This document shows, one piece after another, positions 1-64,000 of a DNA stretch of 64,000 bases (its first letter is position 1; the number at the start of each line of letters is the position of its first letter). The stretch spans positions 2,666,001 through 2,730,000 of the forward strand of contig CP144143.1 in NCBI GenBank assembly GCA_028485475.2, read 5' to 3'. The stretch is from Chitinophagaceae bacterium C216 (GTDB lineage Bacteria > Bacteroidota > Bacteroidia > Chitinophagales > Chitinophagaceae). Under the pieces are notes generated by a model. It did no database searches and was not told where the DNA came from. It worked only from the letters and a program-made list of their open reading frames with translations. The position numbers were made by a program, and so were the translations under genes.

Positions 1-2
1 TG

Positions 3-152
3 ACGGTTCAGAATGTAGCGGCTCACGAATACGGCTTGTCAGTAGGTTTGGGCTGGTTTATTGTTGCTGCGATTTTAGTTGTAGTTTATTTTGTCATTCA
101 GTTCAGAGTATTTAAAGGAAAAATGGATGATGTGGGATATGGAGAACACTAA
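3..152 (+). CDS. cydB: C-terminal end of a membrane protein, probably cytochrome bd oxidase subunit II
   Basis: An open frame enters from the left edge and ends with TAA at 150-152, giving the last 49 residues of a protein. The fragment has one strong membrane segment (about GWFIVAAILVVVYFVIQF) followed by a basic, polar tail (FKGKMDDVGYGEH). An N(V/A)A..EYGL stretch before the last helix and a short RVFKGK tail are what I recall of CydB, the haem-less subunit of the bd-type quinol oxidase. The call rests on one helix and its flanks, so another polytopic membrane protein is possible. It converges on the thioesterase gene and overlaps its 3' end by about 40 bp. Confidence 0.5.
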   Translation, partial: TVQNVAAHEYGLSVGLGWFIVAAILVVVYFVIQFRVFKGKMDDVGYGEH

Positions 153-597
153 AAATCTCTCCTGTAGCACAAAGAATATCACCGGCAGAAAGTGTCATAT
201 CAACCCATATTTTTCGACCTTCGATACTTCGCAGTTTTCCTGTCAATTCCAGTTCTGTTCCCATGGGTGTAGGTGCTTTGAAATCGATTTTAAGCGATGC
301 CGTTACACATCTTACAGGAATAATTTCTGTATTTTCAAGATCAATATTCTCCGCAACACAAGCAAAAGCAGCGGCAGAACCTGTGCCGTGGCAATCCAAA
401 AGAGAAGCCACCAAACCACCGTAAACGCTACCTGGAAGTGCTGTAAATTTTTCGTCTGGCGTAAAATGGGCGATAGTTTCATCGCCCACTAAATACGTTT
501 TCAACTGATAGCCAAAGGGATTATTCTTTCCACATCCGTAGCAATGTGCCAATTCGTCGGGGTATAAATCCTGAATGGCTTTAGATTTATTTTGCAT
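112..597 (-). CDS. PaaI-family hotdog-fold thioesterase
   Basis: A 161-residue cytoplasmic protein of the usual length for single hotdog-domain acyl-CoA thioesterases. The N-terminal CYGCGKNNPFG stretch, the central PGSVYGGLVASLLDCHGTG (the hotdog helix with its acidic Asp and following HG) and the strand FKAPTPMGTELELTG fit the PaaI/YiiD-like group. The likely reaction is hydrolysis of an acyl-CoA thioester; the substrate cannot be told. It is the last gene of a leftward run, 18 bp after the persulfide dioxygenase/rhodanese gene, and may be co-transcribed with it. Its 3' end overlaps the convergent cydB-like gene. Confidence 0.8.
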   Translation of the reverse strand: MQNKSKAIQDLYPDELAHCYGCGKNNPFGYQLKTYLVGDETIAHFTPDEKFTALPGSVYGGLVASLLDCHGTGSAAAFACVAENIDLENTEIIPVRCVTASLKIDFKAPTPMGTELELTGKLRSIEGRKIWVDMTLSAGDILCATGEIFSVLHIPHHPFFL

Positions 598-615
598 CGT
601 TAGAATTCAAAAAAT

Positions 616-2082
616 TTACTCTACAAGTTCGTTCTTTTTTTCCATCCAATCATTGATGCCTCCGGAATAGTTCAGAATGTTTTCAAAACCGTGTTTTATA
701 AGAATGGAATAAGCAATTGCCGCACGTGCACCGCTTTGGCAATGGATGATGACAGGTTCTTTTTTATTGATTTTATCCAGATTTTTTTCAAGTGTATTTA
801 AGGCAATATTTTCAACACCGTTGATATGACCACTTTTGTATTCGTTTTCGGTACGGACATCAATTTTCTGAATGTTTTTGTTTTCCAAATACGATTTAAA
901 AGTATCTGTATCAATGGTTTTTACTTTTTGTAAAGATAAGTTGTAATCTGAAAGATTGGTAATGTAACCATAAATATTGTCCATTCCGATACGCATCAGT
1001 TTTCGGGTAAGGTGTTCGATTTGGTTTTCTTCGGCAATCAAAATAATCTGGTTTTGATAATCGACAATCGAACCGGCAAATGTGGAGAATGTTTTCATAT
1101 TTTCAATCAGAAAACTTCCCTTAATAAATCCTTTACCTGAAACTGATTTTGGTCGGGCATCTATAACGTTTAACCCATTTTGAATGGCATTATCTGTTTC
1201 TTGTTTATTTAATTTGGCAAGTTTAGGAACTGCAACCAAAAGCGGACGATCTACTTTGTTTAAATGTTTCATCATCGCAAAATATTTTGGCGGAGCTGGT
1301 TGGTCTTTTAGAATATAGTTCACAAAATCTGCTTCTTTCCCTGAAAATTGTAAAGCCGGATTGGTTAGTTTTTCTTGTTTCAAAGTAGATTGCGGAATAT
1401 TGCTCAAACTTTTCCCGCAGAAAGAACCTGCTCCATGTCCTGGCCATATTTCGGTATTATCTGGTAATTTCAAAAATTTCTCGATAGAATGATAGAGTTG
1501 TTTTGCACCAACTTCCTGCGAACCGATTTGTCCGGCTGCCTTTTCTAATAAATCAGGACGACCGACATCTCCTACAAATATAAAATCTCCGGTAATGGCT
1601 TTGATTGAATTTTCTGTACCGTCTTTAACCAAAAAAGTCAGGCTCTCGGGCGTATGTCCCGGGGTGTGTATTACGTCAATTATAATCTTACCTATTTTGA
1701 TTTGATCTCCGTCTTTTAGTCCTTGATGTGGAAAATCATATTGCCATTCTTTTCCGCCTTCATCAGATAAATACAAGGGTGCTTTGGTCACTGCTGCAAG
1801 TTCTCTCGAACCGCTGAGAAAGTCTGCGTGAATATGGGTTTCGGTAATTTTCGTTATTTTCAGATTGTTTGCTTTAGCGATTTCCAGGTAAGTGTCAATG
1901 TCTCTTTTCGGGTCGATCACAATGGCTTCTTTGGTTTCTGCATCCCCAATCACGTAACTTGCCTGTGAGAGCGTTTCGTCATAAACACGTTCAAAAAATA
2001 AAGTTTGAGCAAACGAGGAATTAGATAGGAATAGTATGGCTACTAACCATAGGAATCTGCTTTTAAAAAAGATGGATTTCAT
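616..2082 (-). CDS. Exported persulfide dioxygenase-like MBL hydrolase with two rhodanese domains (CstB-like)
   Basis: A 488-residue protein. Residues 1-25 form a Sec signal peptide ending SSFAQ, so the enzyme should act in the periplasm. Residues about 27-280 are a metallo-beta-lactamase fold of the ETHE1/CstB persulfide dioxygenase type, with the iron motif THIHADF (H83, H85, D87), HTPGHTPES and WPGHGAGSFCGKSL. Two rhodanese domains follow. The first (about 300-380) has no cysteine in its loop (LIAEEN) and should be inactive; the second (about 390-488) has CQSGAR with C448 as the sulfur carrier. The family oxidises persulfide sulfur to sulfite and moves sulfur between acceptors, which fits the nearby sulfide:quinone oxidoreductase and YeeE permeases. 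A GTAAC-N4-GTTAC palindrome lies 110 bp upstream. The signal peptide is notable because many relatives are cytoplasmic. Confidence 0.85.
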   Translation of the reverse strand: MKSIFFKSRFLWLVAILFLSNSSFAQTLFFERVYDETLSQASYVIGDAETKEAIVIDPKRDIDTYLEIAKANNLKITKITETHIHADFLSGSRELAAVTKAPLYLSDEGGKEWQYDFPHQGLKDGDQIKIGKIIIDVIHTPGHTPESLTFLVKDGTENSIKAITGDFIFVGDVGRPDLLEKAAGQIGSQEVGAKQLYHSIEKFLKLPDNTEIWPGHGAGSFCGKSLSNIPQSTLKQEKLTNPALQFSGKEADFVNYILKDQPAPPKYFAMMKHLNKVDRPLLVAVPKLAKLNKQETDNAIQNGLNVIDARPKSVSGKGFIKGSFLIENMKTFSTFAGSIVDYQNQIILIAEENQIEHLTRKLMRIGMDNIYGYITNLSDYNLSLQKVKTIDTDTFKSYLENKNIQKIDVRTENEYKSGHINGVENIALNTLEKNLDKINKKEPVIIHCQSGARAAIAYSILIKHGFENILNYSGGINDWMEKKNELVE

Positions 2083-2119
2083 ATATTAATTGCTTTAAAA
2101 TTTCAATGTTTAAAACTAT

Positions 2120-2150
2120 CTACACTAACTTTAGTACGTTATTAGTGTAG
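2120..2150. repeat. Inverted repeat upstream of the persulfide dioxygenase gene
   Basis: CTACACTAA at 2120-2128 is exactly repeated in inverse at 2142-2150 with 13 bases between. It lies 38-68 bp before the ATG at 2082, between the Crp/Fnr-like palindrome and the gene. There is no following T-run on the gene's strand, so it is more like an operator or leader hairpin than a terminator. Confidence 0.5.
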
Positions 2151-2191
2151 TAATAAATCCTCAAAATTAGCATTTACAGTTTGAGCAGAAA

Positions 2192-2205
2192 GTAACATAG
2201 GTTAC
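2192..2205 (-). promoter_or_regulatory. Crp/Fnr-type operator (GTAAC-N4-GTTAC)
   Basis: The palindrome GTAACATAGGTTAC has perfect half-sites. Its centre is about 116 bp upstream of the ATG of the exported persulfide dioxygenase gene. The same palindrome occurs before the other sulfur genes, and a Crp/Fnr protein is encoded at 9113-9742. Confidence 0.65.
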
Positions 2206-2210
2206 ATAAC

Positions 2211-2241
2211 AAAAAACGAGGACATTAAATCCTCGTTTTTT
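2211..2241 (-). terminator. Rho-independent terminator of the DinB/CMD operon
   Basis: AAAAAACGAGGA (2211-2222) pairs perfectly with TCCTCGTTTTTT (2230-2241) around a 7-base loop. It sits 11 bp after the stop of the carboxymuconolactone-decarboxylase-like gene. The A/T arms give a T-run in both directions, but only the minus strand has an upstream gene to end. Confidence 0.85.
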
Positions 2242-2251
2242 ATGATACCCT

Positions 2252-2617
2252 TTAAACAGACTTTTCCATCGCTTCAAATACACAATCCACCGCCAAACTA
2301 AATGCAGGCATTCCACCGGTAATGGCTGCCGTTTCGCAAACGCCAAAGAGTTCTTTTACGGTAGCTCCGGCTTTTAAGGCTCCTTTGGAGTGCAGTTTTG
2401 CAGGTTCTTTGTGCATTCCCCCAATCAGTAAAGCAAAATGTACCAATTGCTGGGTTTTCTTGTCGAGTGGATTATTGTATATGAGTTGTTCACGGTATTT
2501 CTCTATGACTTCTATCGCATCTATTTCTTCTGAAAACACTGCCAATTTTAACCTTTTTTCGATGTTTTCCGGAACGAAACCCAGCAGTTCTTCGTACTTT
2601 TTTCTAATGTTTTCCAT
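2252..2617 (-). CDS. Carboxymuconolactone decarboxylase (CMD)-like protein
   Basis: A 121-residue all-helical protein when started at the ATG at 2615-2617 (MENIRKKYEELLGF); a longer frame begins at 2647 but runs into the preceding gene. EPAKLHSKGALKAGATVKEL followed by GVCETAAITGGMPAF is the CMD/AhpD core. The redox CxxC of AhpD is absent (one cysteine in GVCETA), so a peroxidase-partner role is unlikely and the reaction is unknown. The stop of the DinB-like gene and this start share a base (TAATG), which suggests translational coupling. A strong terminator follows directly. Confidence 0.75.
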   Translation of the reverse strand: MENIRKKYEELLGFVPENIEKRLKLAVFSEEIDAIEVIEKYREQLIYNNPLDKKTQQLVHFALLIGGMHKEPAKLHSKGALKAGATVKELFGVCETAAITGGMPAFSLAVDCVFEAMEKSV

Positions 2618-3162
2618 TAGCCGATTAAGGTTGAAGTGTTGGGCCATTCCATATATTCAGCCGGATAAATTCCGTTTTGACGCATCAGCATATCCACCTG
2701 TCCTAAATGATACGAATGATGCCCAAACGTAATCCACAGAAATGCCATTACCGTGTATTTCCGTCCCATAAAGGAAACGGTTTTATTCAAATCTTCTTCG
2801 GTATAGCTTTTTAGGATTTCAAATCCTTTGGCAAAAACGTCTTTGTATTTTTCCACTAATTCCTGTCCGTCTGCAATGTTTTCCAATAAAGAAGCGTTAT
2901 CAGGTTTTGGAATTTCCAGTCCACTTTCTCCCTCTTTCATCGCTTGAAACCAATGAATTTCTGCCAATACAAAATGACGGATTAATCCACCTATATTAAT
3001 TGTATTCACACGGGTTCCGAGATACATGACTTCGTTGTCAATTGGTGTACTTTTAAATACTTCATCGGGAACATCTTTCAGTAATTCCAGAGTTTGAAGA
3101 TAAAGTTGTTCGTGAATGCTCAAGAAGCGATTGAACTCCTGTATTGTTGCCTTATTTTCCAT
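2617..3162 (-). CDS. DinB-like four-helix protein
   Basis: A 181-residue soluble protein of the DinB/YfiT fold. The metal-ligand histidines appear in the C-terminal helix as FGHHSYHLGQVDML, with RHFVLAEIHWFQAM as the earlier His-bearing helix. Members bind a divalent metal and some act as thiol S-transferases (bacillithiol or mycothiol type); the substrate here is not known. It is the first gene of a two-gene operon. A near-match of the Crp/Fnr palindrome (3216-3229) is centred about 60 bp upstream of its start, which would link it to thiol/persulfide chemistry. That link is inference. Confidence 0.75.
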   Translation of the reverse strand: MENKATIQEFNRFLSIHEQLYLQTLELLKDVPDEVFKSTPIDNEVMYLGTRVNTINIGGLIRHFVLAEIHWFQAMKEGESGLEIPKPDNASLLENIADGQELVEKYKDVFAKGFEILKSYTEEDLNKTVSFMGRKYTVMAFLWITFGHHSYHLGQVDMLMRQNGIYPAEYMEWPNTSTLIG

Positions 3163-3215
3163 TTTTCTTACATTTTAAACTGTTGTAAAATTATGCTGTA
3201 ACAGGAAATTACACA

Positions 3216-3229
3216 GTAATCTATGTTAC
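3216..3229 (-). promoter_or_regulatory. Crp/Fnr-type operator, one mismatch
   Basis: GTAATCTATGTTAC matches GTAAC-N4-GTTAC in nine of ten half-site bases and is centred about 60 bp before the DinB-like start. A second, looser dyad, TGTAAC-N5-ATTACA, lies just beside it at about 3197-3213. Confidence 0.55.
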
Positions 3230-3240
3230 AGAAAGGAGCT

Positions 3241-3933
3241 TTATTTCGCTTTAATAATAAATTGATACGGCAGTAAATCTACATTCACTTCAAAAGAAGT
3301 ATAACCTGCTTTTTTCAATTCAGCAATTACTTCATCGATAGACACTTTATGGTCGGTTGGCGGGCCCACCGGAACATCTGTTTTGAAGAAATCAATCACG
3401 ACCAATTCTCCATTGTTTTTTGTTCCTTTTTTTACTTTTGCAAAATACTCGACTCGATTGTCAATATGGTGATAGGTATTTACGATTAACACCATATCCA
3501 CTTCATTGTCTTTTAAATCAGGACTATCATACGGTATTTTGCGAAGAGTGATATTATCGATTTTGTTGTCTTCAATACGTTTTTTCAGGAAAGTCTGAAA
3601 CTCATCATTTACATCGGCTGCAATTACATTTGCTCCGTGTTTGGCAAGTTTCACAGAAAAATAACCTGTTCCTGCCCCGATGTCCATAATGGTTTTACCT
3701 TGGATATTACCTAAGTATTCCATCACTTTATGAGGTTGTTGGTACTCGTCACGTTCTTTGGATTCGAAACGGTTGATTAAATCATCCGTAGAAGCTTTGT
3801 GCATATACTCGTTTGCAGAGTGTGCAGGTTTTCCGTCTCCGTGACCGTGATGCTTTTTGTTTTGATGTTCCTGTGCCATAATTGTACTGGTTGAGGCAAT
3901 CGCAAGGATTGCGGTAATAATTTGTTTTTTCAT
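3241..3933 (-). CDS. Exported class I SAM-dependent methyltransferase-like protein
   Basis: A 230-residue protein. Residues 1-20 are a signal peptide (MKKQIITAIL to IMAQ) followed by a His/Gly-rich segment, KKHHGHGDGK. The rest is a Rossmann methyltransferase: motif I IMDIGAGTGYFSVKLA, the acidic residue of motif II in VIAADVND, and a motif IV-like MVLIVNTYHH. SAM is not known to be plentiful in the periplasm, so either the protein is processed in an unusual way or it has another role. It is the last gene of a tight leftward run (11 bp after the APC permease), downstream of the copper-type TonB receptor. The histidine-rich start could bind metal; that is inference. Confidence 0.75.
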   Translation of the reverse strand: MKKQIITAILAIASTSTIMAQEHQNKKHHGHGDGKPAHSANEYMHKASTDDLINRFESKERDEYQQPHKVMEYLGNIQGKTIMDIGAGTGYFSVKLAKHGANVIAADVNDEFQTFLKKRIEDNKIDNITLRKIPYDSPDLKDNEVDMVLIVNTYHHIDNRVEYFAKVKKGTKNNGELVVIDFFKTDVPVGPPTDHKVSIDEVIAELKKAGYTSFEVNVDLLPYQFIIKAK

Positions 3934-3944
3934 TTTATATCAAT

Positions 3945-5243
3945 TTAATAATTAGACTTTTTTATTTTTTTGCTCCAGAAATAAGTTCCTGTTCCGATGA
4001 GCAAATTGCTCATTCCCAAAGCTGATTCAAGAGTATTGTTAATCAAAGCATAGACAATCATCCATACAGATAACAAAATAAAGACGATTTGAAACAGCGG
4101 AAATAACGGACTTTTGAAACCTATTCTTTGTTGATTTTGCTTTCGCAATTTGAATACCCCTAAAACTGTCATTAAAGAAGATGCAGTAAGCAATATTCCG
4201 CAATAAATCATAATCTGCTCAAAGGTTCCGGTAAACAACAATAAAGAACTGATGCCAAACTGCAACCACAAGGCTCTTTTGGGAATGCCGTTTTCCTGTG
4301 TTTGAAAGTACGACCAAAGACGATGTCCTTTTGCAATGCTCGATGTTACTCTCGGGCCAACCCAAACCATAGCACTAATGCCTGAGATTAACAGTAATGA
4401 AATGGCCAACCCAAAGAAACTCCCTGCTTTTTCTCCCAACATTTGCTGTGTAGCAATGGTGCCTACGTTCAACTGTCCGGCTAAATTCTCAACCGGAACG
4501 TGTTTCAGAAAAACGTATTGCAATATGGTGTATAGAACCGTTACCAAAACCGTTCCTCCAATAAGTGCTTTGGGTAAAGATTTTAAAGGATTTTCAAATT
4601 CTTCGGTAATATAAGCTGCCGCATTCCAGCCCGAATAGGAATAACTTACATAAATCAATGCAATGGCAAAAGCTGTTGACGTTAATTCGGTAAAATATCC
4701 TTTTGAAGAAACGATTTCATTGCCCGAATGCTCCGGCAAAATCAAACCAACACCAATAATTATGACAATCAAAATTACTTTGAGCAAAGTACTGATGTTT
4801 TGAAATTCGGCACTCAGTTTCAAACTTTGGGTATGGATTAATGTGATGACAGCGACCAAGGCAATGCTCATCCATTTGACATTGAAATTCCCAAATGGAA
4901 AATACTCCGAAAAAGCAATCGCAGCTAAAGCAATCGGTGCCGCAAAACCAACGGTAAGCGAAATCCATCCCGAAAGATATCCGATTAAAGGATTGTAAAT
5001 TTTGGACAAGAAAGCATATTCTCCTCCTGATTTTGAAATAACCGTTCCTACTTCAGCATAACTGAACGCTCCCGAAAGAGCCAAAATACCGCCTAAAACC
5101 CAAAGAGTAAGTACAACCGAAGGATTATTCAAGTCTTTGAGTTGAAACCCTAAACTGGTAAATGCACCTGTGCCTATCATATTGGCAACAACAATGGCAA
5201 TTCCTGTTAGCGTCGTGATTTTATGTTTGGATTTTGGCTGCAT
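3945..5243 (-). CDS. APC-superfamily amino acid permease
   Basis: A 432-residue inner-membrane protein with about 12 hydrophobic segments. The first helix contains GIAIVVANMIGTGAFTSLGF, the unwound substrate-binding helix of APC transporters (GxG); FSYAEVGTVISKSGGEYAFL is the conserved second region. It probably imports or exchanges an amino acid; the substrate cannot be read. It begins 3 bp after the TonB receptor stop, so it belongs to that operon, which makes uptake of a metal-binding amino acid or peptide conceivable but unproven. Confidence 0.85.
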   Translation of the reverse strand: MQPKSKHKITTLTGIAIVVANMIGTGAFTSLGFQLKDLNNPSVVLTLWVLGGILALSGAFSYAEVGTVISKSGGEYAFLSKIYNPLIGYLSGWISLTVGFAAPIALAAIAFSEYFPFGNFNVKWMSIALVAVITLIHTQSLKLSAEFQNISTLLKVILIVIIIGVGLILPEHSGNEIVSSKGYFTELTSTAFAIALIYVSYSYSGWNAAAYITEEFENPLKSLPKALIGGTVLVTVLYTILQYVFLKHVPVENLAGQLNVGTIATQQMLGEKAGSFFGLAISLLLISGISAMVWVGPRVTSSIAKGHRLWSYFQTQENGIPKRALWLQFGISSLLLFTGTFEQIMIYCGILLTASSLMTVLGVFKLRKQNQQRIGFKSPLFPLFQIVFILLSVWMIVYALINNTLESALGMSNLLIGTGTYFWSKKIKKSNY

Positions 5244-5246
5244 ACA

Positions 5247-7307
5247 TTAAAATTTATATTGCATGAAAACCGTAAAATTTCTACTGGCTTCATTAATCGG
5301 TACACTGGCAAAACCTTCCTGATTTCGGAATGCAAAATTTAAATGGTTGTGGTATGTTTTATCAAAAATATTTAGCCCGGCTATTCCGATACTTACTTTT
5401 TCAACAGGTTTATAACCTAACCGCACATCCATAGTCTGATAACCTCCTGTTCTGATTTCTCCGAATGAATATGCCAACTCATTTTGGGTTGCAACAATAT
5501 TATACTGAATATTTCCCCAGAATTTTTCTTTTTCTATTCCTGCAGAAATACGAGCTGTGAAGGGAGGAATTAACGGTAAAGATTCATCAAAATCCTTATT
5601 TCTGGTATAGATATAAGACAAATCTGTTTTTAAGAAATAGTACTTTCCGAAATCCAATTTTGCAGAAGCATCAATGCCTGTTTTATAAGCGTCTTTTATA
5701 TTTGTAAATACTTTTGCATCAACTGCTATATCAGGCTCAATCACTGCCGAAATATAATTTTTCAAAAAACCATAAAATACAGATCCCTCAAAACGAATGG
5801 TATTGAAAAAGCCACTTAGGTTTTCATAACCGCTTAATCCAATTTCAAACTGATTATTTATTTCAGCTTTCAAATCAGGATTTCCGGTATAATTATAGCT
5901 GTCCTGTCCTACATTGAACTGGTTGATGTATCGCTCGATCATATTGGCAGAACGCACACCACGACCATAAGCAAATTCTAAAAAAAGGCGGTCTGAAAAT
6001 GCTTTTTTCAACGAAATGGTTCCGCTTATATTATGCTCTGTTCTTTTATCCAAATCATACAATGCGGCAAAATCAGCTTCCGGTTTACGAATGTCTGAAA
6101 TGACCATATCGTAACGTAATCCTGCGGATAAAATATAGCTGGGCAGAAAGTTCCATTTCGCTTCCGTATAAGCTCCTATATCGTCAATATACGAATCCTG
6201 CCATATAGAATTTATTTTTGTAATAGGGTTAGGCAATGGATTACCGTTCTGCATCTTTATCAGTCTTGTTCGGTCTCCATCTCTACCAATGTGCAGATAG
6301 TCCACTCCGCTAAAAAAATGAAGTTTATCGGATGTTTTCCATTCGAATTCTGCTTTTGCTCCGATGGTTGTAGAATTTACATCGGCCGCTGCTTCGGTTG
6401 CTGTCGCTGTGGAGCGTTTGTAATTGGTCATCAGATGATCTACATAACTGTAGTAGGTTTTTACTTGCAGACTTTTCAGATTTTTCCCAATATTATCCCA
6501 TTTGTAATCCAATGAAGCAATGCTGCTGTTGTCATATTCGGTATCCATAGGAAGACCTGCGTGCAACACATCACGTCCGAAAGCTTGTCTCCAGGATGCT
6601 TGTATACGCTGATTTGGATGGATATTATAGCCTAATTTCAAACCATAGTCAGTACTTCTGAATGAAGATGGAATTTCTGTACCATCACCGTCTTTGTAAT
6701 TGCCATAATCTCTGTATCCGAAATTACCAGCTACGTCAAATTTATGCGTTACATACTGTAGCTGAGCCATTCCTACATAGGCATTTCCATTGGTTTCGTA
6801 GCCTGAAGCCAACGAACCGTGAAAGCCGTGTTCTCCTTTTGAGGGATTACGTGTGACCAGATTGACGATGCCTCCAAAATTTGCACCGTACCGCACACTG
6901 TAGGGACCTTTAATGATTTCTATTTTCTCAATTTCTTCAGGCGAAACGTGAGAGGTAATAGGATCCATACGATTGGGACAAGCGTGCATCACTTTCAGTC
7001 CACCATCGTATTGAATGTTCAATTGCTCATATTGAGCCCCCCGAAAAGTCGGATCCATTGCATAGTTTCCTCTTTTAATTAGTGAAAAACCATTGATATC
7101 GTTAAAAAGTCCGGCTACATTTTTGGGTTGTACTATTTTTTCGTCATAGTTATTGGAAACTTTGCTGAAAGTAGGATTTTCGAGCCTGTAGCCTTTGATA
7201 ATAATTTCGTTTAAGATAGTCGTTTTTACGCTGTCTTGTTGCTGTTTCTCTTGTGCCGCAGCCATAAAAGGCATTGCACAAAGTGAAACCCAAAGTATTG
7301 ATTTCAT
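5247..7307 (-). CDS. TonB-dependent receptor, copper (OprC/NosA) type
   Basis: A 686-residue outer-membrane receptor. A signal peptide (ends FMAAAQ) is followed by a plug domain (about 40-180: KVSNNYDEKIVQPKNVAGLF, IKGPYSVRYGANFGGIVNLV) and a 22-strand barrel that ends in F (TVFMQYKF). The plug carries ACPNRMDPITSHVSPEE, with C110 and M114. The CxxxM spacing and the following MDP..S..SPE match the copper-binding plug motif of OprC/NosA receptors, so copper is the best substrate guess; iron carriers are less likely. The 3-bp gap to the permease and 60-bp gap to the small Cys-rich gene upstream suggest one operon. Confidence 0.85.
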   Translation of the reverse strand: MKSILWVSLCAMPFMAAAQEKQQQDSVKTTILNEIIIKGYRLENPTFSKVSNNYDEKIVQPKNVAGLFNDINGFSLIKRGNYAMDPTFRGAQYEQLNIQYDGGLKVMHACPNRMDPITSHVSPEEIEKIEIIKGPYSVRYGANFGGIVNLVTRNPSKGEHGFHGSLASGYETNGNAYVGMAQLQYVTHKFDVAGNFGYRDYGNYKDGDGTEIPSSFRSTDYGLKLGYNIHPNQRIQASWRQAFGRDVLHAGLPMDTEYDNSSIASLDYKWDNIGKNLKSLQVKTYYSYVDHLMTNYKRSTATATEAAADVNSTTIGAKAEFEWKTSDKLHFFSGVDYLHIGRDGDRTRLIKMQNGNPLPNPITKINSIWQDSYIDDIGAYTEAKWNFLPSYILSAGLRYDMVISDIRKPEADFAALYDLDKRTEHNISGTISLKKAFSDRLFLEFAYGRGVRSANMIERYINQFNVGQDSYNYTGNPDLKAEINNQFEIGLSGYENLSGFFNTIRFEGSVFYGFLKNYISAVIEPDIAVDAKVFTNIKDAYKTGIDASAKLDFGKYYFLKTDLSYIYTRNKDFDESLPLIPPFTARISAGIEKEKFWGNIQYNIVATQNELAYSFGEIRTGGYQTMDVRLGYKPVEKVSIGIAGLNIFDKTYHNHLNFAFRNQEGFASVPINEASRNFTVFMQYKF

Positions 7308-7367
7308 TTTGTTTAAAAATTTGATGAATAAGAAATGTGTCCCATGAATACATCAGGGATTTTGAAT

Positions 7368-7772
7368 TTAGACCATCAAATTTTCGGGTGGGTGTTTGCA
7401 TTTATCCAAATACAGAAAAGAATATAGAGATTGTTGGGCAATGATTTTTTTCTTCTGTAATCTTTCGATTGTTATAAACTCTAAGGTGAATTTTTCGGTA
7501 GGAATAAAATCCGGAAAGCTCAAAGAAGTGATTTGTTCCGGAATTTTATCTTGTTTGTCGGAAGTTTCTTTTGTGGCTTTGCTCAGACTACATTTTCCGT
7601 CACAGTGCATTTCGGGTTTGTCCTGATTTTCACAAAAAAGCTCGATGTAGGTTTCACTGTCTATCAAATAAAAAGCATAATGAAACTGTGCATAGAATGT
7701 TCTAAGCACCATAGTAAAAAGGAATAAAACTAACTTCTTCAAACAAATTGTAGAGTAAAAAAAACAGCTCAA
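7368..7772 (-). CDS. Small exported Cys-rich protein, probable metal-binding partner of the TonB receptor
   Basis: A protein of up to 134 residues. The N-terminal part has a hydrophobic signal-like stretch (KKLVLFLFTMVLRTFYAQ). Downstream are C-x8-C-x3-C cysteines in FCENQDKPEMHCDGKCSLSK, a pattern I associate with small hypothetical proteins next to Bacteroidota TonB receptors. The start is uncertain: ATG 7772 lies close to the upstream palindrome, a TTG at 7742 gives a cleaner signal peptide, and ATG 7712 is also possible. It precedes the copper-type receptor by 60 bp and may hold copper or iron in the periplasm. Function is not established. Confidence 0.6.
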   Translation of the reverse strand: MSCFFYSTICLKKLVLFLFTMVLRTFYAQFHYAFYLIDSETYIELFCENQDKPEMHCDGKCSLSKATKETSDKQDKIPEQITSLSFPDFIPTEKFTLEFITIERLQKKKIIAQQSLYSFLYLDKCKHPPENLMV

Positions 7773-7799
7773 AGGTAGTTTTTAAGACTATAATTGATT

Positions 7800-7813
7800 G
7801 TAACTAATGTTAC
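7800..7813. promoter_or_regulatory. Crp/Fnr-type operator, perfect palindrome
   Basis: TGTAACTAATGTTACA (7799-7814) is a perfect GTAAC-N4-GTTAC with matching outer T and A. It lies 28 bp before the longest start of the Cys-rich/TonB operon and 154 bp before the divergent SDR gene. A TACAATTTG (7752-7744, minus) could be the -7 box of the leftward promoter, placing the operator near -69. Confidence 0.65.
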
Positions 7814-7887
7814 AAAACTGGCTTCTTTTTGATTATAATTCTATTGGTTGTTGGATTTGGTAAATACTAAAAAATAATCAATTTAAA

Positions 7888-7932
7888 TGTGATTTTTGTT
7901 ACCGAATTTGATATACCTTAAATTTAACTTTA
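7888..7932 (+). promoter_or_regulatory. Promoter of the SDR gene with a degenerate Crp/Fnr-type site
   Basis: GTGAT-N4-GTTAC (7888-7901) keeps one perfect half-site. It is followed by TTTG (7906-7909) and TAACTTTA (7925-7932), close to the Bacteroidota -33/-7 elements although the spacing (15) is short. With a start near 7939 the site would be centred near -44, an activator position. The weak half-site keeps confidence low. Confidence 0.4.
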
Positions 7933-7966
7933 CCCAAGAATTTAATTAAACTAAAAAGTAAATATT

Positions 7967-8728
7967 ATGGCAAAATTAGCAAACAAAGTAGCCGTTATTA
8001 CCGGAGGTTCCGGAGCAATTGGTTCAACAACAGCAAAGTTATTTTTAAATGAAGGAGCAAAAGTGGTATTGGTGGATATAAATGAGGAAGCATTAAGCAA
8101 GGTTGCTTCTGAATTGAACAGTCCTAACGTAAGTTATGTAGCGGCTGATGTTACAAAAGCCACTGATGTACAAAAATACGTAAAACATACGGTGGATACT
8201 TTTGGTAAGATAGATGTGTTCTTCAACAATGCAGGGATTGAAGGAGTCGTAAAGCCCATTACCGAATATCCGGAGGAAGTTTTTGATAAACTAATAGCCG
8301 TAAACGTAAAAGGTGTATGGTTGGGGGTTAAATATGTGTTGCCGGAAATGAATGATGGAGGTAGTATCATCAATACTTCCTCTGTTGCCGGTCTGGTAGG
8401 TTCGCCAAACGTATCGGCTTATGTAACTAGTAAACACGCTGTAATCGGTATTACCCGTACCGTTGCTAACGAAGCTGCTTCGAGAAATATACGTGTAAAT
8501 TCTATTCATCCGTCACCTGTCGATAACCGTATGATGCGTTCTTTGGAAGAGGGTTATGCACCAGGGGATGCTGAAGCAGCAAAGAAAGGATTTGAAGCTA
8601 CCATTCCTCTGAAGCGATATGCTACAAATGAAGACATTGCCAATGGTGTATTGTTCCTCGCATCTGATGACAGTAAATTCATTACTGGAATGAAATTGGT
8701 CATCGATGGCGGTATGACGATGGCTTAA
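7967..8728 (+). CDS. SDR-family NAD(P)-dependent oxidoreductase
   Basis: A 253-residue classical short-chain dehydrogenase/reductase. The cofactor loop is TGGSGAIG (residues 12-19), the acidic VDINEEA at the end of strand 2 (D37) favours NAD(H), and NNAG (about 89-92), the Ser of NTSSVAGLVG and Y152/K156 of AYVTSKH form the catalytic set. The substrate cannot be told; glucose-1-dehydrogenase-like enzymes are common top matches for such proteins. It is the only rightward gene in the first 13 kb and ends at a strong bidirectional terminator. A degenerate Crp/Fnr site lies in its promoter. Confidence 0.9.
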   Translation: MAKLANKVAVITGGSGAIGSTTAKLFLNEGAKVVLVDINEEALSKVASELNSPNVSYVAADVTKATDVQKYVKHTVDTFGKIDVFFNNAGIEGVVKPITEYPEEVFDKLIAVNVKGVWLGVKYVLPEMNDGGSIINTSSVAGLVGSPNVSAYVTSKHAVIGITRTVANEAASRNIRVNSIHPSPVDNRMMRSLEEGYAPGDAEAAKKGFEATIPLKRYATNEDIANGVLFLASDDSKFITGMKLVIDGGMTMA

Positions 8729-8741
8729 TTTTCAAAGTAGA

Positions 8742-8783
8742 AACCTAAAATGACGGTTTAAATTAACCGTCATTTTTAGGTTT
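8742..8783. terminator. Bidirectional terminator
   Basis: AACCTAAAA-TGACGGTT pairs with AACCGTCA-TTTTTAGGTT around a short TAAATT loop, between the SDR stop and the convergent DUF202 stop. A-rich and T-rich arms allow termination of both genes. Confidence 0.85.
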
Positions 8784-9108
8784 ACTTATTTTCATATTTA
8801 AACTTATAATCGCCTATATGAATCTCACTTTGTTTGATTTTTTTGTGGTTGCGGAAATAGTTGATAATGCCCACAACGAGTAAAAGCCCGGATATAACGA
8901 ACAAGATGTATTCAAAAATAACCGCCTCGTTACCATCAACAAGTTTATTGACACTAAGACCAGCCACTAAAAAGTACATCGAACTTCTTAAAAATGAAAG
9001 AAATGTCGATTGATTGGCAAGAAATGTACGTTGGATAGCTAATTCTTCTCTAAGTATCAGGTCTTTTTTGAAAGGTGAATTTATTTGTTCGCCTTTGGTT
9101 TCTTCCAT
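8782..9108 (-). CDS. DUF202 (YidH-like) inner-membrane protein
   Basis: A 108-residue protein with a charged N-terminus, LAIQRTFLANQSTFLSFLRSS (the DUF202 signature of ERT-LA-ER type residues before the first helix) and two or three membrane helices. The biochemical function of DUF202 is unknown. It is the last gene of the sulfur operon, 4 bp after the Crp/Fnr gene, so it is probably translated from the same message. The operon suggests a role tied to sulfide or persulfide stress; that is context only. Confidence 0.8.
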   Translation of the reverse strand: MEETKGEQINSPFKKDLILREELAIQRTFLANQSTFLSFLRSSMYFLVAGLSVNKLVDGNEAVIFEYILFVISGLLLVVGIINYFRNHKKIKQSEIHIGDYKFKYENK

Positions 9109-9112
9109 AGCG

Positions 9113-9742
9113 TTAGTTTAACAATTCTATGTTATTGCGGTTTAGTTTTATTTTTCCTTCATTTTCCAATGCTTTCAGCAATCGTGAAATTACTACTCGG
9201 GAACTGTTGAGTTCGTAGGCAATCTCCTGATGGGTTTTGGTGATGATACTTGAATTATTAATCTTGCTTTTTTCCTGAAGATAGTTATAAAGTCGCTTAT
9301 CCATATTGGTAAATGCTATATTGTCTATGGCAGCAAGCATTTCATTAAAACGGTTGTTGTAACTTTGAAATACGAAAGCACGCCAGCTTTTATATTTGCC
9401 CAACCATTCTTCCATTTTGCCCACAGGAATCATGGCTACCAAACCGTTATTTTCTGCCACTGCACGAATTTCACTTTTCTTATCACCCATACAGCAGGTA
9501 AGGGTCATAGAGCAGGTATCTCCTTTTTCGATGAAGTATAGCAACAGTTCGCCTGTGTCAAAATCTTCCCGCATTATTTTTATAGCACCACTAATAAGTA
9601 AAGGCATGGTTTTTATGTACTTGCCGATATCTATCAATATATCGCCTTCTTTAAATTCAACGAGTTTTGCCACAGATATGATTTCGTCAATCAGCTCTTT
9701 TTCGAATATACCCCGATAGGTTTCACGGATTAATTCTTCCAT
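9113..9742 (-). CDS. Crp/Fnr-family regulator, probable regulator of the sulfur genes
   Basis: A 209-residue protein with an N-terminal cyclic-nucleotide-binding fold (VEFKEGDILIDIG to about residue 120) and a C-terminal winged helix. The recognition helix reads NSSRVVISRLLKALENEG: V replaces the Glu that reads TTGAT in Fnr, and RVxVxRLL resembles cyanobacterial NtcA (known site GTA-N8-TAC). The palindrome found before the sulfur genes, GTAAC-N4-GTTAC, is exactly GTA-N8-TAC, which supports a direct match. The N-terminal [4Fe-4S] cysteines of Fnr are missing, but C77 and the pair C83-C84 lie in TCSMTLTCCMG in the sensor domain and could sense sulfane sulfur (inference). It is encoded in the operon 12093-8782. 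Confidence 0.88.
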   Translation of the reverse strand: MEELIRETYRGIFEKELIDEIISVAKLVEFKEGDILIDIGKYIKTMPLLISGAIKIMREDFDTGELLLYFIEKGDTCSMTLTCCMGDKKSEIRAVAENNGLVAMIPVGKMEEWLGKYKSWRAFVFQSYNNRFNEMLAAIDNIAFTNMDKRLYNYLQEKSKINNSSIITKTHQEIAYELNSSRVVISRLLKALENEGKIKLNRNNIELLN

Positions 9743-9755
9743 AATTATTTTGATT

Positions 9756-10169
9756 TTAATGAGGCAACTTATTTTTTATTAATCCATAAAACCAAGTGCC
9801 TAATACAGCTCCTAAAATTACAACTAAAATCGGGAAATAACCAGCTCCTGTCAATACGAACATAGGTCCCGGACAAGCTCCCGCCAATGCCCAACCCAAC
9901 CCAAAAAGAATACCGCCTATTAAATAGCGTGGGATACTTTTGTCCTTATCTGCAATAACAATAGGATTGCCATTCACGTCTTTTACTTTGTTTCTTTTGA
10001 TGTACTGTACTATGATTATTCCTACTGCTAAAGCTGTTCCCATCAGTCCATACATGTGAATCGATTGAAACTGGAACATTTCATAAATCCGGAACCATGA
10101 TGCGGCTTCGGATTTGTACATAACAATTCCGAAAAATGTTCCGATCAGTAAGTAAACTATGTTTTTCAT
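9756..10169 (-). CDS. YeeE/YedE half-size permease (DUF6691 type)
   Basis: A 137-residue inner-membrane protein with four hydrophobic segments. FGLGWALAGACPGPMFVLTGAG holds the conserved cysteine of the YeeE/YedE fold. YeeE proteins take up thiosulfate, and paired half-size versions are thought to form one transporter together; the partner is at 11536-12093. The gene lies 13 bp before the Crp/Fnr gene and 5 bp after the porin gene in the same operon. It probably carries a reduced sulfur species across the inner membrane. Confidence 0.88.
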   Translation of the reverse strand: MKNIVYLLIGTFFGIVMYKSEAASWFRIYEMFQFQSIHMYGLMGTALAVGIIIVQYIKRNKVKDVNGNPIVIADKDKSIPRYLIGGILFGLGWALAGACPGPMFVLTGAGYFPILVVILGAVLGTWFYGLIKNKLPH

Positions 10170-10174
10170 TGTTT

Positions 10175-11530
10175 TTAAAAATTAAAATTTGTTATTAGAT
10201 TGATTTGGTTGTAATCGCTTCTTTGCTCAACCAATTTTGTATTATGCTCGTTTTTGTTTTGTTTCCAGACATACAGCAACTCGACATGAAGACCTTTTAA
10301 AAAATTGGTAAACTCGTAATGCAGTCGTGTATTGATCTGGTAATAATCATCGATATTGTATTTGTTTAATTCATAGTCTTTTATTGCTGCTCCATGGGTA
10401 GTGGTGGCATCGACATTCAAAAATAAATGCTTCCAACTGTACTGATACCCCATTGCAAAAACATCAACTCCTCCCAATCCTTCGATACGGCTTCTGGGCA
10501 TGGACGTATAAAACTGATCACGTCCCAATTCTTTAGGGAATAAGTACCTGCCGGACTCAAAAGATTTGGTATAGGCTACTTTGAACTGCGATGCTCCATT
10601 TTTGTATTTCAGCATACTGCTGACTACCTGTCCGTTTTCATCCGGCTGCACATACCTGTTTTCGTAAGCCAGTTTCTTTTGGTAGGCATCTGGTATCTGA
10701 TACGAATAAATCACACCAAACTCCCAATTCTTTTTTGCATACTCCAATTGCAACCAGGAGGTATTGATAAATTTATCCAAATGAAAATTCCAGAAATTGG
10801 CTTTCAGATTTTTAAATTCTTTTCCTAAATGAGCAATAAACAAACCGCTCGTGGATGTTGATTGTTCATAATCTGCTTTTTCGCCATTCGGTAAATAGCC
10901 GTTATCTGTCAATCCGATAGCCTCTTCCATTGAAAACCATTCGGTCATTGATCTTGGGGAAACTCTGTGAATCCATGCCGCATCAGCCTGAAATTTTTCA
11001 TCTTTGTGATGCAACCAACCTCCCTGAAAAGCAAAAGGCTTCATTCTTCCATCGCTTTTATTCAATAAAGGCGTATATTCTATAGGAATTTTTCCATAGG
11101 TTATATACGAATTCTTCCAATGATACTTAATATACAATTCCTCCAATCGGTCTAAATCTTTAAAATTGTCTTTATGGTTCACATCAAAAAGTTCCTGCTC
11201 CCATCGTGATGATTTATTGGTCTGATCGTAAGGTTTATTCAAATCTGATGAAAACACCTTGTAGGTAAATATCCCTGAAACACCTAACTGAAAACCTTTG
11301 TACGATTTGGTTTCATAGCTTAATACACCTCCAATGGCATTGGCATAATAATCGTTTCCATTATGGTTTTCAGTCATCAAAAAATAATTTCGGATATGTC
11401 CGCTGATTTCGCCTTCTTTCAGATAAGAAACCAAAGATTTATTTTTAAGAGTATCTTTTGTGTGGTTTTCTTGTGCTTTTATTGGTTGAGAAAGTATAAC
11501 TACAACCAGCATTACCACCAGCCTTTTCAT
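10175..11530 (-). CDS. OprD-family outer-membrane porin
   Basis: A 451-residue protein with a signal peptide (ends SQPIKAQ) and an alternating aromatic beta-barrel pattern that ends in NLITNFNF. EGEISGHIRNYFLMTENHNG followed by YYANAIGGVLSYET is the start of OprD/OprQ-like barrels in Bacteroidota. It should provide passive outer-membrane entry for the substrate of the two flanking YeeE/YedE permeases, which lie 5 bp before and 5 bp after it. Thiosulfate or another small anion is the best guess from context. Confidence 0.8.
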   Translation of the reverse strand: MKRLVVMLVVVILSQPIKAQENHTKDTLKNKSLVSYLKEGEISGHIRNYFLMTENHNGNDYYANAIGGVLSYETKSYKGFQLGVSGIFTYKVFSSDLNKPYDQTNKSSRWEQELFDVNHKDNFKDLDRLEELYIKYHWKNSYITYGKIPIEYTPLLNKSDGRMKPFAFQGGWLHHKDEKFQADAAWIHRVSPRSMTEWFSMEEAIGLTDNGYLPNGEKADYEQSTSTSGLFIAHLGKEFKNLKANFWNFHLDKFINTSWLQLEYAKKNWEFGVIYSYQIPDAYQKKLAYENRYVQPDENGQVVSSMLKYKNGASQFKVAYTKSFESGRYLFPKELGRDQFYTSMPRSRIEGLGGVDVFAMGYQYSWKHLFLNVDATTTHGAAIKDYELNKYNIDDYYQINTRLHYEFTNFLKGLHVELLYVWKQNKNEHNTKLVEQRSDYNQINLITNFNF

Positions 11531-11535
11531 TGGTA

Positions 11536-12093
11536 TTAAAAAATTAAAGGAAAAATAAGATGTACCATAATCAATCCTCCAATGAAAAATCCAATAGTAG
11601 CAATCAATGACGGTAACTGTAAATTACTGATACCTGATATGGCATGACCTGAAGTACAACCACCTGCATAGCGTGCTCCAAAACCAACCAATATTCCGCC
11701 AATTAGTAGTATAGCCAATGTCTTAGGGTCTGAAAAAGCTTCCTGTCCAAAAAGCTCTGTTGGTACATATGCTTTCCCGGCACTTTCAAAACCTATTTCC
11801 TTTAAATGTTCAACCGTTTTTGGGTTTAAGTCAGGTGTCTGATTATTTGAAAGATAATTAGAAGCAACAAAACCACCAATGATGGCTCCGCTCATGACCA
11901 ATAAATTCCATCGTTGTGCTTTCCAGTCAAAACAGAAAAAATCACAGGTTTTGTCGGCACCGCACATGGTGCACAGTGTTCTTAAATTGGACGACATTCC
12001 AAAATTCTTTCCTATATAAAGCAGGATAAACATCGTCATTGCAATCAATGGTCCGCTCACATACCACGGCCACGGTTCTAAAATCCATTCCAT
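11536..12093 (-). CDS. YeeE/YedE half-size permease
   Basis: A 185-residue inner-membrane protein with about five hydrophobic segments. GFGARYAGGCTSGHAISG is the YeeE/YedE signature with the substrate-handling cysteine. A cysteine-rich cytoplasmic-type loop (LCTMCGADKTCDFFCF, about residues 35-50) is also present and could bind metal or relay sulfur. It is the first gene of the five-gene leftward operon, and a Crp/Fnr palindrome with one mismatch lies about 67 bp before its start. Together with the 137-residue partner it likely imports or exports a reduced sulfur compound. Confidence 0.88.
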   Translation of the reverse strand: MEWILEPWPWYVSGPLIAMTMFILLYIGKNFGMSSNLRTLCTMCGADKTCDFFCFDWKAQRWNLLVMSGAIIGGFVASNYLSNNQTPDLNPKTVEHLKEIGFESAGKAYVPTELFGQEAFSDPKTLAILLIGGILVGFGARYAGGCTSGHAISGISNLQLPSLIATIGFFIGGLIMVHLIFPLIF

Positions 12094-12153
12094 AAATTAA
12101 ATTGTCATTCTTTTTTATTGTCGCAAATTTCGGCTTATAAAAAGAGATAGTTT

Positions 12154-12167
12154 GTTACATAGGTTAC
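12154..12167 (-). promoter_or_regulatory. Crp/Fnr-type operator, one mismatch
   Basis: GTTACATAGGTTAC has one perfect and one 4/5 half-site. It is centred about 67 bp upstream of the first YeeE/YedE gene and would control the operon that encodes the regulator itself. Confidence 0.6.
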
Positions 12168-12173
12168 ACAAGA

Positions 12174-13436
12174 CTAAACATCTTCGCCTTTCATCATTTT
12201 ATGCCAGTACAAATAGGGAAGCATATATTTTTTTAACAGCCACAAACGCCAGTGTTCTTTGGAACTGTCGCCAATCAGCATCATTTTGAGTTTTGGGTCA
12301 GGTGTGAATTCGTTTTTGTAGTTAAATTCTGCCAATACCATTTTTCCGTATCCGGTTACTAAGGGACAAGATGAATATCCCTGGTAAGATTTATTGTCGG
12401 CAGTTTTTCCTTTGATGAGTTTGAGTATATTATCAACCACTACAGGAGCTTGTTTGCGTATGGCTGCTCCTGTTTTTGCGGTTGGTAAAGCAGCGACATC
12501 TCCAATTCCGAAAATATTTGGATATTTTTTATGCTGAAGACTATTGATATCCACATCTAACCAACCAGCTTCATTCACCAATACAGATTCTTTTACAAAC
12601 TTTGGAGCTGTTTGAGGCGGAGCTAAGTGCAGCAAATCAAAAGGCATTTCAATCAATGAATTACCTTGTTGTTTTTCTCCCAAAACATTACCTTCGTTTA
12701 CAATACAGTTGTTGTCATCGGGAGCTACACTTTTGAAATAGACTATTTTTTTGTCGGCATCTATTTTAACTGGAGCATAAAATGGCTTAAAATGTACATT
12801 GTATCGATGGATGACTTTCATCAATGTATCCGCAATCCGTTTTACCCCAAAGATGACCGTGCCGGGAGTAGCAAAAACTACATTTGATTTCTTATCTAAT
12901 CCATTCCTGCGAAAGTAGTCTGCTGCCAGATACATAATTTTCTGAGGAGCTCCGCCACATTTGATAGGGGTTGTAGGTTGGGTAAAAACCGCATTTCCAC
13001 CTTTGAAATTCTTTAGGCATTCCCATGTATATTTCGGATCTATATAGTTACTGCATACAATGCCTTTTTTTACTGCTTCTTCCAATCCTTCAATGAGTGA
13101 AAGATCATTTACTAATCCGGGAGCAACCACAAGATAATCATAACTGATTTTGACACCTTTTTGAGTTTCTATTTTATGTTCCTCAGGAAAAAATTCTGTC
13201 ACAGAATCCTGAAGCCATTCTACACCTTTTGGAATCAAATCCCTCATTGATTTTGCCGTTTTGGCGAAATCATAAGTTCCGGCTCCAACTAATGTCCAGG
13301 CCGGTTGATAATAATGCATCTCTGCCGGATCAATGATGACAATGTCAAGTGACTTATCCTTTTTTAAAAGCTGAGCTGCTGTCATAATACCGGCTGTACC
13401 AGCTCCAATTATGACTATTTGATAATGTGCTTTCAT
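12174..13436 (-). CDS. sqr: Sulfide:quinone oxidoreductase (SQR), SQOR-like
   Basis: A 420-residue flavoprotein when started at MKAHYQIVIIGAGTAG; the longer frame (13514) would put the Crp/Fnr palindrome inside the coding region. The N-terminal GAGTAGIM binds FAD and YDYLVVAPGL closes the first Rossmann fold. C160 in IKCGGAPQKIMYLA and C357 in SSCPLVTGYGKMVLAEF match the redox cysteine pair of mitochondrial-type SQOR. FGIGDVAALPTAKTGAAI is the second FAD motif. The enzyme oxidises sulfide to persulfide/polysulfide and reduces quinone at the inner membrane, supplying the substrate of the persulfide dioxygenase at 616-2082. It has its own operator and precedes the YeeE operon. Confidence 0.92.
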   Translation of the reverse strand: MKAHYQIVIIGAGTAGIMTAAQLLKKDKSLDIVIIDPAEMHYYQPAWTLVGAGTYDFAKTAKSMRDLIPKGVEWLQDSVTEFFPEEHKIETQKGVKISYDYLVVAPGLVNDLSLIEGLEEAVKKGIVCSNYIDPKYTWECLKNFKGGNAVFTQPTTPIKCGGAPQKIMYLAADYFRRNGLDKKSNVVFATPGTVIFGVKRIADTLMKVIHRYNVHFKPFYAPVKIDADKKIVYFKSVAPDDNNCIVNEGNVLGEKQQGNSLIEMPFDLLHLAPPQTAPKFVKESVLVNEAGWLDVDINSLQHKKYPNIFGIGDVAALPTAKTGAAIRKQAPVVVDNILKLIKGKTADNKSYQGYSSCPLVTGYGKMVLAEFNYKNEFTPDPKLKMMLIGDSSKEHWRLWLLKKYMLPYLYWHKMMKGEDV

Positions 13437-13490
13437 ACCCTCATTATTTATGATTATTTGCAAAAGTATATTTTGGGAAAAAGAACGTCT

Positions 13491-13504
13491 GTAACAAATG
13501 TTAC
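13491..13504 (-). promoter_or_regulatory. Crp/Fnr-type operator, perfect palindrome
   Basis: GTAACAAATGTTAC has perfect half-sites and is centred about 61 bp upstream of the SQR ATG at 13436. Its position argues against the longer start at 13514. Confidence 0.68.
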
Positions 13505-13591
13505 TGAAAGGCATATTTATGAAGATTAATATACAGCTAAGTGGCTGTAGTGGTCATAATAAAGTATTTAATCATTTAAAATTGAAGTATT

Positions 13592-14218
13592 ATGAGACAC
13601 ATTAAAAACATCCTTTTGTCAATAAGGGACGAAGAAAGCAAGGTAGATTTATCACCACAACATGTTATCGAATATTCCAGGTATCTCGCTTGTTACCTTT
13701 TAAAAAAACATCAAGTTTTGAAGGAGTATGTATTGGAAAATGGATTTTCCGATATCAATCAGGAAATAGAGTTTTTCAAGAAAATTAAACCAGAGATACA
13801 GGGTAAACTTATTTTTTATAATAAGGTTTTCCGGATTGAAACAGCTTGTCCCATCGGAATGTGGCAGGTTCATAAAGAGTATTTTTCAAAAGAACTACAG
13901 AAAATAGAACAGTTATACCAATATTATAAGATTAACTGTTTGTTTTGCCAATACTATCATTTGGTCGTACAGATAAGGACAAGGAACTTTTTACAAGAGG
14001 GCAGATTAATATTGAAAATGGTTTACATAGTCACATCTTTGATTCTGATTACAGATTTTCAACATATTATGATTATAAAGTTTCGAGAATTATTGCTGAT
14101 GAACTTTTCTATGAATATTTACGGGGTCGTATTAATAATGAAAGCAATAAATTTAAAAATTTGACGGACAATGAACAAATGATTACTTGGACAGAGTCAA
14201 AAAACGCCCTTATCGAAG
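13592..14218 (+). pseudogene. rteC pseudogene (frameshifted, 3' end lost)
   Basis: The frame from 13592 encodes an RteC-like N-terminus (IKPEIQGKLIFYNKVFRIET is almost the same as in the intact RteC at 15275). Near 13930-13950 the similarity moves to another frame, FGRTDKDKELFTRGQINIEN to TESKNALIE. In the intact protein NALIE is followed by LIYALYA; here homology stops at about 14218, where an antisense integrase fragment begins. Loss of frame and of the last quarter means no working RteC. It is a remnant of an earlier element or of a rearranged left end. Confidence 0.8.
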
Positions 14219-14685
14219 GTAACGCTCCTTAATGAATTCGCTCAGGTGGTTGTAAACAGTGTTATACTTGCTATATGTGCTTTGAGAACGTTTACCCTTA
14301 GCGACCATTTTTTCAAAGCCCTGATTTTGCCCCCTAAAAACTTTTAGTACGGCATCCTCCATCACGCCGACACCGAGAAACGTGAGCTTTACCTTTTGTG
14401 CGGTTGCAAAGCCCTCGTGTTTGAGCATATCTTCATAAATCTTGTCGATACGCCCCCGTATGTTATCCAGCTTTTGGTTAATACTTAAAGCTTTGGCACT
14501 CTTTCCCTCAACTCTTCCATACTTTAAATCCCAATTATTGGGGTTAATTTCCAACTTTGTTCCGAAAGTCTTGGGTGTGCCATCAATGGTAATTCTTCCT
14601 AAATGGCTACCGCTCCATTCTTTTTAGGCTCGTTTTTCTTTAGGTAGAAAAGTAGCTTAAACGTTGACCTTTTCGTCTGTTCCAT
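14219..14685 (-). pseudogene. Tyrosine integrase pseudogene (frameshifted, truncated)
   Basis: Reading leftward from ATG 14685, MEQTKRSTFKLLFYLKKNEP is the N-terminal arm-binding start of a Bacteroidota ICE integrase. About 28 codons in, a TAG stop interrupts; the homology resumes one base out of frame as GRITIDGTPKTFGTKLEINP and continues through the SAM-like core-binding segment (TYSKYNTVYNHLSEFIKERY). It then ends at the junction with the rteC pseudogene, so the whole catalytic domain (R-H-R-Y) is missing. It cannot recombine and marks a deleted ICE end. Confidence 0.82.
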
Positions 14686-15274
14686 AACTCAATTATTTAA
14701 TGTTTATAATTAAAAATCAATGAGTTACAAGGGAATATGAAAATGAATGCAAAAGACTGAAATATAATCAGTTATATTATTGTTGGTCAGGTTGTAACCA
14801 GTGACGATTTAGTAACCTAACCCTGTCTTTTTACGCCCAAAAACTAAAGTACAGTGACTTCCAATCGTAGATCCACGTTTTATAAACTACTGTGTTTTAG
14901 CGGACTTCGCCGTTTTGCTTATTTTTGCTTTTTGCCATTATTTTTTTTTTTTAAGATTAGTTTAACCTAAATAGGTTCAATAAGAGTAGTTTACAAGAGT
15001 GGGAAACTCTATCGGTAACGATTTAGTAATGGTGCTTACTGCACTTACTTTCATCTGATTACCTTGTAAATCATTAATGCAAATATAATAAATTAAAGGG
15101 TAAAGCAGGTGTTCTGCTTTGCCCTTTTTTTAAGTCCGTTCTTACAAATAAAAACAGAAAAAATTCCCACACTGGGGGAAACCTGTGAAATTAAATTCAG
15201 AAGTATTTCCAAATTTTGACATAGCAACCACAGATGTAGCTCCGAAAAGTAGCAATGTCTAAAATTATAAGGCT
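14686..15274. other. Non-coding left region of the ICE, upstream of rteC
   Basis: About 590 bp without a credible protein gene. It holds an 11-base repeat CGATTTAGTAA at 14805-14815 and 15019-15029, a poly-T run near 14940 and a strong rightward terminator (15098-15131) with no coding gene before it on that strand. A short untranslated RNA ending at the terminator is possible. The left attachment site may also lie here, but without the other end of the element I cannot define it. Confidence 0.5.
15098..15131 (+). terminator. Rho-independent terminator upstream of rteC
   Basis: GGGTAAAGCAG (15098-15108) pairs with CTGCTTTGCCC (15114-15124) around a 5-base loop and is followed by seven T. It points rightward and would end a transcript started in the preceding 400 bp, where no protein gene is visible. 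Confidence 0.8.
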
Positions 15275-16120
15275 ATGGAAATCGTGTTGAGTAAAATATT
15301 ATCGCAAATCCGCCGTCAGAAAGACAAACTTACTTCCCAAATGATGCGACCGGCGGAAGAGGCTTACCAAATGACCTTGTTTCTGAATGAAATGCTGGGT
15401 GCTTTAAAATCGCAAGTCACGCAGGACGGTTTTAAAAATGAGCAGCAGGAAATAGACTTTTTCAAGAACATCAAATCTCAGATTATGGGCAAACTCATTT
15501 TCTATAATAAGGTCTTCCGCATAGAAACCACCTGCCCTGTCAACAATGGTACATTACACCAAAACTATTATGAAAACCAGTTCAAAGCCCTACAAGCGGA
15601 ATATATGGAATGTATTTGCGATGGGGATTTTTACAGGTATTACCGTGCGGGAAGGACAGACCGTGACCATCTTTATTTCAGGCTCGGACAAATCAATTAC
15701 CACGATGGCTTAAAGAGTGCTGTGTTTGAAATTGACCTTAGTTTCTCCACCTATTATGACAATAAGATAGCCCGTATCGTTGCCAATGAATTGCTCTATA
15801 CCTATTTGCTGAACAAAGTCAATCCCGAAGAAAACCCCGACATGGTCTTGGTAGGCGGAAAGACCAACAAAGATATTTCGTGGACTAATTCACAAAATGC
15901 ACTTATTGAACTGATTTACGCCCTGTATGCTTCCAGTTCTGTTTCCCACGGCAATATAGGCATCCGGCAATTGGCTTTGATTTTTCAAGTGCTATTCCGA
16001 ACGCCATTGAACGATATTCATCACGCCTTTCACAGAATGAAAACCCGAAGTGGTTCCCGAACGGCATTTTTAGACCAGCTTAAAATCTCATTGGAAGAAT
16101 ATATGGACAAAGACCTTTAA
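15275..16120 (+). CDS. rteC: RteC, transcriptional regulator of ICE excision
   Basis: A 281-residue protein of the RteC family, full length. Family landmarks are FKNEQQEIDFFKNIKSQI, GKLIFYNKVFRIET, FSTYYDNKIARIVANELL, WTNSQNALIELIYALY and the C-terminal winged-helix region FQVLFRTPLNDIHHAFHRMK. In CTnDOT, RteC switches on the xis2c-xis2d-orf3-exc excision operon by binding its promoter. The same operon lies directly downstream here, after a terminator at 16147-16175. No two-component rteA/rteB pair is seen in the window, so its own induction signal is unknown. Confidence 0.9.
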   Translation: MEIVLSKILSQIRRQKDKLTSQMMRPAEEAYQMTLFLNEMLGALKSQVTQDGFKNEQQEIDFFKNIKSQIMGKLIFYNKVFRIETTCPVNNGTLHQNYYENQFKALQAEYMECICDGDFYRYYRAGRTDRDHLYFRLGQINYHDGLKSAVFEIDLSFSTYYDNKIARIVANELLYTYLLNKVNPEENPDMVLVGGKTNKDISWTNSQNALIELIYALYASSSVSHGNIGIRQLALIFQVLFRTPLNDIHHAFHRMKTRSGSRTAFLDQLKISLEEYMDKDL

Positions 16121-16146
16121 TTCCGGGTAAATCATCATACATCAGG

Positions 16147-16175
16147 AGCAGTACCCTTTCGTGTACTGCTTATTT
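16147..16175 (+). terminator. Terminator of rteC
   Basis: AGCAGTAC (16147-16154) pairs exactly with GTACTGCT (16163-16170), followed by TATTTTT. It starts 27 bp after the rteC stop. Confidence 0.75.
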
Positions 16176-16334
16176 TTGCCTCGTTTTTCACGCTTTGCCC
16201 ATGTCTGCCAATTGGCAAAGCCAACCTATTTCCACACCTTTTTTTATCCGATTTCAACAAAACTCTTAGTCCATAAGAGTTTACACGAATTGCAAAAATC
16301 TTCAAAAAACTGCAAAACCAATTGGCGAGGGTTG

Positions 16335-16370
16335 GCGGACAAACTCTGCCACTCTTGGCAACTTTGCACA
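16335..16370 (+). promoter_or_regulatory. Element-wide 20-bp repeat, excision operon copy
   Basis: GCGGACAAACTCTGCC (16335-16350) matches the ICE-wide motif AACGCCAAACACTGCC. The following stretch, 20 bp on, is TTGGCAACTTTGCACA and includes CAACTTTG (16359-16366), a plausible -7 box. It lies 43 bp before the first HTH gene. The earlier 16170-16330 stretch also has TTGGC-type words (CAATTGGC twice). Confidence 0.5.
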
Positions 16371-16392
16371 GTGAATATTAAATACTTGTGCA

Positions 16393-16746
16393 ATGAAGAT
16401 TATAACAATTGAAGAAGAAGCGTGGCAACAACTGAATGCCCGTATTAATGCAATCAGTGACTACCTGAAAAGATTAGAGAATAACAGTTATGACGACCTG
16501 TGGCTCAATAACCATGAAGTATGCCAATACCTCCACATAAGTGAAAAAACATTGTGGCGTATGCGTACCAAAGGTGAGATATCTTATTCAAAAATATATG
16601 GTCAATACTTCTATACCATCGGTGCTATCAAGGATATGCTCAATGCCAATGCTATACAGAGCAGTGACGAATATGTACAGGAACTTATGACAAAAGGCAA
16701 GAGCTATATAGGAAAAGGCAGAAAGCTGAACACAGGCAAAAAATAG
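16393..16746 (+). CDS. Small HTH protein, Xis2c-like excision factor
   Basis: A 117-residue protein with a MerR/excisionase-type helix-turn-helix in its middle: LWLNNHEVCQYLHISEKTLWRMRTKGEI followed by the wing ISYSKIYGQYFYT. The start codon at 16393 overlaps nothing and follows the 20-bp repeat motif. By position (first gene after rteC, before a second HTH gene, a DUF3945-like gene and a topoisomerase) it corresponds to Xis2c of the CTnDOT excision operon. Such proteins bend DNA at attachment sites and also regulate the tra genes. The name is from gene order and fold, not from a sequence match I can verify. Confidence 0.75.
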   Translation: MKIITIEEEAWQQLNARINAISDYLKRLENNSYDDLWLNNHEVCQYLHISEKTLWRMRTKGEISYSKIYGQYFYTIGAIKDMLNANAIQSSDEYVQELMTKGKSYIGKGRKLNTGKK

Positions 16747-16771
16747 ATATGAACCCTCAAATGTATATCCT

Positions 16772-17053
16772 ATGAATATTGACAGAATGGATTTTTTGGC
16801 GTGGATGGAACGCATAATGATCCGCTTTGATATGCTTAGCGAACATATTGAAGAACTGAAAAAGAAACACAACAGCATTGACGGAGAGGTACTGCTCGAC
16901 AACCAGGATTTATTACAAATGCTGAAAATCAGCAACCGTTCTCTGCAACGGTATCGTTCTATCGGTAAGCTACCTTATTATACGATAAGCGGAAAATTGT
17001 ATTACAAACTATCCGATGTACACCAATTCATCAGGGAAAGTTTCAACAGATAG
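16772..17053 (+). CDS. Small HTH protein, Xis2d-like excision factor
   Basis: A 93-residue protein with the same excisionase-type HTH as its neighbour: VLLDNQDLLQMLKISNRSLQRYRSIGKL and the wing LPYYTISGKLYYKLSDV. It starts 25 bp after the first HTH gene, so the two are co-transcribed. Gene order matches Xis2d of CTnDOT, which binds DNA beside the attachment sites and activates transfer genes together with Xis2c. It lacks the longer tail of its neighbour. Confidence 0.75.
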   Translation: MNIDRMDFLAWMERIMIRFDMLSEHIEELKKKHNSIDGEVLLDNQDLLQMLKISNRSLQRYRSIGKLPYYTISGKLYYKLSDVHQFIRESFNR

Positions 17054-17063
17054 AAAGCCAATG

Positions 17064-17079
17064 AACGCCAAACGCTGCC
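17064..17079 (+). promoter_or_regulatory. Element-wide repeat motif upstream of the DUF3945/DUF4099-like gene
   Basis: AACGCCAAACGCTGCC is one base away from the consensus AACGCCAAACACTGCC. It lies 74 bp before the ATG at 17153, with TACTTTCG (17119-17126), a near TAnnTTTG box, in between. Confidence 0.5.
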
Positions 17080-17152
17080 TCTGAGTTCCACTTCAGGTTA
17101 TAAAGTGTACGCTTCCGCTACTTTCGGCGGTAAACTTTAAATTTTCAAGATT

Positions 17153-18613
17153 ATGAGCGAAGAAACAACAAACAAGCAGGAAATGCCCGAACAACTTTCG
17201 GACATATTGCTGGTGCTGGATAAAGAAAAAATGAAAATACAAGCCGTAAAGAGCATTGATGAAAACGGGAAAATGGAAACTGTTGATCCCACGAAAAAGA
17301 ATCAAAGCCAGTTCATGCGCGTGGACAAACACGGTGATTTCATTTCCAATTTTCTATCCAATTTTTGGAGACAGTTGAAAGATCCCACGCAGTTCTCATT
17401 TTTCAAGGTTCCGGCTGACGAGGCCGTAAATAAAGCAAAGGAATTTCAGACGCAGGTAGATAATCCGACTTCCGAAGGTGAAAAAGTGATGAAAGAACAC
17501 GAGGTAAAACCGGAAACCCCGCAAGAACAAAAACAAGAAAACAAAAAAGATATGGAAACAACACAGACACCGGAAACAAGCGAATACCGCTTCAAGCCGG
17601 AACAGATTGATTGGGAAACAATGAACAATATTGGATTAAGCAAGGAGTACCTGGAAAAAAGAAACCTGCTCGACCCTTTATTGAGGGGGTACAAAACCAA
17701 TGAGCTTGTGCCTATCGGTGTAAACCTTGACACTGCCATTGTCCGTACAGATGCACGATTGTCATTACAGCTTGCCGAAAACGGTAAGGTCGTGGCGGCA
17801 ATACATGGTGTACGCAGGGAACCTAACCTGAATATGGAATTTTTCGGACACAAGTTTACCGATGAGGATAAGAAAAACTTACTCCAAACAGGCAATATGG
17901 GACGCATTGTGGATTTGAAAAACACCAAAACAGGGGAAATGATGCCGTCCATTGTCAGCGTGGACAGGCTGACCAATGAGCTGATTGCATTAAAGACAGA
18001 TTTCATCAAGATTCCCAATGAGATTAAGGGTGTGAAGCTGAATGACCAGCAAAAGCAAACCTTGATGGAGGGCAAACCGCTCTATTTGGATGGGATGACT
18101 TCCACGAAAGGCAAGGAATTTTCCGCAACTGTACAGTTCAATGCGGACAAACGTTATGTAGAGTTCCTGTTTGACAGAAGCAACAATAATCGGCAGTCGC
18201 AAAGCAACCTGCAAAATAACCAACAACGCCAATCCAATGAAATTCCGAGAACTTTCAGGGGCAAGGAACTCAATGATGAACAATACGATAAGTTCAAAGC
18301 CGGGCAAACCGTCTATGTTGATGGTTTGGTAGATAAGAAAGGTCAGAAATACCAGGGCTATATCACGCTCAATAAGGATACTAATAGAACGGAATTCTCC
18401 TTTCAAAACCCGAACAAGCTCAAAGAGCAGGCGAAACCGACCGAAGCCAACAAAACGCAGACCGCCGTCAATTCTGAGGGCAAGACCAACGAAGCAACCA
18501 AGAATATCAAAGAGCCTTTGAAGACTGGTCAGCAAACCCCGAAAGACAAAAAGCAGCAGGAACAACAAGAAAAGCCAAAAGCACCTGCAAAGTCCAAAGG
18601 CAGAAAAATGTAA
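17153..18613 (+). CDS. DUF3945/DUF4099-like ICE protein (Orf3 position)
   Basis: A 486-residue soluble protein, highly charged. Residues about 140-220 (FKPEQIDWETMNNIGLSKEY followed by NLLDPLLRGYKTNELVPI) form the DUF4099-like part. A twice-repeated unit follows (IPNEIKGVKLNDQQKQTLMEG/PLYLDGM and IPRTFRGKELNDEQYDKFKA/TVYVDGL, about 280-420), which is the DUF3945 repeat. The C-terminal 60 residues are low-complexity Lys/Glu/Gln. It stands where orf3 lies in the CTnDOT excision operon, between the HTH pair and the topoisomerase; orf3 is reported as dispensable for excision. The biochemical role is unknown; a DNA or topoisomerase partner is a guess. Confidence 0.78.
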   Translation: MSEETTNKQEMPEQLSDILLVLDKEKMKIQAVKSIDENGKMETVDPTKKNQSQFMRVDKHGDFISNFLSNFWRQLKDPTQFSFFKVPADEAVNKAKEFQTQVDNPTSEGEKVMKEHEVKPETPQEQKQENKKDMETTQTPETSEYRFKPEQIDWETMNNIGLSKEYLEKRNLLDPLLRGYKTNELVPIGVNLDTAIVRTDARLSLQLAENGKVVAAIHGVRREPNLNMEFFGHKFTDEDKKNLLQTGNMGRIVDLKNTKTGEMMPSIVSVDRLTNELIALKTDFIKIPNEIKGVKLNDQQKQTLMEGKPLYLDGMTSTKGKEFSATVQFNADKRYVEFLFDRSNNNRQSQSNLQNNQQRQSNEIPRTFRGKELNDEQYDKFKAGQTVYVDGLVDKKGQKYQGYITLNKDTNRTEFSFQNPNKLKEQAKPTEANKTQTAVNSEGKTNEATKNIKEPLKTGQQTPKDKKQQEQQEKPKAPAKSKGRKM

Positions 18614-18619
18614 AATAGT

Positions 18620-20716
18620 ATGAAAACAATCATTGCAGAAAAACCAAGCGTAGCAAGAGAAATAGCCAGCCTGTTGGGAGCATCTGAAAAGAAAGATGGC
18701 TACCTGACGGGCAACGGCTATTTTGTTACCTGGGCATTCGGTCACCTTATCGGGTTGGGAATGCCCGAAGATTACGGCATATCTGGATTTGATAAATCAG
18801 CCTTGCCGATATTGCCAAACCCTTTTTTGCTGACCGTTCGGAAAGTCAAAAAAGACAAAGGCTATACAGCCGATGCAGGTGCATTAAAGCAACTGAAAGT
18901 CATCAAAGAACTATTCAATAAAAGCGATAGCATTATTGTAGCAACTGATGCAGGACGTGAGGGCGAATTGATATTTCGCTATATCTACGAACACCTGAAA
19001 TGTAACAAGCCCTTTGAACGCCTTTGGATAAGCTCGCTCACCGAAAAAGCCATCAAGCAGGGATTTGACAACCTGAAAGACGGAAAGGAATTTGACGGAT
19101 TGTACCAGGCTGCACAAGGCAGAAGCCGTGCCGATTGGCTCGTAGGCATCAATGCTACACAGGCTTTATCCATTGCCGCAGGAAACGGCGTGTATTCACT
19201 CGGCAGGGTGCAAACACCTACACTCGCTTTGATTTGCAAACGCTATCTGGAAAACAAAAACTTTTCGATAAAACAATATTGGCAGATACAGCTATTACAT
19301 AACAAAGAGTTCATTGATTTTAGAAGCCTTTCCAAAACCAAATGGGACGACCAAAGGCAGGCAGAAGATACGCTCAGGTCTATTGAAAGGAACGGGAATA
19401 CGATTACCGTTACATCGGTAGCAACCAAAGTCGTTACAGAGCAACCGCCATTATTGTTTGACCTGACAGGTCTGCAAAAAGAAGCCAACAAAAAGCTCAA
19501 CCTTTCCGCCGAAGAAACACTCAATATTGCCCAAAACTTATATGAAAAGAAATTTATTACTTATCCCCGCACCGGAAGCAAATACATACCCGAAGATATG
19601 TGGGCGGAAATCCCCAACCTTGTAAGGGCTTTGCAGGACCGGGAAACCTGCAAGCAAGCCGTAACCAAAATGAAATGGGGGCGCTTCAATAAACGTATCG
19701 TAAACGATTTACGAGTTACCGACCACCACGGTTTGTTGATTACGGATAAAATTCCGTCAGCTCTGAACGTAAAGGAAAATGCGGTTTATGATATGATTGC
19801 CTTTCGGTTGCTCGAAGCCCTTTCACAATCCTGCATCAAAGAGATTACCGATGTTGGTTTACAGGCATTGCATTACGATTTTGCGGCAAAAGGATGTAAG
19901 GTTACGGAACCGGGCTGGCGTTCTATCAAAGGCAGTTTCACGGACGATGATATCGAACCGATACAGGATTTGCCCGACCTGAAAAAGGGCGATGAACTCA
20001 AAATAAAGGAAGCTGCCGTTCTGGAAAAGAAAACCAAACCGCCTGTGCTTTATACCGAGTCCGGACTTTTGTCGGCAATGGAAACTGCCGGAAAGGATAT
20101 AGAAAACGAGGACGAGCGGAAAGCCTTGCAAAATATTGGTATCGGCACTCCGGCTACAAGGGCATCAATCATTGAAACCCTGTTTACACGAAGTTATATC
20201 AAAAGGGAAAAGAAATCCTTAATCCCTACTGAAAAAGGTTTGCAGGTATATGAACTCGTCAAAGAACGTAAGATTGCAGACGTTTCTATGACCGCCGAAT
20301 GGGAATTGGCTTTGCAAAAAATTGAAAATAACGAAGGCGATGCGAGTGCGTTCCAAAAGGAAATGGAAACTTATGCTTCATCTATTACCGATGAACTGTT
20401 GCAGACTTCCATTGCCAATACGAACCTGTCAAAACTTACCTGCCCGAAATGCAAAAGCCAACATTTGATTATCCGTGATAAGATTGTTAAATGCCCCGAT
20501 GAAGTTTGCAGTTGGGTACAGTTCCGCAATGTGTGTGGTGTACAAGTTAGAGTATCCGATATTGAAAATCTTGTGAATAAGGGTAAAACTTCACTCATCA
20601 AAGGAATGACCAGCAAATCCGGAAAGAAATTCGATGCCTACATTGTGTTGGATGCTGACTGCAAAACCTCCTTTGAGTTTGAGAAAAACAAAAGCAATAA
20701 ACGCAATGGAAAATAA
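18620..20716 (+). CDS. exc: Type IA DNA topoisomerase (Exc / TopB-like)
   Basis: A 698-residue enzyme. The Toprim domain comes first (MKTIIAEKPSVAREIA, then TDAGREGELIFRYIY with the acidic metal site), and the cleavage domain has FITYPRTGSKYIPEDM with the catalytic Tyr at about residue 315. GIGTPATRASIIETL follows, and a C-terminal zinc ribbon has CPKCKSQHLI...KCPDEVC. Exc of CTnDOT is a topoisomerase III-like protein required for excision in the cell, and this gene closes the same operon 7 bp after the DUF3945-like gene. It relaxes or decatenates negatively supercoiled DNA. Confidence 0.92.
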   Translation: MKTIIAEKPSVAREIASLLGASEKKDGYLTGNGYFVTWAFGHLIGLGMPEDYGISGFDKSALPILPNPFLLTVRKVKKDKGYTADAGALKQLKVIKELFNKSDSIIVATDAGREGELIFRYIYEHLKCNKPFERLWISSLTEKAIKQGFDNLKDGKEFDGLYQAAQGRSRADWLVGINATQALSIAAGNGVYSLGRVQTPTLALICKRYLENKNFSIKQYWQIQLLHNKEFIDFRSLSKTKWDDQRQAEDTLRSIERNGNTITVTSVATKVVTEQPPLLFDLTGLQKEANKKLNLSAEETLNIAQNLYEKKFITYPRTGSKYIPEDMWAEIPNLVRALQDRETCKQAVTKMKWGRFNKRIVNDLRVTDHHGLLITDKIPSALNVKENAVYDMIAFRLLEALSQSCIKEITDVGLQALHYDFAAKGCKVTEPGWRSIKGSFTDDDIEPIQDLPDLKKGDELKIKEAAVLEKKTKPPVLYTESGLLSAMETAGKDIENEDERKALQNIGIGTPATRASIIETLFTRSYIKREKKSLIPTEKGLQVYELVKERKIADVSMTAEWELALQKIENNEGDASAFQKEMETYASSITDELLQTSIANTNLSKLTCPKCKSQHLIIRDKIVKCPDEVCSWVQFRNVCGVQVRVSDIENLVNKGKTSLIKGMTSKSGKKFDAYIVLDADCKTSFEFEKNKSNKRNGK

Positions 20717-21587
20717 GCCGACTATTGTTCCACAAGAAATCAGAAATCTGATTTATACCATACGTGGCAGACAAGTGATGCTTGACAGCGACCTCGCTGC
20801 CTTATATCAGGTGGAAACCAAAATACTGAACAAAGCGGTAAAACGGAATATAGAGCGGTTTCCCGAAAAATTCTGTTTTCAATTGACCGATGAGGAAGCC
20901 GAATTTTTGAGGTTCCAAATTGGAACCTCAAACGTAGGGCGAGGCGGAAGACGTTACCTGCCCTACGTTTTCGGCGAACAAGGGATAGCGATGCTATCCG
21001 CAGTGCTTCGCTCCGATGTGGCTGTAAAGGTCAGCATTGAAATTATGGATGCGTTTGTAGAAATGCGGAAAATGCTTATCAGCAATGCGGCTTTGTTTCA
21101 TCGTTTGGATAAAATTGAGCTGAAACAATTGCAAGCCGACCAAAAATTTGAGGAAATTTTTAAGGCTTTGGAAAGCGACAAGCTCCAAAGTGACAAAGGC
21201 ATTTTCTATAATGGGCAGGTCTTTGATGCTTATACATTTGTATCGGATATTATCAGAAATGCCGAAAGTTCCATTATCCTGCTGGATAATTACGTGGACG
21301 ATACCGTACTGACCTTATTGGGTAAACGTAATACAAATGTAACCGCAACAATCTATACCAAAAGTATCAGCAATCAGTTACGGTTAGACCTGCAACGTTA
21401 CAACAGCCAATATTTGCATATCGAAGTAAAGATTTTCTCCGATTCACACGACCGATTTTTGATTATTGACGGTACGGAACTGTACCATATCGGAGCATCA
21501 CTCAAAGACTTGGGTAAGAAATGGTTTGCCTTTTCACGAATGGATATAGAGGTTGGTAGAATGCTTCAAATTCTGAACACTCCATAA
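20706..21587 (+). CDS. ORF6N-domain protein with a C-terminal phospholipase D-like half
   Basis: A 293-residue protein when started at the ATG at 20706 (MENKPTIVPQEIRNLIYTIR), overlapping the end of exc by 11 bp. Residues 1-100 are an ORF6N DNA-binding domain (GRQVMLDSDLAALYQVETKI, FGEQGIAMLSAVLRS). The C-terminal half (about 165-290) resembles a single PLD-type module: ESSIILLDNYVDDTVLTLL and HDRFLIIDGTELYHIGASL, where H-x-R(4)D replaces the classic HxKx4D. ORF6N proteins are common phage and ICE cargo of unknown role; the pairing suggests a DNA-acting or abortive function. It is translationally coupled to exc and ends at a terminator. Confidence 0.8.
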   Translation: MENKPTIVPQEIRNLIYTIRGRQVMLDSDLAALYQVETKILNKAVKRNIERFPEKFCFQLTDEEAEFLRFQIGTSNVGRGGRRYLPYVFGEQGIAMLSAVLRSDVAVKVSIEIMDAFVEMRKMLISNAALFHRLDKIELKQLQADQKFEEIFKALESDKLQSDKGIFYNGQVFDAYTFVSDIIRNAESSIILLDNYVDDTVLTLLGKRNTNVTATIYTKSISNQLRLDLQRYNSQYLHIEVKIFSDSHDRFLIIDGTELYHIGASLKDLGKKWFAFSRMDIEVGRMLQILNTP

Positions 21588-21589
21588 AA

Positions 21590-21622
21590 CAAAACCCTCC
21601 GAATTTCCAGAGGGTTTTGTTT
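21590..21622. terminator. Bidirectional terminator after the ORF6N gene
   Basis: AAAACCCTC (21591-21599) pairs exactly with GAGGGTTTT (21610-21618), followed by GTTTT. It separates the rightward excision operon from the convergent HEPN gene at 21639. Confidence 0.85.
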
Positions 21623-21638
21623 TAGACTTTAGATACTT

Positions 21639-22397
21639 TTATATTTTCAATTGAGCAGTAATGCTTTTATAATAAACTTTTAGTGCATCACGTTCATCTT
21701 TGCCTACATAACTATTGTGAGCAACTAAACACCTAATCTTGTACAATTCATCAACCATTACATTTAACCAATGTTCATTTTGTTTAGGGAAATACTGTCC
21801 AAAAATACTCCAATTACCAACAATGATTTTTCCCAATTCTATAAAATCACAATAAAACAAATCACTATTGCCCCTTAATGGTAAATATTTGCTTTCTTGT
21901 TCACTTCTCTTTAGCTTATCTATTGTATCTTGTACTTTTTTTGGAATATTTATCGTTTGTGATTTCATAATTTCTTCGATAAATATTCTTAAAGAATTTT
22001 CGATACAATATAAATACAGATAAACCTCCGACATTTCTCGTCCTTTCTGCTGTATATCTTGGGGCAAAAGGTTTAAATGTCCAAAATTTACACTTTGCTG
22101 TATTTCTTCTATACTATCCAGCAAGGAGTTTTCATCTGAAATTAGCGGATAAAATAGCTCATTAATATATTTTCTACGTTCTGCATATCCACCTTTAGCT
22201 TGCATTTCTCTTCTAAATTCTTGAAGCGTAAGGCAAATTTTAAATTCTTTTGGCTGGTTAGTTTTGAACTTAGCAGATTGGTTGAGTTCACTTTTCAGCC
22301 TTTTATATTCTGCTTCATTCTCACTTGTGATAGTAACATCGGTGGATGCACCTGTAAGTAGTATTTTTAGACGTTCAATGTTTTCTGTATAGTTCAT
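21639..22397 (-). CDS. HEPN-domain protein, Swt1-like
   Basis: A 252-residue soluble protein. The C-terminal part (about 115-250) looks like an all-helical HEPN domain: YLYLYCIENSLRIFIEEIM is the first helix and LYKIRCLVAHNSYVG holds R221-x4-H226, the Rx4-6H ribonuclease motif with Asn following the His. The N-terminal half is helical and unrecognised. HEPN RNases serve as toxins in defence systems. It lies 18 bp downstream of the DUF262/HNH gene on the same strand and is surely co-transcribed with it. Whether the pair works as one system is inference. Confidence 0.65.
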   Translation of the reverse strand: MNYTENIERLKILLTGASTDVTITSENEAEYKRLKSELNQSAKFKTNQPKEFKICLTLQEFRREMQAKGGYAERRKYINELFYPLISDENSLLDSIEEIQQSVNFGHLNLLPQDIQQKGREMSEVYLYLYCIENSLRIFIEEIMKSQTINIPKKVQDTIDKLKRSEQESKYLPLRGNSDLFYCDFIELGKIIVGNWSIFGQYFPKQNEHWLNVMVDELYKIRCLVAHNSYVGKDERDALKVYYKSITAQLKI

Positions 22398-22415
22398 TAA
22401 AAAAGTATTTTTAAG

Positions 22416-24545
22416 TTATTCTTCTTCATTACTATCTTCTTCAGGAAGCATAAAATCAAGGAATAATAATTCCGCTTTGGCAGTTTCATCCTCAAATTTC
22501 AAATCCCATCGTTTTTCCATAAATTCCAACAACCTGTTGCCTCTTTCAAGAATGGTATCAGGGTTCCAAGTATCATATCCAGCGACCTCGATTTCAGAGT
22601 GAGAGCCGTCAGAATAACCTTGTCTTATTTTTTCATTCTTTTCATTATACTTTGCATTTTTCTTGTCATCAAAGCAATCATTTTGTAAACTCGAATTTAT
22701 ACTTTGTGATAATGGTAAAAGATTACCTAAAGTTCCTTGGAAAAAAGGCAATTGCAATTTTTTGTAATTTTTAAAACTGTCTTTCCAGTTTTTATGTGTT
22801 GGTGTTTGAGGATAAATATGTTCAATGGAAACTTTATCCTTTTCACTTTTCACAAACAATCTCCAATCAATTTTTTGACTTCCTCTTCGTCTAACTTTTT
22901 CCATTTCATATTCATACAAGAAATATCGAAGCCCGTTCCAGTAATAAAAACCTCCTCCGCTTTTAAATTTCTTATCAATAAATTTTTGAAAATATGTGTA
23001 GTCAAAGTAGGTTTCTTTAGAATTTTCAGGAGTATAAAAACAATAGTTCATTCTATCATTCAATCGTTGAACGATATTGTCAATCGTCAATTCTCCGTTT
23101 CTCAGTTGCCGTGCAGCACGGTAAAATTCACTATTTCTATATGTTGAAAATGCCCGGCTAAGCCTAAATGTAATGAATATAAAGCGTTCGATTGAGCTGA
23201 ATAGCTGAACTCTCTTGTCTGAATTGACACCTTTGCTTAAATAGGATACCGTTACGAGTGGACGGAAATAGATTATACCAATTCTGTTCAAACGGTCTAT
23301 CCAAAGACTTTCCTGTTCGGTTAAGTCTGGATTGTTTATAGGATTGTGCGTATTATACCAATGAACGGCAGCAGCTTTTAAGCTGTTCACATAATCCTCA
23401 ATCTCTTTCGGAGAAAGTTGAGAACGCAAAACTGTTATTTCTTCATCTCCATTTACCTCGACTTCCTCTTGGTCGGTATCTTCGTCTTCGCGAACTTCTT
23501 CAAATTCTTGCAAAGAACTTAGTTTCACTTCTGTTTTTGCATAGATATTTTGTGGTGTAAACTTCTGTTCTAATAGAAACCTAATATAGTCATCGCCTTT
23601 TTCTCTTGTATATTGAAAATACATTATCCAATGAGCAACTAAAAAATCATCATCATTAAGCGGATTTTGCTTATTTCTTCCCAGTTGATAATAGACTTCT
23701 TTCCAAGCATCATTAATTTTTTCACGCAGGGAATTTCGTTCATCATTCTTTAGCTCTTTTTCATCGTATAAAGTGGTTAAATAAATCAGCCTATTTTTTA
23801 GAAGCTCTAAATTTGAAAGCTTCTTACCACGATTATTCATTGTTTCAAATGCAACGAAAACGTCAAAATCATCGCTTATTTCATAGACGTTGAACATCAG
23901 ATTTTGAGTAACTTTCTTAAATAATGCTTCTATTTCGCTCAACCCGTATTTATCATAATAGTTTTGTAGATTTTCCTTGAAAAATCGTTTAGCGTTTTCA
24001 AGATTAAGGGTATAAAAAGTTTCCTGAACTGTTCCGCTATCAGGCTCTAAGAAAACCTTATGGCGTAAGTATTTAAAACTTGGATTATCAACCTCGTATC
24101 CAAATTTATATGTTGTGATGATAAATTGGGGTGGTTTTTCTATTACCAAATATTCTTCCTTAATAGCCTTTAAGCTAAAAGAACCAAGATATATTTCTTC
24201 ATCTTTTTTATCCTTATTTTCAGGTATGGCTCTTAGTTGTTCCGAAATTGCTTGTATGAAAATTACAAATGTTGTCAATCGCTGCTGCCCATCGACAATA
24301 TGAAAGGGTTTAAAACCTCTGTCTTCAATCAACCATCGTTCGTCGTTCCAATTAGCCCAGATATTTCTATCCACCTTTTTTAAAGATAACAGCCCTGTAT
24401 AATGAAATCTGTCAACAGGAAGATTAACCAAATCCTCCCAAAAATCTTTTAACTGTCGTGTTGTCCAGGCATAACCACGTTGATAATCCGGTATTTTAAA
24501 TATTCTGTCTTTAAAAATACTTTTTAGGGATTCTAATTCATTCAT
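22416..24545 (-). CDS. DUF262 + DUF1524 (GmrSD-like) restriction/defence protein
   Basis: A 709-residue protein. The N-terminal DUF262 domain (about 1-330) has IPDYQRGYAWTTRQLKDFWED and HIVDGQQRLTTFVIFIQ (about residues 82-90), the DGQQR loop of ParB/Srx-like NTPases. The C-terminal DUF1524 has an HNH nuclease signature at about 570-640: VSIEHIYPQTPTHKNW and GTLGNLLPLSQSINSSLQN. This is the architecture of fused GmrSD type IV restriction enzymes, which cut modified phage DNA. It is the first gene of a two-gene leftward operon with the HEPN protein, inserted in the ICE backbone between the excision module and the DUF1896 gene. G+C is lower than in the flanking ICE genes, which marks it as cargo. 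Confidence 0.85.
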   Translation of the reverse strand: MNELESLKSIFKDRIFKIPDYQRGYAWTTRQLKDFWEDLVNLPVDRFHYTGLLSLKKVDRNIWANWNDERWLIEDRGFKPFHIVDGQQRLTTFVIFIQAISEQLRAIPENKDKKDEEIYLGSFSLKAIKEEYLVIEKPPQFIITTYKFGYEVDNPSFKYLRHKVFLEPDSGTVQETFYTLNLENAKRFFKENLQNYYDKYGLSEIEALFKKVTQNLMFNVYEISDDFDVFVAFETMNNRGKKLSNLELLKNRLIYLTTLYDEKELKNDERNSLREKINDAWKEVYYQLGRNKQNPLNDDDFLVAHWIMYFQYTREKGDDYIRFLLEQKFTPQNIYAKTEVKLSSLQEFEEVREDEDTDQEEVEVNGDEEITVLRSQLSPKEIEDYVNSLKAAAVHWYNTHNPINNPDLTEQESLWIDRLNRIGIIYFRPLVTVSYLSKGVNSDKRVQLFSSIERFIFITFRLSRAFSTYRNSEFYRAARQLRNGELTIDNIVQRLNDRMNYCFYTPENSKETYFDYTYFQKFIDKKFKSGGGFYYWNGLRYFLYEYEMEKVRRRGSQKIDWRLFVKSEKDKVSIEHIYPQTPTHKNWKDSFKNYKKLQLPFFQGTLGNLLPLSQSINSSLQNDCFDDKKNAKYNEKNEKIRQGYSDGSHSEIEVAGYDTWNPDTILERGNRLLEFMEKRWDLKFEDETAKAELLFLDFMLPEEDSNEEE

Positions 24546-24727
24546 TATTTTATAGCCACTATTTAATTGTAGGTTTTGTTAAGTTCAAAAATACAATTAA
24601 TTCCTCTTGTATTTTGATTTAATACGCCAAATCCTGCCTCTCAACGCCAAATCCTGCCACATTTTCAAATGCACTCATCTACCGCTATAATTTTAGGCTT
24701 TCAGTAAAATCTAAACAAAATTATAGT
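24546..24727. promoter_or_regulatory. Divergent promoter region between the GmrSD-like and DUF1896 genes
   Basis: 182 bp with the start of the leftward defence pair on one side. On the right side TAATTTTA (24688-24695) is a fair -7 box for the DUF1896 gene, with the tandem 20-bp repeats just upstream. Confidence 0.4.
24623..24658 (+). promoter_or_regulatory. Element-wide 20-bp tandem repeat before the DUF1896 gene
   Basis: TACGCCAAATCCTGCC (24623-24638) and AACGCCAAATCCTGCC (24643-24658) are almost identical and exactly 20 bp apart. They lie 70 and 90 bp before the ATG at 24728; with a start near 24702 they would be centred near -51 and -71. Confidence 0.6.
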
Positions 24728-25165
24728 ATGAGTACACAGCAGAAAGACCTATCGTATTTCAGATTGCGATTGCAGGAATTAGTAAACAGTAGCTTCCCCG
24801 AAAAGGCACACGACCAAAAATTCATTGACCAGCGTTCATCATGGGCCGCCAATGCCTATGAGGGTGCTTTCCGTTCGGGAAACCCCATTGAGCAATGTAA
24901 CGAGATAGCCAATTACATACTCTTTGAGGGTTTGCACTTCTCCAAGTTTGATACGGTTTTCCAAGTGGTGTGCAATGAGTTTGACACCCTGATGGCAGAC
25001 GAGGAACTGCGGCCGTTCGCCCTTAAAATGCTCCCCGTCTGCGATCCTGTTTTTGACCGATATGAACTAACCGATGATTTCGCATACGGTTATGAGTTTG
25101 ACCTGCTCTACACCGAAATAACCGGAGCCATCGCAATATGGATTGAGGAAAATGGGCTTCAGTAA
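24728..25165 (+). CDS. DUF1896-family ICE protein
   Basis: A 145-residue acidic soluble protein. [20 protein letters not shown] and [20 protein letters not shown] are recognisable as DUF1896, a family almost confined to Bacteroidota conjugative elements. Function is unknown. It always seems to sit just before the giant methylase-helicase; here the two genes overlap by about 14 bp, so they are translationally coupled. A small acidic partner could regulate or mimic DNA for the large protein, but nothing in the sequence proves this. Confidence 0.78.
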
Positions 25166-28100
25166 AAAGCAACATCTCCAACAGAACATTGATGCCCTGC
25201 GAATTGCTTTTACACTTGATAAGGAGAACCGGCAAGCCGCCGTAGGCGAAAGACTGTCAATGATGCAATACAGCGGATTTGGCGGTCTTAAATTCGTCCT
25301 GAACCCCATAGCCGAAGATATAGACATCAACCACTGGCGGAAAAATGACCACGATCTATTCCCGATTACGCAGGAACTCCACCAACTGCTCAAAGAAAAT
25401 TCCGAAGACGACAAGCAATACCGCCGATATGTGGATGGTATGAAAAGCTCTATACTGACGGCTTTCTATACCCCGCCACAGGTCATTGATGCCATTTCAA
25501 CCGCCTTGCGTGAAAGCGGTGTAAAGATTGACAAGTTCCTCGAACCCTCCGCAGGTATCGGCTCATTCATCCAATCCTTTTCTGAAAACCACCAACCCAA
25601 AGTTACTGCTTATGAAAAGGATTTGCTGACAGGCAAAATACTAAAACACCTTTATCCCGAAAGCACTATTCGCATAAGCGGTTTTGAGGAAATTCCCGAA
25701 AAGGAACAAAACAGCTATGATGTAGTTGCAAGCAACATTCCGTTTGGTGATACTTCGGTGTTCGATTTGTCCTTTTCCAGAAGCAAGGACAATGCAAAAG
25801 TACAGGCTTCCCGAAGCATTCATAATTATTTCTTTCTGAAAGGGAACAATATGCTCCGTGAGGGCGGTTTGCAGGTTTTCATTACTTCACAGGGGATTTT
25901 AAACAGCCCGAAAAACGAACCGATTCGCAGGGCGTTGATGGAAAACAATAACTTAGTTTCGGTTGTCCGACTGCCCAACAACCTGTTTACGGAATTTGCA
26001 GGTACGGAGGTCGGAAGCGACCTGATTATCCTGCAAAAAAATACAGAAAAACAAAGTCTGACCGAAACGGACGAACTGTTTTGCCTAAGCAAACAGACCA
26101 AATTCGATACGCCAAGCAATGCTTTCTTCCGCAATGGTACAAGGGTAATCCATACCGACCGTAAAATAGATACCGACCCGTACGGAAAGCCTGCCATCAT
26201 CTATACTCATAAAGATGGTGTAGAGGGGATTGCCAAAGATTTGAAGCAAATGCTTTCCGAAGATTTTGGGAAGTACCTGAATTTGGATTTATACAAGGGC
26301 GAACGGAACGATGAGCCTGTTATCCAAATTCCGGTTGAGCCAAAGGTAACGCCTCCGGTGATCGAACCTGTTATAGTTCAGCCAAAACCTGTACCAACTC
26401 CGGTTATACATCAGGAAAGCCCGCAGGAACTAAAACAGTTGAGCATTTTCGACCTGTTTGAAAATGCGGGCGAGCCAGTAATGGTATCTGCTCCACCCCA
26501 AAAAAGAATACAAACCAAAAGACAAAATGCTAAGAAATACAATCGTGAAACAGGTAGTCAAACCGACCTGTTCGGTGATGCGATGCAGCAACCTTTACCC
26601 GCCCCAGTTACGACTAATGCAGCCAATGGAAGTACATCATCCAACGGCAAAAAACTGGAAGTCATCGGCGACCTGTTTTCACAGGCAAACGGAAATAGCC
26701 GGGTGGATACACCGGTCGTTCCCATCGTTGCCAACAACACCATTCCTGAGCCTGCTCCGTACAGTGGTGAAGTGCAACCGTTCCACCGAAATGATTGCCT
26801 TGTAGAGGATAACGGCTGGGTCGGTCATCTGCAAGACGTAAATACCGCAGACGGTACGGCTGTTTTCCACCCTTTGCAATTGCCGTCCTTGCAAAAAGCA
26901 AGAGCCGAAGCGTATATCGGGGTGCGTGATATTTACCAACAGCTTTACAACAAAGAAGCGGAACTGCACACGGAACACAGAGAGGAACGGGAAACCCTTA
27001 ACCGCTTGTACGATGCCTTTGTCAAAAAGTACGGAAACCTCAACAGTGCCGACAATATCAAGCTCATAAAGACGGATAGTGCAGGTAAGGAAATGCCCTA
27101 TCTGGAGCGTAATGTTGGCGGTGTCATCCATAAGGCGGATATATTCAACCGCCCCGTAAGTTTCTCTACCACAACCATAGCAACCGACAATCCCGAAGAA
27201 GCGTTGGCGGCATCGCTCAACAAGTACGGAACCGTTGATTTGCACTATATGTCAGAGATAAGCGGGATGTCCGGCAAAGATTTAAAGGATGCGTTGCATG
27301 GCCGTATCTTTTACAATCCTGTACAAAAGGAATATGAGATTGCCGAAAAATGGGTTTCGGGCAATGTGGTTGAGAAAGCCGCAGAAGTACGGGAATACCT
27401 TGCTTCTCAACCGGAAGACAAAGATGCTGCGGAAAGCCTTAAAGTCCTTGAAGAATCCAAACCCCGCAGGATTGAATTTGAAGAACTTGATTTTAACCTC
27501 GGCGAACGCTGGATACCTACGGGCATCTACAACCGTTTTGCATCACACCTGTTCGATACGGAAGTCCGTATCCATTATTCCGAAAGTTCCGATGATTTTT
27601 CTATCCATTGCGACCGCAAGAATATCCATATCTCCGAAAAGTATGCCATCAAGTCCGAAAGCCGGACGTTTGACGGCATTAACCTGTTGAAACACGCCCT
27701 TGTCAATACCACGCCTGACATCACCAAAAAGGTAATGGTAGATGACAGGGAGGTCAAGGTGCGGGATATGGAAGCCATACAAATGGCGAATACCAAGATT
27801 GACGAAATCCGTACCGCTTTTACCGATTGGCTTCACGCTCAAAACGATGAGTTCAAAACGAGGCTGACCGACCAATACAACGACACCTTTAATTGCTTCG
27901 TCCGACCGGACTATGACGGCTCACATCAGGAGTTTCCGGGATTGGACCGCAAGGGATTAGGCATTGAAGACCTGTATTCGAGCCAAAAAGATGCCGTTTG
28001 GATGATAAAGCTCAACAACGGAGCTATCTGCGACCACGAAGTAGGTGCAGGAAAGACGTTGATAATGTGTACAGGTGCACAGGAAATGAAGCGTTTGGGA

Positions 28101-30143
28101 ATGGCTCATAAACCGATGATTATCGGGCTAAAAGCCAATATTCCCGAAATAGCCGAAGCCTACCGCACCGCTTATCCTCACGCCAAAATCCTCTATCCCG
28201 GCGTTGATGATTTTACGCCCGAAAAACGCCTGCGGATTTTTGGCGATATAAAAAACAATGATTGGGACTGCGTGATATTGACACACGACCAATTCGGAAT
28301 GATACCCCAATCGCCCGAGATACAAAAGGAAATTCTCCAAGACGAATTGGACACCGTAGAGGAAAACCTTGACGTTATGCGAAGTCAAGGCGATGAAATA
28401 ACACAGTGGATGCTTAAAGGAGCGGAAAAACAAAAGGAAAACCTCGAAGTAAAGCTCAAAACCCTGCAACACGATATTGAAAACGGCAAAGATGATATAG
28501 TGGACTTCAAGATGATGGGCATAGACCATTTATTTATTGATGAAAGCCACCAGTTCAAAAACCTGATGTTCAATACAAGGCATTCAAGGGTGGCGGGATT
28601 GGGCAATCAACAGGGAAGCCAAAAGGCATTGAACCTGCTTTTTGCTATCCGTACCATACAGGAGCGTACCCAAGCGGATATGGGTGCGACCTTTCTTTCG
28701 GGAACGACAATCAGCAACTCACTTACTGAACTTTATTTATTGTTCAAATACCTGCGACCACGAGCATTGGCAAAACAGGGCATTAACTCCTTTGATGCGT
28801 GGGCGGCGATTTATGCGAAGAAAACGACCGATTACGAGTTTTCGGTGGCTAACAATATCGTGGCAAAAGAGCGTTTCCGCTACTTTATCAAAGTGCCGGA
28901 ACTGGCTCAATTCTACTCCGAAATCACGGATTACCGTACTGCGGAAATGATTGGTATTGACCGCCCCGAAAAGAACGAGATATTTTACAACATACCTCCA
29001 ACTCCGGATCAGGAAGAATTTATCCAAAAGCTGATGCAATTTGCTGAAACAGGCAAAGGCGAACTGTTAGGCAGAGCACCCTTATCAAAATCAGAGGAGA
29101 AAGCAAAAATGCTCATCGCTACGGATTATGCCCGAAAGATGTCGTTGGATATGCGGATGGTTAGCCCTCATTATGAAGACCACCCCGACAACAAGGCTTC
29201 ACATTGTGCCAATAGTATCGTCAAGTATTACAAAAAATTCAACGTACAGAAAGGAACGCAGTTTGTTTTCTCTGATTTGGGAACCTACAAGCCCAACGAA
29301 TGGAATGTATATGCTGAAATCAAGCGTAAACTTGTAGAAGACCACAATATCCCTGCTCACGAAGTCCGCTTTATTCAGGAAGCGAAGAACGACAAGCAAC
29401 GTGAAGCACTTATCAAGGGAATGAATGATGGCACGATCCGTGTGTTGTTCGGCTCTACGAGTATGCTCGGTACAGGTGTCAATGCACAGAAAAGAGCCGT
29501 TGCCGTACATCATTTGGATACGCCGTGGCGACCGTCTGACCTTGCCCAACGGGATGGTCGGGCTATCCGAAAAGGCAATGAAATCGCTAAACATTTTAAT
29601 AACAACAAAGTGGACGTAATTATTTATGCAGTAGAAAAATCGCTGGACAGCTATAAGTTCAACCTGCTGTACAACAAACAGCTATTTATAAACCAACTGA
29701 AATCCAACAATCTCGGCAAACGGACGATTGACGAGGGCAGTATGGACGAAAAATCAGGAATGAACTTTTCGGAATATGTGGCTATCCTTATGGGAAATAC
29801 AGACCTGCTGGATAAAGCTAAAATCGAAAAACAGATTGCCGGATTGGAAAGCGAAAGACAATCGTTCAACCGTTCAAAATCAAGTGCCAAATACAAGCTG
29901 GAAGACTATACGGCAGAGCTTGATAGAACCCAATCCCGCTTTGACCGGATGAGCCTTGATTGGAACAACCTGCAAGGACGTATTCAAAAATATTCGGACG
30001 GTACTGTTGCCAACCTTGTTAAGCTGGACGGCTTGTCGCCCAATGCGGATATAAAACAAATCGGTGCAAAGCTCAATCAGCTTGCGGACAAATCCCGCAC
30101 AGGCGGAGAATATGAAGAAATCGGAAGCCTGTACGGTTTTTAG
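25152..30143 (+). CDS. Giant N6-adenine methylase / SNF2-like helicase (BmhA-like), ended early by an amber codon
   Basis: 1,663 residues from the ATG at 25152 (a TTG at 25143 is the longest frame). Residues about 95-310 are a methyltransferase: [15 protein letters not shown] and NIPFGD (about 194), a variant of NPPY. A Pro-rich linker follows at about 395-540. A superfamily 2 helicase is at about 930-1500: [11 protein letters not shown] (Walker A, about 962), FIDESHQF (about 1129) and [14 protein letters not shown] (about 1467). ICE proteins of this type are thought to protect incoming DNA by methylation. The frame stops at TAG (30141-30143) after EEIGSLYGF, but the same frame continues at once with LLMKTEMSQKEG, which reads as the normal C-terminus of the family. 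The gene is therefore split by one nonsense codon. Confidence 0.88.
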
Positions 30144-30149
30144 CTTTTG

Positions 30150-30584
30150 ATGAAAACGGAAATGTCGCAAAAAGAGGGCGTGGATATTCGGGTAAACCGA
30201 TTTCTGATACAGGGAGAGGGTAACATTAAATACACCTACAATAACGGTGTTATTGCCAAGGACGAGAAATTGGCTTCTATGAACTTCCTTAACGCATTGG
30301 AAAAACTGCCAGGCTATATTAAGCAGGAGCAGGAGAAAATTTCCGAAATACAAAAAGATTTACCTGTACTTCGGGAAGTAATAAATGGAACCTGGTCTAA
30401 GGAAAGCCGGTTGAGTGAACTCAAAACGGAACTCGCCTCCGTGGAGCGAAAAATACAACTATCTATTACTCCCGAAACCAAAGAAGAACCTGTGGAACAA
30501 ACTGAAAAACAGAAAGAAGCTCCACAGGTTTCAGAAAGTATTGTACGGACAAAAGGTGTTCATCTACCACGAGGGGTGCTATAA
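30150..30584 (+). CDS. C-terminal fragment of the methylase-helicase, downstream of the amber codon
   Basis: About 144 residues in the same frame as the preceding gene, separated from it by one TAG. EGNIKYTYNNGVIAKDEKLA, FLNALEKLPGYIKQEQEKI and LPVLREVINGTWSKES are what I expect of the last 150 residues of intact family members. It could be made from ATG 30150, by read-through, or not at all. Without it the large protein keeps all catalytic motifs. It converges on the rteC homologue at 30593. Confidence 0.7.
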   Translation: MKTEMSQKEGVDIRVNRFLIQGEGNIKYTYNNGVIAKDEKLASMNFLNALEKLPGYIKQEQEKISEIQKDLPVLREVINGTWSKESRLSELKTELASVERKIQLSITPETKEEPVEQTEKQKEAPQVSESIVRTKGVHLPRGVL

Positions 30585-30592
30585 AATATAAA

Positions 30593-31414
30593 TTACTTTT
30601 CGTCCTGCTCGTCCATTTTCTTTATCAGGGCTTCGCACAGGCTGTCGAGGAATTTTGTTCGGTTTATTTTACGGGCTTTCAATTCCATAAACGTATGGTA
30701 GAAATCGCCCAAATCAATATTAAAGGCACTTTCAAAGGTTTTGGCAATAAGTTTTATATCGGCATTTCCGTTGTCAAATACTCCCTTAGAATGAAGTCCA
30801 TAAATTAGTTCAGTCATTGCTGTTTTGCTTGCTGTCCAATTGAGAGAAGAATTATCAAATACTTTTCGATAGTTACTATTTAGCTTGTCTTCGATATATA
30901 CTTGTATCAGGTCGTTGGCAATTATTTTGGCGACCTTATAGTCGTGGGAAGTACAAAAACGATGGTCTGCCTCAAAATAAAAGGTGTCCAGCCATAACCT
31001 AATATCGTGTTTACCCCTAATAAAAAAATTCTCATCGAGGAAAGAGTTATTGCTACGGTAGTATTTGTAAAAATCAATGTTGTTGTCAAAGAATTTTTTG
31101 AGTTTGTTCAATTCTTTAGTCAGAAAATTTTTTGTTTGCTTTTCTCCATAAGGCTTTTTTGTTTCAATTTTATATACTGCATTGTAATAGATGAGTTTGG
31201 AAACAATAGCTGGTTTTTGATATTTGAAAAATTGGATTTCTTCATCGGTATTTTTAAAGCCATTTTTCAGAACATATTCCTTTAAATCAGACAGGCTTTG
31301 AATAATGAGTTTTATAATAGTTTCTGTTTTTTGTATCGAGAAATCACTTTCAAATTCTAATTCGTCAATTGTCGTTATCAATTTGTTCAGAATTTCGTTG
31401 TGGATTTTTTTCAT
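30593..31414 (-). CDS. RteC-family protein in the metal cargo slot
   Basis: A 273-residue RteC homologue with the family landmarks in diverged form: FKNTDEEIQFFKYQKPAI, SKLIYYNAVYKIET, FCTSHDYKVAKIIANDLI, LNWTASKTAMTELIYGLH and the C-terminal FESAFNIDLGDFYHTFMELK. It is A+T-rich compared with rteC at 15275 and lies head-to-tail behind the methylase-helicase, at the left edge of the metal cargo. It could regulate that cargo or be a relic of another element. A perfect 18-bp palindrome lies about 60 bp upstream. Confidence 0.82.
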   Translation of the reverse strand: MKKIHNEILNKLITTIDELEFESDFSIQKTETIIKLIIQSLSDLKEYVLKNGFKNTDEEIQFFKYQKPAIVSKLIYYNAVYKIETKKPYGEKQTKNFLTKELNKLKKFFDNNIDFYKYYRSNNSFLDENFFIRGKHDIRLWLDTFYFEADHRFCTSHDYKVAKIIANDLIQVYIEDKLNSNYRKVFDNSSLNWTASKTAMTELIYGLHSKGVFDNGNADIKLIAKTFESAFNIDLGDFYHTFMELKARKINRTKFLDSLCEALIKKMDEQDEK

Positions 31415-31660
31415 TTGTTTACATATAAATTATCGTTACGCCAATCGTTTTGTCTATATTAAATTCAAAGCTCGCTTTGAAAAATTGGGTCTGTTTCTTA
31501 AATCTATTGCCTGATAATTGGAAAATCCAATTTCTTCTTTGGCTAAAGGCAAACCTTTATCAATCTTGCAGTTATTGTCTTCAGCGTGCAAGATATTCAC
31601 GGCATATTTTCCTTTGTGGAGGTTTTAAAAGTAATCTCGCCTTGCAAAATCATTTCTTTA
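31415..31660. other. Intergenic region between the RteC homologue and the P-type ATPase
   Basis: 246 bp without a supported gene. It holds the palindrome TTCAAAGC-TC-GCTTTGAA (31464-31481), a possible operator, and A+T-rich sequence up to the ATPase stop. Confidence 0.45.
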
Positions 31661-34159
31661 CTATCTTCTTTTTATCCATTTATACATCTCAAACCACAAA
31701 ACCGAAGCCGCTGCAATTAAAAATGACATTCCTAATTCCGAGATGTTCAATCCGGTTACGTGAAAGAAATCGGCAAAAAGTGGTATATACAATATGGCAA
31801 AAAGTAATGCCAACGTGGCTCCGATGATAACTGGAAATAAACGGTTTTTGTATTTGAAGCTGTCAAATATACTATAAACGAGAGAGCGGTTCGCCAGGCT
31901 CAAAAATATATTGGCAAAAATTAAGGTAGTAAAAACCATTGCTCTTGTAGTTTCTTCGTTGCTTCCTTTTTGAACGGCAAATTGATAAACGAATAATACA
32001 CCTGCTGTAATTATCAGACCTTGAATAATGCTGATGCTTAATTCTTTCCGGTTCAGAAAGGTTTCTGTCATTTTTCGTGGCTTTTGTAACATTGCATTTT
32101 TCTCTATCGGTTCGTTTTCATAGACAATGGAACAGGTTGGTCCCATAATGAGCTCCAGAAAAATAACGTGTACCGGCGTAAAAATATGCGGGTAAATCCA
32201 ACCTAAAAACAAAGGCAGTGAAACGGTCAGAATAATCGGGATATGAATGGAAATGATGTACTGAATGGCTTTTTTGATATTGGCGTAAATCCGTCGCCCT
32301 GCAGCAATTCCTGTAATGAGTTTGTCTAAATCATCGTTGGTAATAACCAGTGAAGCTGCTGCTTTGGCTATTTCTGTTCCTTTGTTTCCCATAGCGACAC
32401 CAATATGAGCGGCTTTTAGTGCAGGGGCATCGTTCACACCATCACCCAACATAGCCACCACTTCTCCGTTTTGCTTCAAAGCGTTTACCATTGCCAGCTT
32501 TGCTTCGGGAAACATCCTTGTAAATAAAGTTGTTGTCTTTGAAAACTCTATCAATTCCGCATCGGAATGATGAATGATTTCAGCACCATTAACAGCCGGA
32601 GTATGATTGATAATCCCAGCTTGACGGGCAATGGCATTTGTGGTGTCAGCATTGTCGCCTGTAATCACTTTTACTTTAATTCCGGCATCGTAAATTTTCC
32701 GGAATACCTGCTGGATATTTTTTTTAGGTGGGTCGTAAAATACCGTAAATCCTAAAAAGTCAAAATTGAAATCCTGCTGTTTTTCGGGAAAATTGTTTCC
32801 CTTAAAATAACATTTGGCAACCCCTAATATCCGGTAACCTTGTTTGCCAAAATCACTAATATGCTGACGCAGTTTATCTTTTTCGTGTTCCGAAAGATTG
32901 GAAACAGCAAGAATGGCTTCGGGAGCACCTTTGGCTGCCACTATTCTTTCGCCTGAATGGTTTTCAAAAAGATGCGTCATCATCGGAGGCTTACCGTCCA
33001 ACGGATATTCGTGCACCATTTGAAAATCTTTCCGTCGGTCATTCGGTTGAGCTTGCTCATAAATCTGATGCAGTGTTTTTTCCATCGGGTCAAACGGAAC
33101 GGGTTCGCTGCTCCACATCGCAAAAGCAATGAGTTCGGATAATTCGGGTGCATTGAAACGTTCTTCGTCAAAAACCTGATTGGATTTATAATCGAAAAGG
33201 GCTTTCAGTCGCATAGAATTTTCAGTAATTGTTCCGGTTTTATCCGCACAAATTACAGTAGTGCTTCCCAATGTTTCTACCACGCTGCTTCGCTTGATGA
33301 TAATACCTTCACGCATCAGTTTCCACGCTCCCAATGCCATAAACGTAGTGAAAGCCACGGGAATTTCTTCCGGTAAAATGGACATTGCCAAAGTCAGTCC
33401 GACCAACAGGCTTTCAATAATACTCTGGGATTGCCAAAAACTGTATGCCCAAACCATCAGAAAAACTATTAATCCAATAACTGCCATCCATTTTACAAAT
33501 CTGGTAATCTGGATTTGCAGTGGTGAACGCTCTTCTTTAATCTCCTGAATGGATTTCCCGATTTTTCCCAGCTTCGTTTCTGAACCGATTTTTTCTACTT
33601 TAAAAACCGCCAGTCCTGAAACTGTCAAAGTACCGCTATATACTTTTCTATCTTCGGTGTCCTGACTTTTGAATACTGAAAAACTTTCTCCCGTTAGAGA
33701 GGCTTCATTTACTGAAAAATCGTTGCTGTGTACTATTTCACCATCGGCATTAATCATTTTTCCTTCCTCAGTAATGCACAAATCGCCCACGGCAATTTCG
33801 TGGGTAGGTATTTGTATTACTTTTGAATTTCGGATAACCGTGCTGAGCGGTTCGTTCAGTTTTTCCAGAGCTTCCAATGCCTTTTTGCTGCGATTGTCCT
33901 GATAGAATGAGATGCCTGAAACAGCTATGATTGCTCCCAACATAAAAGCCGCTTCGGAATAATTTCCCACAACCACATAAATGACCGCTACCGCAATGAG
34001 TAAAAGTAACATTGGTTCTTTGAGAATAGCCAATAACATATTGTACCAGGTATTCTTTTTTATACTGTCTGAGTGGTTATAACCAAATTTACTTTGGGAA
34101 ATTTTTAGCTCTTCTTCCGAAAGACCTGTGAGATGTTTTGGGATATTATAGGTTGTCAT
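31661..34159 (-). CDS. Cation-translocating P-type ATPase (P2-like)
   Basis: 832 residues from the ATG at 34159 (MTTYNIPKHLTGLSEEEL); a longer frame starts at 34246 but adds no conserved sequence. An N-terminal cation-ATPase domain is followed by two membrane helices, the actuator VNEASLTGESF, helix 4 with SILPEEIPVAF, the phosphorylation site DKTGTITEN (D306), KGAPEA, TGDNADTTNA and MLGDGVNDAPALK. Six C-terminal helices follow. There is no CPx or metal-binding domain, so it is not a copper/zinc P1B pump; Ca2+, Mn2+ or H+ are possible. It is the last gene of the leftward cargo run. Confidence 0.85.
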   Translation of the reverse strand: MTTYNIPKHLTGLSEEELKISQSKFGYNHSDSIKKNTWYNMLLAILKEPMLLLLIAVAVIYVVVGNYSEAAFMLGAIIAVSGISFYQDNRSKKALEALEKLNEPLSTVIRNSKVIQIPTHEIAVGDLCITEEGKMINADGEIVHSNDFSVNEASLTGESFSVFKSQDTEDRKVYSGTLTVSGLAVFKVEKIGSETKLGKIGKSIQEIKEERSPLQIQITRFVKWMAVIGLIVFLMVWAYSFWQSQSIIESLLVGLTLAMSILPEEIPVAFTTFMALGAWKLMREGIIIKRSSVVETLGSTTVICADKTGTITENSMRLKALFDYKSNQVFDEERFNAPELSELIAFAMWSSEPVPFDPMEKTLHQIYEQAQPNDRRKDFQMVHEYPLDGKPPMMTHLFENHSGERIVAAKGAPEAILAVSNLSEHEKDKLRQHISDFGKQGYRILGVAKCYFKGNNFPEKQQDFNFDFLGFTVFYDPPKKNIQQVFRKIYDAGIKVKVITGDNADTTNAIARQAGIINHTPAVNGAEIIHHSDAELIEFSKTTTLFTRMFPEAKLAMVNALKQNGEVVAMLGDGVNDAPALKAAHIGVAMGNKGTEIAKAAASLVITNDDLDKLITGIAAGRRIYANIKKAIQYIISIHIPIILTVSLPLFLGWIYPHIFTPVHVIFLELIMGPTCSIVYENEPIEKNAMLQKPRKMTETFLNRKELSISIIQGLIITAGVLFVYQFAVQKGSNEETTRAMVFTTLIFANIFLSLANRSLVYSIFDSFKYKNRLFPVIIGATLALLFAILYIPLFADFFHVTGLNISELGMSFLIAAASVLWFEMYKWIKRR

Positions 34160-34260
34160 ATTTTTTAATTTTAGATGATTAGTTTCAAGTATTGAAACTG
34201 CTTTTGGAATAACTAAATTAGTAGTGTTACCAATTGTTTTTGTCAATATGAATTATTTAT

Positions 34261-34827
34261 TTAATCTCCGCCAATCATTTTTGACGTTATTCCCTTTTTG
34301 CCTGTTAATTCTGCTATAACAATTCCTGTAATGTGTAGCAATATAAAAATCGGAAACCAGTATATAGCCAGCTTATGTACGGTTTCCATAGGCTCTTTCA
34401 AATCCCCATCGCCCCATTTGAGATAAAATCCTGTTATAGCAGCAATAGCTACAAACAAATAAAATAAGATATATGTCATCCCTTGCAGACGTTCTTTTAT
34501 GGATTGTTTTCCGATAAAAGGATTGGGGAAACTTGTTCCTTTCAACAGTATATAAGCAATCCTCATTAAGAAGACAAAAACGATGATATACGCTGCGTAT
34601 TCGTGCCATTGCCACATAGGGTTAAGGATATCATTGACTATGGCCATTGTCTGTTCCTTCGTCATTACTCCGGGAGCATCCTGCTCGATAACCGCAACAA
34701 TGGGCTTTCGACCCATCCACTGCATTCTTAAAAATCCGGTAATAAACAGTACGGGCATCAGAAGTCCCAAAGACCAGTGCAATATTCTATGAGTTACAGT
34801 AAACTCTTTCTTAAAGATTGTTTTCAT
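34261..34827 (-). CDS. Cytochrome b561-like membrane protein
   Basis: 188 residues when started at MKTIFKKEFTVTHRILHWSL; the longer frame from 34971 overlaps the upstream phosphatase gene and is unlikely. Four to five membrane helices carry paired histidines (THRILHW, WHEYAAYIIV, VHKLAIYWF, LLHITGIV), as in b-type dihaem cytochromes of the cytochrome b561/NiFe-hydrogenase family. It should pass electrons through the inner membrane. It begins 4 bp after the PAP2 gene, in the operon with the efflux genes. The electron partner is unknown. Confidence 0.8.
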   Translation of the reverse strand: MKTIFKKEFTVTHRILHWSLGLLMPVLFITGFLRMQWMGRKPIVAVIEQDAPGVMTKEQTMAIVNDILNPMWQWHEYAAYIIVFVFLMRIAYILLKGTSFPNPFIGKQSIKERLQGMTYILFYLFVAIAAITGFYLKWGDGDLKEPMETVHKLAIYWFPIFILLHITGIVIAELTGKKGITSKMIGGD

Positions 34828-34831
34828 TATT

Positions 34832-35578
34832 TTAAAATATTTTAATAATTGTAAGTCCGACTGCTTTGGATTGATAGAAAGGAACAACGGACAATACTTC
34901 CCTTTCTTTTTTTGACGAAAACCATTTTGATGTGACAGGAAACAACCAATAGGCAATTTCGGTTGATACAATACCTATTCCTGCACCGGCAATTATATCA
35001 CCCACCCAATGTTTATCATTTATAACACGATATATGCCTGTGGCTGCTGCAATGGGATAACCTGAAATACTCAACCAAAAATTGGTTTCTTTGTATTCCC
35101 TAAACATAAAATGTGCTGATGAAAAAGCCGTTGCTGTATGCCCCGAAGGGAAAGATAAATAATTTGAGCCATCGGGGCGTGTCTCTCCTATGAATTGTTT
35201 TGCAGGCAATACAATTGCGGCGGAAACCAATTGGGAAGTAGCATAAATAATGGTTCGGTCTCTAAAATTATGTTTCCCTTTTATCCCAGCAAGATTAAGC
35301 CCATATACAGCCGCAGCAGGAGCATATTGCATATAATTATCTATCGTGGCACCGGCAATAAAATGTTCTCGTGTTTCGTGTCGGGTAGATAAATTAAGTT
35401 CTTTCAGCTTAGGAGATGTTAAGCTTACAATTCCATAAGAGATAAAAACCGACGGGACAATAAGTTTCTTTGCCGAAAATTTATACGCTTTATCTTCAAT
35501 GCTTAATGTGTCTTTGCCTACTGTTTGAGCTTTTAAGCTCAACGCATACAAGAAAGTAATCAATAACAATGGTTTCAT
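34832..35578 (-). CDS. PAP2-family phosphatase
   Basis: A 248-residue exported or membrane protein: signal peptide (ends SLKAQ), then the three acid-phosphatase motifs KQFIGETRP, SFPSGHTA and YRVINDKHWVGD. The histidines of motifs 2 and 3 form the phosphohistidine site. Members remove phosphate from lipids such as undecaprenyl diphosphate or phosphatidic acid at the periplasmic face. It lies 1-2 bp after the efflux adaptor gene and belongs to its operon, perhaps to maintain the envelope under metal or antibiotic stress. Confidence 0.85.
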   Translation of the reverse strand: MKPLLLITFLYALSLKAQTVGKDTLSIEDKAYKFSAKKLIVPSVFISYGIVSLTSPKLKELNLSTRHETREHFIAGATIDNYMQYAPAAAVYGLNLAGIKGKHNFRDRTIIYATSQLVSAAIVLPAKQFIGETRPDGSNYLSFPSGHTATAFSSAHFMFREYKETNFWLSISGYPIAAATGIYRVINDKHWVGDIIAGAGIGIVSTEIAYWLFPVTSKWFSSKKEREVLSVVPFYQSKAVGLTIIKIF

Positions 35579-35579
35579 C

Positions 35580-36707
35580 TTAATCTTCTGCTTTATTTTT
35601 CAATGCCATTAACAATGTATAGGCTCCTTTTTGGGCGATTTTTTTACCGCTTAAATGGTTTCCGTTGACAATCTCTATCCAGCCATCTCCAGAGGAACCG
35701 ATTTCTACTGCTGTCATTCTGAAACTGTTCTTTTCCAGCACTTCAAAGACATAATGTTTTCCTTCAAAAGTCACAACGCTTTCCTCCGGAAGTGCTAATG
35801 CTTTGATTTCGGGTATGGGAACTTCGGCATTCATATAAAGACCAGGAATAAGTTTTGCGTTGTTTTCCGTGAAATGGGCGTGAACCTCCACCGCCCGGTC
35901 TTGGGAAATATTTTTACCGATTAGAATGATTTCGCCTCCATATTTCTTCTCCGGATTGCTGTTGGTGTATGCCGTAAGCGATTGTCCGATGCTGATTTTA
36001 TCCCAATCTTTTTCAAATACTTTTAGGTTCAGGTGCAAATCTTTCGGATTTACCAGTTCAAACAACACATCCGATGGAGAAACGTATTTGCCTATATTCA
36101 CAAAAACCTGCGAAACGAAACCGTCAAAAGGTGCATACACAGATGCAGTACGTTTGATGTTGTTCACCGAAACATTGAAGGGATTGATATGGATTAACCA
36201 CAGTTTTTCTTCCAGTGCCTTTTGGCTGATGAGTAGCGTTTCATAATTGGCTTTTGCCTGCAAATACACTTTATCACTGCTTGCTTTACTCTGGTTCAAT
36301 TGCTTCTGGCGGTGGTATTCGGCTTCTGCATTTTGCAATTGAGCCTTTGCCGTCAGGTAATCCTGTTGCAGTTGGATGAACTGGTTGTCTTCCATTACAG
36401 CGATCACTTCACCTTTTCGGAAGTGCATTCCGGGTAGCAATTTCGTGGATTTTACATATCCGCCCAACGCACTGCTCACCGACACGAGGTTTTGTGGCGG
36501 TACGTCCACCGTCCCGTTCAGTTTCAGCGTTTTGGTAACGGTTCTTTCTTGTAATTCAACGGTCGTCAGCGAGAATGCTTTTAGCTGTTCGTCCGATAGT
36601 TTCAACACATTTTCGGTAGCTTCCGTAGTGTTTTCTTCTGTTGTATTTTCCTTATTTCCGCAACTCCATAACAGGAGCAAAACGAAAATTCCGACTATAT
36701 TTTTCAT
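35580..36707 (-). CDS. RND efflux periplasmic adaptor lipoprotein (CzcB/CusB-like)
   Basis: A 375-residue membrane fusion protein. The N-terminus has a lipobox (LLLLWSC, cysteine at residue 16), so it is anchored by lipid. A barrel-sandwich half (YVKSTKLLPGMHFRKGEVIA), an alpha-hairpin coiled coil (about 115-190), the second sandwich half (YAPFDGFVSQVFVNIGKYVS) and a beta-barrel follow. No Met- or His-rich tail is present, so the metal cannot be read. It joins the inner-membrane pump to the outer-membrane channel; here both of those are in one polypeptide encoded 9 bp upstream. Confidence 0.88.
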   Translation of the reverse strand: MKNIVGIFVLLLLWSCGNKENTTEENTTEATENVLKLSDEQLKAFSLTTVELQERTVTKTLKLNGTVDVPPQNLVSVSSALGGYVKSTKLLPGMHFRKGEVIAVMEDNQFIQLQQDYLTAKAQLQNAEAEYHRQKQLNQSKASSDKVYLQAKANYETLLISQKALEEKLWLIHINPFNVSVNNIKRTASVYAPFDGFVSQVFVNIGKYVSPSDVLFELVNPKDLHLNLKVFEKDWDKISIGQSLTAYTNSNPEKKYGGEIILIGKNISQDRAVEVHAHFTENNAKLIPGLYMNAEVPIPEIKALALPEESVVTFEGKHYVFEVLEKNSFRMTAVEIGSSGDGWIEIVNGNHLSGKKIAQKGAYTLLMALKNKAED

Positions 36708-36716
36708 TTGAATAAT

Positions 36717-39700
36717 TTATTTTGAAATGAGATATTGAAGATTGATGATTTGGAAATTGAGCTGCATCACGGCATCGTAATAATCACGTTGTATCTGTAT
36801 CGCCTGATTATTGAGCATCACCCAGTCTAAGTAATTGATTTCGCCATTGGCAAATTGTTCTTCTGCTGTTTTGAAAATCTGCTCGGCTGCCGGCAATTGT
36901 TTTTTCTTATACGTCCCGACGATGTCAAGCTGTGTCCGGTACTGTTGCAATGCTGCTTCATACCCGCTTTCCCATTCCGCTTTACGCAAAGCGAGTTCAT
37001 TTTCCGTGAAGAGAATACGCTGTTCCTCTGCTTTAATCTGTGATTTCTGTGCTTTGAAAAAAATAGGTATGCCTACACCCACCTGAAAGGAATTAAAGCG
37101 ATTGCTGTTCAAATCCCTGAAGCTCTGGTTGAAATAACCAACGGACAGATTGGGCAACAGCTTCGATTTTTCTAATCGAACCGATGCTTTTGCTTTTTCG
37201 ATTTCCTGTGCCGACAATAGCAAGACCGGATGTTGTGCGACATCTGCATTCGCATCAAAAAGTCCATCCATAACAACGATGTCGGAAGCCGATGGTTCAT
37301 AGCGGGTGTCAGCATTCAGCATCAGTTGAAACTGTATTTTTGCCAACTCAATTTCGTTTGCCAATGCTTTTAATTGTATAGCAATGTTTTCCCGTTGCAC
37401 TTCGGCAGCTGTTTTTTCAAGCAAATTGCTTTCTCCGTTTTCCATCCGCAGAGAAGCTTTTTCTAAAAACCCTTTATACATTTCATCGGTACGGTTCAGG
37501 ATTTTTTCCCGCTCACGCAAAACCAAAATCTTGTAAAACAGTTCACTTACAGTCTTACGGATGTCCAGTTTGTTCAGGTTCACCGAAATAACTGCCGAAT
37601 TCCATTCTTCGTTCAGTAGTTTCTTCTGGTTGCTGTACACAGTCGGAAAACTGAAAGATTGTGAAATCCCGAATTTATTATCGGAACTAGCACTGTTGAC
37701 CTGTCCGAATTCGCCCGTTACGGCAGCCTGTGGAATGTTGGCTCCGGTAGCCGTCCGCTTTTTATAATATTCGGCGAGCAAGCTTTGGCTTTTTGCCGAC
37801 AGGTTGTTTTCCGTAGCCATTTTTACCGCTTCTTCGAGTGTGATGCTTTGCGAAAATGCCGAACCACTTAAACCCAATAAAATAAGCAGTGTTGCACTTT
37901 TCCTGCCGAATGTCAGTTTGGGGAATTTCAGTTTTTCAAACAGTACAAATAAAGTGGGCAATACAAAAAGGGTCAGAAATGTTGCAAACAGTAAACCGCC
38001 GATTACCACCGTTGCCAACGGACGCTGCACTTCCGCTCCTGCACCGTTGCTCACCGCCATCGGGAAGAAACCGAGCGATGCCACGAATGCGGTCATCAGT
38101 ACCGGGCGAAGCCTTGTCTTGGTTCCCAGCAGTGCTATCTGGTACAGGTTTTTCTCTCCGGCTTGCTTCATCCGGTTAAACTCTGCGATAAGCACAATTC
38201 CATTGAGTACGGCTACCCCGAAAAGGGCAATGAAACCGATACCTGCACTGATGCTGAACGGCATTCCACGCAATGCCAACAAGAAAATTCCACCGATTGC
38301 AGACAGAGGAATGGCGGTATAGATCAACAAACTTTCCTTAACGGAACGAAAGGCGAAGTACAGCAGAATGAATATCAATACCAGCGAAACCGGAACGGCT
38401 ACCATCAATCGGTTCGTGGCTTCATTCAAGTTCTCAAAGGCTCCGCCGTAGGTTACGTAGTAGCCGGGCGAAAATGCCATCTGTTTATCGGCTTTGCCCT
38501 GCAATTCGTTGACGATGCTCTGTACATCACGTCCACGAACGTTGAAACCAACCACAATCCTCCTTTTGGCATCTTCCCGCTGGATCTGAGCAGGCCCTTC
38601 TATGATCTGTACATCGGCTACCTGATACAGTGGTATCTGATTGCCCTTGGGCGTGGGGATAAGTAGGTTGCGTATATCTTGCAGATTTTCACGTTGTGTT
38701 TCGTCCAGACGAACCATCAGGTCGAAACGCTTCTCGCCCTCATACACTTTACCTGTACTTTGTCCCGCAAAAGCAGTGTTCACGACTTTGTTGATGTTAG
38801 TTATATTCAGATTATATTGGGCAATATTTGCACGGTTGTATTTTATTACCACTTGTGGCATCCCTGTGATGGGTTCGATGTATAAGTCCTGAGCTCCTTC
38901 TACCGTTTTGATGATTTCGCCTAAGCGGGCTGCATAAGCCGACAGGCTGTCCAGATCTTCACCGAAAATTTTACAGACCACATCCTGCCTTGCTCCGGTC
39001 ATCAGTTCGTTAAAACGCATCTGCACAGGATATTGAAATCCGGTCGTAATTCCTGGAACTGCTTCAAGTGATTTGCCCATTTTTTCAGCCAGTTCTGGAA
39101 AGGTTTTGGCCGATTTCCATTCCTTTTTATCTTTCAGGATCACCATCAGGTCGCTCGCTTCCATCGGCATCGGGTCGGTGGGTACTTCACCGCTTCCTAT
39201 TTTGGTCACGACCTTTTCTACTTCGGGATAATCCCTGATGAGGATATGGGCTGCTTTCTGGGTGTATTCAACCGTTGTTTTCAGATTACTTCCCGTCAAT
39301 ACACGGGTATCTACCGCAAAATCGCCTTCTTCCAATGCCGGAATAAATTCGCCTCCCAAGCGGGACAAAATAAGCACCGCAACGATGAACAGGGAAACCA
39401 CCACACCAATAACGATTTTCGGGAAATGCAGCACCTTAGCGAGTGCTTTGTGATGAATGTTCTCCAACTTTTGCATAATCCGGTCAGAAAAATTGGGTTT
39501 GTGCTTGATTTTTTTGCTCAACACCAATGAACTCATCATCGGAATATAGGTCAGTGAAAGGATGAATGCGCCAATCAAGGCAAAAGCAACAGTCTGTGCC
39601 ATCGGCTTGAACATTTTTCCCTCGATGCCTTCGAGTGTGAAAATCGGTAAGTACACGATCAGAATAATGAGCTGTCCGAAGACGGCACTATTGACCATTT

Positions 39701-41036
39701 TGGTAGCCGAACTGCTAACCTGATGGTTCATTTCGTCCTGCGAAATGCGATTGGCAACTGCAAATTTCTTTCCGTGCAACTGGTGCAGCACAGCTTCGAC
39801 TATGATGACCGCTCCGTCCACAATCAATCCGAAATCCAATGCTCCCAAGCTCATCAGGTTACCGCTCACGCCAAACAAATTCATCATAATGATGGCAAAC
39901 AGCATTGACAGCGGTATCACAGAGGCAACCAGAAATCCGGCTCTGAAATTTCCGAGGAACAGGACCAGTACAAAGACCACGATCAAGGCTCCTTCTGCAA
40001 GGTTGGTCTCAATGGTGCTGATGGCATTGTTGACCATCTTGGTACGGTCGAGAAAAGGTTCAATGACTACACCTTTGGGCAATGTTTTCTGGATAACGGC
40101 AATGCGTTCTTTCACATTTTTGATAACTTCGGCACTATTGGCTCCCTTGAGCATCATCACCACCGCACCGGAAACTTCGCCCTGGTCATTGTAGGTCATA
40201 GCTCCATAGCGTGTGGCATAGCCCGTTTTCACTTCGGCAACATCTTTCAACAATACAGGAATACCATCCTGCGTAGCCGTGACCGAAATGTTTTCGATAT
40301 CTTCTATATTGCCTATCAGTCCTTCACTACGGATATAAAGCACGGTAGGGCCTTTTTCGATATAAGCACCTCCAGTATTCTGGTTGTTATTTTCCAATGC
40401 CGTGAATACGTCACTGATGCTGAGGTTCAGCGATTGCAGTTTGTTGGAATTGACCGCAATTTCATATTGTTTCAGCTTACCTCCGAAGCTGCTGACTTCG
40501 GCAACACCTTTTACACCTAATAGTTGTCGCCTTACGATCCAGTCCTGAATGGTACGCAGTTCGGTGGCATCAAATTGGTTTTCGTACCCTTTTTCGGGTC
40601 TTACCACGTATTGGTAAATCTCTCCCAATCCAGTGGAAATAGGCCCCAGTTCGGGCGTACCTACACCATCCGGAATTTCATTCTGAACGGTTTGTAATCT
40701 CTCAGCAACCTGCTGTCTTGCCCAATACACATCGGTATTGTCATCAAAGACAATGGTTACCAACGATAATCCAAAGCGGGAAAAACTCCGTATTTCGGTA
40801 ATACCGTTGATATTGCTGTTTGCCTGTTCGATAGGGAAAGTAACCAGACGTTCGATATCGGTCGCTCCCAAGGAAGGTGCTACGGTAATGACCTGCACCT
40901 GATTGTTGGTAATATCAGGTTGTGCGTCAATCGGCAATTTGGTGACTTCGTATAAGCCCAAGCCGATAAGGGCTATGGTAAAAAGCCCGATGATGAGTTT
41001 ATTCCGAATGGAAAACTCAATTATTTTATCTAACAT
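36717..41036 (-). CDS. CzcA/CusA-type RND metal efflux pump fused to a TolC-like outer-membrane factor
   Basis: 1,439 residues. Residues 1 to about 1,040 are a heavy-metal RND pump: FSIRNKLIIGLF at the start, IDAQPDITNNQVQVITVAPS, LGALDFGLIVDGAVIIVEAV (helix 4 with the acidic relay residue) and IALFGVAVLNGIVLIAEFNR. Residues about 1,065-1,439 are a TolC/CzcC channel protomer (SITLEEAVKMATENNLSA and long coiled-coil helices). Between them lies a signal-peptide-like segment, RKSATLLILLGLSGSAFSQ (about 1,043-1,063). A pump-channel fusion cannot stay one chain across two membranes easily, so cleavage at FSQ is plausible. A small exported protein gene precedes it in the operon. Confidence 0.88.
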   Translation of the reverse strand: MLDKIIEFSIRNKLIIGLFTIALIGLGLYEVTKLPIDAQPDITNNQVQVITVAPSLGATDIERLVTFPIEQANSNINGITEIRSFSRFGLSLVTIVFDDNTDVYWARQQVAERLQTVQNEIPDGVGTPELGPISTGLGEIYQYVVRPEKGYENQFDATELRTIQDWIVRRQLLGVKGVAEVSSFGGKLKQYEIAVNSNKLQSLNLSISDVFTALENNNQNTGGAYIEKGPTVLYIRSEGLIGNIEDIENISVTATQDGIPVLLKDVAEVKTGYATRYGAMTYNDQGEVSGAVVMMLKGANSAEVIKNVKERIAVIQKTLPKGVVIEPFLDRTKMVNNAISTIETNLAEGALIVVFVLVLFLGNFRAGFLVASVIPLSMLFAIIMMNLFGVSGNLMSLGALDFGLIVDGAVIIVEAVLHQLHGKKFAVANRISQDEMNHQVSSSATKMVNSAVFGQLIILIVYLPIFTLEGIEGKMFKPMAQTVAFALIGAFILSLTYIPMMSSLVLSKKIKHKPNFSDRIMQKLENIHHKALAKVLHFPKIVIGVVVSLFIVAVLILSRLGGEFIPALEEGDFAVDTRVLTGSNLKTTVEYTQKAAHILIRDYPEVEKVVTKIGSGEVPTDPMPMEASDLMVILKDKKEWKSAKTFPELAEKMGKSLEAVPGITTGFQYPVQMRFNELMTGARQDVVCKIFGEDLDSLSAYAARLGEIIKTVEGAQDLYIEPITGMPQVVIKYNRANIAQYNLNITNINKVVNTAFAGQSTGKVYEGEKRFDLMVRLDETQRENLQDIRNLLIPTPKGNQIPLYQVADVQIIEGPAQIQREDAKRRIVVGFNVRGRDVQSIVNELQGKADKQMAFSPGYYVTYGGAFENLNEATNRLMVAVPVSLVLIFILLYFAFRSVKESLLIYTAIPLSAIGGIFLLALRGMPFSISAGIGFIALFGVAVLNGIVLIAEFNRMKQAGEKNLYQIALLGTKTRLRPVLMTAFVASLGFFPMAVSNGAGAEVQRPLATVVIGGLLFATFLTLFVLPTLFVLFEKLKFPKLTFGRKSATLLILLGLSGSAFSQSITLEEAVKMATENNLSAKSQSLLAEYYKKRTATGANIPQAAVTGEFGQVNSASSDNKFGISQSFSFPTVYSNQKKLLNEEWNSAVISVNLNKLDIRKTVSELFYKILVLREREKILNRTDEMYKGFLEKASLRMENGESNLLEKTAAEVQRENIAIQLKALANEIELAKIQFQLMLNADTRYEPSASDIVVMDGLFDANADVAQHPVLLLSAQEIEKAKASVRLEKSKLLPNLSVGYFNQSFRDLNSNRFNSFQVGVGIPIFFKAQKSQIKAEEQRILFTENELALRKAEWESGYEAALQQYRTQLDIVGTYKKKQLPAAEQIFKTAEEQFANGEINYLDWVMLNNQAIQIQRDYYDAVMQLNFQIINLQYLISK

Positions 41037-41225
41037 AAATTTGTACTACTGTTAATGATGAATGGAATACGGGATTTGCAGGCATACACTATTGGTGTAA
41101 AGCCCGAAAAACGCAGATGATTAATTAGGTACAGGCTTATGTTGCGGAAATATACGTTCCGTATAAACACACAGACACGACATCCGCAAAAAGCGAATTC
41201 AATTAAAACATCTGTCCAAGAAAAA

Positions 41226-41621
41226 TTAACAGGATTTTGGCGGTTGCCAGATAGCAGAAAGATAGTTATTGTCTGAGAATGCATCGTCCAAAGGCAAAGC
41301 TTTGGGTTCTTTACCCACAAGTTTTCTCGTTTCTATTTCAAAACTAAAAGGAGGGGTAAGTACAAAACTGACACTCAAAACATCGGTATGGACGATAAAC
41401 GGTAGTTGTTGGTCATGCTCGTAATCCTCATCGTGTGGATGATTTTCGAGGTGGTTGCCTTCGTAATGAAGTGCGAGAAACTCCATCACAGTTATTTGGG
41501 GATTTTTCTCTTTGTGCTCGAAATAATGTTCTACCAGCATAGGAAATTTCAACAGCTGACCTAACTCAGTCGTTGAAATAAGATACACGGACAGAAACAA
41601 TATAGCGAGTACTCTCCTCAT
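41226..41621 (-). CDS. Small exported protein at the head of the efflux operon
   Basis: A 131-residue protein with a hydrophobic start (RRVLAILFLSVYLISTTELG) and an acidic/histidine-rich middle (HYEGNHLENHPHDEDYEHDQ). I do not recognise a named family; similar His-rich small proteins occur before czc/cus genes in Bacteroidota. The histidines could bind a metal in the periplasm. It lies 189 bp before the pump gene on the same strand and is probably the first gene of the operon. Confidence 0.65.
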   Translation of the reverse strand: MRRVLAILFLSVYLISTTELGQLLKFPMLVEHYFEHKEKNPQITVMEFLALHYEGNHLENHPHDEDYEHDQQLPFIVHTDVLSVSFVLTPPFSFEIETRKLVGKEPKALPLDDAFSDNNYLSAIWQPPKSC

Positions 41622-41726
41622 ACAGCAAAGTTAGTAAAAAAGAGCATTCCGTTTTTTAAGTTGTTGTAATTTAAAACCTTTCAAAATTAAGACATCAAGG
41701 AATTTAGATTATTTTAAACATTTCTT

Positions 41727-43727
41727 CTACCCTTGCTGTACCAAATGCTGTAAATTAGGGTCATTTTTGATGCGTTCTATTTCACTCTCAACAATATGCA
41801 CAATGTCGGATTTTATACGTTTATAGTTGCTTTCGATTTCCTGTTTCATATTATCAACTCCGTTTTCATCAACAAAGGATAAAATCTGCGGTATCTTTTG
41901 ATATGCTTTGGTTTCGGCAGCAACCTTTTCATTATCTACTACAATTTCTGCGTGAAAAATCTTTTGCTCGATACGTTCGTCAAAGTTATCTGATACAGAG
42001 CCTACAAACATACCCTGTGTAAGCGTTGAAATTTTCGATGCAGGAATAAGGCTGTCTAACTGCGTGGAAATAGAAGTAGATTTATCATTACGGTTTATCG
42101 TCATACTCTGGCGTTTCTGCAATACTTTTCCGAAGCGTTCTGACAAGCTCTTTGCTGTTTCGCCAACTACCTGACCACTGAAAATGTTACCGACAGTATT
42201 TTGAATTACCTTACTCTCTTTGTCCCCATAATCACGGATCAATTGCGAATAATCCTGGAAGCCTAAGCAAACAGCCACCTTATTACTTCTCGCAGTCGCG
42301 ATAAGGTTATCCAGTCCCCTAAAGTAAATTGTGGGCAGCTCATCTATGATAACAGAACTCTTTAACTGTCCTTTTTTATTGATGAGTTTTACAATTCTTG
42401 AATTGTACAAACCCAACGCTGCGGAATAGATATTTTGGCGGTCGGGGTTGTTACCTACACAAAGTATCTTAGGCTCTTTCGGATTATTAATATCGAGTGT
42501 GAAATCGTTACCGGTCATTACCCAATAGAGTTGCGGGCTAATCATTCTTGATAATGGAATTTTTGCGGATGCAATTTGTCCCTGTAACTGGTCTTGTGCT
42601 CCGCCTTGCCAGGCATCCATAAAGGGCGACAAATAATTTTCCAGATCTGGATATGAGGTTAAAATGGTGAATACGTCCGAATACTTTTTGTTCAGCAATT
42701 CAATGGCGTGCGGGAATGTGCAATACTTGCCGTCTTCATAGATTTTCAGATACCAGATAATGGCTGCAAGCAAGATAATTGGACTTTCCACGAAGAAATC
42801 CCCTTGTTTCTGTATCCACGACCTGTTCAAATTAAGCATGATGGTATAGGCCGCTTCATAGGCGTCAGAGATGTCCGTCATGAAATCAGGATTAAGCGGA
42901 TTGCAACGGTGGCTCTTGCGTGGATCGTCGAAGTTTATCACGTAAAACTTCGGCTGAATTTTGTACTTGTCTCGATGCTTCAGCAAATGATTGTAGGCAA
43001 TGGTGGAAAGGTCATCGAACTTGAAATCGTAGATATACATTGAAAATCCCTTTTCAATCTGCTGTTTGATGTAGCTGTTTACAATGGCATAAGATTTACC
43101 TGACCCAGGGGTTCCCAACACAATCGTTGCCCTAAAGGGATTGACCACGTTAATCCAACCGTCATTCCATTTGTTCTTGTAATAAAACTTCGTTGGTAGA
43201 TTGACGGAATACTCGTTTTGCATCAATCGGGTTTCCTGCTGAAAACTTTCATTCTCGTTGTTGAATACATCGTCCATTAAATTGTTGCGGAGCAAACGGC
43301 TCATCCATACGCCAGCCATCAGCAAAGCGATATAACCTAATGAAATGGTTAAGATATACAAGAATGTACCGATTACCGGAGGTAACTTTAACAAGGGAGT
43401 ATTCAGAAAGAACAACACAAAACCAACGGCTAATGCGATATAGATTTTAGTCCACGTTATCTTCTCATTCTTTACGCCTTTCGTACCTAAGCAACTCAAA
43501 GCCAACAAAACCAAAGCGAATGCTTTGGTATATAAGGTATGCGAGAACAGCCCTGCCGTTCGCTGAAAATTCCCTAATATTTTGTTGATTACTTCTAACG
43601 TCCAACCACGCTCTAAAAAGAAACCGTAGCAAAACCAATAAAGGTGCATCAGTACCAATAAAATACTCACTGCTCTCATAAATGCCATAATCTTGGCAAG
43701 CCCTCTTAAATCGTCTTCTCCCTGCAT
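41727..43727 (-). CDS. mobC: MobC, type IV coupling protein (TraG/VirD4 family)
   Basis: A 666-residue protein with four N-terminal membrane helices (about 20-150) and a cytoplasmic ATPase domain. The Walker A is VLGTPGSGKSYAIVN (about residues 200-214), and SSVIIDELPTIYFRG is the Walker B. It docks the relaxase-DNA complex to the type IV secretion channel at the inner membrane. It follows mobA and mobB on the minus strand with its own 102-bp gap, in which the element-wide 20-bp repeats occur. Confidence 0.9.
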   Translation of the reverse strand: MQGEDDLRGLAKIMAFMRAVSILLVLMHLYWFCYGFFLERGWTLEVINKILGNFQRTAGLFSHTLYTKAFALVLLALSCLGTKGVKNEKITWTKIYIALAVGFVLFFLNTPLLKLPPVIGTFLYILTISLGYIALLMAGVWMSRLLRNNLMDDVFNNENESFQQETRLMQNEYSVNLPTKFYYKNKWNDGWINVVNPFRATIVLGTPGSGKSYAIVNSYIKQQIEKGFSMYIYDFKFDDLSTIAYNHLLKHRDKYKIQPKFYVINFDDPRKSHRCNPLNPDFMTDISDAYEAAYTIMLNLNRSWIQKQGDFFVESPIILLAAIIWYLKIYEDGKYCTFPHAIELLNKKYSDVFTILTSYPDLENYLSPFMDAWQGGAQDQLQGQIASAKIPLSRMISPQLYWVMTGNDFTLDINNPKEPKILCVGNNPDRQNIYSAALGLYNSRIVKLINKKGQLKSSVIIDELPTIYFRGLDNLIATARSNKVAVCLGFQDYSQLIRDYGDKESKVIQNTVGNIFSGQVVGETAKSLSERFGKVLQKRQSMTINRNDKSTSISTQLDSLIPASKISTLTQGMFVGSVSDNFDERIEQKIFHAEIVVDNEKVAAETKAYQKIPQILSFVDENGVDNMKQEIESNYKRIKSDIVHIVESEIERIKNDPNLQHLVQQG

Positions 43728-43790
43728 TATTTTTCAGTTTTAATGTTCGGGCGTGAATTTATGGGCTGTATAGCGTGGCTATAAGAATAT

Positions 43791-43826
43791 GGCACTCAAT
43801 GGCGGTGCGTGGCGGTGTTTGGCTAA
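43791..43826 (-). promoter_or_regulatory. Element-wide 20-bp tandem repeat before mobC
   Basis: On the minus strand TTAGCCAAACACCGCC (43826-43811) and ACCGCCATTGAGTGCC (43806-43791) are 20 bp apart and lie 64-100 bp before the mobC ATG. They are read in the sense direction, as at the other sites. The distal copy overlaps the last codon of mobB (stop at 43830) only marginally or not at all. Confidence 0.5.
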
Positions 43827-43829
43827 ATA

Positions 43830-45122
43830 CTACTGCTGACCTCTTTTGCGTTTCCGCTTTTTCTTCATCTTGTTAGCAAAGTCCTGCTCCTCATAATCCT
43901 CGCCCTGTGCTTCAGGAATAAAAAAACCGCCAAAGGCTTCAATCAGACCGTCGTCTTTCTTATTGGTATTATCAAATTCAAACATTGGGTGCGGTTTTTC
44001 GGCTGGTAAATCTCCCTTGTCCTGTGAACGGGATATTTTTTCTTTTGGCTTGTCAGGCTCTTTGATGTCGGGCTTGATGTTATTGTTCCAATAATCATTA
44101 AAAACATTTGCGGAAAGCTCCTTGCCTAAACGTGAACCGTTCCAAACGGTTTTGGAATTGTGGTCGATGAACGTCATACCGTAAATACGTCCGGTGTCGT
44201 TCCTCCGTACCACTACATTAATACCTTGCTCGCCCAACTGTTTTTTAAAGCTCAATTCATCAGCCGTAGATTGCAGGGCAATGGTAACGGCTGCTTTTAA
44301 AGTCGGTTTGGTAGGGTGGTTTTTTAACTTTGTATCGCATATCTCGATATGCGATTTCAATGCCGGAAGCCCTGCGTTTTTCCCGAACAGAGAAGCCTTG
44401 AACGGGTGTCCGGCTTTTTCGCCCTGTTCATTCAACGGAATATATAATAATCCCTCACGGTGCTGTCCTTGCAATTCGCCCTCCACTTTCTCTGTCGTAA
44501 TATTGAACAGGGATAGCAAAGCATTGTATTCTCCCAAAGTCTGAAATTGATAATAGTTAGGTAAATGCCGAACTACGGAAGCAATCTGACTTTTTACGTC
44601 GCCTGCTTTATAATCCACAGGCTTAAAAATCTTATCGCTCTGCTGACGTTCCTTGTCCGTAGCTGGTATTAAATGGTGTTGCTTTTCGAGTTCACGGCAA
44701 ATATTCATCGACCGCATTTTTTCAAACTTGTCAGAGATTTTTTTACCGTTCTCGTCCACGCAGACCGATACGATATGAATATGGGAACGGTCAATGTCCG
44801 TATGTTTGAATACCACAAAAGGCTGTTCGCCGTAGCCCATTTCTCGCATATACTGCTGTGCCATTTCCCGATATTTATCATCGCTGACGTTATCTTTCGG
44901 GTCGGGATTGAGCGAAATATGCAACGTATGTTTTTGGGTATTGAGATTTGCCAACAGATAAGGTGCAAAAGATTGTGCTAATTGTGCAACGGAATATTGC
45001 CCGTCTGACGTTTCAATTATCTTGTTGGCAAACAGGATTTGCCCGTTTTCCTTTTCCACTTTCAGATTATTATACGCCAATGCTCCGTATAAATTTTCAC
45101 TTCTTCCGATTTTTGCAATCAT
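43830..45122 (-). CDS. mobB: MobB relaxase (MOBP-like)
   Basis: A 430-residue relaxase/mobilization nuclease. The catalytic region has IGRSENLYGALAYN near the start and the metal-binding three-His motif HTDIDRSHIHIVSVCVD (about residues 107-123), with an HTLHISLNPDP strand before it. It nicks oriT and stays bound to the 5' end. A charged C-terminal tail (about 360-430) follows. It begins 3 bp after mobA, so the two form one operon pointing away from the oriT candidate. Confidence 0.9.
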   Translation of the reverse strand: MIAKIGRSENLYGALAYNNLKVEKENGQILFANKIIETSDGQYSVAQLAQSFAPYLLANLNTQKHTLHISLNPDPKDNVSDDKYREMAQQYMREMGYGEQPFVVFKHTDIDRSHIHIVSVCVDENGKKISDKFEKMRSMNICRELEKQHHLIPATDKERQQSDKIFKPVDYKAGDVKSQIASVVRHLPNYYQFQTLGEYNALLSLFNITTEKVEGELQGQHREGLLYIPLNEQGEKAGHPFKASLFGKNAGLPALKSHIEICDTKLKNHPTKPTLKAAVTIALQSTADELSFKKQLGEQGINVVVRRNDTGRIYGMTFIDHNSKTVWNGSRLGKELSANVFNDYWNNNIKPDIKEPDKPKEKISRSQDKGDLPAEKPHPMFEFDNTNKKDDGLIEAFGGFFIPEAQGEDYEEQDFANKMKKKRKRKRGQQ

Positions 45123-45124
45123 TA

Positions 45125-45565
45125 TTAAGGCTGTTTTTTGAGGTATTTTTTATCAAATTCCTCCGTTATCTGTACCACTTCTTTGAACAATCCGACCATT
45201 TCTGCCGTCTGCTTTTCCAATTTATACAAGTAAGCCGCTGCCTTTTTCTCCGAAAAATTCTTGTACAACAACTTTACAATCTGATTATAATTTACCCCAA
45301 TAGAGCGAAATTGGCTGTGAAACGAAGTCAATCGCATATAAAAATCAACCGTTCCTTTGTCAATGTGTACAGATTTTATCGTCTTGTCGAAGATGCAGGA
45401 CGTAATAAAATGTGCCTTTACCTGCATACCCGATTGGTCAAACAGGGCAAGAAAACGGGCGTGTTCTTCCTCGTTAAAAGAAATCGTGTACCGAATTTTC
45501 GCAGGGTCGTTTTTTAGCGGACGACCTGTCTTTTTTAACTGCTTTTTGCTGTTCTCGTTCATCAC
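45125..45565 (-). CDS. mobA: MobA relaxosome accessory protein
   Basis: A 146-residue basic protein. The N-terminal KKTGRPLKNDPAKIRYTISF is a ribbon-helix-helix-type start, and RSIGVNYNQIVKLLYKNFS is the conserved region of the MobC/MbeC-type relaxosome family. It binds oriT and helps the relaxase cut. It is the first gene of the leftward mob operon, directly beside the hairpin-rich region at 45600-45760. Confidence 0.88.
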   Translation of the reverse strand: MMNENSKKQLKKTGRPLKNDPAKIRYTISFNEEEHARFLALFDQSGMQVKAHFITSCIFDKTIKSVHIDKGTVDFYMRLTSFHSQFRSIGVNYNQIVKLLYKNFSEKKAAAYLYKLEKQTAEMVGLFKEVVQITEEFDKKYLKKQP

Positions 45566-45657
45566 TAATCCATTTTTAACCGAGCTTTGGCGAGCTCATC
45601 TTTAGATAATTCATACAAAAACGCCGACTTCGGAGGACGTTTTCTGCTCCCTGCAAG

Positions 45658-45754
45658 GGCAAGTTGTTTTGAGCATCGGAAATCTTTTCGAGATGCTCAA
45701 AACACAACTTGCCGTGTTCCGGTGAACACAAAAATCCGCACTTCGTGACGGATT
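45658..45754. other. Candidate origin of transfer (oriT)
   Basis: A 20/22-nt imperfect inverted repeat (45658-45677 and 45692-45713, two extra bases in the right arm) is followed by two smaller perfect dyads. The position next to mobA/mobB and the hairpin beside a relaxosome gene support oriT. The nic site cannot be located from sequence alone. Confidence 0.5.
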
Positions 45755-45889
45755 AAATGTAACAGGGAAAAACGGCCCGATGCCGTCCTGTTTCGTGTCC
45801 ATTTTGTCAAGATGCCTTTGCATAAATCCGTTAATATAATTCATCACACAAAGTAAAGACCTGCTTACAAGAGTATTGCAATGCAATAC

Positions 45890-45925
45890 CCGGACAAACA
45901 CTGCCTTTGAACGCCAAACAGTGCC
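45890..45925 (+). promoter_or_regulatory. Element-wide 20-bp tandem repeat upstream of traA
   Basis: CCGGACAAACACTGCC (45890-45905) and AACGCCAAACAGTGCC (45910-45925) are exactly 20 bp apart and in the sense direction of traA. The traA start is 366 bp further on, so a promoter here would give a long leader. Confidence 0.55.
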
Positions 45926-46291
45926 ACACTTCAATCAGCAGGTCTTTCATTCACTTTATTTGCCATATTGTTTTAGAGCAGGGAGTAAAAAATGTATTAA
46001 AACAGGGAAGAAATCAGGATTAGTGTGCAGGTAGTTTGGAATAAAAGCATAAAGTTTTAAAAACGTAAAACTATAAAAGTGTAAAAGCATAAAAGCGGTA
46101 AAGCATTTTGCCATTTGAGAAGTTTACCATTTACCAAAAAACATATCCAACAAGGCTGTAAGAAAAGCAAAAAAATATACAGGCGTATTCCTGACAAACA
46201 ATGCAGAAAATTGGGAACAATGTAATATTCAAAAGCAGGAATATTCAAACCTGCAAAGCAAGTAAAACGTGTAACAATAAATTTTTAAATA

Positions 46292-47059
46292 ATGGAAACA
46301 AAGAAAAAAACCTTAAAAATCAGCTTCTCCACGCAAAAGGGCGGTGTAGGAAAATCGACAATGACCACCTTGCTGGCAAGTGTGCTCCACTACCGGTTAG
46401 GTTTTAACGTCTTGGTATTGGATTGCGACTTTCCGCAGCATAGCCTGACCAATATGCGTGAACGGGATAAGAAGACCTTAATGCAAAATGAATATCATAA
46501 AAAGGCGGCAATGAAGCAGTTTCAAACCATTAACAAAAAGGCATATCCGATTATCAAAAGCAAAGCCGAATATGCTTTAGAAAAAGCATCGGAATATGTA
46601 AGCCAATCGGCTATTGTACCGGATGTTATTTTCTTTGATCTGCCCGGAACCGCCAATACCAAAGGGGTACTAACCACTTTGAAAATGATGGATTTTATCT
46701 TTTCGCCCATAACCGCCGACCGTTTGGTCGTGGAAAGTACATTGGGCTTTACCAAAGCCTTTCTTGAACTCCCGAAAACCATTGAGGGTAATGATGAGCA
46801 AGAGTTATGGCTGTTCTGGAACCAAGTGGACGGAAGGGAAAAAACAGGCTTGTATGAGGCTTATCAAAGTGTTATCAAACAACTCAGCCTACCCATAATG
46901 GAAACAAGAATAATGGACAGCAAGCGTTTCCGAAAAGAAACAGACGATACCGAAAACTATGTATTTAGATCCAGCTTGCTGCCCGCCGAAACACAATTGC
47001 TGAAAGCCACAAAAATGGATTTGTTTATCGAGGAATTTTTAAAAATCACGCAGCTATAA
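46292..47059 (+). CDS. traA: TraA, ParA-family ATPase
   Basis: A 255-residue ParA/MinD-type ATPase. The deviant Walker A is KGGVGKST (residues 16-23), LVLDCDFPQHS is the A' box and VIFFDLPGT the Walker B. In CTnDOT-type elements this gene opens the tra operon. Whether it partitions or positions the transfer machine is not known. traB begins 12 bp after its stop. Confidence 0.88.
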   Translation: METKKKTLKISFSTQKGGVGKSTMTTLLASVLHYRLGFNVLVLDCDFPQHSLTNMRERDKKTLMQNEYHKKAAMKQFQTINKKAYPIIKSKAEYALEKASEYVSQSAIVPDVIFFDLPGTANTKGVLTTLKMMDFIFSPITADRLVVESTLGFTKAFLELPKTIEGNDEQELWLFWNQVDGREKTGLYEAYQSVIKQLSLPIMETRIMDSKRFRKETDDTENYVFRSSLLPAETQLLKATKMDLFIEEFLKITQL

Positions 47060-47071
47060 AAGTGATGAACT

Positions 47072-47482
47072 ATGAGTACTGAAAATAAGAATAACGATTT
47101 TAAAAAGCCTGATGTTGATGAGGATTATTTGATGAACATCATCAGTGGCGATGAGCCAGTTGCTTTGACTAAAAACAATCAGCAACCGGAATCACCAAAG
47201 GAAACGAAGCCCAAACCTAAAGAGAAACCCCGAAGCAGTTCATCAAAAAAAGCGGACTACGAGGAAACATTTCTGGTCAATCGGTTCCCATCCGGTCGTA
47301 GTGGCAAGGTCGTTTACATTCGTCCGGAATACCACGAACGGTTGCTCCGCATTGTACAATTGACAAGGGAGGAAAAAACAACCCTCTATTCCTACATTGA
47401 CAATATCCTTGAACACCACTTCAGGGAGTTTGGCGATGATATTACAAATTATTTCAACGAACGTTTTAAACCCATTTTGTAG
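47072..47482 (+). CDS. traB: TraB, DUF3408-family protein
   Basis: A 136-residue soluble protein. A disordered, Lys/Pro-rich first half is followed by the DUF3408 core: YEETFLVNRFPSGRSGKVVY, IRPEYHERLLRIVQLTRE and EEKTTLYSYIDNILEHHFRE, a ribbon-helix-helix-like fold. It probably works with the ParA-like TraA, as ParA partners are often such small DNA-binding proteins. It lies between traA and the traD-position gene with 2-12 bp gaps. Confidence 0.8.
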   Translation: MSTENKNNDFKKPDVDEDYLMNIISGDEPVALTKNNQQPESPKETKPKPKEKPRSSSSKKADYEETFLVNRFPSGRSGKVVYIRPEYHERLLRIVQLTREEKTTLYSYIDNILEHHFREFGDDITNYFNERFKPIL

Positions 47483-47484
47483 CT

Positions 47485-48120
47485 ATGGAAATACTAATCG
47501 TGATATGCCTGCTGATAGTCATAGCCCTGCTTTTGCAGGACAAGATTGTAATTAAGAAACGGTCGGAGCAAAAGCCAAAACAGGAAAAAGTCAATCCGAA
47601 CCTGCCCGATATTATGGGGCAGCCCAAACCTGTAATGCGACTTTCGCAGCCAAACACTGCCAATGAACGCCAAATTCAGGAACCAGAGATAAACCCCGCT
47701 AATTTAGACATCGAATACGACGAAAATGAAGACGTAGGTATTCAGGTTCCGCAGGAAGAGCTGGACGAAGTTTTCAGTAATATGCCTGATTTTGAGGAAG
47801 AGGAAGAAGAATGGAACAGGTACGGAACATCCGGTGGCGATGACGGTTTTGCCCAAGGGGTTACCTTTGAAGAACTAAACTCCGTGGGGGTGTTGCTCCA
47901 AAAAGAAAAACTGGAAACAGACCAAAAGGAAACAACGGTAGCCATAGTTCAAAGATTACAGGGAACCGAATTATTCAGCCTGCTGGAAAATTCCATTGAG
48001 GGTGCTTCCCGAAAAATTGCCGAGCTTTTGGACAGCACACTCTCTACTGAAACAGAAGCCGGTTCTTCCAATTTGCGGAAAAATGATTTTGAAAACTTTG
48101 ACATTGGGGAGTTTGTGTGA
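47485..48120 (+). CDS. TraD-position protein with one N-terminal membrane helix
   Basis: A 211-residue protein. Residues 1-19 are a membrane helix (MEILIVICLLIVIALLLQDK), and a basic patch and a long acidic region (YDENEDVGIQ, EEEEEEWNRYGTSGGDDG) follow. The C-terminal half is helical. It begins 2 bp after traB, so it is the third gene of the tra operon; by order it corresponds to traC or traD of CTnDOT. The coding region contains two copies of the element-wide repeat (47646-47681). Cargo interrupts the operon 30 bp after its stop. Confidence 0.7.
   Translation: MEILIVICLLIVIALLLQDKIVIKKRSEQKPKQEKVNPNLPDIMGQPKPVMRLSQPNTANERQIQEPEINPANLDIEYDENEDVGIQVPQEELDEVFSNMPDFEEEEEEWNRYGTSGGDDGFAQGVTFEELNSVGVLLQKEKLETDQKETTVAIVQRLQGTELFSLLENSIEGASRKIAELLDSTLSTETEAGSSNLRKNDFENFDIGEFV
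47646..47681 (+). repeat. Element-wide 20-bp repeat pair inside the traD-position coding region
   Basis: GCAGCCAAACACTGCC (47646-47661) and AACGCCAAATTCAGGA (47666-47681) are 20 bp apart. The first keeps the GCCAAACACTGCC core exactly. The region encodes SQPNTANERQIQEPE, a linker with little constraint. Confidence 0.5.
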
Positions 48121-48150
48121 GGGTTCTTTCTCGTGTTTACATTCTCAGAT

Positions 48151-48870
48151 TTAGATATTATTCGACAATTTTTTAAGGTCAGTTTCATAGACTTTTAATA
48201 AAGTCTCATTAAGCTGTGAATATTTCTGAAGCTGAGTAATCCTCTTTTTTAACCTCTCAATATCATATTGTTTTGAATAATCATCTTTATCATAATCTTC
48301 AATATCAAAAGAAGGGTTATTATCTAATAAAACATTAATGATGCTTGTATCAGCATTATCAGATAGGTTTACAGCATTTTCAATCCACTGCTTTGTTCTC
48401 TCATTTTTTGCATTATTAGCGGCTTGGCCTAATGCATATTCTATCCAAATCCTGGCTGTCTTGTCAATTTCGTTAGCAATATCCATCCATTCTTCTACAG
48501 ATTTATGATTTAAATTGTCTGTTTCTAATTCCGCCAGGTCTTGATTGCGTAAAGCATTATAAAAATAAGGTTCCTCTTTGTCAGGATTTAGCTTAGACAA
48601 TGTATCCAGGATAGGCTCGAAACTTTGGAAAGGTCTTCTTCCAGATGGAAGAGAATGCCGGTGTTGCCATAACATTAATATTACATCAAAACACTCTTTT
48701 TCTGCTGCCTCTTTTTCATTCCCTTCTGATTGTTCAGCAACAGATATTTTTTCTGCAAGATAATGAGCCATCCAGCGTGAGAAGGTATCAACGCCTGGTT
48801 CTAATTTAAGCTCTTTCACGAAGAGTTTACCCAAGTTTATGATTTTTTCCTGTAGTTCTAAGTTCTCCAT
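48151..48870 (-). CDS. Partner protein of the Avs-like defence gene
   Basis: A 239-residue soluble, helical, acidic protein with no recognised domain. WMAHYLAEKI, LWQHRHSLPSGRRPFQSFEP and ILDTLSKLNP are its most conserved-looking parts. It overlaps the last 44 bp of the 2,091-residue STAND gene, so the two are translationally coupled. Two-gene AVAST systems (type III in current naming) have a small second gene, and this may be it, but I cannot confirm the family. The C-terminus is a coiled coil (LKKRITQLQKYSQLNETLLK). Confidence 0.6.
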   Translation of the reverse strand: MENLELQEKIINLGKLFVKELKLEPGVDTFSRWMAHYLAEKISVAEQSEGNEKEAAEKECFDVILMLWQHRHSLPSGRRPFQSFEPILDTLSKLNPDKEEPYFYNALRNQDLAELETDNLNHKSVEEWMDIANEIDKTARIWIEYALGQAANNAKNERTKQWIENAVNLSDNADTSIINVLLDNNPSFDIEDYDKDDYSKQYDIERLKKRITQLQKYSQLNETLLKVYETDLKKLSNNI

Positions 48871-51800
48871 CTGATGACAGTATAAATAGTTTATGTATAG
48901 GTTTCGAATATTCGTATTTATCTTCCCGGCTCCGGTATTTATAATTAATTTCCCTTTTTATTCCAACTTCCAATATCAGGTCACAATTAAGAGTTGAACA
49001 CATGTGTTTTAAAAATTGTAATGACGCTTTTAACCGTTTACCGGCCTGATTTGGATTTTCATCTCTGTCGTCTCTGTGACTGCTCCATATTGCGCATTTC
49101 AAGGCTGGATATGATGACTTGGGTGAATACCAAATTTTCCCGTTACCATCTACAGACAAACTTAACCTGTCCACAATATCATCTCCTATTACAAAAGGAG
49201 GATAGTCTACATTATCAGCATAGGGATCATATTCGTCTAATCTTTTGGAAACAGATTCATCCTTAATCCACCCCTTAAGCTCAAAAGAACCTGATTCTAT
49301 TTCCATATCCCCCTCTTTATAATTAGGAAGTTTGTAGTCATGAGGATCACTGCAGGTTTCCAGTGCTATCATTAGTGCGCCGGAAGTGCCTTTAGAAACC
49401 AATGCAGAGGCAATTGAAAAACTTTCGGTTCTTTCGCTATCTTTTTCTTCCCATCCTCCCCGTACATTAAGCCATTGTTCTCCGCTGTCATCGTCTGTTA
49501 GTAATGCTTCATAAAAACTCTTTTCCGGAATTTCCGATTTCCAGTTATCATCCTTACTTTTAGAAAGCCATTCTGGTCTCTTTAATGGCACTGGATCACG
49601 ATAGTCTATTAACCATTTTCCATCAGCACACGTTAATAAATGACCTGAGATCCACTCGTCCCACTCATTATCATACCAATCTCTTTTTGATACTACAGGC
49701 ATTTTTTCGAGAAACTTTGCTGCTGCTACCATCATGGAATGGTAAGACAAATAGAAGTCAAGATTATCTGTTCTTGGGTAACTTCCATGGTCATGCCAAG
49801 TTTCTCTTTCATTCGAATATCTATTCCATATCGATATTCTCGGATCATTGTTATAACCGTTTTTCTCTTTTATACCCCATTCTTCAATAATGACATTAGC
49901 AGCTATATCTTCTACTTGTTTCCCCGGTACACCAAATACATCGCCCAACGGTTCAAACCAGTACCTGTCAAAATCCCATCCGAAATGAAAATCATATTCA
50001 GTATTAACTAGTCCGTTAATGTGCCAATAACTATCTACTGTATCATTGTAATCCATTTCCACTACCGGCATATTGCTTTTACCAACAGCTTTTAGTTTAT
50101 TCAGTGTTTCGTCATCATATATATCGTCCAAAGAAGTGGAGAGATTGACCGATATTTCTGCTGAAAACTTTTGAATAAGGATGTGAGGTTCACCAAAGGC
50201 ATAATGAACGAATATGTCTTTATATTGAACCAACAACTCGGGTTTATCAAGAGAAACTCTTACTAAAGCAATTAATAAATATAATCGGGCATGAAGATTA
50301 TAAAACGGAAATTGACAGCTACCAAAGGCATCCACTTTGTCATGCTGCATCCAGTTAATCAGTTCATCAATGATACCCGTACAGTTGAATTGGGCTAATG
50401 CACTTACCGTATGTGCTGCATTCCATCGTTCTGATGAGCGAGGGGATCCAAGAGCAGACCAAATGAAACCCGCTATATTTTTGTTGACATTCTTAGATGT
50501 AAATAACCATTTATCCCATTCGCCATCACCAAAATCTTTCTCAATATGTAATTCAAATCTTGATAGTGTAGAATCAAGTAAGTCCGTTACCTTTACAGGG
50601 TCGATTATTGAAGTAGCAATACTTACAAACCCAAAAAACATTTCTGCGTCAGAAAATTCGTACCCGCTTGACAGCCCTTCAAATATTCCTTCTTTTAGTT
50701 TATCTATTTCACTTTCACTAAGATTAAAATCCTGAACAAAATATTGAAAAGAATACAGGCTTATCAGTTCTTGTGCATACTTCCTTCCTAATTGCTTTGC
50801 TAAAACAGGCCAGTTTTTCTTGAAGCTGACCTTATTTTTCCATTCTTCTGGAAGCAATTTGAAAAAAGATTTGAGTTCATAACGATTTACTCTTGATAAG
50901 AGTAATATATCAATAAATTTCCAGAGATCCTTTTCATTCAATCTTTGTATCACTTCGTTCCAAAAGCTTTCAATGTCCCTGTAGAAACGCTTATCGGATA
51001 TTGCATTAAAAGCAAGAAGGCATTTTTCAAACTGTTCATTGTTGAGAATATCCAGAGCTCCAAAGACATCTTCCCAATGTACATTATCATCAGTTCGATT
51101 TGTGTTTTGAAGAGTTTTATCTTCTTTATCCTCCGGCAATAATTTTTTATTCTTTTGATGGTAAGCTAATATTCCATCTAATGTATCATTCTGGATATTT
51201 TGCCGGGAGGCTATTTGCTGCATCTTTTCCCAGTAATCGGCGGTGGTACCTTCTATTTGGAGCAGATAGATGGCATCTGCAAATATCTTTTGCTTTATTT
51301 CTGTATTACCTTCATTTTCCAGGCAGATGGAAAGCAACTCTTCAAGTTGATGATAGGAGAAAAATCTTGACATCGTCCATCCTGTTGAAGGCGATATTTT
51401 GCCGGATTGTACCAATTCCATCAGTAATGCTTCTAACTGGTATTCAAACCTTCCTATGTCTCTATCCCGCCACCGGCTTAGTGCAGATATTCCTTCTCCG
51501 CTCGACATTCTCGCACAAACAGCAATCGCTTCGCTTCTGTTCCAATACTTTTCACGGGAGACATATTCTCCCACTACTTCGGCACAGCGTATAAAACGAT
51601 AAGCTAATTCGTCAGAGACACTATCTCCATTGCATGCTTGTTTAGCAAGTGATACAACAGCTTCCCATCTCCTGACTATTTCGTCGCCAAATTTAGACAC
51701 GATGTTTACGGCCTCTTCAAAATATACACTGGCGTCATCAGAGGCTGTATTCAATACAGCACGGGCAAGTCCGATATATCTTTCCGCCATTTCTTCAGGG

Positions 51801-54800
51801 CCATCTTCGGTGATACTTTTTATTCGCTCATAAGCACTTTGCTCAAGCTCCTGTTTTACTAAGGATAAATGCGGTAATCTGAATGCTGCTCTTACTGTAT
51901 TCAGCTCATCGGGAATCCACAAAGCTTTATTGTTCTTGATGTAGGTATTATAAAACCAGTTTACTTCTTCAGTATTTCCTTTGTCATATAATATTAGAAT
52001 AGATGACTGAAGTGCAGCAATCTCGTTAGGTAAAGTATCGTAAGAGCGATATCTATTGGTTCTTGCTTTGTGTGATTTTTCATTCGCATTTTTTACTTCA
52101 CCTTCAAAATTGAAGTCCTGCTGGCTCAATATTCTAACCCTTAGAAGATACCAGGGAAACAAGCCGTTGATTATTTCTTTGAATTCTTTAATCTCATTAT
52201 CCCGATCATAGTCACTTTTTTCCTTTTTGTCAGCTAGATTTCGAGGCAAAATAGCATCAATATCTACTTCCGATTTATCTTCCAATAAGTTTCGGATTGC
52301 GAGTGTTTTTAGGTAAAAGGTACGTTCCTGAGATTGATGTGCACTATATACCATCTGCGACGCTTGTAAAGGGATATAATGTCTCAATACCCTTCGCAGT
52401 TGTGCAGATGGTAAGTTTCTATGTAGACAAGCCTCTATAAAAGACACTATAGCTGGTGTAATATTGTCACCCTGATAGTACTGCTTTGGTTTTTTAATCC
52501 TGGATTTCGAACCTGTTAGGAGACATAAACAAGTTTCAATAAACTGTTCTTCCGGGAATCTCCCAACTTTTATGAGTTCGCTGACAATAGCTACTGTATA
52601 GTACGGTTGCCTGATACAAATTTGCAGGAAATTATTAATAGCTTCAAAATTTCCAATATCTATAAGTCGCTTTATTAGACTCTTCATTATGTCAAAAACA
52701 AATGCTTTGGACGTGAATCGATTTAGGAAATCAATACAATCTTCTACCCCGTAAATATTGAAAAATGCATATGCTAATTCTAAAACATCCCTTTCTGTAA
52801 CCTCATTTTGCGGGTGGCGTTCATCACTTTTCCGAAGATCTTCAAAGTATATTTGCAGCCAATTTACAGCAGCCCTTAAATAACCTCTGGCTTCTCCCTT
52901 ATATTCATTAATTCCTGACAATAATGAAGCAGTAAAGACATTCTCTGAACCATTCCAGGCACCACTCAGTAAGCGTTTAAATGCAATATCCTGAACCTTT
53001 TGTTGATCCTGCAAAGTAACAAGCAGGTCAATATTATTCTGAAAAAGCCCGAGCTGCCGCTGATTTCCAGCCACTTCCTCGCCAGCTCTCATAGCTATCT
53101 TAATCGCATCATTATAATGTTTGGCTCTCAGTGCTGCACGGAAAGCAAACTGTAACCTGTAAACACGTACATTTCTTGCATCGATTGGATTATCTTCCGG
53201 CAAATAACTGTCCGAAAGTGTAATTTCGATTAGTTTTTCATATTGCTCTGCCTGAAGGTACAGATGCGGCAGAACCTCGGCCACATAAGTGTACTGATTG
53301 GCTAAAGGCTCTAATATGTTTATATAGGTTTCGAAATTTTCTTTTTTTGCCAAGAAAGTTTTTCTAAACCACGTTTCCGTTGGCTCATCTCTGAATTGTA
53401 CAGATTCGTCTGACAACCACAACGAGCGACCAATATCTGCTACAAAGCTTTTAATTGTCTCGGTTGTTACTCCTGCCGCTTTTGCTAAAATTTCTATTGG
53501 AATATGAGGAGGTAAGCTTGCCAACCCTAAACATATTGCCTGTATTTGTTCCTGAAAAGAATCCGACAAGGAATCTTTTATTGTTGATATCGCTGTGTTT
53601 AATTGCAGTTCAATCTGCTCCTCAACGGTCATTCCCGCAGGACCTAATCGGCTTAATAATTCAGAAACGGTTGATGCATGAACACTTAATGCATTTGCCT
53701 GCACACGAGGATTGCCACTGGTTAACCGATGAAATTCCGTCCCGTCTTTTTCGTCAGCTTCAGGGAACCATTTCCGTAAATTTATTAATGATTCAGTTTC
53801 GGAAAATGCTTCTAATTTAAACTGAGCAATTTTAGAGTTAGGTTTTAGTAACTGAATTCGTTCTGTTCTGCATAATAAAACCAGCTTACATCCGTCCGGT
53901 ATATTTTCACGAAGCAATTCGTTGGCAAAACAGGGATGGTTGTATTCCTGAGCTGCCATTTCTGCATTATCTGCCGCATCAATCAAAATAAATAAGGTGG
54001 CAGAATCACTTGTTTGTTTTAAGGTTTTTACAGCGGCGTCAATCCGCCATAAGAACTTCTTCATAATATCATTATCCTGGGAAGTGTCCTGTACAAGCAA
54101 AGGATCGCATAGACCTTTTACGGCAAGTTCATTGACAATTTGAACCAAAGCATCCCGATGTCTATGTCGAGGTTCGCTACGATTTCTGTATCGCCCCGCT
54201 CCAAAACAATCATAGGCAATACCTATTGAATCTGAAGGTAATGAATGTATTAGCTGGCGACAGAATACAGATTTGCCAACACCGCCCGGTGCATGGACAA
54301 TGACAGGATATGAAGAATTTGAAATATTTTTGACAAGCTCATTGTGTTGTTCCCGCTCAATGATATTTTCTGCCTGTTCCCATATGGCAGGAGCCGGAAA
54401 CAGGTCTCTCTCGGCGGAAATACCGAAGCGTTTTAAAATATCTTCCCGAGAAATTATTCCGTTAGAGTCCGGTAAAACCCTTTCCTGTACAAGAGCAACA
54501 ATACTTTCAATTTGTGCATTATCAACAGTTCCGGCTATCAATTGTGCTATTTCTAATCTCAGTTCATCTTTTTGAGTATTGTAATCGCCCTCGCCATCCT
54601 GGAAGTTCAAAAGTTTACAAAACTTACTCAGTTCATCAGAAGAAAATCCCGTATATTTTTCAATGGTTTCTCTAAACCTATCATTGACCGGGTCATCATT
54701 TGCTAACAAATTTATATTCCGTTTGAAAGAATCTTCTAGCGGTCTGTTGGTAACGATGGTAAATGAAAAAACAGGAGCATTTGTCTCTGTTAAATGTTGG

Positions 54801-55102
54801 GAAAATCTTTTTGAAAAGCCCTCAATGGTATCTTTCAAATCACTTAAAACAAAAGGAGTATCTTTCTGAACCGTTGTGTGCTTTAATTGGTAATACTTAA
54901 TCTGCTTTCTGTCATTTAACTCATCGTAATATTCAGTGACGTCTATAACATACTCGCCTTCTTTCTCGTTTTCTTTTGAACCTTCGATCACAATAGTCCG
55001 TAGAGAAGCGTTAGAATAAACTAATCCTAAGCAGCGTCTGGCTGCCCACCTGTAATGAAATACATCACCTGCTCTTGAATATGCTACTAAGTCGTTCGGC
55101 AT
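48827..55102 (-). CDS. Avs-like STAND NTPase with N-terminal Cap4-like nuclease
   Basis: 2,091 residues. Residues about 1-200 look like a Cap4/DUF4297 nuclease: RAGDVFHYRWAARRCLGLVY, an acidic TIVIEGSKEN and the QxK strand YYQLKHTT (about 72-79). The STAND NTPase core has Walker A VHAPGGVGKSVFC (about 268-280), DCFGAGRYRNRSEPRHRHRD, which I recall from AVAST proteins, and Walker B LFILIDAADNA (about 367-377). The rest, about 600-2,091, is a helical repeat sensor. Avs proteins bind conserved phage proteins (terminase or portal) and then cut DNA. The gene is A+T-richer than the tra genes on both sides and antisense to them, with its partner gene overlapping its end. Confidence 0.82.
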   Translation of the reverse strand: MPNDLVAYSRAGDVFHYRWAARRCLGLVYSNASLRTIVIEGSKENEKEGEYVIDVTEYYDELNDRKQIKYYQLKHTTVQKDTPFVLSDLKDTIEGFSKRFSQHLTETNAPVFSFTIVTNRPLEDSFKRNINLLANDDPVNDRFRETIEKYTGFSSDELSKFCKLLNFQDGEGDYNTQKDELRLEIAQLIAGTVDNAQIESIVALVQERVLPDSNGIISREDILKRFGISAERDLFPAPAIWEQAENIIEREQHNELVKNISNSSYPVIVHAPGGVGKSVFCRQLIHSLPSDSIGIAYDCFGAGRYRNRSEPRHRHRDALVQIVNELAVKGLCDPLLVQDTSQDNDIMKKFLWRIDAAVKTLKQTSDSATLFILIDAADNAEMAAQEYNHPCFANELLRENIPDGCKLVLLCRTERIQLLKPNSKIAQFKLEAFSETESLINLRKWFPEADEKDGTEFHRLTSGNPRVQANALSVHASTVSELLSRLGPAGMTVEEQIELQLNTAISTIKDSLSDSFQEQIQAICLGLASLPPHIPIEILAKAAGVTTETIKSFVADIGRSLWLSDESVQFRDEPTETWFRKTFLAKKENFETYINILEPLANQYTYVAEVLPHLYLQAEQYEKLIEITLSDSYLPEDNPIDARNVRVYRLQFAFRAALRAKHYNDAIKIAMRAGEEVAGNQRQLGLFQNNIDLLVTLQDQQKVQDIAFKRLLSGAWNGSENVFTASLLSGINEYKGEARGYLRAAVNWLQIYFEDLRKSDERHPQNEVTERDVLELAYAFFNIYGVEDCIDFLNRFTSKAFVFDIMKSLIKRLIDIGNFEAINNFLQICIRQPYYTVAIVSELIKVGRFPEEQFIETCLCLLTGSKSRIKKPKQYYQGDNITPAIVSFIEACLHRNLPSAQLRRVLRHYIPLQASQMVYSAHQSQERTFYLKTLAIRNLLEDKSEVDIDAILPRNLADKKEKSDYDRDNEIKEFKEIINGLFPWYLLRVRILSQQDFNFEGEVKNANEKSHKARTNRYRSYDTLPNEIAALQSSILILYDKGNTEEVNWFYNTYIKNNKALWIPDELNTVRAAFRLPHLSLVKQELEQSAYERIKSITEDGPEEMAERYIGLARAVLNTASDDASVYFEEAVNIVSKFGDEIVRRWEAVVSLAKQACNGDSVSDELAYRFIRCAEVVGEYVSREKYWNRSEAIAVCARMSSGEGISALSRWRDRDIGRFEYQLEALLMELVQSGKISPSTGWTMSRFFSYHQLEELLSICLENEGNTEIKQKIFADAIYLLQIEGTTADYWEKMQQIASRQNIQNDTLDGILAYHQKNKKLLPEDKEDKTLQNTNRTDDNVHWEDVFGALDILNNEQFEKCLLAFNAISDKRFYRDIESFWNEVIQRLNEKDLWKFIDILLLSRVNRYELKSFFKLLPEEWKNKVSFKKNWPVLAKQLGRKYAQELISLYSFQYFVQDFNLSESEIDKLKEGIFEGLSSGYEFSDAEMFFGFVSIATSIIDPVKVTDLLDSTLSRFELHIEKDFGDGEWDKWLFTSKNVNKNIAGFIWSALGSPRSSERWNAAHTVSALAQFNCTGIIDELINWMQHDKVDAFGSCQFPFYNLHARLYLLIALVRVSLDKPELLVQYKDIFVHYAFGEPHILIQKFSAEISVNLSTSLDDIYDDETLNKLKAVGKSNMPVVEMDYNDTVDSYWHINGLVNTEYDFHFGWDFDRYWFEPLGDVFGVPGKQVEDIAANVIIEEWGIKEKNGYNNDPRISIWNRYSNERETWHDHGSYPRTDNLDFYLSYHSMMVAAAKFLEKMPVVSKRDWYDNEWDEWISGHLLTCADGKWLIDYRDPVPLKRPEWLSKSKDDNWKSEIPEKSFYEALLTDDDSGEQWLNVRGGWEEKDSERTESFSIASALVSKGTSGALMIALETCSDPHDYKLPNYKEGDMEIESGSFELKGWIKDESVSKRLDEYDPYADNVDYPPFVIGDDIVDRLSLSVDGNGKIWYSPKSSYPALKCAIWSSHRDDRDENPNQAGKRLKASLQFLKHMCSTLNCDLILEVGIKREINYKYRSREDKYEYSKPIHKLFILSSDGELRTTGKNHKLG

Positions 55103-55293
55103 TATCTGTAGTTCCTCAGCTAAAAGTTTTAAATACAGCTAATATACTGCTTTTTTCACTTCAATAACAGCCATTCACAGCCAAACACTTCCTTTGACTG
55201 CCACTTTGTAAGACCGCCTCCATTTCTGAAACACCTTTGTTCCGATAAGCCCGCAAGGTGTGGGCTGAGTTAACAAATTAATGTGTTTCAATT
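55103..55293 (+). promoter_or_regulatory. Promoter region of the traE operon
   Basis: 191 bp between the Avs-like start and traE. It includes the 20-bp repeats (55157-55212) and CACCTTTG (55232-55239), a weak -7 candidate. A short GC-rich dyad, AAGCCCGCAAGGTGTGGGCT (55247-55266), lies in the presumed leader of traE. Confidence 0.45.
55177..55212 (+). promoter_or_regulatory. Element-wide 20-bp repeats upstream of traE
   Basis: ACAGCCAAACACTTCC (55177-55192) is 82-117 bp before the traE ATG. A weaker copy, ACTGCCACTTTGTAAG, follows exactly 20 bp later, and a third diverged one may lie at 55157-55172. Confidence 0.5.
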
Positions 55294-55599
55294 ATGGACA
55301 AACAGAGAAAAAAAATTTTGCTGACGTTAGGTGCAATGCTGTCGGCAATGGGTGCTTTCGCACAGGGAAACGGCTCGGCAGGTATCAACGAAGCTACCCA
55401 AATGGTAACAAGCTACTTCGACCCTGCTACCCAATTAATCTACGCCATCGGTGCGGTCGTGGGGTTAATCGGAGGCGTTAAGGTGTACAACAAATTCAGT
55501 TCCGGTGACCCAGATACATCGAAGACGGCGGCTTCGTGGTTTGGGGCGTGTATCTTCTTGATTGTGGCGGCTACCATCCTGCGTTCATTCTTCCTTTAA
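55294..55599 (+). CDS. traE: TraE (DUF4134)
   Basis: A 101-residue protein with a signal peptide ending AMGAFAQ and two membrane helices (YAIGAVVGLIGGVKVYNKF, ACIFLIVAATILRSFF). DUF4134 proteins are VirB2-like pilin candidates of Bacteroidota conjugation systems. It is the first gene after the defence cargo and opens the main transfer operon. traF follows 12 bp later. Confidence 0.85.
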   Translation: MDKQRKKILLTLGAMLSAMGAFAQGNGSAGINEATQMVTSYFDPATQLIYAIGAVVGLIGGVKVYNKFSSGDPDTSKTAASWFGACIFLIVAATILRSFFL

Positions 55600-55610
55600 T
55601 CCTTTGCCTT

Positions 55611-55940
55611 ATGAATTACAATATCAACAAAGGCATCGGCAGGACGGTGGAATTTAAAGGGCTGAAAGCGCAATACCTGTTCATTTTCGCAGGTGGGCTG
55701 CTCGGTACGCTTATCCTCGTGATGATACTGTATATGGCAGGCGTAAACTCCTACATCTGCCTGTTCCTCGGAGCAGGCGGTGCTTCGCTCATTATATGGC
55801 AGACCTTTTCGCTCAACAGGAAGTACGGCGAACACGGGCTGATGAAAATTGCAGCCAATAAAAGGCATCCCCGCTACATCATCTGCCGCAAGCCTGTACA
55901 CCGCTATTTAAAATTCACACCTAAACAGAATGCCGTATGA
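55611..55940 (+). CDS. traF: TraF (DUF4133)
   Basis: 109 residues from ATG 55611 (MNYNINKGIGRTVEFKGLKA); a longer frame from 55536 overlaps traE. Two membrane helices (FIFAGGLLGTLILVMILYMA, ICLFLGAGGASLIIWQTF) and a basic end are as in DUF4133, a VirB3-like inner-membrane part of the channel. Its stop overlaps the traG start (ATGA), so the two are coupled, as VirB3 and VirB4 usually are. Confidence 0.85.
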   Translation: MNYNINKGIGRTVEFKGLKAQYLFIFAGGLLGTLILVMILYMAGVNSYICLFLGAGGASLIIWQTFSLNRKYGEHGLMKIAANKRHPRYIICRKPVHRYLKFTPKQNAV

Positions 55941-58441
55941 GAAATGTAGCAAAGACCACCACACTGGAAAATAAATTTCCTTTGTTGGCAGTAGAGAACA
56001 ACTGCATCTTATCCAAAGATGCGGACATTACCGCCTGCTTTGAAGTGCGCCTGCCGGAACTGTTCACGGTAGCTTCTGCGGAATACGAAGCCATACACTC
56101 CGCCTGGCACAAGGCTATCAAAACCCTGCCTGATTTTACGGTCATTCACAAACAGGATTGGTACATTAAGGAAAGCTATGCGCCCGATTTGGCAATCGAA
56201 GACCAGAGCTTTTTATCAAAGTCCTATCAACGCCATTTCAACGAGCGACCGTTCCTGAACCATTATTGCTACCTGTTCCTGACGAAGACCACAAAGGAAA
56301 GAATGCGGATGCAAAGCAACTTCAGTTCGCTTTGCAAAGGTACGTTGATACCAAAGGAAATCAGGAACAAGGAAACGATACACCGCTTTATGGAGGCGGT
56401 CGCCCAGTTTGAGCGTATCGTGAACGATAGCGGTTTTGTTAGCCTGCGGCGTTTGACCGAAGAGGACATTATCGGAACGGAAGATACACAGGGATTACTG
56501 GAACAGTACCTCACGTTATCGAGGGGAGCCGGAACACCAATGCAGGACATCGCACTCGGAAACGAAGAAGTACGCATCGGTAACAAAAGGTTAAGCCTGC
56601 ATACACTTTCAGATACGGACGACCTGCCCGGAACGGTATCGGCAGATACCCGTTTTGAAAAGCTATCTACCGACCGTAGCGACTGCCGCCTTTCATTCGC
56701 CGCACCCGTGGGCTTGCTGTTAAGCTGCAACCACATTTACAACCAGTACATTTTTTTGGATAACAGCGAAGACAACCTGCAAAAGTTTGAGAAGTCCGCA
56801 AGGAATATGCACTCACTGGCTCGTTACAGCCGTGCCAACCAAATCAACAAAGAGTGGATAGAAAAGTACCTGAACGAAGCCCACAGCTTCGGGCTTTCTT
56901 CAATCCGTGCGCACTTCAACATTATAGCGTGGTCGGAAGACCCTGCGGAACTGAAACAGCTAAAGAATGATTGCGGTAGTGCATTGGCATTGATGGAGTG
57001 TAAGCCTCGGCACAACACTACGGACGTAGCCACTTTGTATTGGGCAGGTATGCCCGGCAATGCGGGCGACTTCCCCAGTGAGGAAAGTTTTTACACTTTT
57101 ATTGAGCCTGCATTGTGCTTCTTCACGGAAGAAACCAACTACCACAATTCGCCCTCGCCGTTCGGTATCAAGATGGCTGACAGGCTTACAGGAAAACCTA
57201 TCCATTTGGATATTTCCGACCTGCCTATGAAGCGTGGTATCATTACGAACCGGAACAAGTTTATACTTGGTCCATCGGGAAGTGGTAAATCGTTCTTCAC
57301 TAACCATATGGTACGGCAGTATTATGAACAGGGCGCACACGTACTGTTGGTAGATACGGGTAACTCTTATCAGGGCTTGTGCGAACTCATCAAAGGAAAG
57401 ACCAAAGGCGAAGACGGTGTTTACTTCACTTATACCGAAGATAACCCCATTGCCTTTAACCCTTTCTATACCGATGATGGCGTGTTCGACATTGAGAAGC
57501 GGGAAAGTATCAAGACTTTGATACTGACCTTATGGAAACGTGACGATGAGCCGCCAACCCGTTCTGAAGAAGTTGCCCTTTCCAATGCGGTAAGCGGTTA
57601 TATCGAACGTATCAAAACGGAAGACGTTTACCCGTCATTCAACGGTTTCTATGAGTATGTAAAAGGCGACTACCGCAAGGTACTGGAAGAAAAGCAGGTC
57701 AGGGAAAAGGACTTTGACATTGCCAACTTCCTGAACGTACTCGAACCCTATTACAAGGGTGGCGAATATGATTACCTGCTGAACTCCAACAAGCAGTTAG
57801 ACCTGCTTTCCAAACGCTTTATCGTGTTTGAGATTGATGCGATTAAAGACCACAAAATCCTCTTTCCCATTGTGACCATCATCATTATGGAGGTGTTCAT
57901 CAACAAGATGCGCCGATTGAAAGGTATTCGTAAGCTCATCCTGATTGAAGAGGCTTGGAAAGCGATAGCCAAAGAAGGAATGGCAGAATACATCAAGTAT
58001 TTGTTTAAGACCGTCCGCAAATTTTTCGGAGAAGCGATTGTCGTAACGCAAGAGGTCGATGATATTATCCAGTCGCCCATTGTCAAGGAAAGTATCATCA
58101 ATAACTCCGACTGTAAAATCCTGCTTGACCAACGCAAGTATATGAACAAGTTTGATGATATACAGGCGATGTTGGGGCTTACGGACAAAGAGAAAGGGCA
58201 GGTACTTTCCATCAATATGAACAACGATGCAAGCCGACTTTACAAAGAGGTTTGGATTGGCTTAGGTGGTACGCACTCGGCAGTCTATGCCACCGAAGTT
58301 AGTTTGGAGGAATACCTCGCCTACACGACAGAAGAAACCGAAAAAATGGAAGTAATGCAGCTTGCTTCCGAACTGGATGGTAATGTAGAACTCGCCATTA
58401 AGCATATCGCAATGCAAAGGCGGGACAATTCAAATCAATAG
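55937..58441 (+). CDS. traG: TraG, VirB4-family conjugation ATPase
   Basis: An 834-residue ATPase that powers the type IV secretion channel at the inner membrane. An N-terminal platform (about 1-400) is followed by the C-terminal motor: Walker A LGPSGSGKSFFTNH (about 443-456), VLLVDTGNSYQGL, and KLILIEEAWKAIAKEGMAEY as Walker B. TQEVDDIIQSPIVKESIINN completes the VirB4 core. The start overlaps traF by 4 bp. traI begins 28 bp after its stop; no traH-like gene lies between. Confidence 0.92.
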   Translation: MRNVAKTTTLENKFPLLAVENNCILSKDADITACFEVRLPELFTVASAEYEAIHSAWHKAIKTLPDFTVIHKQDWYIKESYAPDLAIEDQSFLSKSYQRHFNERPFLNHYCYLFLTKTTKERMRMQSNFSSLCKGTLIPKEIRNKETIHRFMEAVAQFERIVNDSGFVSLRRLTEEDIIGTEDTQGLLEQYLTLSRGAGTPMQDIALGNEEVRIGNKRLSLHTLSDTDDLPGTVSADTRFEKLSTDRSDCRLSFAAPVGLLLSCNHIYNQYIFLDNSEDNLQKFEKSARNMHSLARYSRANQINKEWIEKYLNEAHSFGLSSIRAHFNIIAWSEDPAELKQLKNDCGSALALMECKPRHNTTDVATLYWAGMPGNAGDFPSEESFYTFIEPALCFFTEETNYHNSPSPFGIKMADRLTGKPIHLDISDLPMKRGIITNRNKFILGPSGSGKSFFTNHMVRQYYEQGAHVLLVDTGNSYQGLCELIKGKTKGEDGVYFTYTEDNPIAFNPFYTDDGVFDIEKRESIKTLILTLWKRDDEPPTRSEEVALSNAVSGYIERIKTEDVYPSFNGFYEYVKGDYRKVLEEKQVREKDFDIANFLNVLEPYYKGGEYDYLLNSNKQLDLLSKRFIVFEIDAIKDHKILFPIVTIIIMEVFINKMRRLKGIRKLILIEEAWKAIAKEGMAEYIKYLFKTVRKFFGEAIVVTQEVDDIIQSPIVKESIINNSDCKILLDQRKYMNKFDDIQAMLGLTDKEKGQVLSINMNNDASRLYKEVWIGLGGTHSAVYATEVSLEEYLAYTTEETEKMEVMQLASELDGNVELAIKHIAMQRRDNSNQ

Positions 58442-58469
58442 TCATTAACAATTTAAAAATTCAGAAACA

Positions 58470-59102
58470 ATGAAAAAAGTATTGTATCTGGTGTGTACGG
58501 CACTGATGCTCGCCGTAGCACCGTCAGCAAAAGCCCAGTGGGTTGTAACCGACCCGGCTAATTTGGCTTCGGGCATTATCAACTCTGCAAACGAAATCGT
58601 GCAGACTTCTTCCACCGTAAGCAACGTGATAAAGAACTTCAACGAAGTGAAAAAAGTTTACGACCAGGGCAAGGAATATTACGACAAGCTGAAAGCTATC
58701 AACAACCTTGTGAAAGATGCCCGTAAAGTGCAACAAACGGTATTGTTGGTAGGCGATGTTTCCGAAATGTACGTGAACAACTTCGGCAAGATGATGAACG
58801 ACCCAAATTTCACACCGCAGGAACTGACCGCTATCGGCAACGGTTATTCGGCACTGCTCAATGAAAGTACCGAACTGCTGAAAGAACTGAAGCAGATTAT
58901 AACCTCATCAAGCCTTTCGCTCAATGACAAAGAGCGTATGGATGTGATTGACCGTGTGTACAAAGAGGTAAAGGATTACCACAGCCTTGTACGCTACTAC
59001 ACCAACAAGAACATTTCTGTAAGCTACCTAAGAGCGAAAAAGAAAAACGATGCCCAAAGAGTGCTTGAACTCTACGGAACTGCTAACCAAAAATACTGGT
59101 AA
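58470..59102 (+). CDS. traI: TraI (DUF4141), VirB5-like
   Basis: A 210-residue exported protein: signal peptide (VAPSAKAQ), then a helical bundle with a long coiled coil (SNVIKNFNEVKKVYDQGKEY). DUF4141 is regarded as the periplasmic VirB5-like or minor-pilus component of Bacteroidota conjugation systems. The gene lies between traG and traJ with gaps of 28 and 3 bp. The C-terminal YLRAKKKNDAQRVLELYG is typical of the family. Confidence 0.85.
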   Translation: MKKVLYLVCTALMLAVAPSAKAQWVVTDPANLASGIINSANEIVQTSSTVSNVIKNFNEVKKVYDQGKEYYDKLKAINNLVKDARKVQQTVLLVGDVSEMYVNNFGKMMNDPNFTPQELTAIGNGYSALLNESTELLKELKQIITSSSLSLNDKERMDVIDRVYKEVKDYHSLVRYYTNKNISVSYLRAKKKNDAQRVLELYGTANQKYW

Positions 59103-59105
59103 ACT

Positions 59106-60101
59106 ATGGAATGGGATAATCTTCACGAACTCCTGCGGTCGCTTTATGATGATATGATGCCACTTGCAGGCGATATGGCGGCAGTCGCTAAGGGTTTGGC
59201 GGGATTGGGAGCATTGTTCTATGTGGCATTAAAGGTTTGGCAGGCTTTAAGCCGTGCCGAACCTATTGATATGTTCCCTTTGCTGCGCCCGTTCGCTTTG
59301 GGGCTTTGCATAATGTTCTTTCCAACCATTGTTTTGGGAACCATCAATGCGGTATTAAGCCCCGTGGTAGTAGGAACCCACCAAATACTCGAAGACCAGG
59401 TGCTTGACCTGAACAAGCTGCAACAGCAGAAAGACCAGTTGGAATACGAGGCAATGGTAAGGAACCCCGAAACTGCCTATATGGTATCAGACGAAGAGTT
59501 TGATAAAAAACTGGATGAACTGGGATGGTCGCCCTCCGACATTGGAACAATGGCGGGTATGTATATGGACAGGCAAGCCTACAAGATTGAGAAAGCCATA
59601 AAGGATTGGTTTCGCAATCTACTGGAAATACTCTTTCAGGCAGCGGCTTTGGTCATTGATACCATACGAACGTTTTTCCTGATAGTCCTCTCCATACTCG
59701 GACCAATAGCCTTTGCTATTTCCGTATGGGACGGCTTTCAGTCCACGCTCACGCAATGGCTCACGAGGTACGTCAGCGTTTACCTGTGGCTTCCTGTTTC
59801 GGATTTGTTCAGCTCAATGTTGGCAAGAATACAATCCCTCATTTTGGAAAGGGATATAGCAATGCTTGCCGACCCCACCTATATACCTGATACGAGCAAT
59901 ACCGTGTACATCATCTTTATGATAATCGGCATCATCGGGTACTTCACTATCCCGACCGTAACAGGTTGGGTAATCCAAGCCGGAGGAGCAGGAAACTTTA
60001 CCCGCAATGTAAACTCCACAGCAATGAAAGCCGGAAACATCGCCGGAGCAGGCGCAGGCTCAACAGTTGGAAACATCGGCGGTAAACTGATGAATAAATA
60101 A
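59106..60101 (+). CDS. traJ: TraJ, VirB6-like inner-membrane channel protein
   Basis: A 331-residue polytopic membrane protein with about seven helices, e.g. GLAGLGALFYVALKVWQALS, FALGLCIMFFPTIVLGTINA and VYIIFMIIGIIGYFTIPTVT. An acidic central loop (about 105-150) and a Gly/Ala-rich C-terminus follow. It corresponds to the VirB6-type channel component. It begins 3 bp after traI. Confidence 0.88.
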   Translation: MEWDNLHELLRSLYDDMMPLAGDMAAVAKGLAGLGALFYVALKVWQALSRAEPIDMFPLLRPFALGLCIMFFPTIVLGTINAVLSPVVVGTHQILEDQVLDLNKLQQQKDQLEYEAMVRNPETAYMVSDEEFDKKLDELGWSPSDIGTMAGMYMDRQAYKIEKAIKDWFRNLLEILFQAAALVIDTIRTFFLIVLSILGPIAFAISVWDGFQSTLTQWLTRYVSVYLWLPVSDLFSSMLARIQSLILERDIAMLADPTYIPDTSNTVYIIFMIIGIIGYFTIPTVTGWVIQAGGAGNFTRNVNSTAMKAGNIAGAGAGSTVGNIGGKLMNK

Positions 60102-60120
60102 TCATTAATCATTCTAAAAA

Positions 60121-60744
60121 ATGGAATTTAAAACGCTAAGAAATATCGAAAACAGCTTTAGGCAGATAAGATTATATGCCATTGTGTTTGCGGTTCTCTG
60201 CATTAGCGTGGTAGGTTACGCCGTATGGCGTTCCTACCGCTTTGCAGAAGAACAACGCCAAAAAATCTATGTACTGGATAACGGCAAATCACTGATGCTT
60301 GCCTTATCGCAGGATGCGAGCATCAACCGCCCGGTTGAAGCAAGGGAACACGTTAGGAGATTTCACGAACTGTTCTTTACGCTTGCTCCCGACAAGAACG
60401 CTATTGAAAGCAATATGAGCAGGGCATTTAACCTTGCCGATAAAAGTGCTTTTGATTATTACAAAGACCTGTCGGAAAAGGGCTATTACAACCGTATCAT
60501 ATCCGGTAATGTGCAGCAACGCATAGAGGTGGATAGTGTCGTGTGCAACTTTGACACCTATCCCTATGCCGTGAGAACCTATGCCAAACAGTTCATCATA
60601 CGGTCGAGCAACGTGACCCGGCGTAACCTGATTACCACCGGCTATCTCGTGAACTCCGTCCGTTCGGACAACAACCCGCAAGGCTTCAACATAGAAAAAT
60701 TTGCAGTGGTTGAAAACAGGGATATCGAAGTTATAAACCGCTAA
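60121..60744 (+). CDS. traK: TraK, VirB8-like membrane protein
   Basis: A 207-residue protein with one N-terminal helix (LYAIVFAVLCISVVGYAVW) and a periplasmic NTF2-like domain, as in VirB8. FKTLRNIENSFRQIRLYAIV is the typical start of conjugative transposon TraK. It lies 19 bp after traJ in the same operon. Confidence 0.88.
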   Translation: MEFKTLRNIENSFRQIRLYAIVFAVLCISVVGYAVWRSYRFAEEQRQKIYVLDNGKSLMLALSQDASINRPVEAREHVRRFHELFFTLAPDKNAIESNMSRAFNLADKSAFDYYKDLSEKGYYNRIISGNVQQRIEVDSVVCNFDTYPYAVRTYAKQFIIRSSNVTRRNLITTGYLVNSVRSDNNPQGFNIEKFAVVENRDIEVINR

Positions 60745-60754
60745 AACTAGGGAT

Positions 60755-61186
60755 ATGAAACAGTTACTTGATTTAAGCACATTCGCAAAAACACTGACTG
60801 ATAAAGGATATGATGGGTATTTCCAAACGGAGGGAGCTTACCCCGATAAAATTAAAGACAGTATCAGCCAGTTCTTGGAGGCTTGCAAGAATGGTACGGA
60901 CAAACCTCTGCGGCCCGATAGCTTTTCGTTAAGGACTTACATCGAATGGAATGGCGATGACAAACCCAAAGTTGATTGCTATATGCGGGTACGGTACGAA
61001 GACGGCAAATTCGATGTACAGAAAATGGACATTACAAGGAAAGACCAATACGGGCATTTAATGAAGAAGTCGGAACTGACAAACCTATCCACAGGTACAG
61101 TGCCGACCCGAAAAGAAGCCATTGCATTGGTGTCCGAACCACCTAAACAAAAGCTGTCTTCACAGGTCAGACGGCTCAGAATGTAA
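60755..61186 (+). CDS. Unrecognised ICE protein between traK and traL
   Basis: A 143-residue soluble protein without signal peptide or membrane helix. I do not recognise the family. The middle, YIEWNGDDKPKVDCYMRVRY, looks like beta strands, and the end is basic (KLSSQVRRLRM). It is co-directional with tight gaps (10 and 20 bp), so it belongs to the transfer operon, but in CTnDOT traK is followed directly by traL. A cytoplasmic accessory or cargo-like role is open. Confidence 0.7.
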   Translation: MKQLLDLSTFAKTLTDKGYDGYFQTEGAYPDKIKDSISQFLEACKNGTDKPLRPDSFSLRTYIEWNGDDKPKVDCYMRVRYEDGKFDVQKMDITRKDQYGHLMKKSELTNLSTGTVPTRKEAIALVSEPPKQKLSSQVRRLRM

Positions 61187-61206
61187 TAACCGATAATCAT
61201 TAAGGT

Positions 61207-61491
61207 ATGAAAAAAATCAGAGCAAATATGGACAGGTACTTTGACAAGCTGGACGACCGCTGGCAGACTTTGCCCATCAGGAAACAGCACCAATATACCC
61301 TTTACTTTTTTGTGGGGTATCTGCTGTTGACCGCAGGGGTCATTTTCAAAGTATGGTACGACACGGCAAAGTCCGGTAACGACATGCACATCGAGCATAT
61401 CGAAAACCCTGTCCTCAAAAAGAAAGAAAGTCCGGCAACCTTGCAGGACACCATAACAACAATTTTAAAAAATAGAATTTATGAAAGATAA
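61207..61491 (+). CDS. traL: TraL (DUF3989)
   Basis: A 94-residue protein with one membrane helix (YTLYFFVGYLLLTAGVIFKV) between a basic N-terminal part (RWQTLPIRKQHQ) and a short periplasmic tail. This is the family of TraL in Bacteroidota conjugative transposons; its role in the channel is not known. It overlaps the traM start by 11 bp. Confidence 0.85.
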   Translation: MKKIRANMDRYFDKLDDRWQTLPIRKQHQYTLYFFVGYLLLTAGVIFKVWYDTAKSGNDMHIEHIENPVLKKKESPATLQDTITTILKNRIYER

Positions 61492-62818
61492 GGAGAACAA
61501 AAAGTCGGTTGTCCGGGTAACGGAAGGAAATCCGTCGGTAACCGCTGATGTGCTGCAAGACAGCACAGAGAGCAAAGCCGAAAAGCTCAAAAAGCCACTT
61601 ATATTCGGCTTGATGGGAATTGTCTTCGTGGGTTGTATGTACCTCATATTTAAACCATCCGAAGATAAAAAGGCAATGGAAAACATCGGGCTGAACGATG
61701 CCGTACCACAGGCTACGGATGCAGGGCTACCCGATGATAAAGGGAAAGCATACGAGCAGGAAATGCTTCAGCAAAAAGACCAGGAAAAACGCAACGCACT
61801 TACCACGCTTTCCGATTATTGGAACACGGAAGACAGTACACAGGACAATGAAGAAGCGTTTACCGAAGAGGAAGAAGCCTACGGATACGGCGGTGGCAGA
61901 ACTTCTGGAAGAAACGGCAATCCTGCATTGAGCAGCTACCGCAATATGCAAAGCACATTGGGTTCATTCTATCAGGATGATAATGCGGAAACAACTGAAC
62001 TCCGCAGGCAATTGGAGGAACTGAAGGAACAATTGGCCGAGAAAGATGTACCGCCTGTCGCCACCGTAGATGACCAACTGAAGCTAATGGAGAAATCCTA
62101 TGAAATGGCGGCAAAATATCTTCCGAAGAATACGAATACAGAAAATGCTGCACTTGATAACAATGTTACTCCGGCGGTTTCGTCTGCCAACCAAAAAGAG
62201 CATTTTGTGGCGTTTACACCTGCAAGAAAAAACACCGTTTCTGCCCTGTACCGTGAGCCTACGGATAGTGCTTTCTTAGCCAATTGGAGCGAAACGAGAA
62301 ATCGTGGCTTTTATACCGCAGGTTCCATTGAGCAGGTGGTACAACCCAAAAACAGTATAAAGGCAAGTGTACACGAAACACAAACGATAGTAGGCGAAAC
62401 AGGTGTACGTCTTCGTTTATTGGAGCCAGCTCAAACACCACAACGAACCATTCCAAAAGGAACGATTGTAACAGCTAATGCCAAATTTCAGGGAGGGCGA
62501 TTACAGCTAAAGATTACTTCAATAGAACTGGAGGGCAATATCATACCGGTAGATATAACCATTTATGACATAGACGGACAGCAAGGTTTGTATGTTCCGT
62601 ATTCGCCCGAAATGAATGCCCTTACCGAAATGGCAGGCAATATGAGCCAGACTTCGGGAACCAGCGTGATGCTCACGCAGTCCGCCGGACAGCAGGTTGC
62701 CGCAGACCTTAGCCGTGGCGTGGTACAGGGCATTTCTGGCTATTTCGCCAAAAAGGTGCGCACACCCAAAGTAACCCTAAAGGCAGGCCATCAGGTCTTC
62801 CTTGTTTCCAAACAATGA
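61481..62818 (+). CDS. traM: TraM, VirB10-like channel protein
   Basis: A 445-residue protein. One membrane helix (LIFGLMGIVFVGCMYLIFKP, about 40-58) is followed by a long charged and Gly-rich linker, and the C-terminal VirB10-like domain (about 255-445) has TQTIVGETGVRLRLLEPAQ, IPKGTIVTANAKFQGGRLQL and VDITIYDIDGQQGLYVP. It spans the periplasm as the energy sensor of the channel. It starts inside the traL end, so the genes are coupled. Confidence 0.9.
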   Translation: MKDKENKKSVVRVTEGNPSVTADVLQDSTESKAEKLKKPLIFGLMGIVFVGCMYLIFKPSEDKKAMENIGLNDAVPQATDAGLPDDKGKAYEQEMLQQKDQEKRNALTTLSDYWNTEDSTQDNEEAFTEEEEAYGYGGGRTSGRNGNPALSSYRNMQSTLGSFYQDDNAETTELRRQLEELKEQLAEKDVPPVATVDDQLKLMEKSYEMAAKYLPKNTNTENAALDNNVTPAVSSANQKEHFVAFTPARKNTVSALYREPTDSAFLANWSETRNRGFYTAGSIEQVVQPKNSIKASVHETQTIVGETGVRLRLLEPAQTPQRTIPKGTIVTANAKFQGGRLQLKITSIELEGNIIPVDITIYDIDGQQGLYVPYSPEMNALTEMAGNMSQTSGTSVMLTQSAGQQVAADLSRGVVQGISGYFAKKVRTPKVTLKAGHQVFLVSKQ

Positions 62819-62842
62819 TGTTGAACTCAAATATTTTAAACA

Positions 62843-63736
62843 ATGAAAAATCATTTTAAAACCTTTTGGGCTTTGGCCCTGATACTCGGCTTTGCCGTAC
62901 AGTCCTACGCACAGGACAGCATCAAAGCACCGCTTGCCCTGGGCAAAATAGAACCGTACCGCATGGAAGTTACCTACGATAAAACTTCGCATTTGATTTT
63001 CCCTACCGCCATACGCTATGTGGATTTGGGAAGCGAATACCTGATTGCAGGTAAGGCGGAAGATGCGGAAAACGTACTGCGTGTAAAAGCATCGGTAAGG
63101 GATTTTGAACCCGAAACTAATTTTTCGGTCATTACCAATGACGGACGTTTTTACAGCTTCAATGTGTATTACAGTGGGTATCCCGATGCGTTGAGCTATG
63201 ACCTTTTGACCATGCAGAAAGCGGTGGATAAGGCCAACAGTAATGATGTTCTTTTTGAAGAATTGGGCAACAATTCCCCGTCATTGGCGGGTTTGCTTCT
63301 GGAAACCATTTACAAGAAAGACAAACGTATTGTAGAGCATATCGGATCTAAGAGCTTCGGTATTCAGTTTATCCTGAAAGGCATTTACATCCACAACGGT
63401 AAATACTATTTCCATACGGAATTGAGAAACCGTAGCAATGTGCCTTTTCAGATTGATTTTGTCAATTTCAAAGTGGTAGATAAAAAGGTAGCCAAACGCA
63501 CTGTTGTACAGGAACGCCCGTTGATACCGCTTCGTACCTACAAGCCACTCACAGAAATTTCAGGACAAACCACCGAACAGAATGTATTTCTGTTAGACCA
63601 ATTCACTATTGCCAATGATAAGGTACTGTTGATTGAGATTTTTGAAAAGAACGGTGGCCGGCAGCAAACGCTTCAGGTGGAAAATTCGGATTTGATAAAA
63701 GCCCGGTTGATCAGCGATATGCACCTGAAATTTTAA
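62843..63736 (+). CDS. traN: TraN (DUF4138), VirB9-like
   Basis: A 297-residue exported protein. A signal peptide (GFAVQSYAQ) is followed by a VirB9-like beta domain: EVTYDKTSHLIFPTAIRYVD, and VLRVKASVRDFEPETNFSVI. The C-terminal region (about 190-295) is a second beta domain, GIYIHNGKYYFHTELRNRS. It forms the outer-membrane-side ring together with TraM. It lies 24 bp after traM. Confidence 0.9.
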   Translation: MKNHFKTFWALALILGFAVQSYAQDSIKAPLALGKIEPYRMEVTYDKTSHLIFPTAIRYVDLGSEYLIAGKAEDAENVLRVKASVRDFEPETNFSVITNDGRFYSFNVYYSGYPDALSYDLLTMQKAVDKANSNDVLFEELGNNSPSLAGLLLETIYKKDKRIVEHIGSKSFGIQFILKGIYIHNGKYYFHTELRNRSNVPFQIDFVNFKVVDKKVAKRTVVQERPLIPLRTYKPLTEISGQTTEQNVFLLDQFTIANDKVLLIEIFEKNGGRQQTLQVENSDLIKARLISDMHLKF

Positions 63737-63757
63737 TAACCTTTTAAAGCAATAGCA

Positions 63758-64000
63758 ATGAAAAAGTATATCTATACCGTGATGCTCGTCCTAATGGGTA
63801 TCACGGTGGCACAGGCACAAAGGATGCTGCCTAAACAGAAAGGATTGGAAATAAGTGCGGGTGTATTGTCCGATGATAAAATTGGTAACGATTATTACAT
63901 CAGCGCAGCAATGACGGTAAACGGTAAGAATGGTAACTATCAGCTTTGGGCGTTGGAATATACCCACCAGTACCACGGGTATAAAGACCTCCGCATACCG
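63758..64000 (+). CDS. traO: TraO (partial, cut by the window edge)
   Basis: The first 81 residues of an exported protein: signal peptide MKKYIYTVMLVLMGITVAQA, then QRMLPKQKGLEISAGVLSDD and NDYYISAAMTVNGKNGNYQ. This is the start of TraO, a beta-barrel-like outer-membrane component in Bacteroidota conjugative transposons. It begins 21 bp after traN. The rest lies beyond 64000. Confidence 0.85.
   Translation, partial: MKKYIYTVMLVLMGITVAQAQRMLPKQKGLEISAGVLSDDKIGNDYYISAAMTVNGKNGNYQLWALEYTHQYHGYKDLRIP

Follow-up and report, generated by a model that had tools for sequence, protein, structure and literature searches.

Ten-base-pair phased arrays in a Bacteroidota ICE as probable activator sites of an excisionase-fold protein

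Results

We found that a recurring motif of the ICE in Chitinophagaceae bacterium C216 is genuine and far above chance, and that its repeat unit is 10 bp, not 20. About four decamers of the form GCCA-N6, all facing one side of the DNA, make up an array. Six arrays lie within the window (the whole 64,000-nucleotide stretch of DNA that was analysed), and a seventh lies slightly to its right at 65264 (L011:1264). The arrays are probably activator sites, read head-to-tail by an HTH_17 protein of the excision operon, likely the one called HTH2 here, so that one regulator would switch scattered promoters.

17057..17096, plus strand: array 5' of the DUF3945-topoisomerase genes, 4 decamers, 14/16 of fourfold GCCA
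24626..24665, plus strand: array 5' of the DUF1896 / N6-methylase-helicase genes, 15/16
43784..43823, minus strand: array 5' of the mobC/TraG-type coupling protein gene, 16/16
45893..45932, plus strand: array 5' of traA, 14/16
47639..47678, plus strand: array within the traC coding sequence, 14/16
55170..55209, plus strand: array 5' of traE, 14/16
46292..47059, plus strand: TraA, ParA-type ATPase
47072..47482, plus strand: DUF3408, ribbon-helix-helix-like (RHH)
47485..48120, plus strand: TraC, named from its operon position, with no Pfam family
55294..55599, plus strand: TraE, DUF4134 family

An att-site search and a tRNA scan returned integrase-fragment repeats only and no tRNA.

Motif statistics and the period

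With up to three mismatches, the 16-mer matches the window six times (17064, 24623, 24643, 45910, 47646 and 55177) against 0.42 expected, a number reached in none of 100 shuffles. The core GCCAAACNCTGCC with one mismatch adds 16338, 43811-43823 on the minus strand and 45893; in the 3.34-Mb genome it has 14 matches, 10 of them inside the element, and the four host matches are without phased flanks. The period emerges from exact GCC triples (GCC-N7-GCC-N7-GCC), of which the window holds seven at step 10 and 0-1 at steps 6-9 and 11-15, with a mean of 0.14 and a maximum of 2 in 200 Markov resamples and none at step 10 in 310 kb of host DNA (16 stretches). When one mismatch is allowed the contrast becomes smaller, with 12 at step 10, all within arrays, 3-9 at other steps, and 17 in the 310 kb of host. 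Exact fourfold GCC occurs twice genome-wide, both times inside the window. Across 395 genomes of the class it matches in 93, mostly by chance because a reversed-pattern control also matches GC-rich genomes; among the matches listed, only those in G532 and in the window's own genome look array-like by eye.

The original prediction had described an operator-like motif repeated at exactly 20 bp. The motif itself stands, but 10 bp per presumed subunit takes the place of the 20-bp, two-turn model, the 20-bp step being every second decamer. Some sites had been misdescribed: 17064, 24623, 24643, 45910 and 55177 lie within three mismatches of the 16-mer, whereas 16335, 43826 and 43806 (both minus) and 45890 fall outside. 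The site at 16335 is of another type, and the arrays in traC (47639) and at 65264, beyond the window, had been missed. The further proposal, that a multimer would occupy one face of the DNA at these operators, appears sound: the phasing is 10 bp, a -7-like element follows at a constant distance, related ICEs keep the arrays, and the sampled host lacks them. The motif is not equally frequent in host or coding DNA, and the single coding site, in traC, is itself conserved.

Promoter geometry

In all seven arrays a Bacteroidota -7-like element (TAnnTTTG, 4-5 of 6 letters) starts 21-22 bp past the array end; those in the window are:

17119..17126, plus strand: TACTTTCG, 22 bp past the DUF3945-topoisomerase array end
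24688..24695, plus strand: TAATTTTA, 22 bp past the DUF1896 array end
43754..43761, minus strand: TAAATTCA (4/6), 22 bp past the mobC array end
45955..45962, plus strand: TTTATTTG, 22 bp past the traA array end
47700..47707, plus strand: TAATTTAG, within traC, 21 bp past the array end
55232..55239, plus strand: CACCTTTG, 22 bp past the traE array end

Among 46 non-redundant arrays of the window and its relatives, 34 have the element at fixed offsets, against an average of 2% for 69 shifted offset sets; the offsets were first noticed in the window's arrays, and 31/32/41/42 were chosen as the set once the offset profile was known. With the window arrays excluded, the element is found in 29/40, and in 18/40 at offsets 31/32 alone. 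The -33 box TTTG shows no enrichment in the 46 arrays (at most 4% at any offset inspected). A fixed distance from site to -7/-10 element and a missing -33/-35 box characterize class II-like promoters, and the arrays are most likely class-II-like activator sites, as judged from this geometry.

Conservation in related ICEs

In the best 80 of 249 confirmed relatives, a sample leaning to close kin, our joint rule finds an array at traA and/or within traC in 68 loci and at neither place in 12, with none in wrong-period controls. In the same best 80, the joint rule gives a traA array in 50 loci, and the array inside traC is present in 59. Exact GCC triples occur in 36 of 74 TraC ORFs, where synonymous codon shuffling predicts 1.35, and four further ORFs hold GGACA triples; these genes, being relatives, are not independent samples. 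Synonymous-site identity within traC reaches no significance, ranking 66th among 201 windows. Homologous promoters also carry arrays at traE (39/59, mostly about 130 bp ahead of the start), mobC/TraG-type genes (47/73) and DUF3945 (28/42), where wrong-step controls give 0 to 1. Only one of nine testable DUF1896 promoters has a joint-rule array; fourfold GCC arrays with DUF1896-type sequence are present in G202, G206 and G234.

In gut Bacteroidales ICEs the word is GGACA and the geometry is unchanged: the letters of the traA and traC-internal arrays switch jointly, with identical spacing. Period 10 alone is seen in the arrays of the window and its relatives.

The excision operon and the candidate binder

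The excision operon follows an RteC homologue and has an operator of its own:

15275..16120, plus strand: RteC homologue
16318..16357, strand not assigned: xis-operon operator variant, with minus decamers TTGGC at 16322 and 16332 and plus decamers GACA at 16338 and GCCA at 16348
16393..16746, plus strand: HTH1, HTH_17 protein, Xis2c position by gene order
16772..17053, plus strand: HTH2, HTH_17 protein, Xis2d position by gene order, best candidate binder

With two decamers per strand, the site at 16335 differs in type from the arrays, and most xis promoters in an alignment of 18 retain it.

The binder of the arrays is most likely an HTH_17 excision-operon protein of the Xis/BldC/RdfS fold, with HTH2 as the best candidate; the original prediction, which had placed the binder among the Xis-like HTH proteins, thereby gains indirect support. 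HTH2 is predicted to have a BldC/Xis-type wHTH fold, as its HTH_17 Pfam match and Foldseek suggest. Its model (pLDDT 89.6) retrieves BldC-DNA complexes (6ama/6amk) at the top with probability 0.98-1.0 and a best E of 0.025, and the GIsul2 excisionase, RdfS and Pukovnik Xis at 0.97-1.0; TubR, a plasmid-segregation wHTH, is the second-ranked structure match, and no Foldseek match attains E 0.001.

Linkage was queried for 50 of these 80 loci (best 80 of 249), with 49 genomes searched, and HTH2 is present in all 49 TraA-bearing genomes. The HTH2 recognition helix is SxRSLQRYRS at most linked loci with GCC arrays and TYRCLQRYRT at all four linked loci that have no array; L103 and L254, linked loci of the GGACA type, have PRTLTRYRKKG. 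The HTH2 of L104, unlinked to the TraA of that locus, was excluded as evidence. The Spearman correlation with traA-array similarity is 0.80 for HTH2, 0.85 for the relaxase, 0.84 for TraG and 0.87 for TraC, so that correlation alone cannot single out HTH2, since backbone genes correlate as well or better. This analysis left out 12 of the 49 genomes, in which HTH2 is on another contig, on the opposite strand or far from the TraA locus, retained L073 at 64 kb, and coded a missing HTH1 as 0 and an unlisted RteC as 20. In L105, HTH1 and HTH2 are close (81/79%), yet the traA array is weak (65%). Some small mobilizable elements carry arrays of the same kind and encode HTH3/HTH4-type proteins in place of HTH2, and in the GGACA ICE L255 (40.7 kb) an HTH1 homologue is present while no separate HTH2 homologue was found; the reader may therefore be a different HTH_17 member in each element.

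Discussion

We propose that HTH2 would bind head-to-tail, one subunit per 10-bp turn and about four per array, so that the bound oligomer would end adjacent to the expected location of the -33 box and bring RNA polymerase to the -7 element, which starts 21-22 bp further on. Expression of the excision operon would then turn on the mob, traA, traC-internal and traE promoters, and the same regulator would also turn on those of the DUF3945-topoisomerase genes, the DUF1896-helicase genes and the second HTH pair.

Other readings of the arrays have to be weighed against this one. The sense orientation ahead of most genes could indicate a function in the transcript, as leader RNA or as a small-RNA target, and the small RNA RteR regulates CTnDOT tra; such a role is extremely unlikely, as the phasing is strict, the arrays precede the -7-like element, which probably puts them outside the transcript, and the window has no minus-strand match of the 16-mer (up to three mismatches) to act as antisense partner. 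A ParR/parC- or omega-like arrangement, with DUF3408 as the RHH partner of the ParA-like TraA using the arrays as centromere-like or operator sites, is suggested by the neighbourhood of the two genes, by the strand-helix-helix of DUF3408, by its sole PDB profile match (ORF56, 2k9i/3ft7, E 0.34) and by its occurrence in small elements as well; RHH proteins can bind direct repeats of about 10 bp. However, its model is weak (pLDDT 64) and has no Foldseek match, and arrays and RHH partner dissociate both ways. In L080, L082, L087 and L090 the TraA-DUF3408 pair is swapped (55-56%, 38-39%) and the traA arrays are still 78-88% identical, whereas in L047, L049, L052 and L053 DUF3408 is 64-68% identical and shares the KVVYIR strand, and no arrays were found there. 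At traA, the sequence 3' of the array tracks TraA, and the array itself does not. Swapped versions (L079, L080) still read K[ST][VI]YIR, with 1-2 changes, which weakens that half of the dissociation; we disfavour a ParA/RHH partition system and regard DUF3408 as an improbable user of the arrays.

Repression by a silencing filament instead of activation is unlikely as well. Head-to-tail wHTH filaments are reported to be able to compact DNA (PMC11963761), and likely promoters adjoin the arrays; on the other hand, the arrays sit just 5' of a -33 region unenriched in TTTG, and CTnDOT excisionases are described as transcription factors that activate transfer genes (PMC9956884), which favours activation. 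RteC, also named in the original prediction, is quite improbable as the binder, and so is any other non-HTH_17 regulator of the ICE. RteC homologues occur in 49/49 genomes, and in CTnDOT RteC is described as an activator of excision-operon genes (PMC10865816), yet 18-20-kb windows around the arrays of six small mobilizable elements hold no RteC match at 1e-5, and GCC arrays persist in L098 and L056 although their linked RteC is only 27% and 29% identical, identities that rest on the matches listed, so that weak homologues may be missed.

Activation through HTH2 would have partial precedents. The CTnDOT-like record NZ_OR675140.1 shares the order HTH-HTH-DUF3945-type IA topoisomerase (2785-7229; 16393-20716 in the window), presumably the Xis2c-Xis2d-orf3-Exc operon of CTnDOT. 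HTH2 is 43% identical to the second operon HTH of this CTnDOT-like record (3145-3495). No exact triple at lag 10 was found in the record; a wider scan revealed a 15/16 array with a -7-like element ahead of traA, the only clear array in the 50 kb scanned. In CTnDOT itself, Xis2d is said (by Hopp, in 2015) to bind the mob-tra intergenic region, and the Xis2c/Xis2d site is reportedly dyad-symmetric, unlike the direct-repeat arrays here; we know of no ICE-wide array code in CTnDOT.

Streptomyces BldC is described as a wHTH protein that binds direct repeats at many promoters asymmetrically and head-to-tail, with about one subunit per turn, as the ICE protein presumably would; its repeats are given as 9 bp, AT-rich and loosely conserved, in contrast to the 10-bp arrays with GCCA or GGACA (PMC5859096). 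RdfS of ICEMlSymR7A, an HTH_17 ICE excisionase of the same HTH group that also controls transcription, is reported to occupy 40 bp as a tetramer, each molecule covering 10 bp; that account gives it no apparent consensus motif, whereas here an explicit word is repeated in seven places (PMC11963761). SetCD/AcaCD likewise exert element-wide class II activation from a site overlapping a missing -35 box, also in mobilizable islands such as SGI1, but they are FlhCD-related and not HTH_17 proteins, and the consulted part of the report makes no mention of phased decamers (PMC4542580). The Bacteroidota conjugative transposon PvCTn has shared motifs ahead of five operons; these are imperfect dyads tied to a repressor candidate, and the consulted part of that report contains no 10-bp phased direct repeats (PMC11005914). 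We found no published description of a phased ICE-wide code in the part of the literature that was searched.

To our knowledge, the joint turn-on of scattered operons in Bacteroidota conjugative transposons has so far been studied promoter by promoter. We tentatively suggest, as a possibility short of an expectation, that Bacteroidota ICEs share a master-activation code of one word (GCCA or GGACA) per turn, read by excisionase-fold tetramers arranged head-to-tail, also within traC, and that small mobilizable elements bear this code too, their excision and mobilization genes obeying the regulator of a helper ICE. The rule of four phased words and a -7 element at +22 allows much of the regulon to be predicted from sequence, including a predicted internal promoter within traC, and picks out small elements that share the switch, while the word changes could provide a natural series for how excisionase-fold proteins read DNA.

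Phased decamer arrays and their probable promoters

We found that the 16-bp operator-like motif of the original prediction is enriched in the window (6 matches at up to three mismatches versus 0.42 expected), and that its proposed 20-bp step gives way to a shorter one: aligned by eye, the sites carry GCC every 10 bp, in arrays of about four GCCA-N6 decamers. The exact triple GCC-N7-GCC-N7-GCC occurs seven times in the window, while triples at steps 6-9 and 11-15 occur 0-1 times; the 310 kb of host DNA sampled as 16 stretches has none, and resampling the window with a Markov model yields it 0.14 times on average and at most twice. With one mismatch allowed, there are 12 triples in the window, all within arrays, and 17 in the 310 kb of host DNA, and exact fourfold GCC occurs twice genome-wide, both times within the window. 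The motif core is mostly, not exclusively, linked to the element, an ICE: a search of the genome (3.34 Mb, one mismatch) returned 14 places, 10 of them in the element and 4 without the 10-bp GCC pattern.

Array starts in window numbering, with the -7-like elements in array order
17057: array; TACTTTCG
24626: array; TAATTTTA
43823, minus strand: array; TAAATTCA
45893: array; TTTATTTG
47639: array inside traC; TAATTTAG
55170: array; CACCTTTG
65264 (L011:1264, in the locus just right of the window): array upstream of the second HTH_17 gene pair; TAAATTCG

At 16335, where the motif had also been placed, a related operator indeed precedes the xis (excision) operon. It is of a different type, with two minus-strand and two plus-strand decamers, and is kept in most of 18 aligned promoters, the window's included.

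The -7-like element, a match to TAnnTTTG, starts 22 bp past the fourth decamer, or 21 bp past it in traC, and matches at four of six letters in TAAATTCA and at five in the other six. PMC2483708 gives TAnnTTTG/TTTG as the Bacteroidota -7/-33 promoter consensus. In 34 of 46 non-redundant arrays (pairwise identity <70%), at least five of the six letters are present when the offset from the last GCC is 31, 32, 41 or 42, a set of offsets chosen after the profile and the window's own arrays had been seen, in which 41/42 allow for one degenerate last decamer; without the window and L011 arrays 29 of 40 fit, and 69 shifted offset sets matched in 2.1% on average and 8.7% at most. Nine GGACA arrays, a separate set that includes near-copies, peak at offset 32 (78%). 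TTTG, the -33 box, is not enriched in the 46 arrays at any offset possible for it. A joint scan for 12 of 16 array letters and a -7 of at least 4/6 returned just the seven array places in the window and L011, and no match in three other loci (L009, L010, L012) or the 310 kb of host DNA.

Conservation across related ICEs

Relatives were taken from a TraA scan as the best 80 of 249 loci, with record titles including Flavobacterium, Chryseobacterium, Sphingobacterium and Bacteroides. Exact GCC triples at step 10 occur 180 times, in 50 of these 80 loci, and no other step between 5 and 25 gives more than 19. Tetramers present three times at a fixed lag were also counted without supervision; this recovered GCCA (lag 10) in 15 loci that form a strong group and, with the same lag, GGAC/GACA in four loci from gut Bacteroidales, with nothing comparable in seven loci picked for array absence. 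Fourfold G[CA]CA with a -7 of 5/6 at +21/22 identified a traA array in 50, a traC array in 59 and at least one of them in 68 of the best 80 of 249 loci, and none at steps 8, 9, 11, 12 or 13. With a -7 of 4/6, the same array is found at 39/59 traE, 47/73 TraG, 28/42 DUF3945 and just 1/9 DUF1896 promoters (TraG 48 and DUF3945 29 when any match is accepted); wrong-step controls at homologous promoters gave 0, except 1/73 TraG at step 13. In various loci the third decamer of the traE array (e.g. window 55190) is frequently TTCC, not TGCC or GCC.

Five GGACA arrays are present in two annotated records. Both Bacteroides ovatus and Parabacteroides distasonis have one upstream of the traA region and one within the gene that follows DUF3408, and P. 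distasonis has another before DUF4099-topB; all but this last one carry a -7 (5-6 letters) at +22. The CTnDOT-like NZ_OR675140.1 (by strain and size, we infer, CTn214 of PMC10865816) was scanned over 50 kb and showed a single array (15/16), which precedes traA and has TTTATTTG shifted one decamer downstream.

Inside traC, the exact GCC triple is present in 36 of 74 ORFs (at ORF nucleotide 154/164 in 31 cases), versus 1.35 genes expected from synonymous-codon shuffling; four further ORFs carry a GGACA triple. The array words fall in all three reading frames because the step is 10 bp. A cruder test of synonymous identity in traC was not significant, and TAATTTAG is well conserved there, for which coding DNA could have other causes. 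The region probably holds an internal promoter for downstream tra genes.

Neighbouring genes and small mobilizable elements

Avs3a/Avs3b-like defence genes (PADLOC; window 48151-55102) are inserted between traC and traE, and the downstream traE is served by a separate array (55170), which is also the case in the majority of the other loci that could be tested. A HEPN/Swt1-like gene (PADLOC PDC-M34B) and a GmrSD-type restriction gene (21639-24545) adjoin the DUF1896 operon. At the left end (window 13592-14721) lie what may be leftovers of another element: an RteC-like gene that is truncated, and a fragment of an integrase whose intact counterpart is in the region L011:11535-11959. One ORF (36717-41036) encodes an ACR-type efflux pump together with an outer-membrane factor domain, and a 49% identical relative is located beside a small element's relaxase (L205:12374-16774).

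A four-decamer search of 23 of the 49 genomes, selected mostly for arrays, gave 93 places versus 5 for the reversed pattern. Eight regions away from TraA sites were taken for array-like words, and others (G221, G235 C32, G215 C9 among them) were left as chance-like. In six regions (L205, L207-L211) the arrays adjoin a gene pair like HTH3/HTH4 (the ICE's second HTH_17 pair), DUF3408, MobC and a relaxase, with an integrase in five of the six stretches and no TraA, TraC or RteC detected in them; Pfam confirmed HTH_17 and DUF3408 in L208. L206 combines pieces of MobC/relaxase with distant tra genes, and L212 is an ICE fragment. Most small-element arrays in the non-redundant list keep the -7 spacing too; they may be read by the elements' own HTH proteins or by those of a resident ICE.

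The candidate reader of the arrays

HTH2, of the xis operon, and RteC are each present in all 49 genomes searched, HTH1 in 25 of 49 at 1e-12, and DUF3408 in 76 of the best 80 of 249 loci; several ICEs have two or three DUF3408 genes in tandem. DUF3408 is disfavoured as the binder. A foreign TraA-DUF3408 module (DUF3408 38-39%) accompanies kept traA arrays (78-88%) in L080, L082, L087 and L090, and close DUF3408 versions (64-68%, same KVVYIR strand) occur in L047, L049, L052 and L053, where arrays were not found; the foreign-module half of this dissociation is the weaker, since the swapped versions seen keep the strand K[ST][VI]YIR. TraA is 55-58% identical in an otherwise close backbone in L076, L078, L080, L082, L087 and L090, and flank identities suggest an exchange point just past the traA array.

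The recognition helix of HTH2 differs where the arrays differ: SxRSLQRYRS accompanies most GCCA loci, TYRCLQRYRT loci having no arrays, and PRTLTRYRKKG the GGACA of L103 and L254. This points to HTH2 as candidate reader; the match is suggestive, not proof, because the helix groups also differ elsewhere in the backbone, and the identity of relaxase, TraG or TraC is as good a predictor of array identity as that of HTH2. The high-confidence predicted structure of HTH2 combines a long N-terminal helix with a winged HTH, and its best match is a BldC-DNA complex, followed by TubR, BldC again and the GIsul2 excisionase; RdfS and Pukovnik Xis rank lower, and none of the matches falls below E 0.02.

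No description of phased arrays in these ICEs turned up in the full-text literature searched, which covered few specialist CTnDOT papers. Hopp (2015), cited in PMC9956884, reportedly places Xis2d at mob-tra of CTnDOT. Transfer genes are activated by CTnDOT excisionases (PMC9956884); RdfS, of the same HTH group as HTH2, binds 10 bp per molecule and 40 bp as a tetramer (PMC11963761); and BldC is another of the closest working models for the arrays (PMC5859096). The closest model for the regulatory logic is SetCD/AcaCD, which bind in the -35 region and activate mobilizable islands as well (PMC4542580). Our data reveal the arrays as a real, ordered, ICE-wide and promoter-linked code, most likely of activator sites for an excisionase-fold oligomer.
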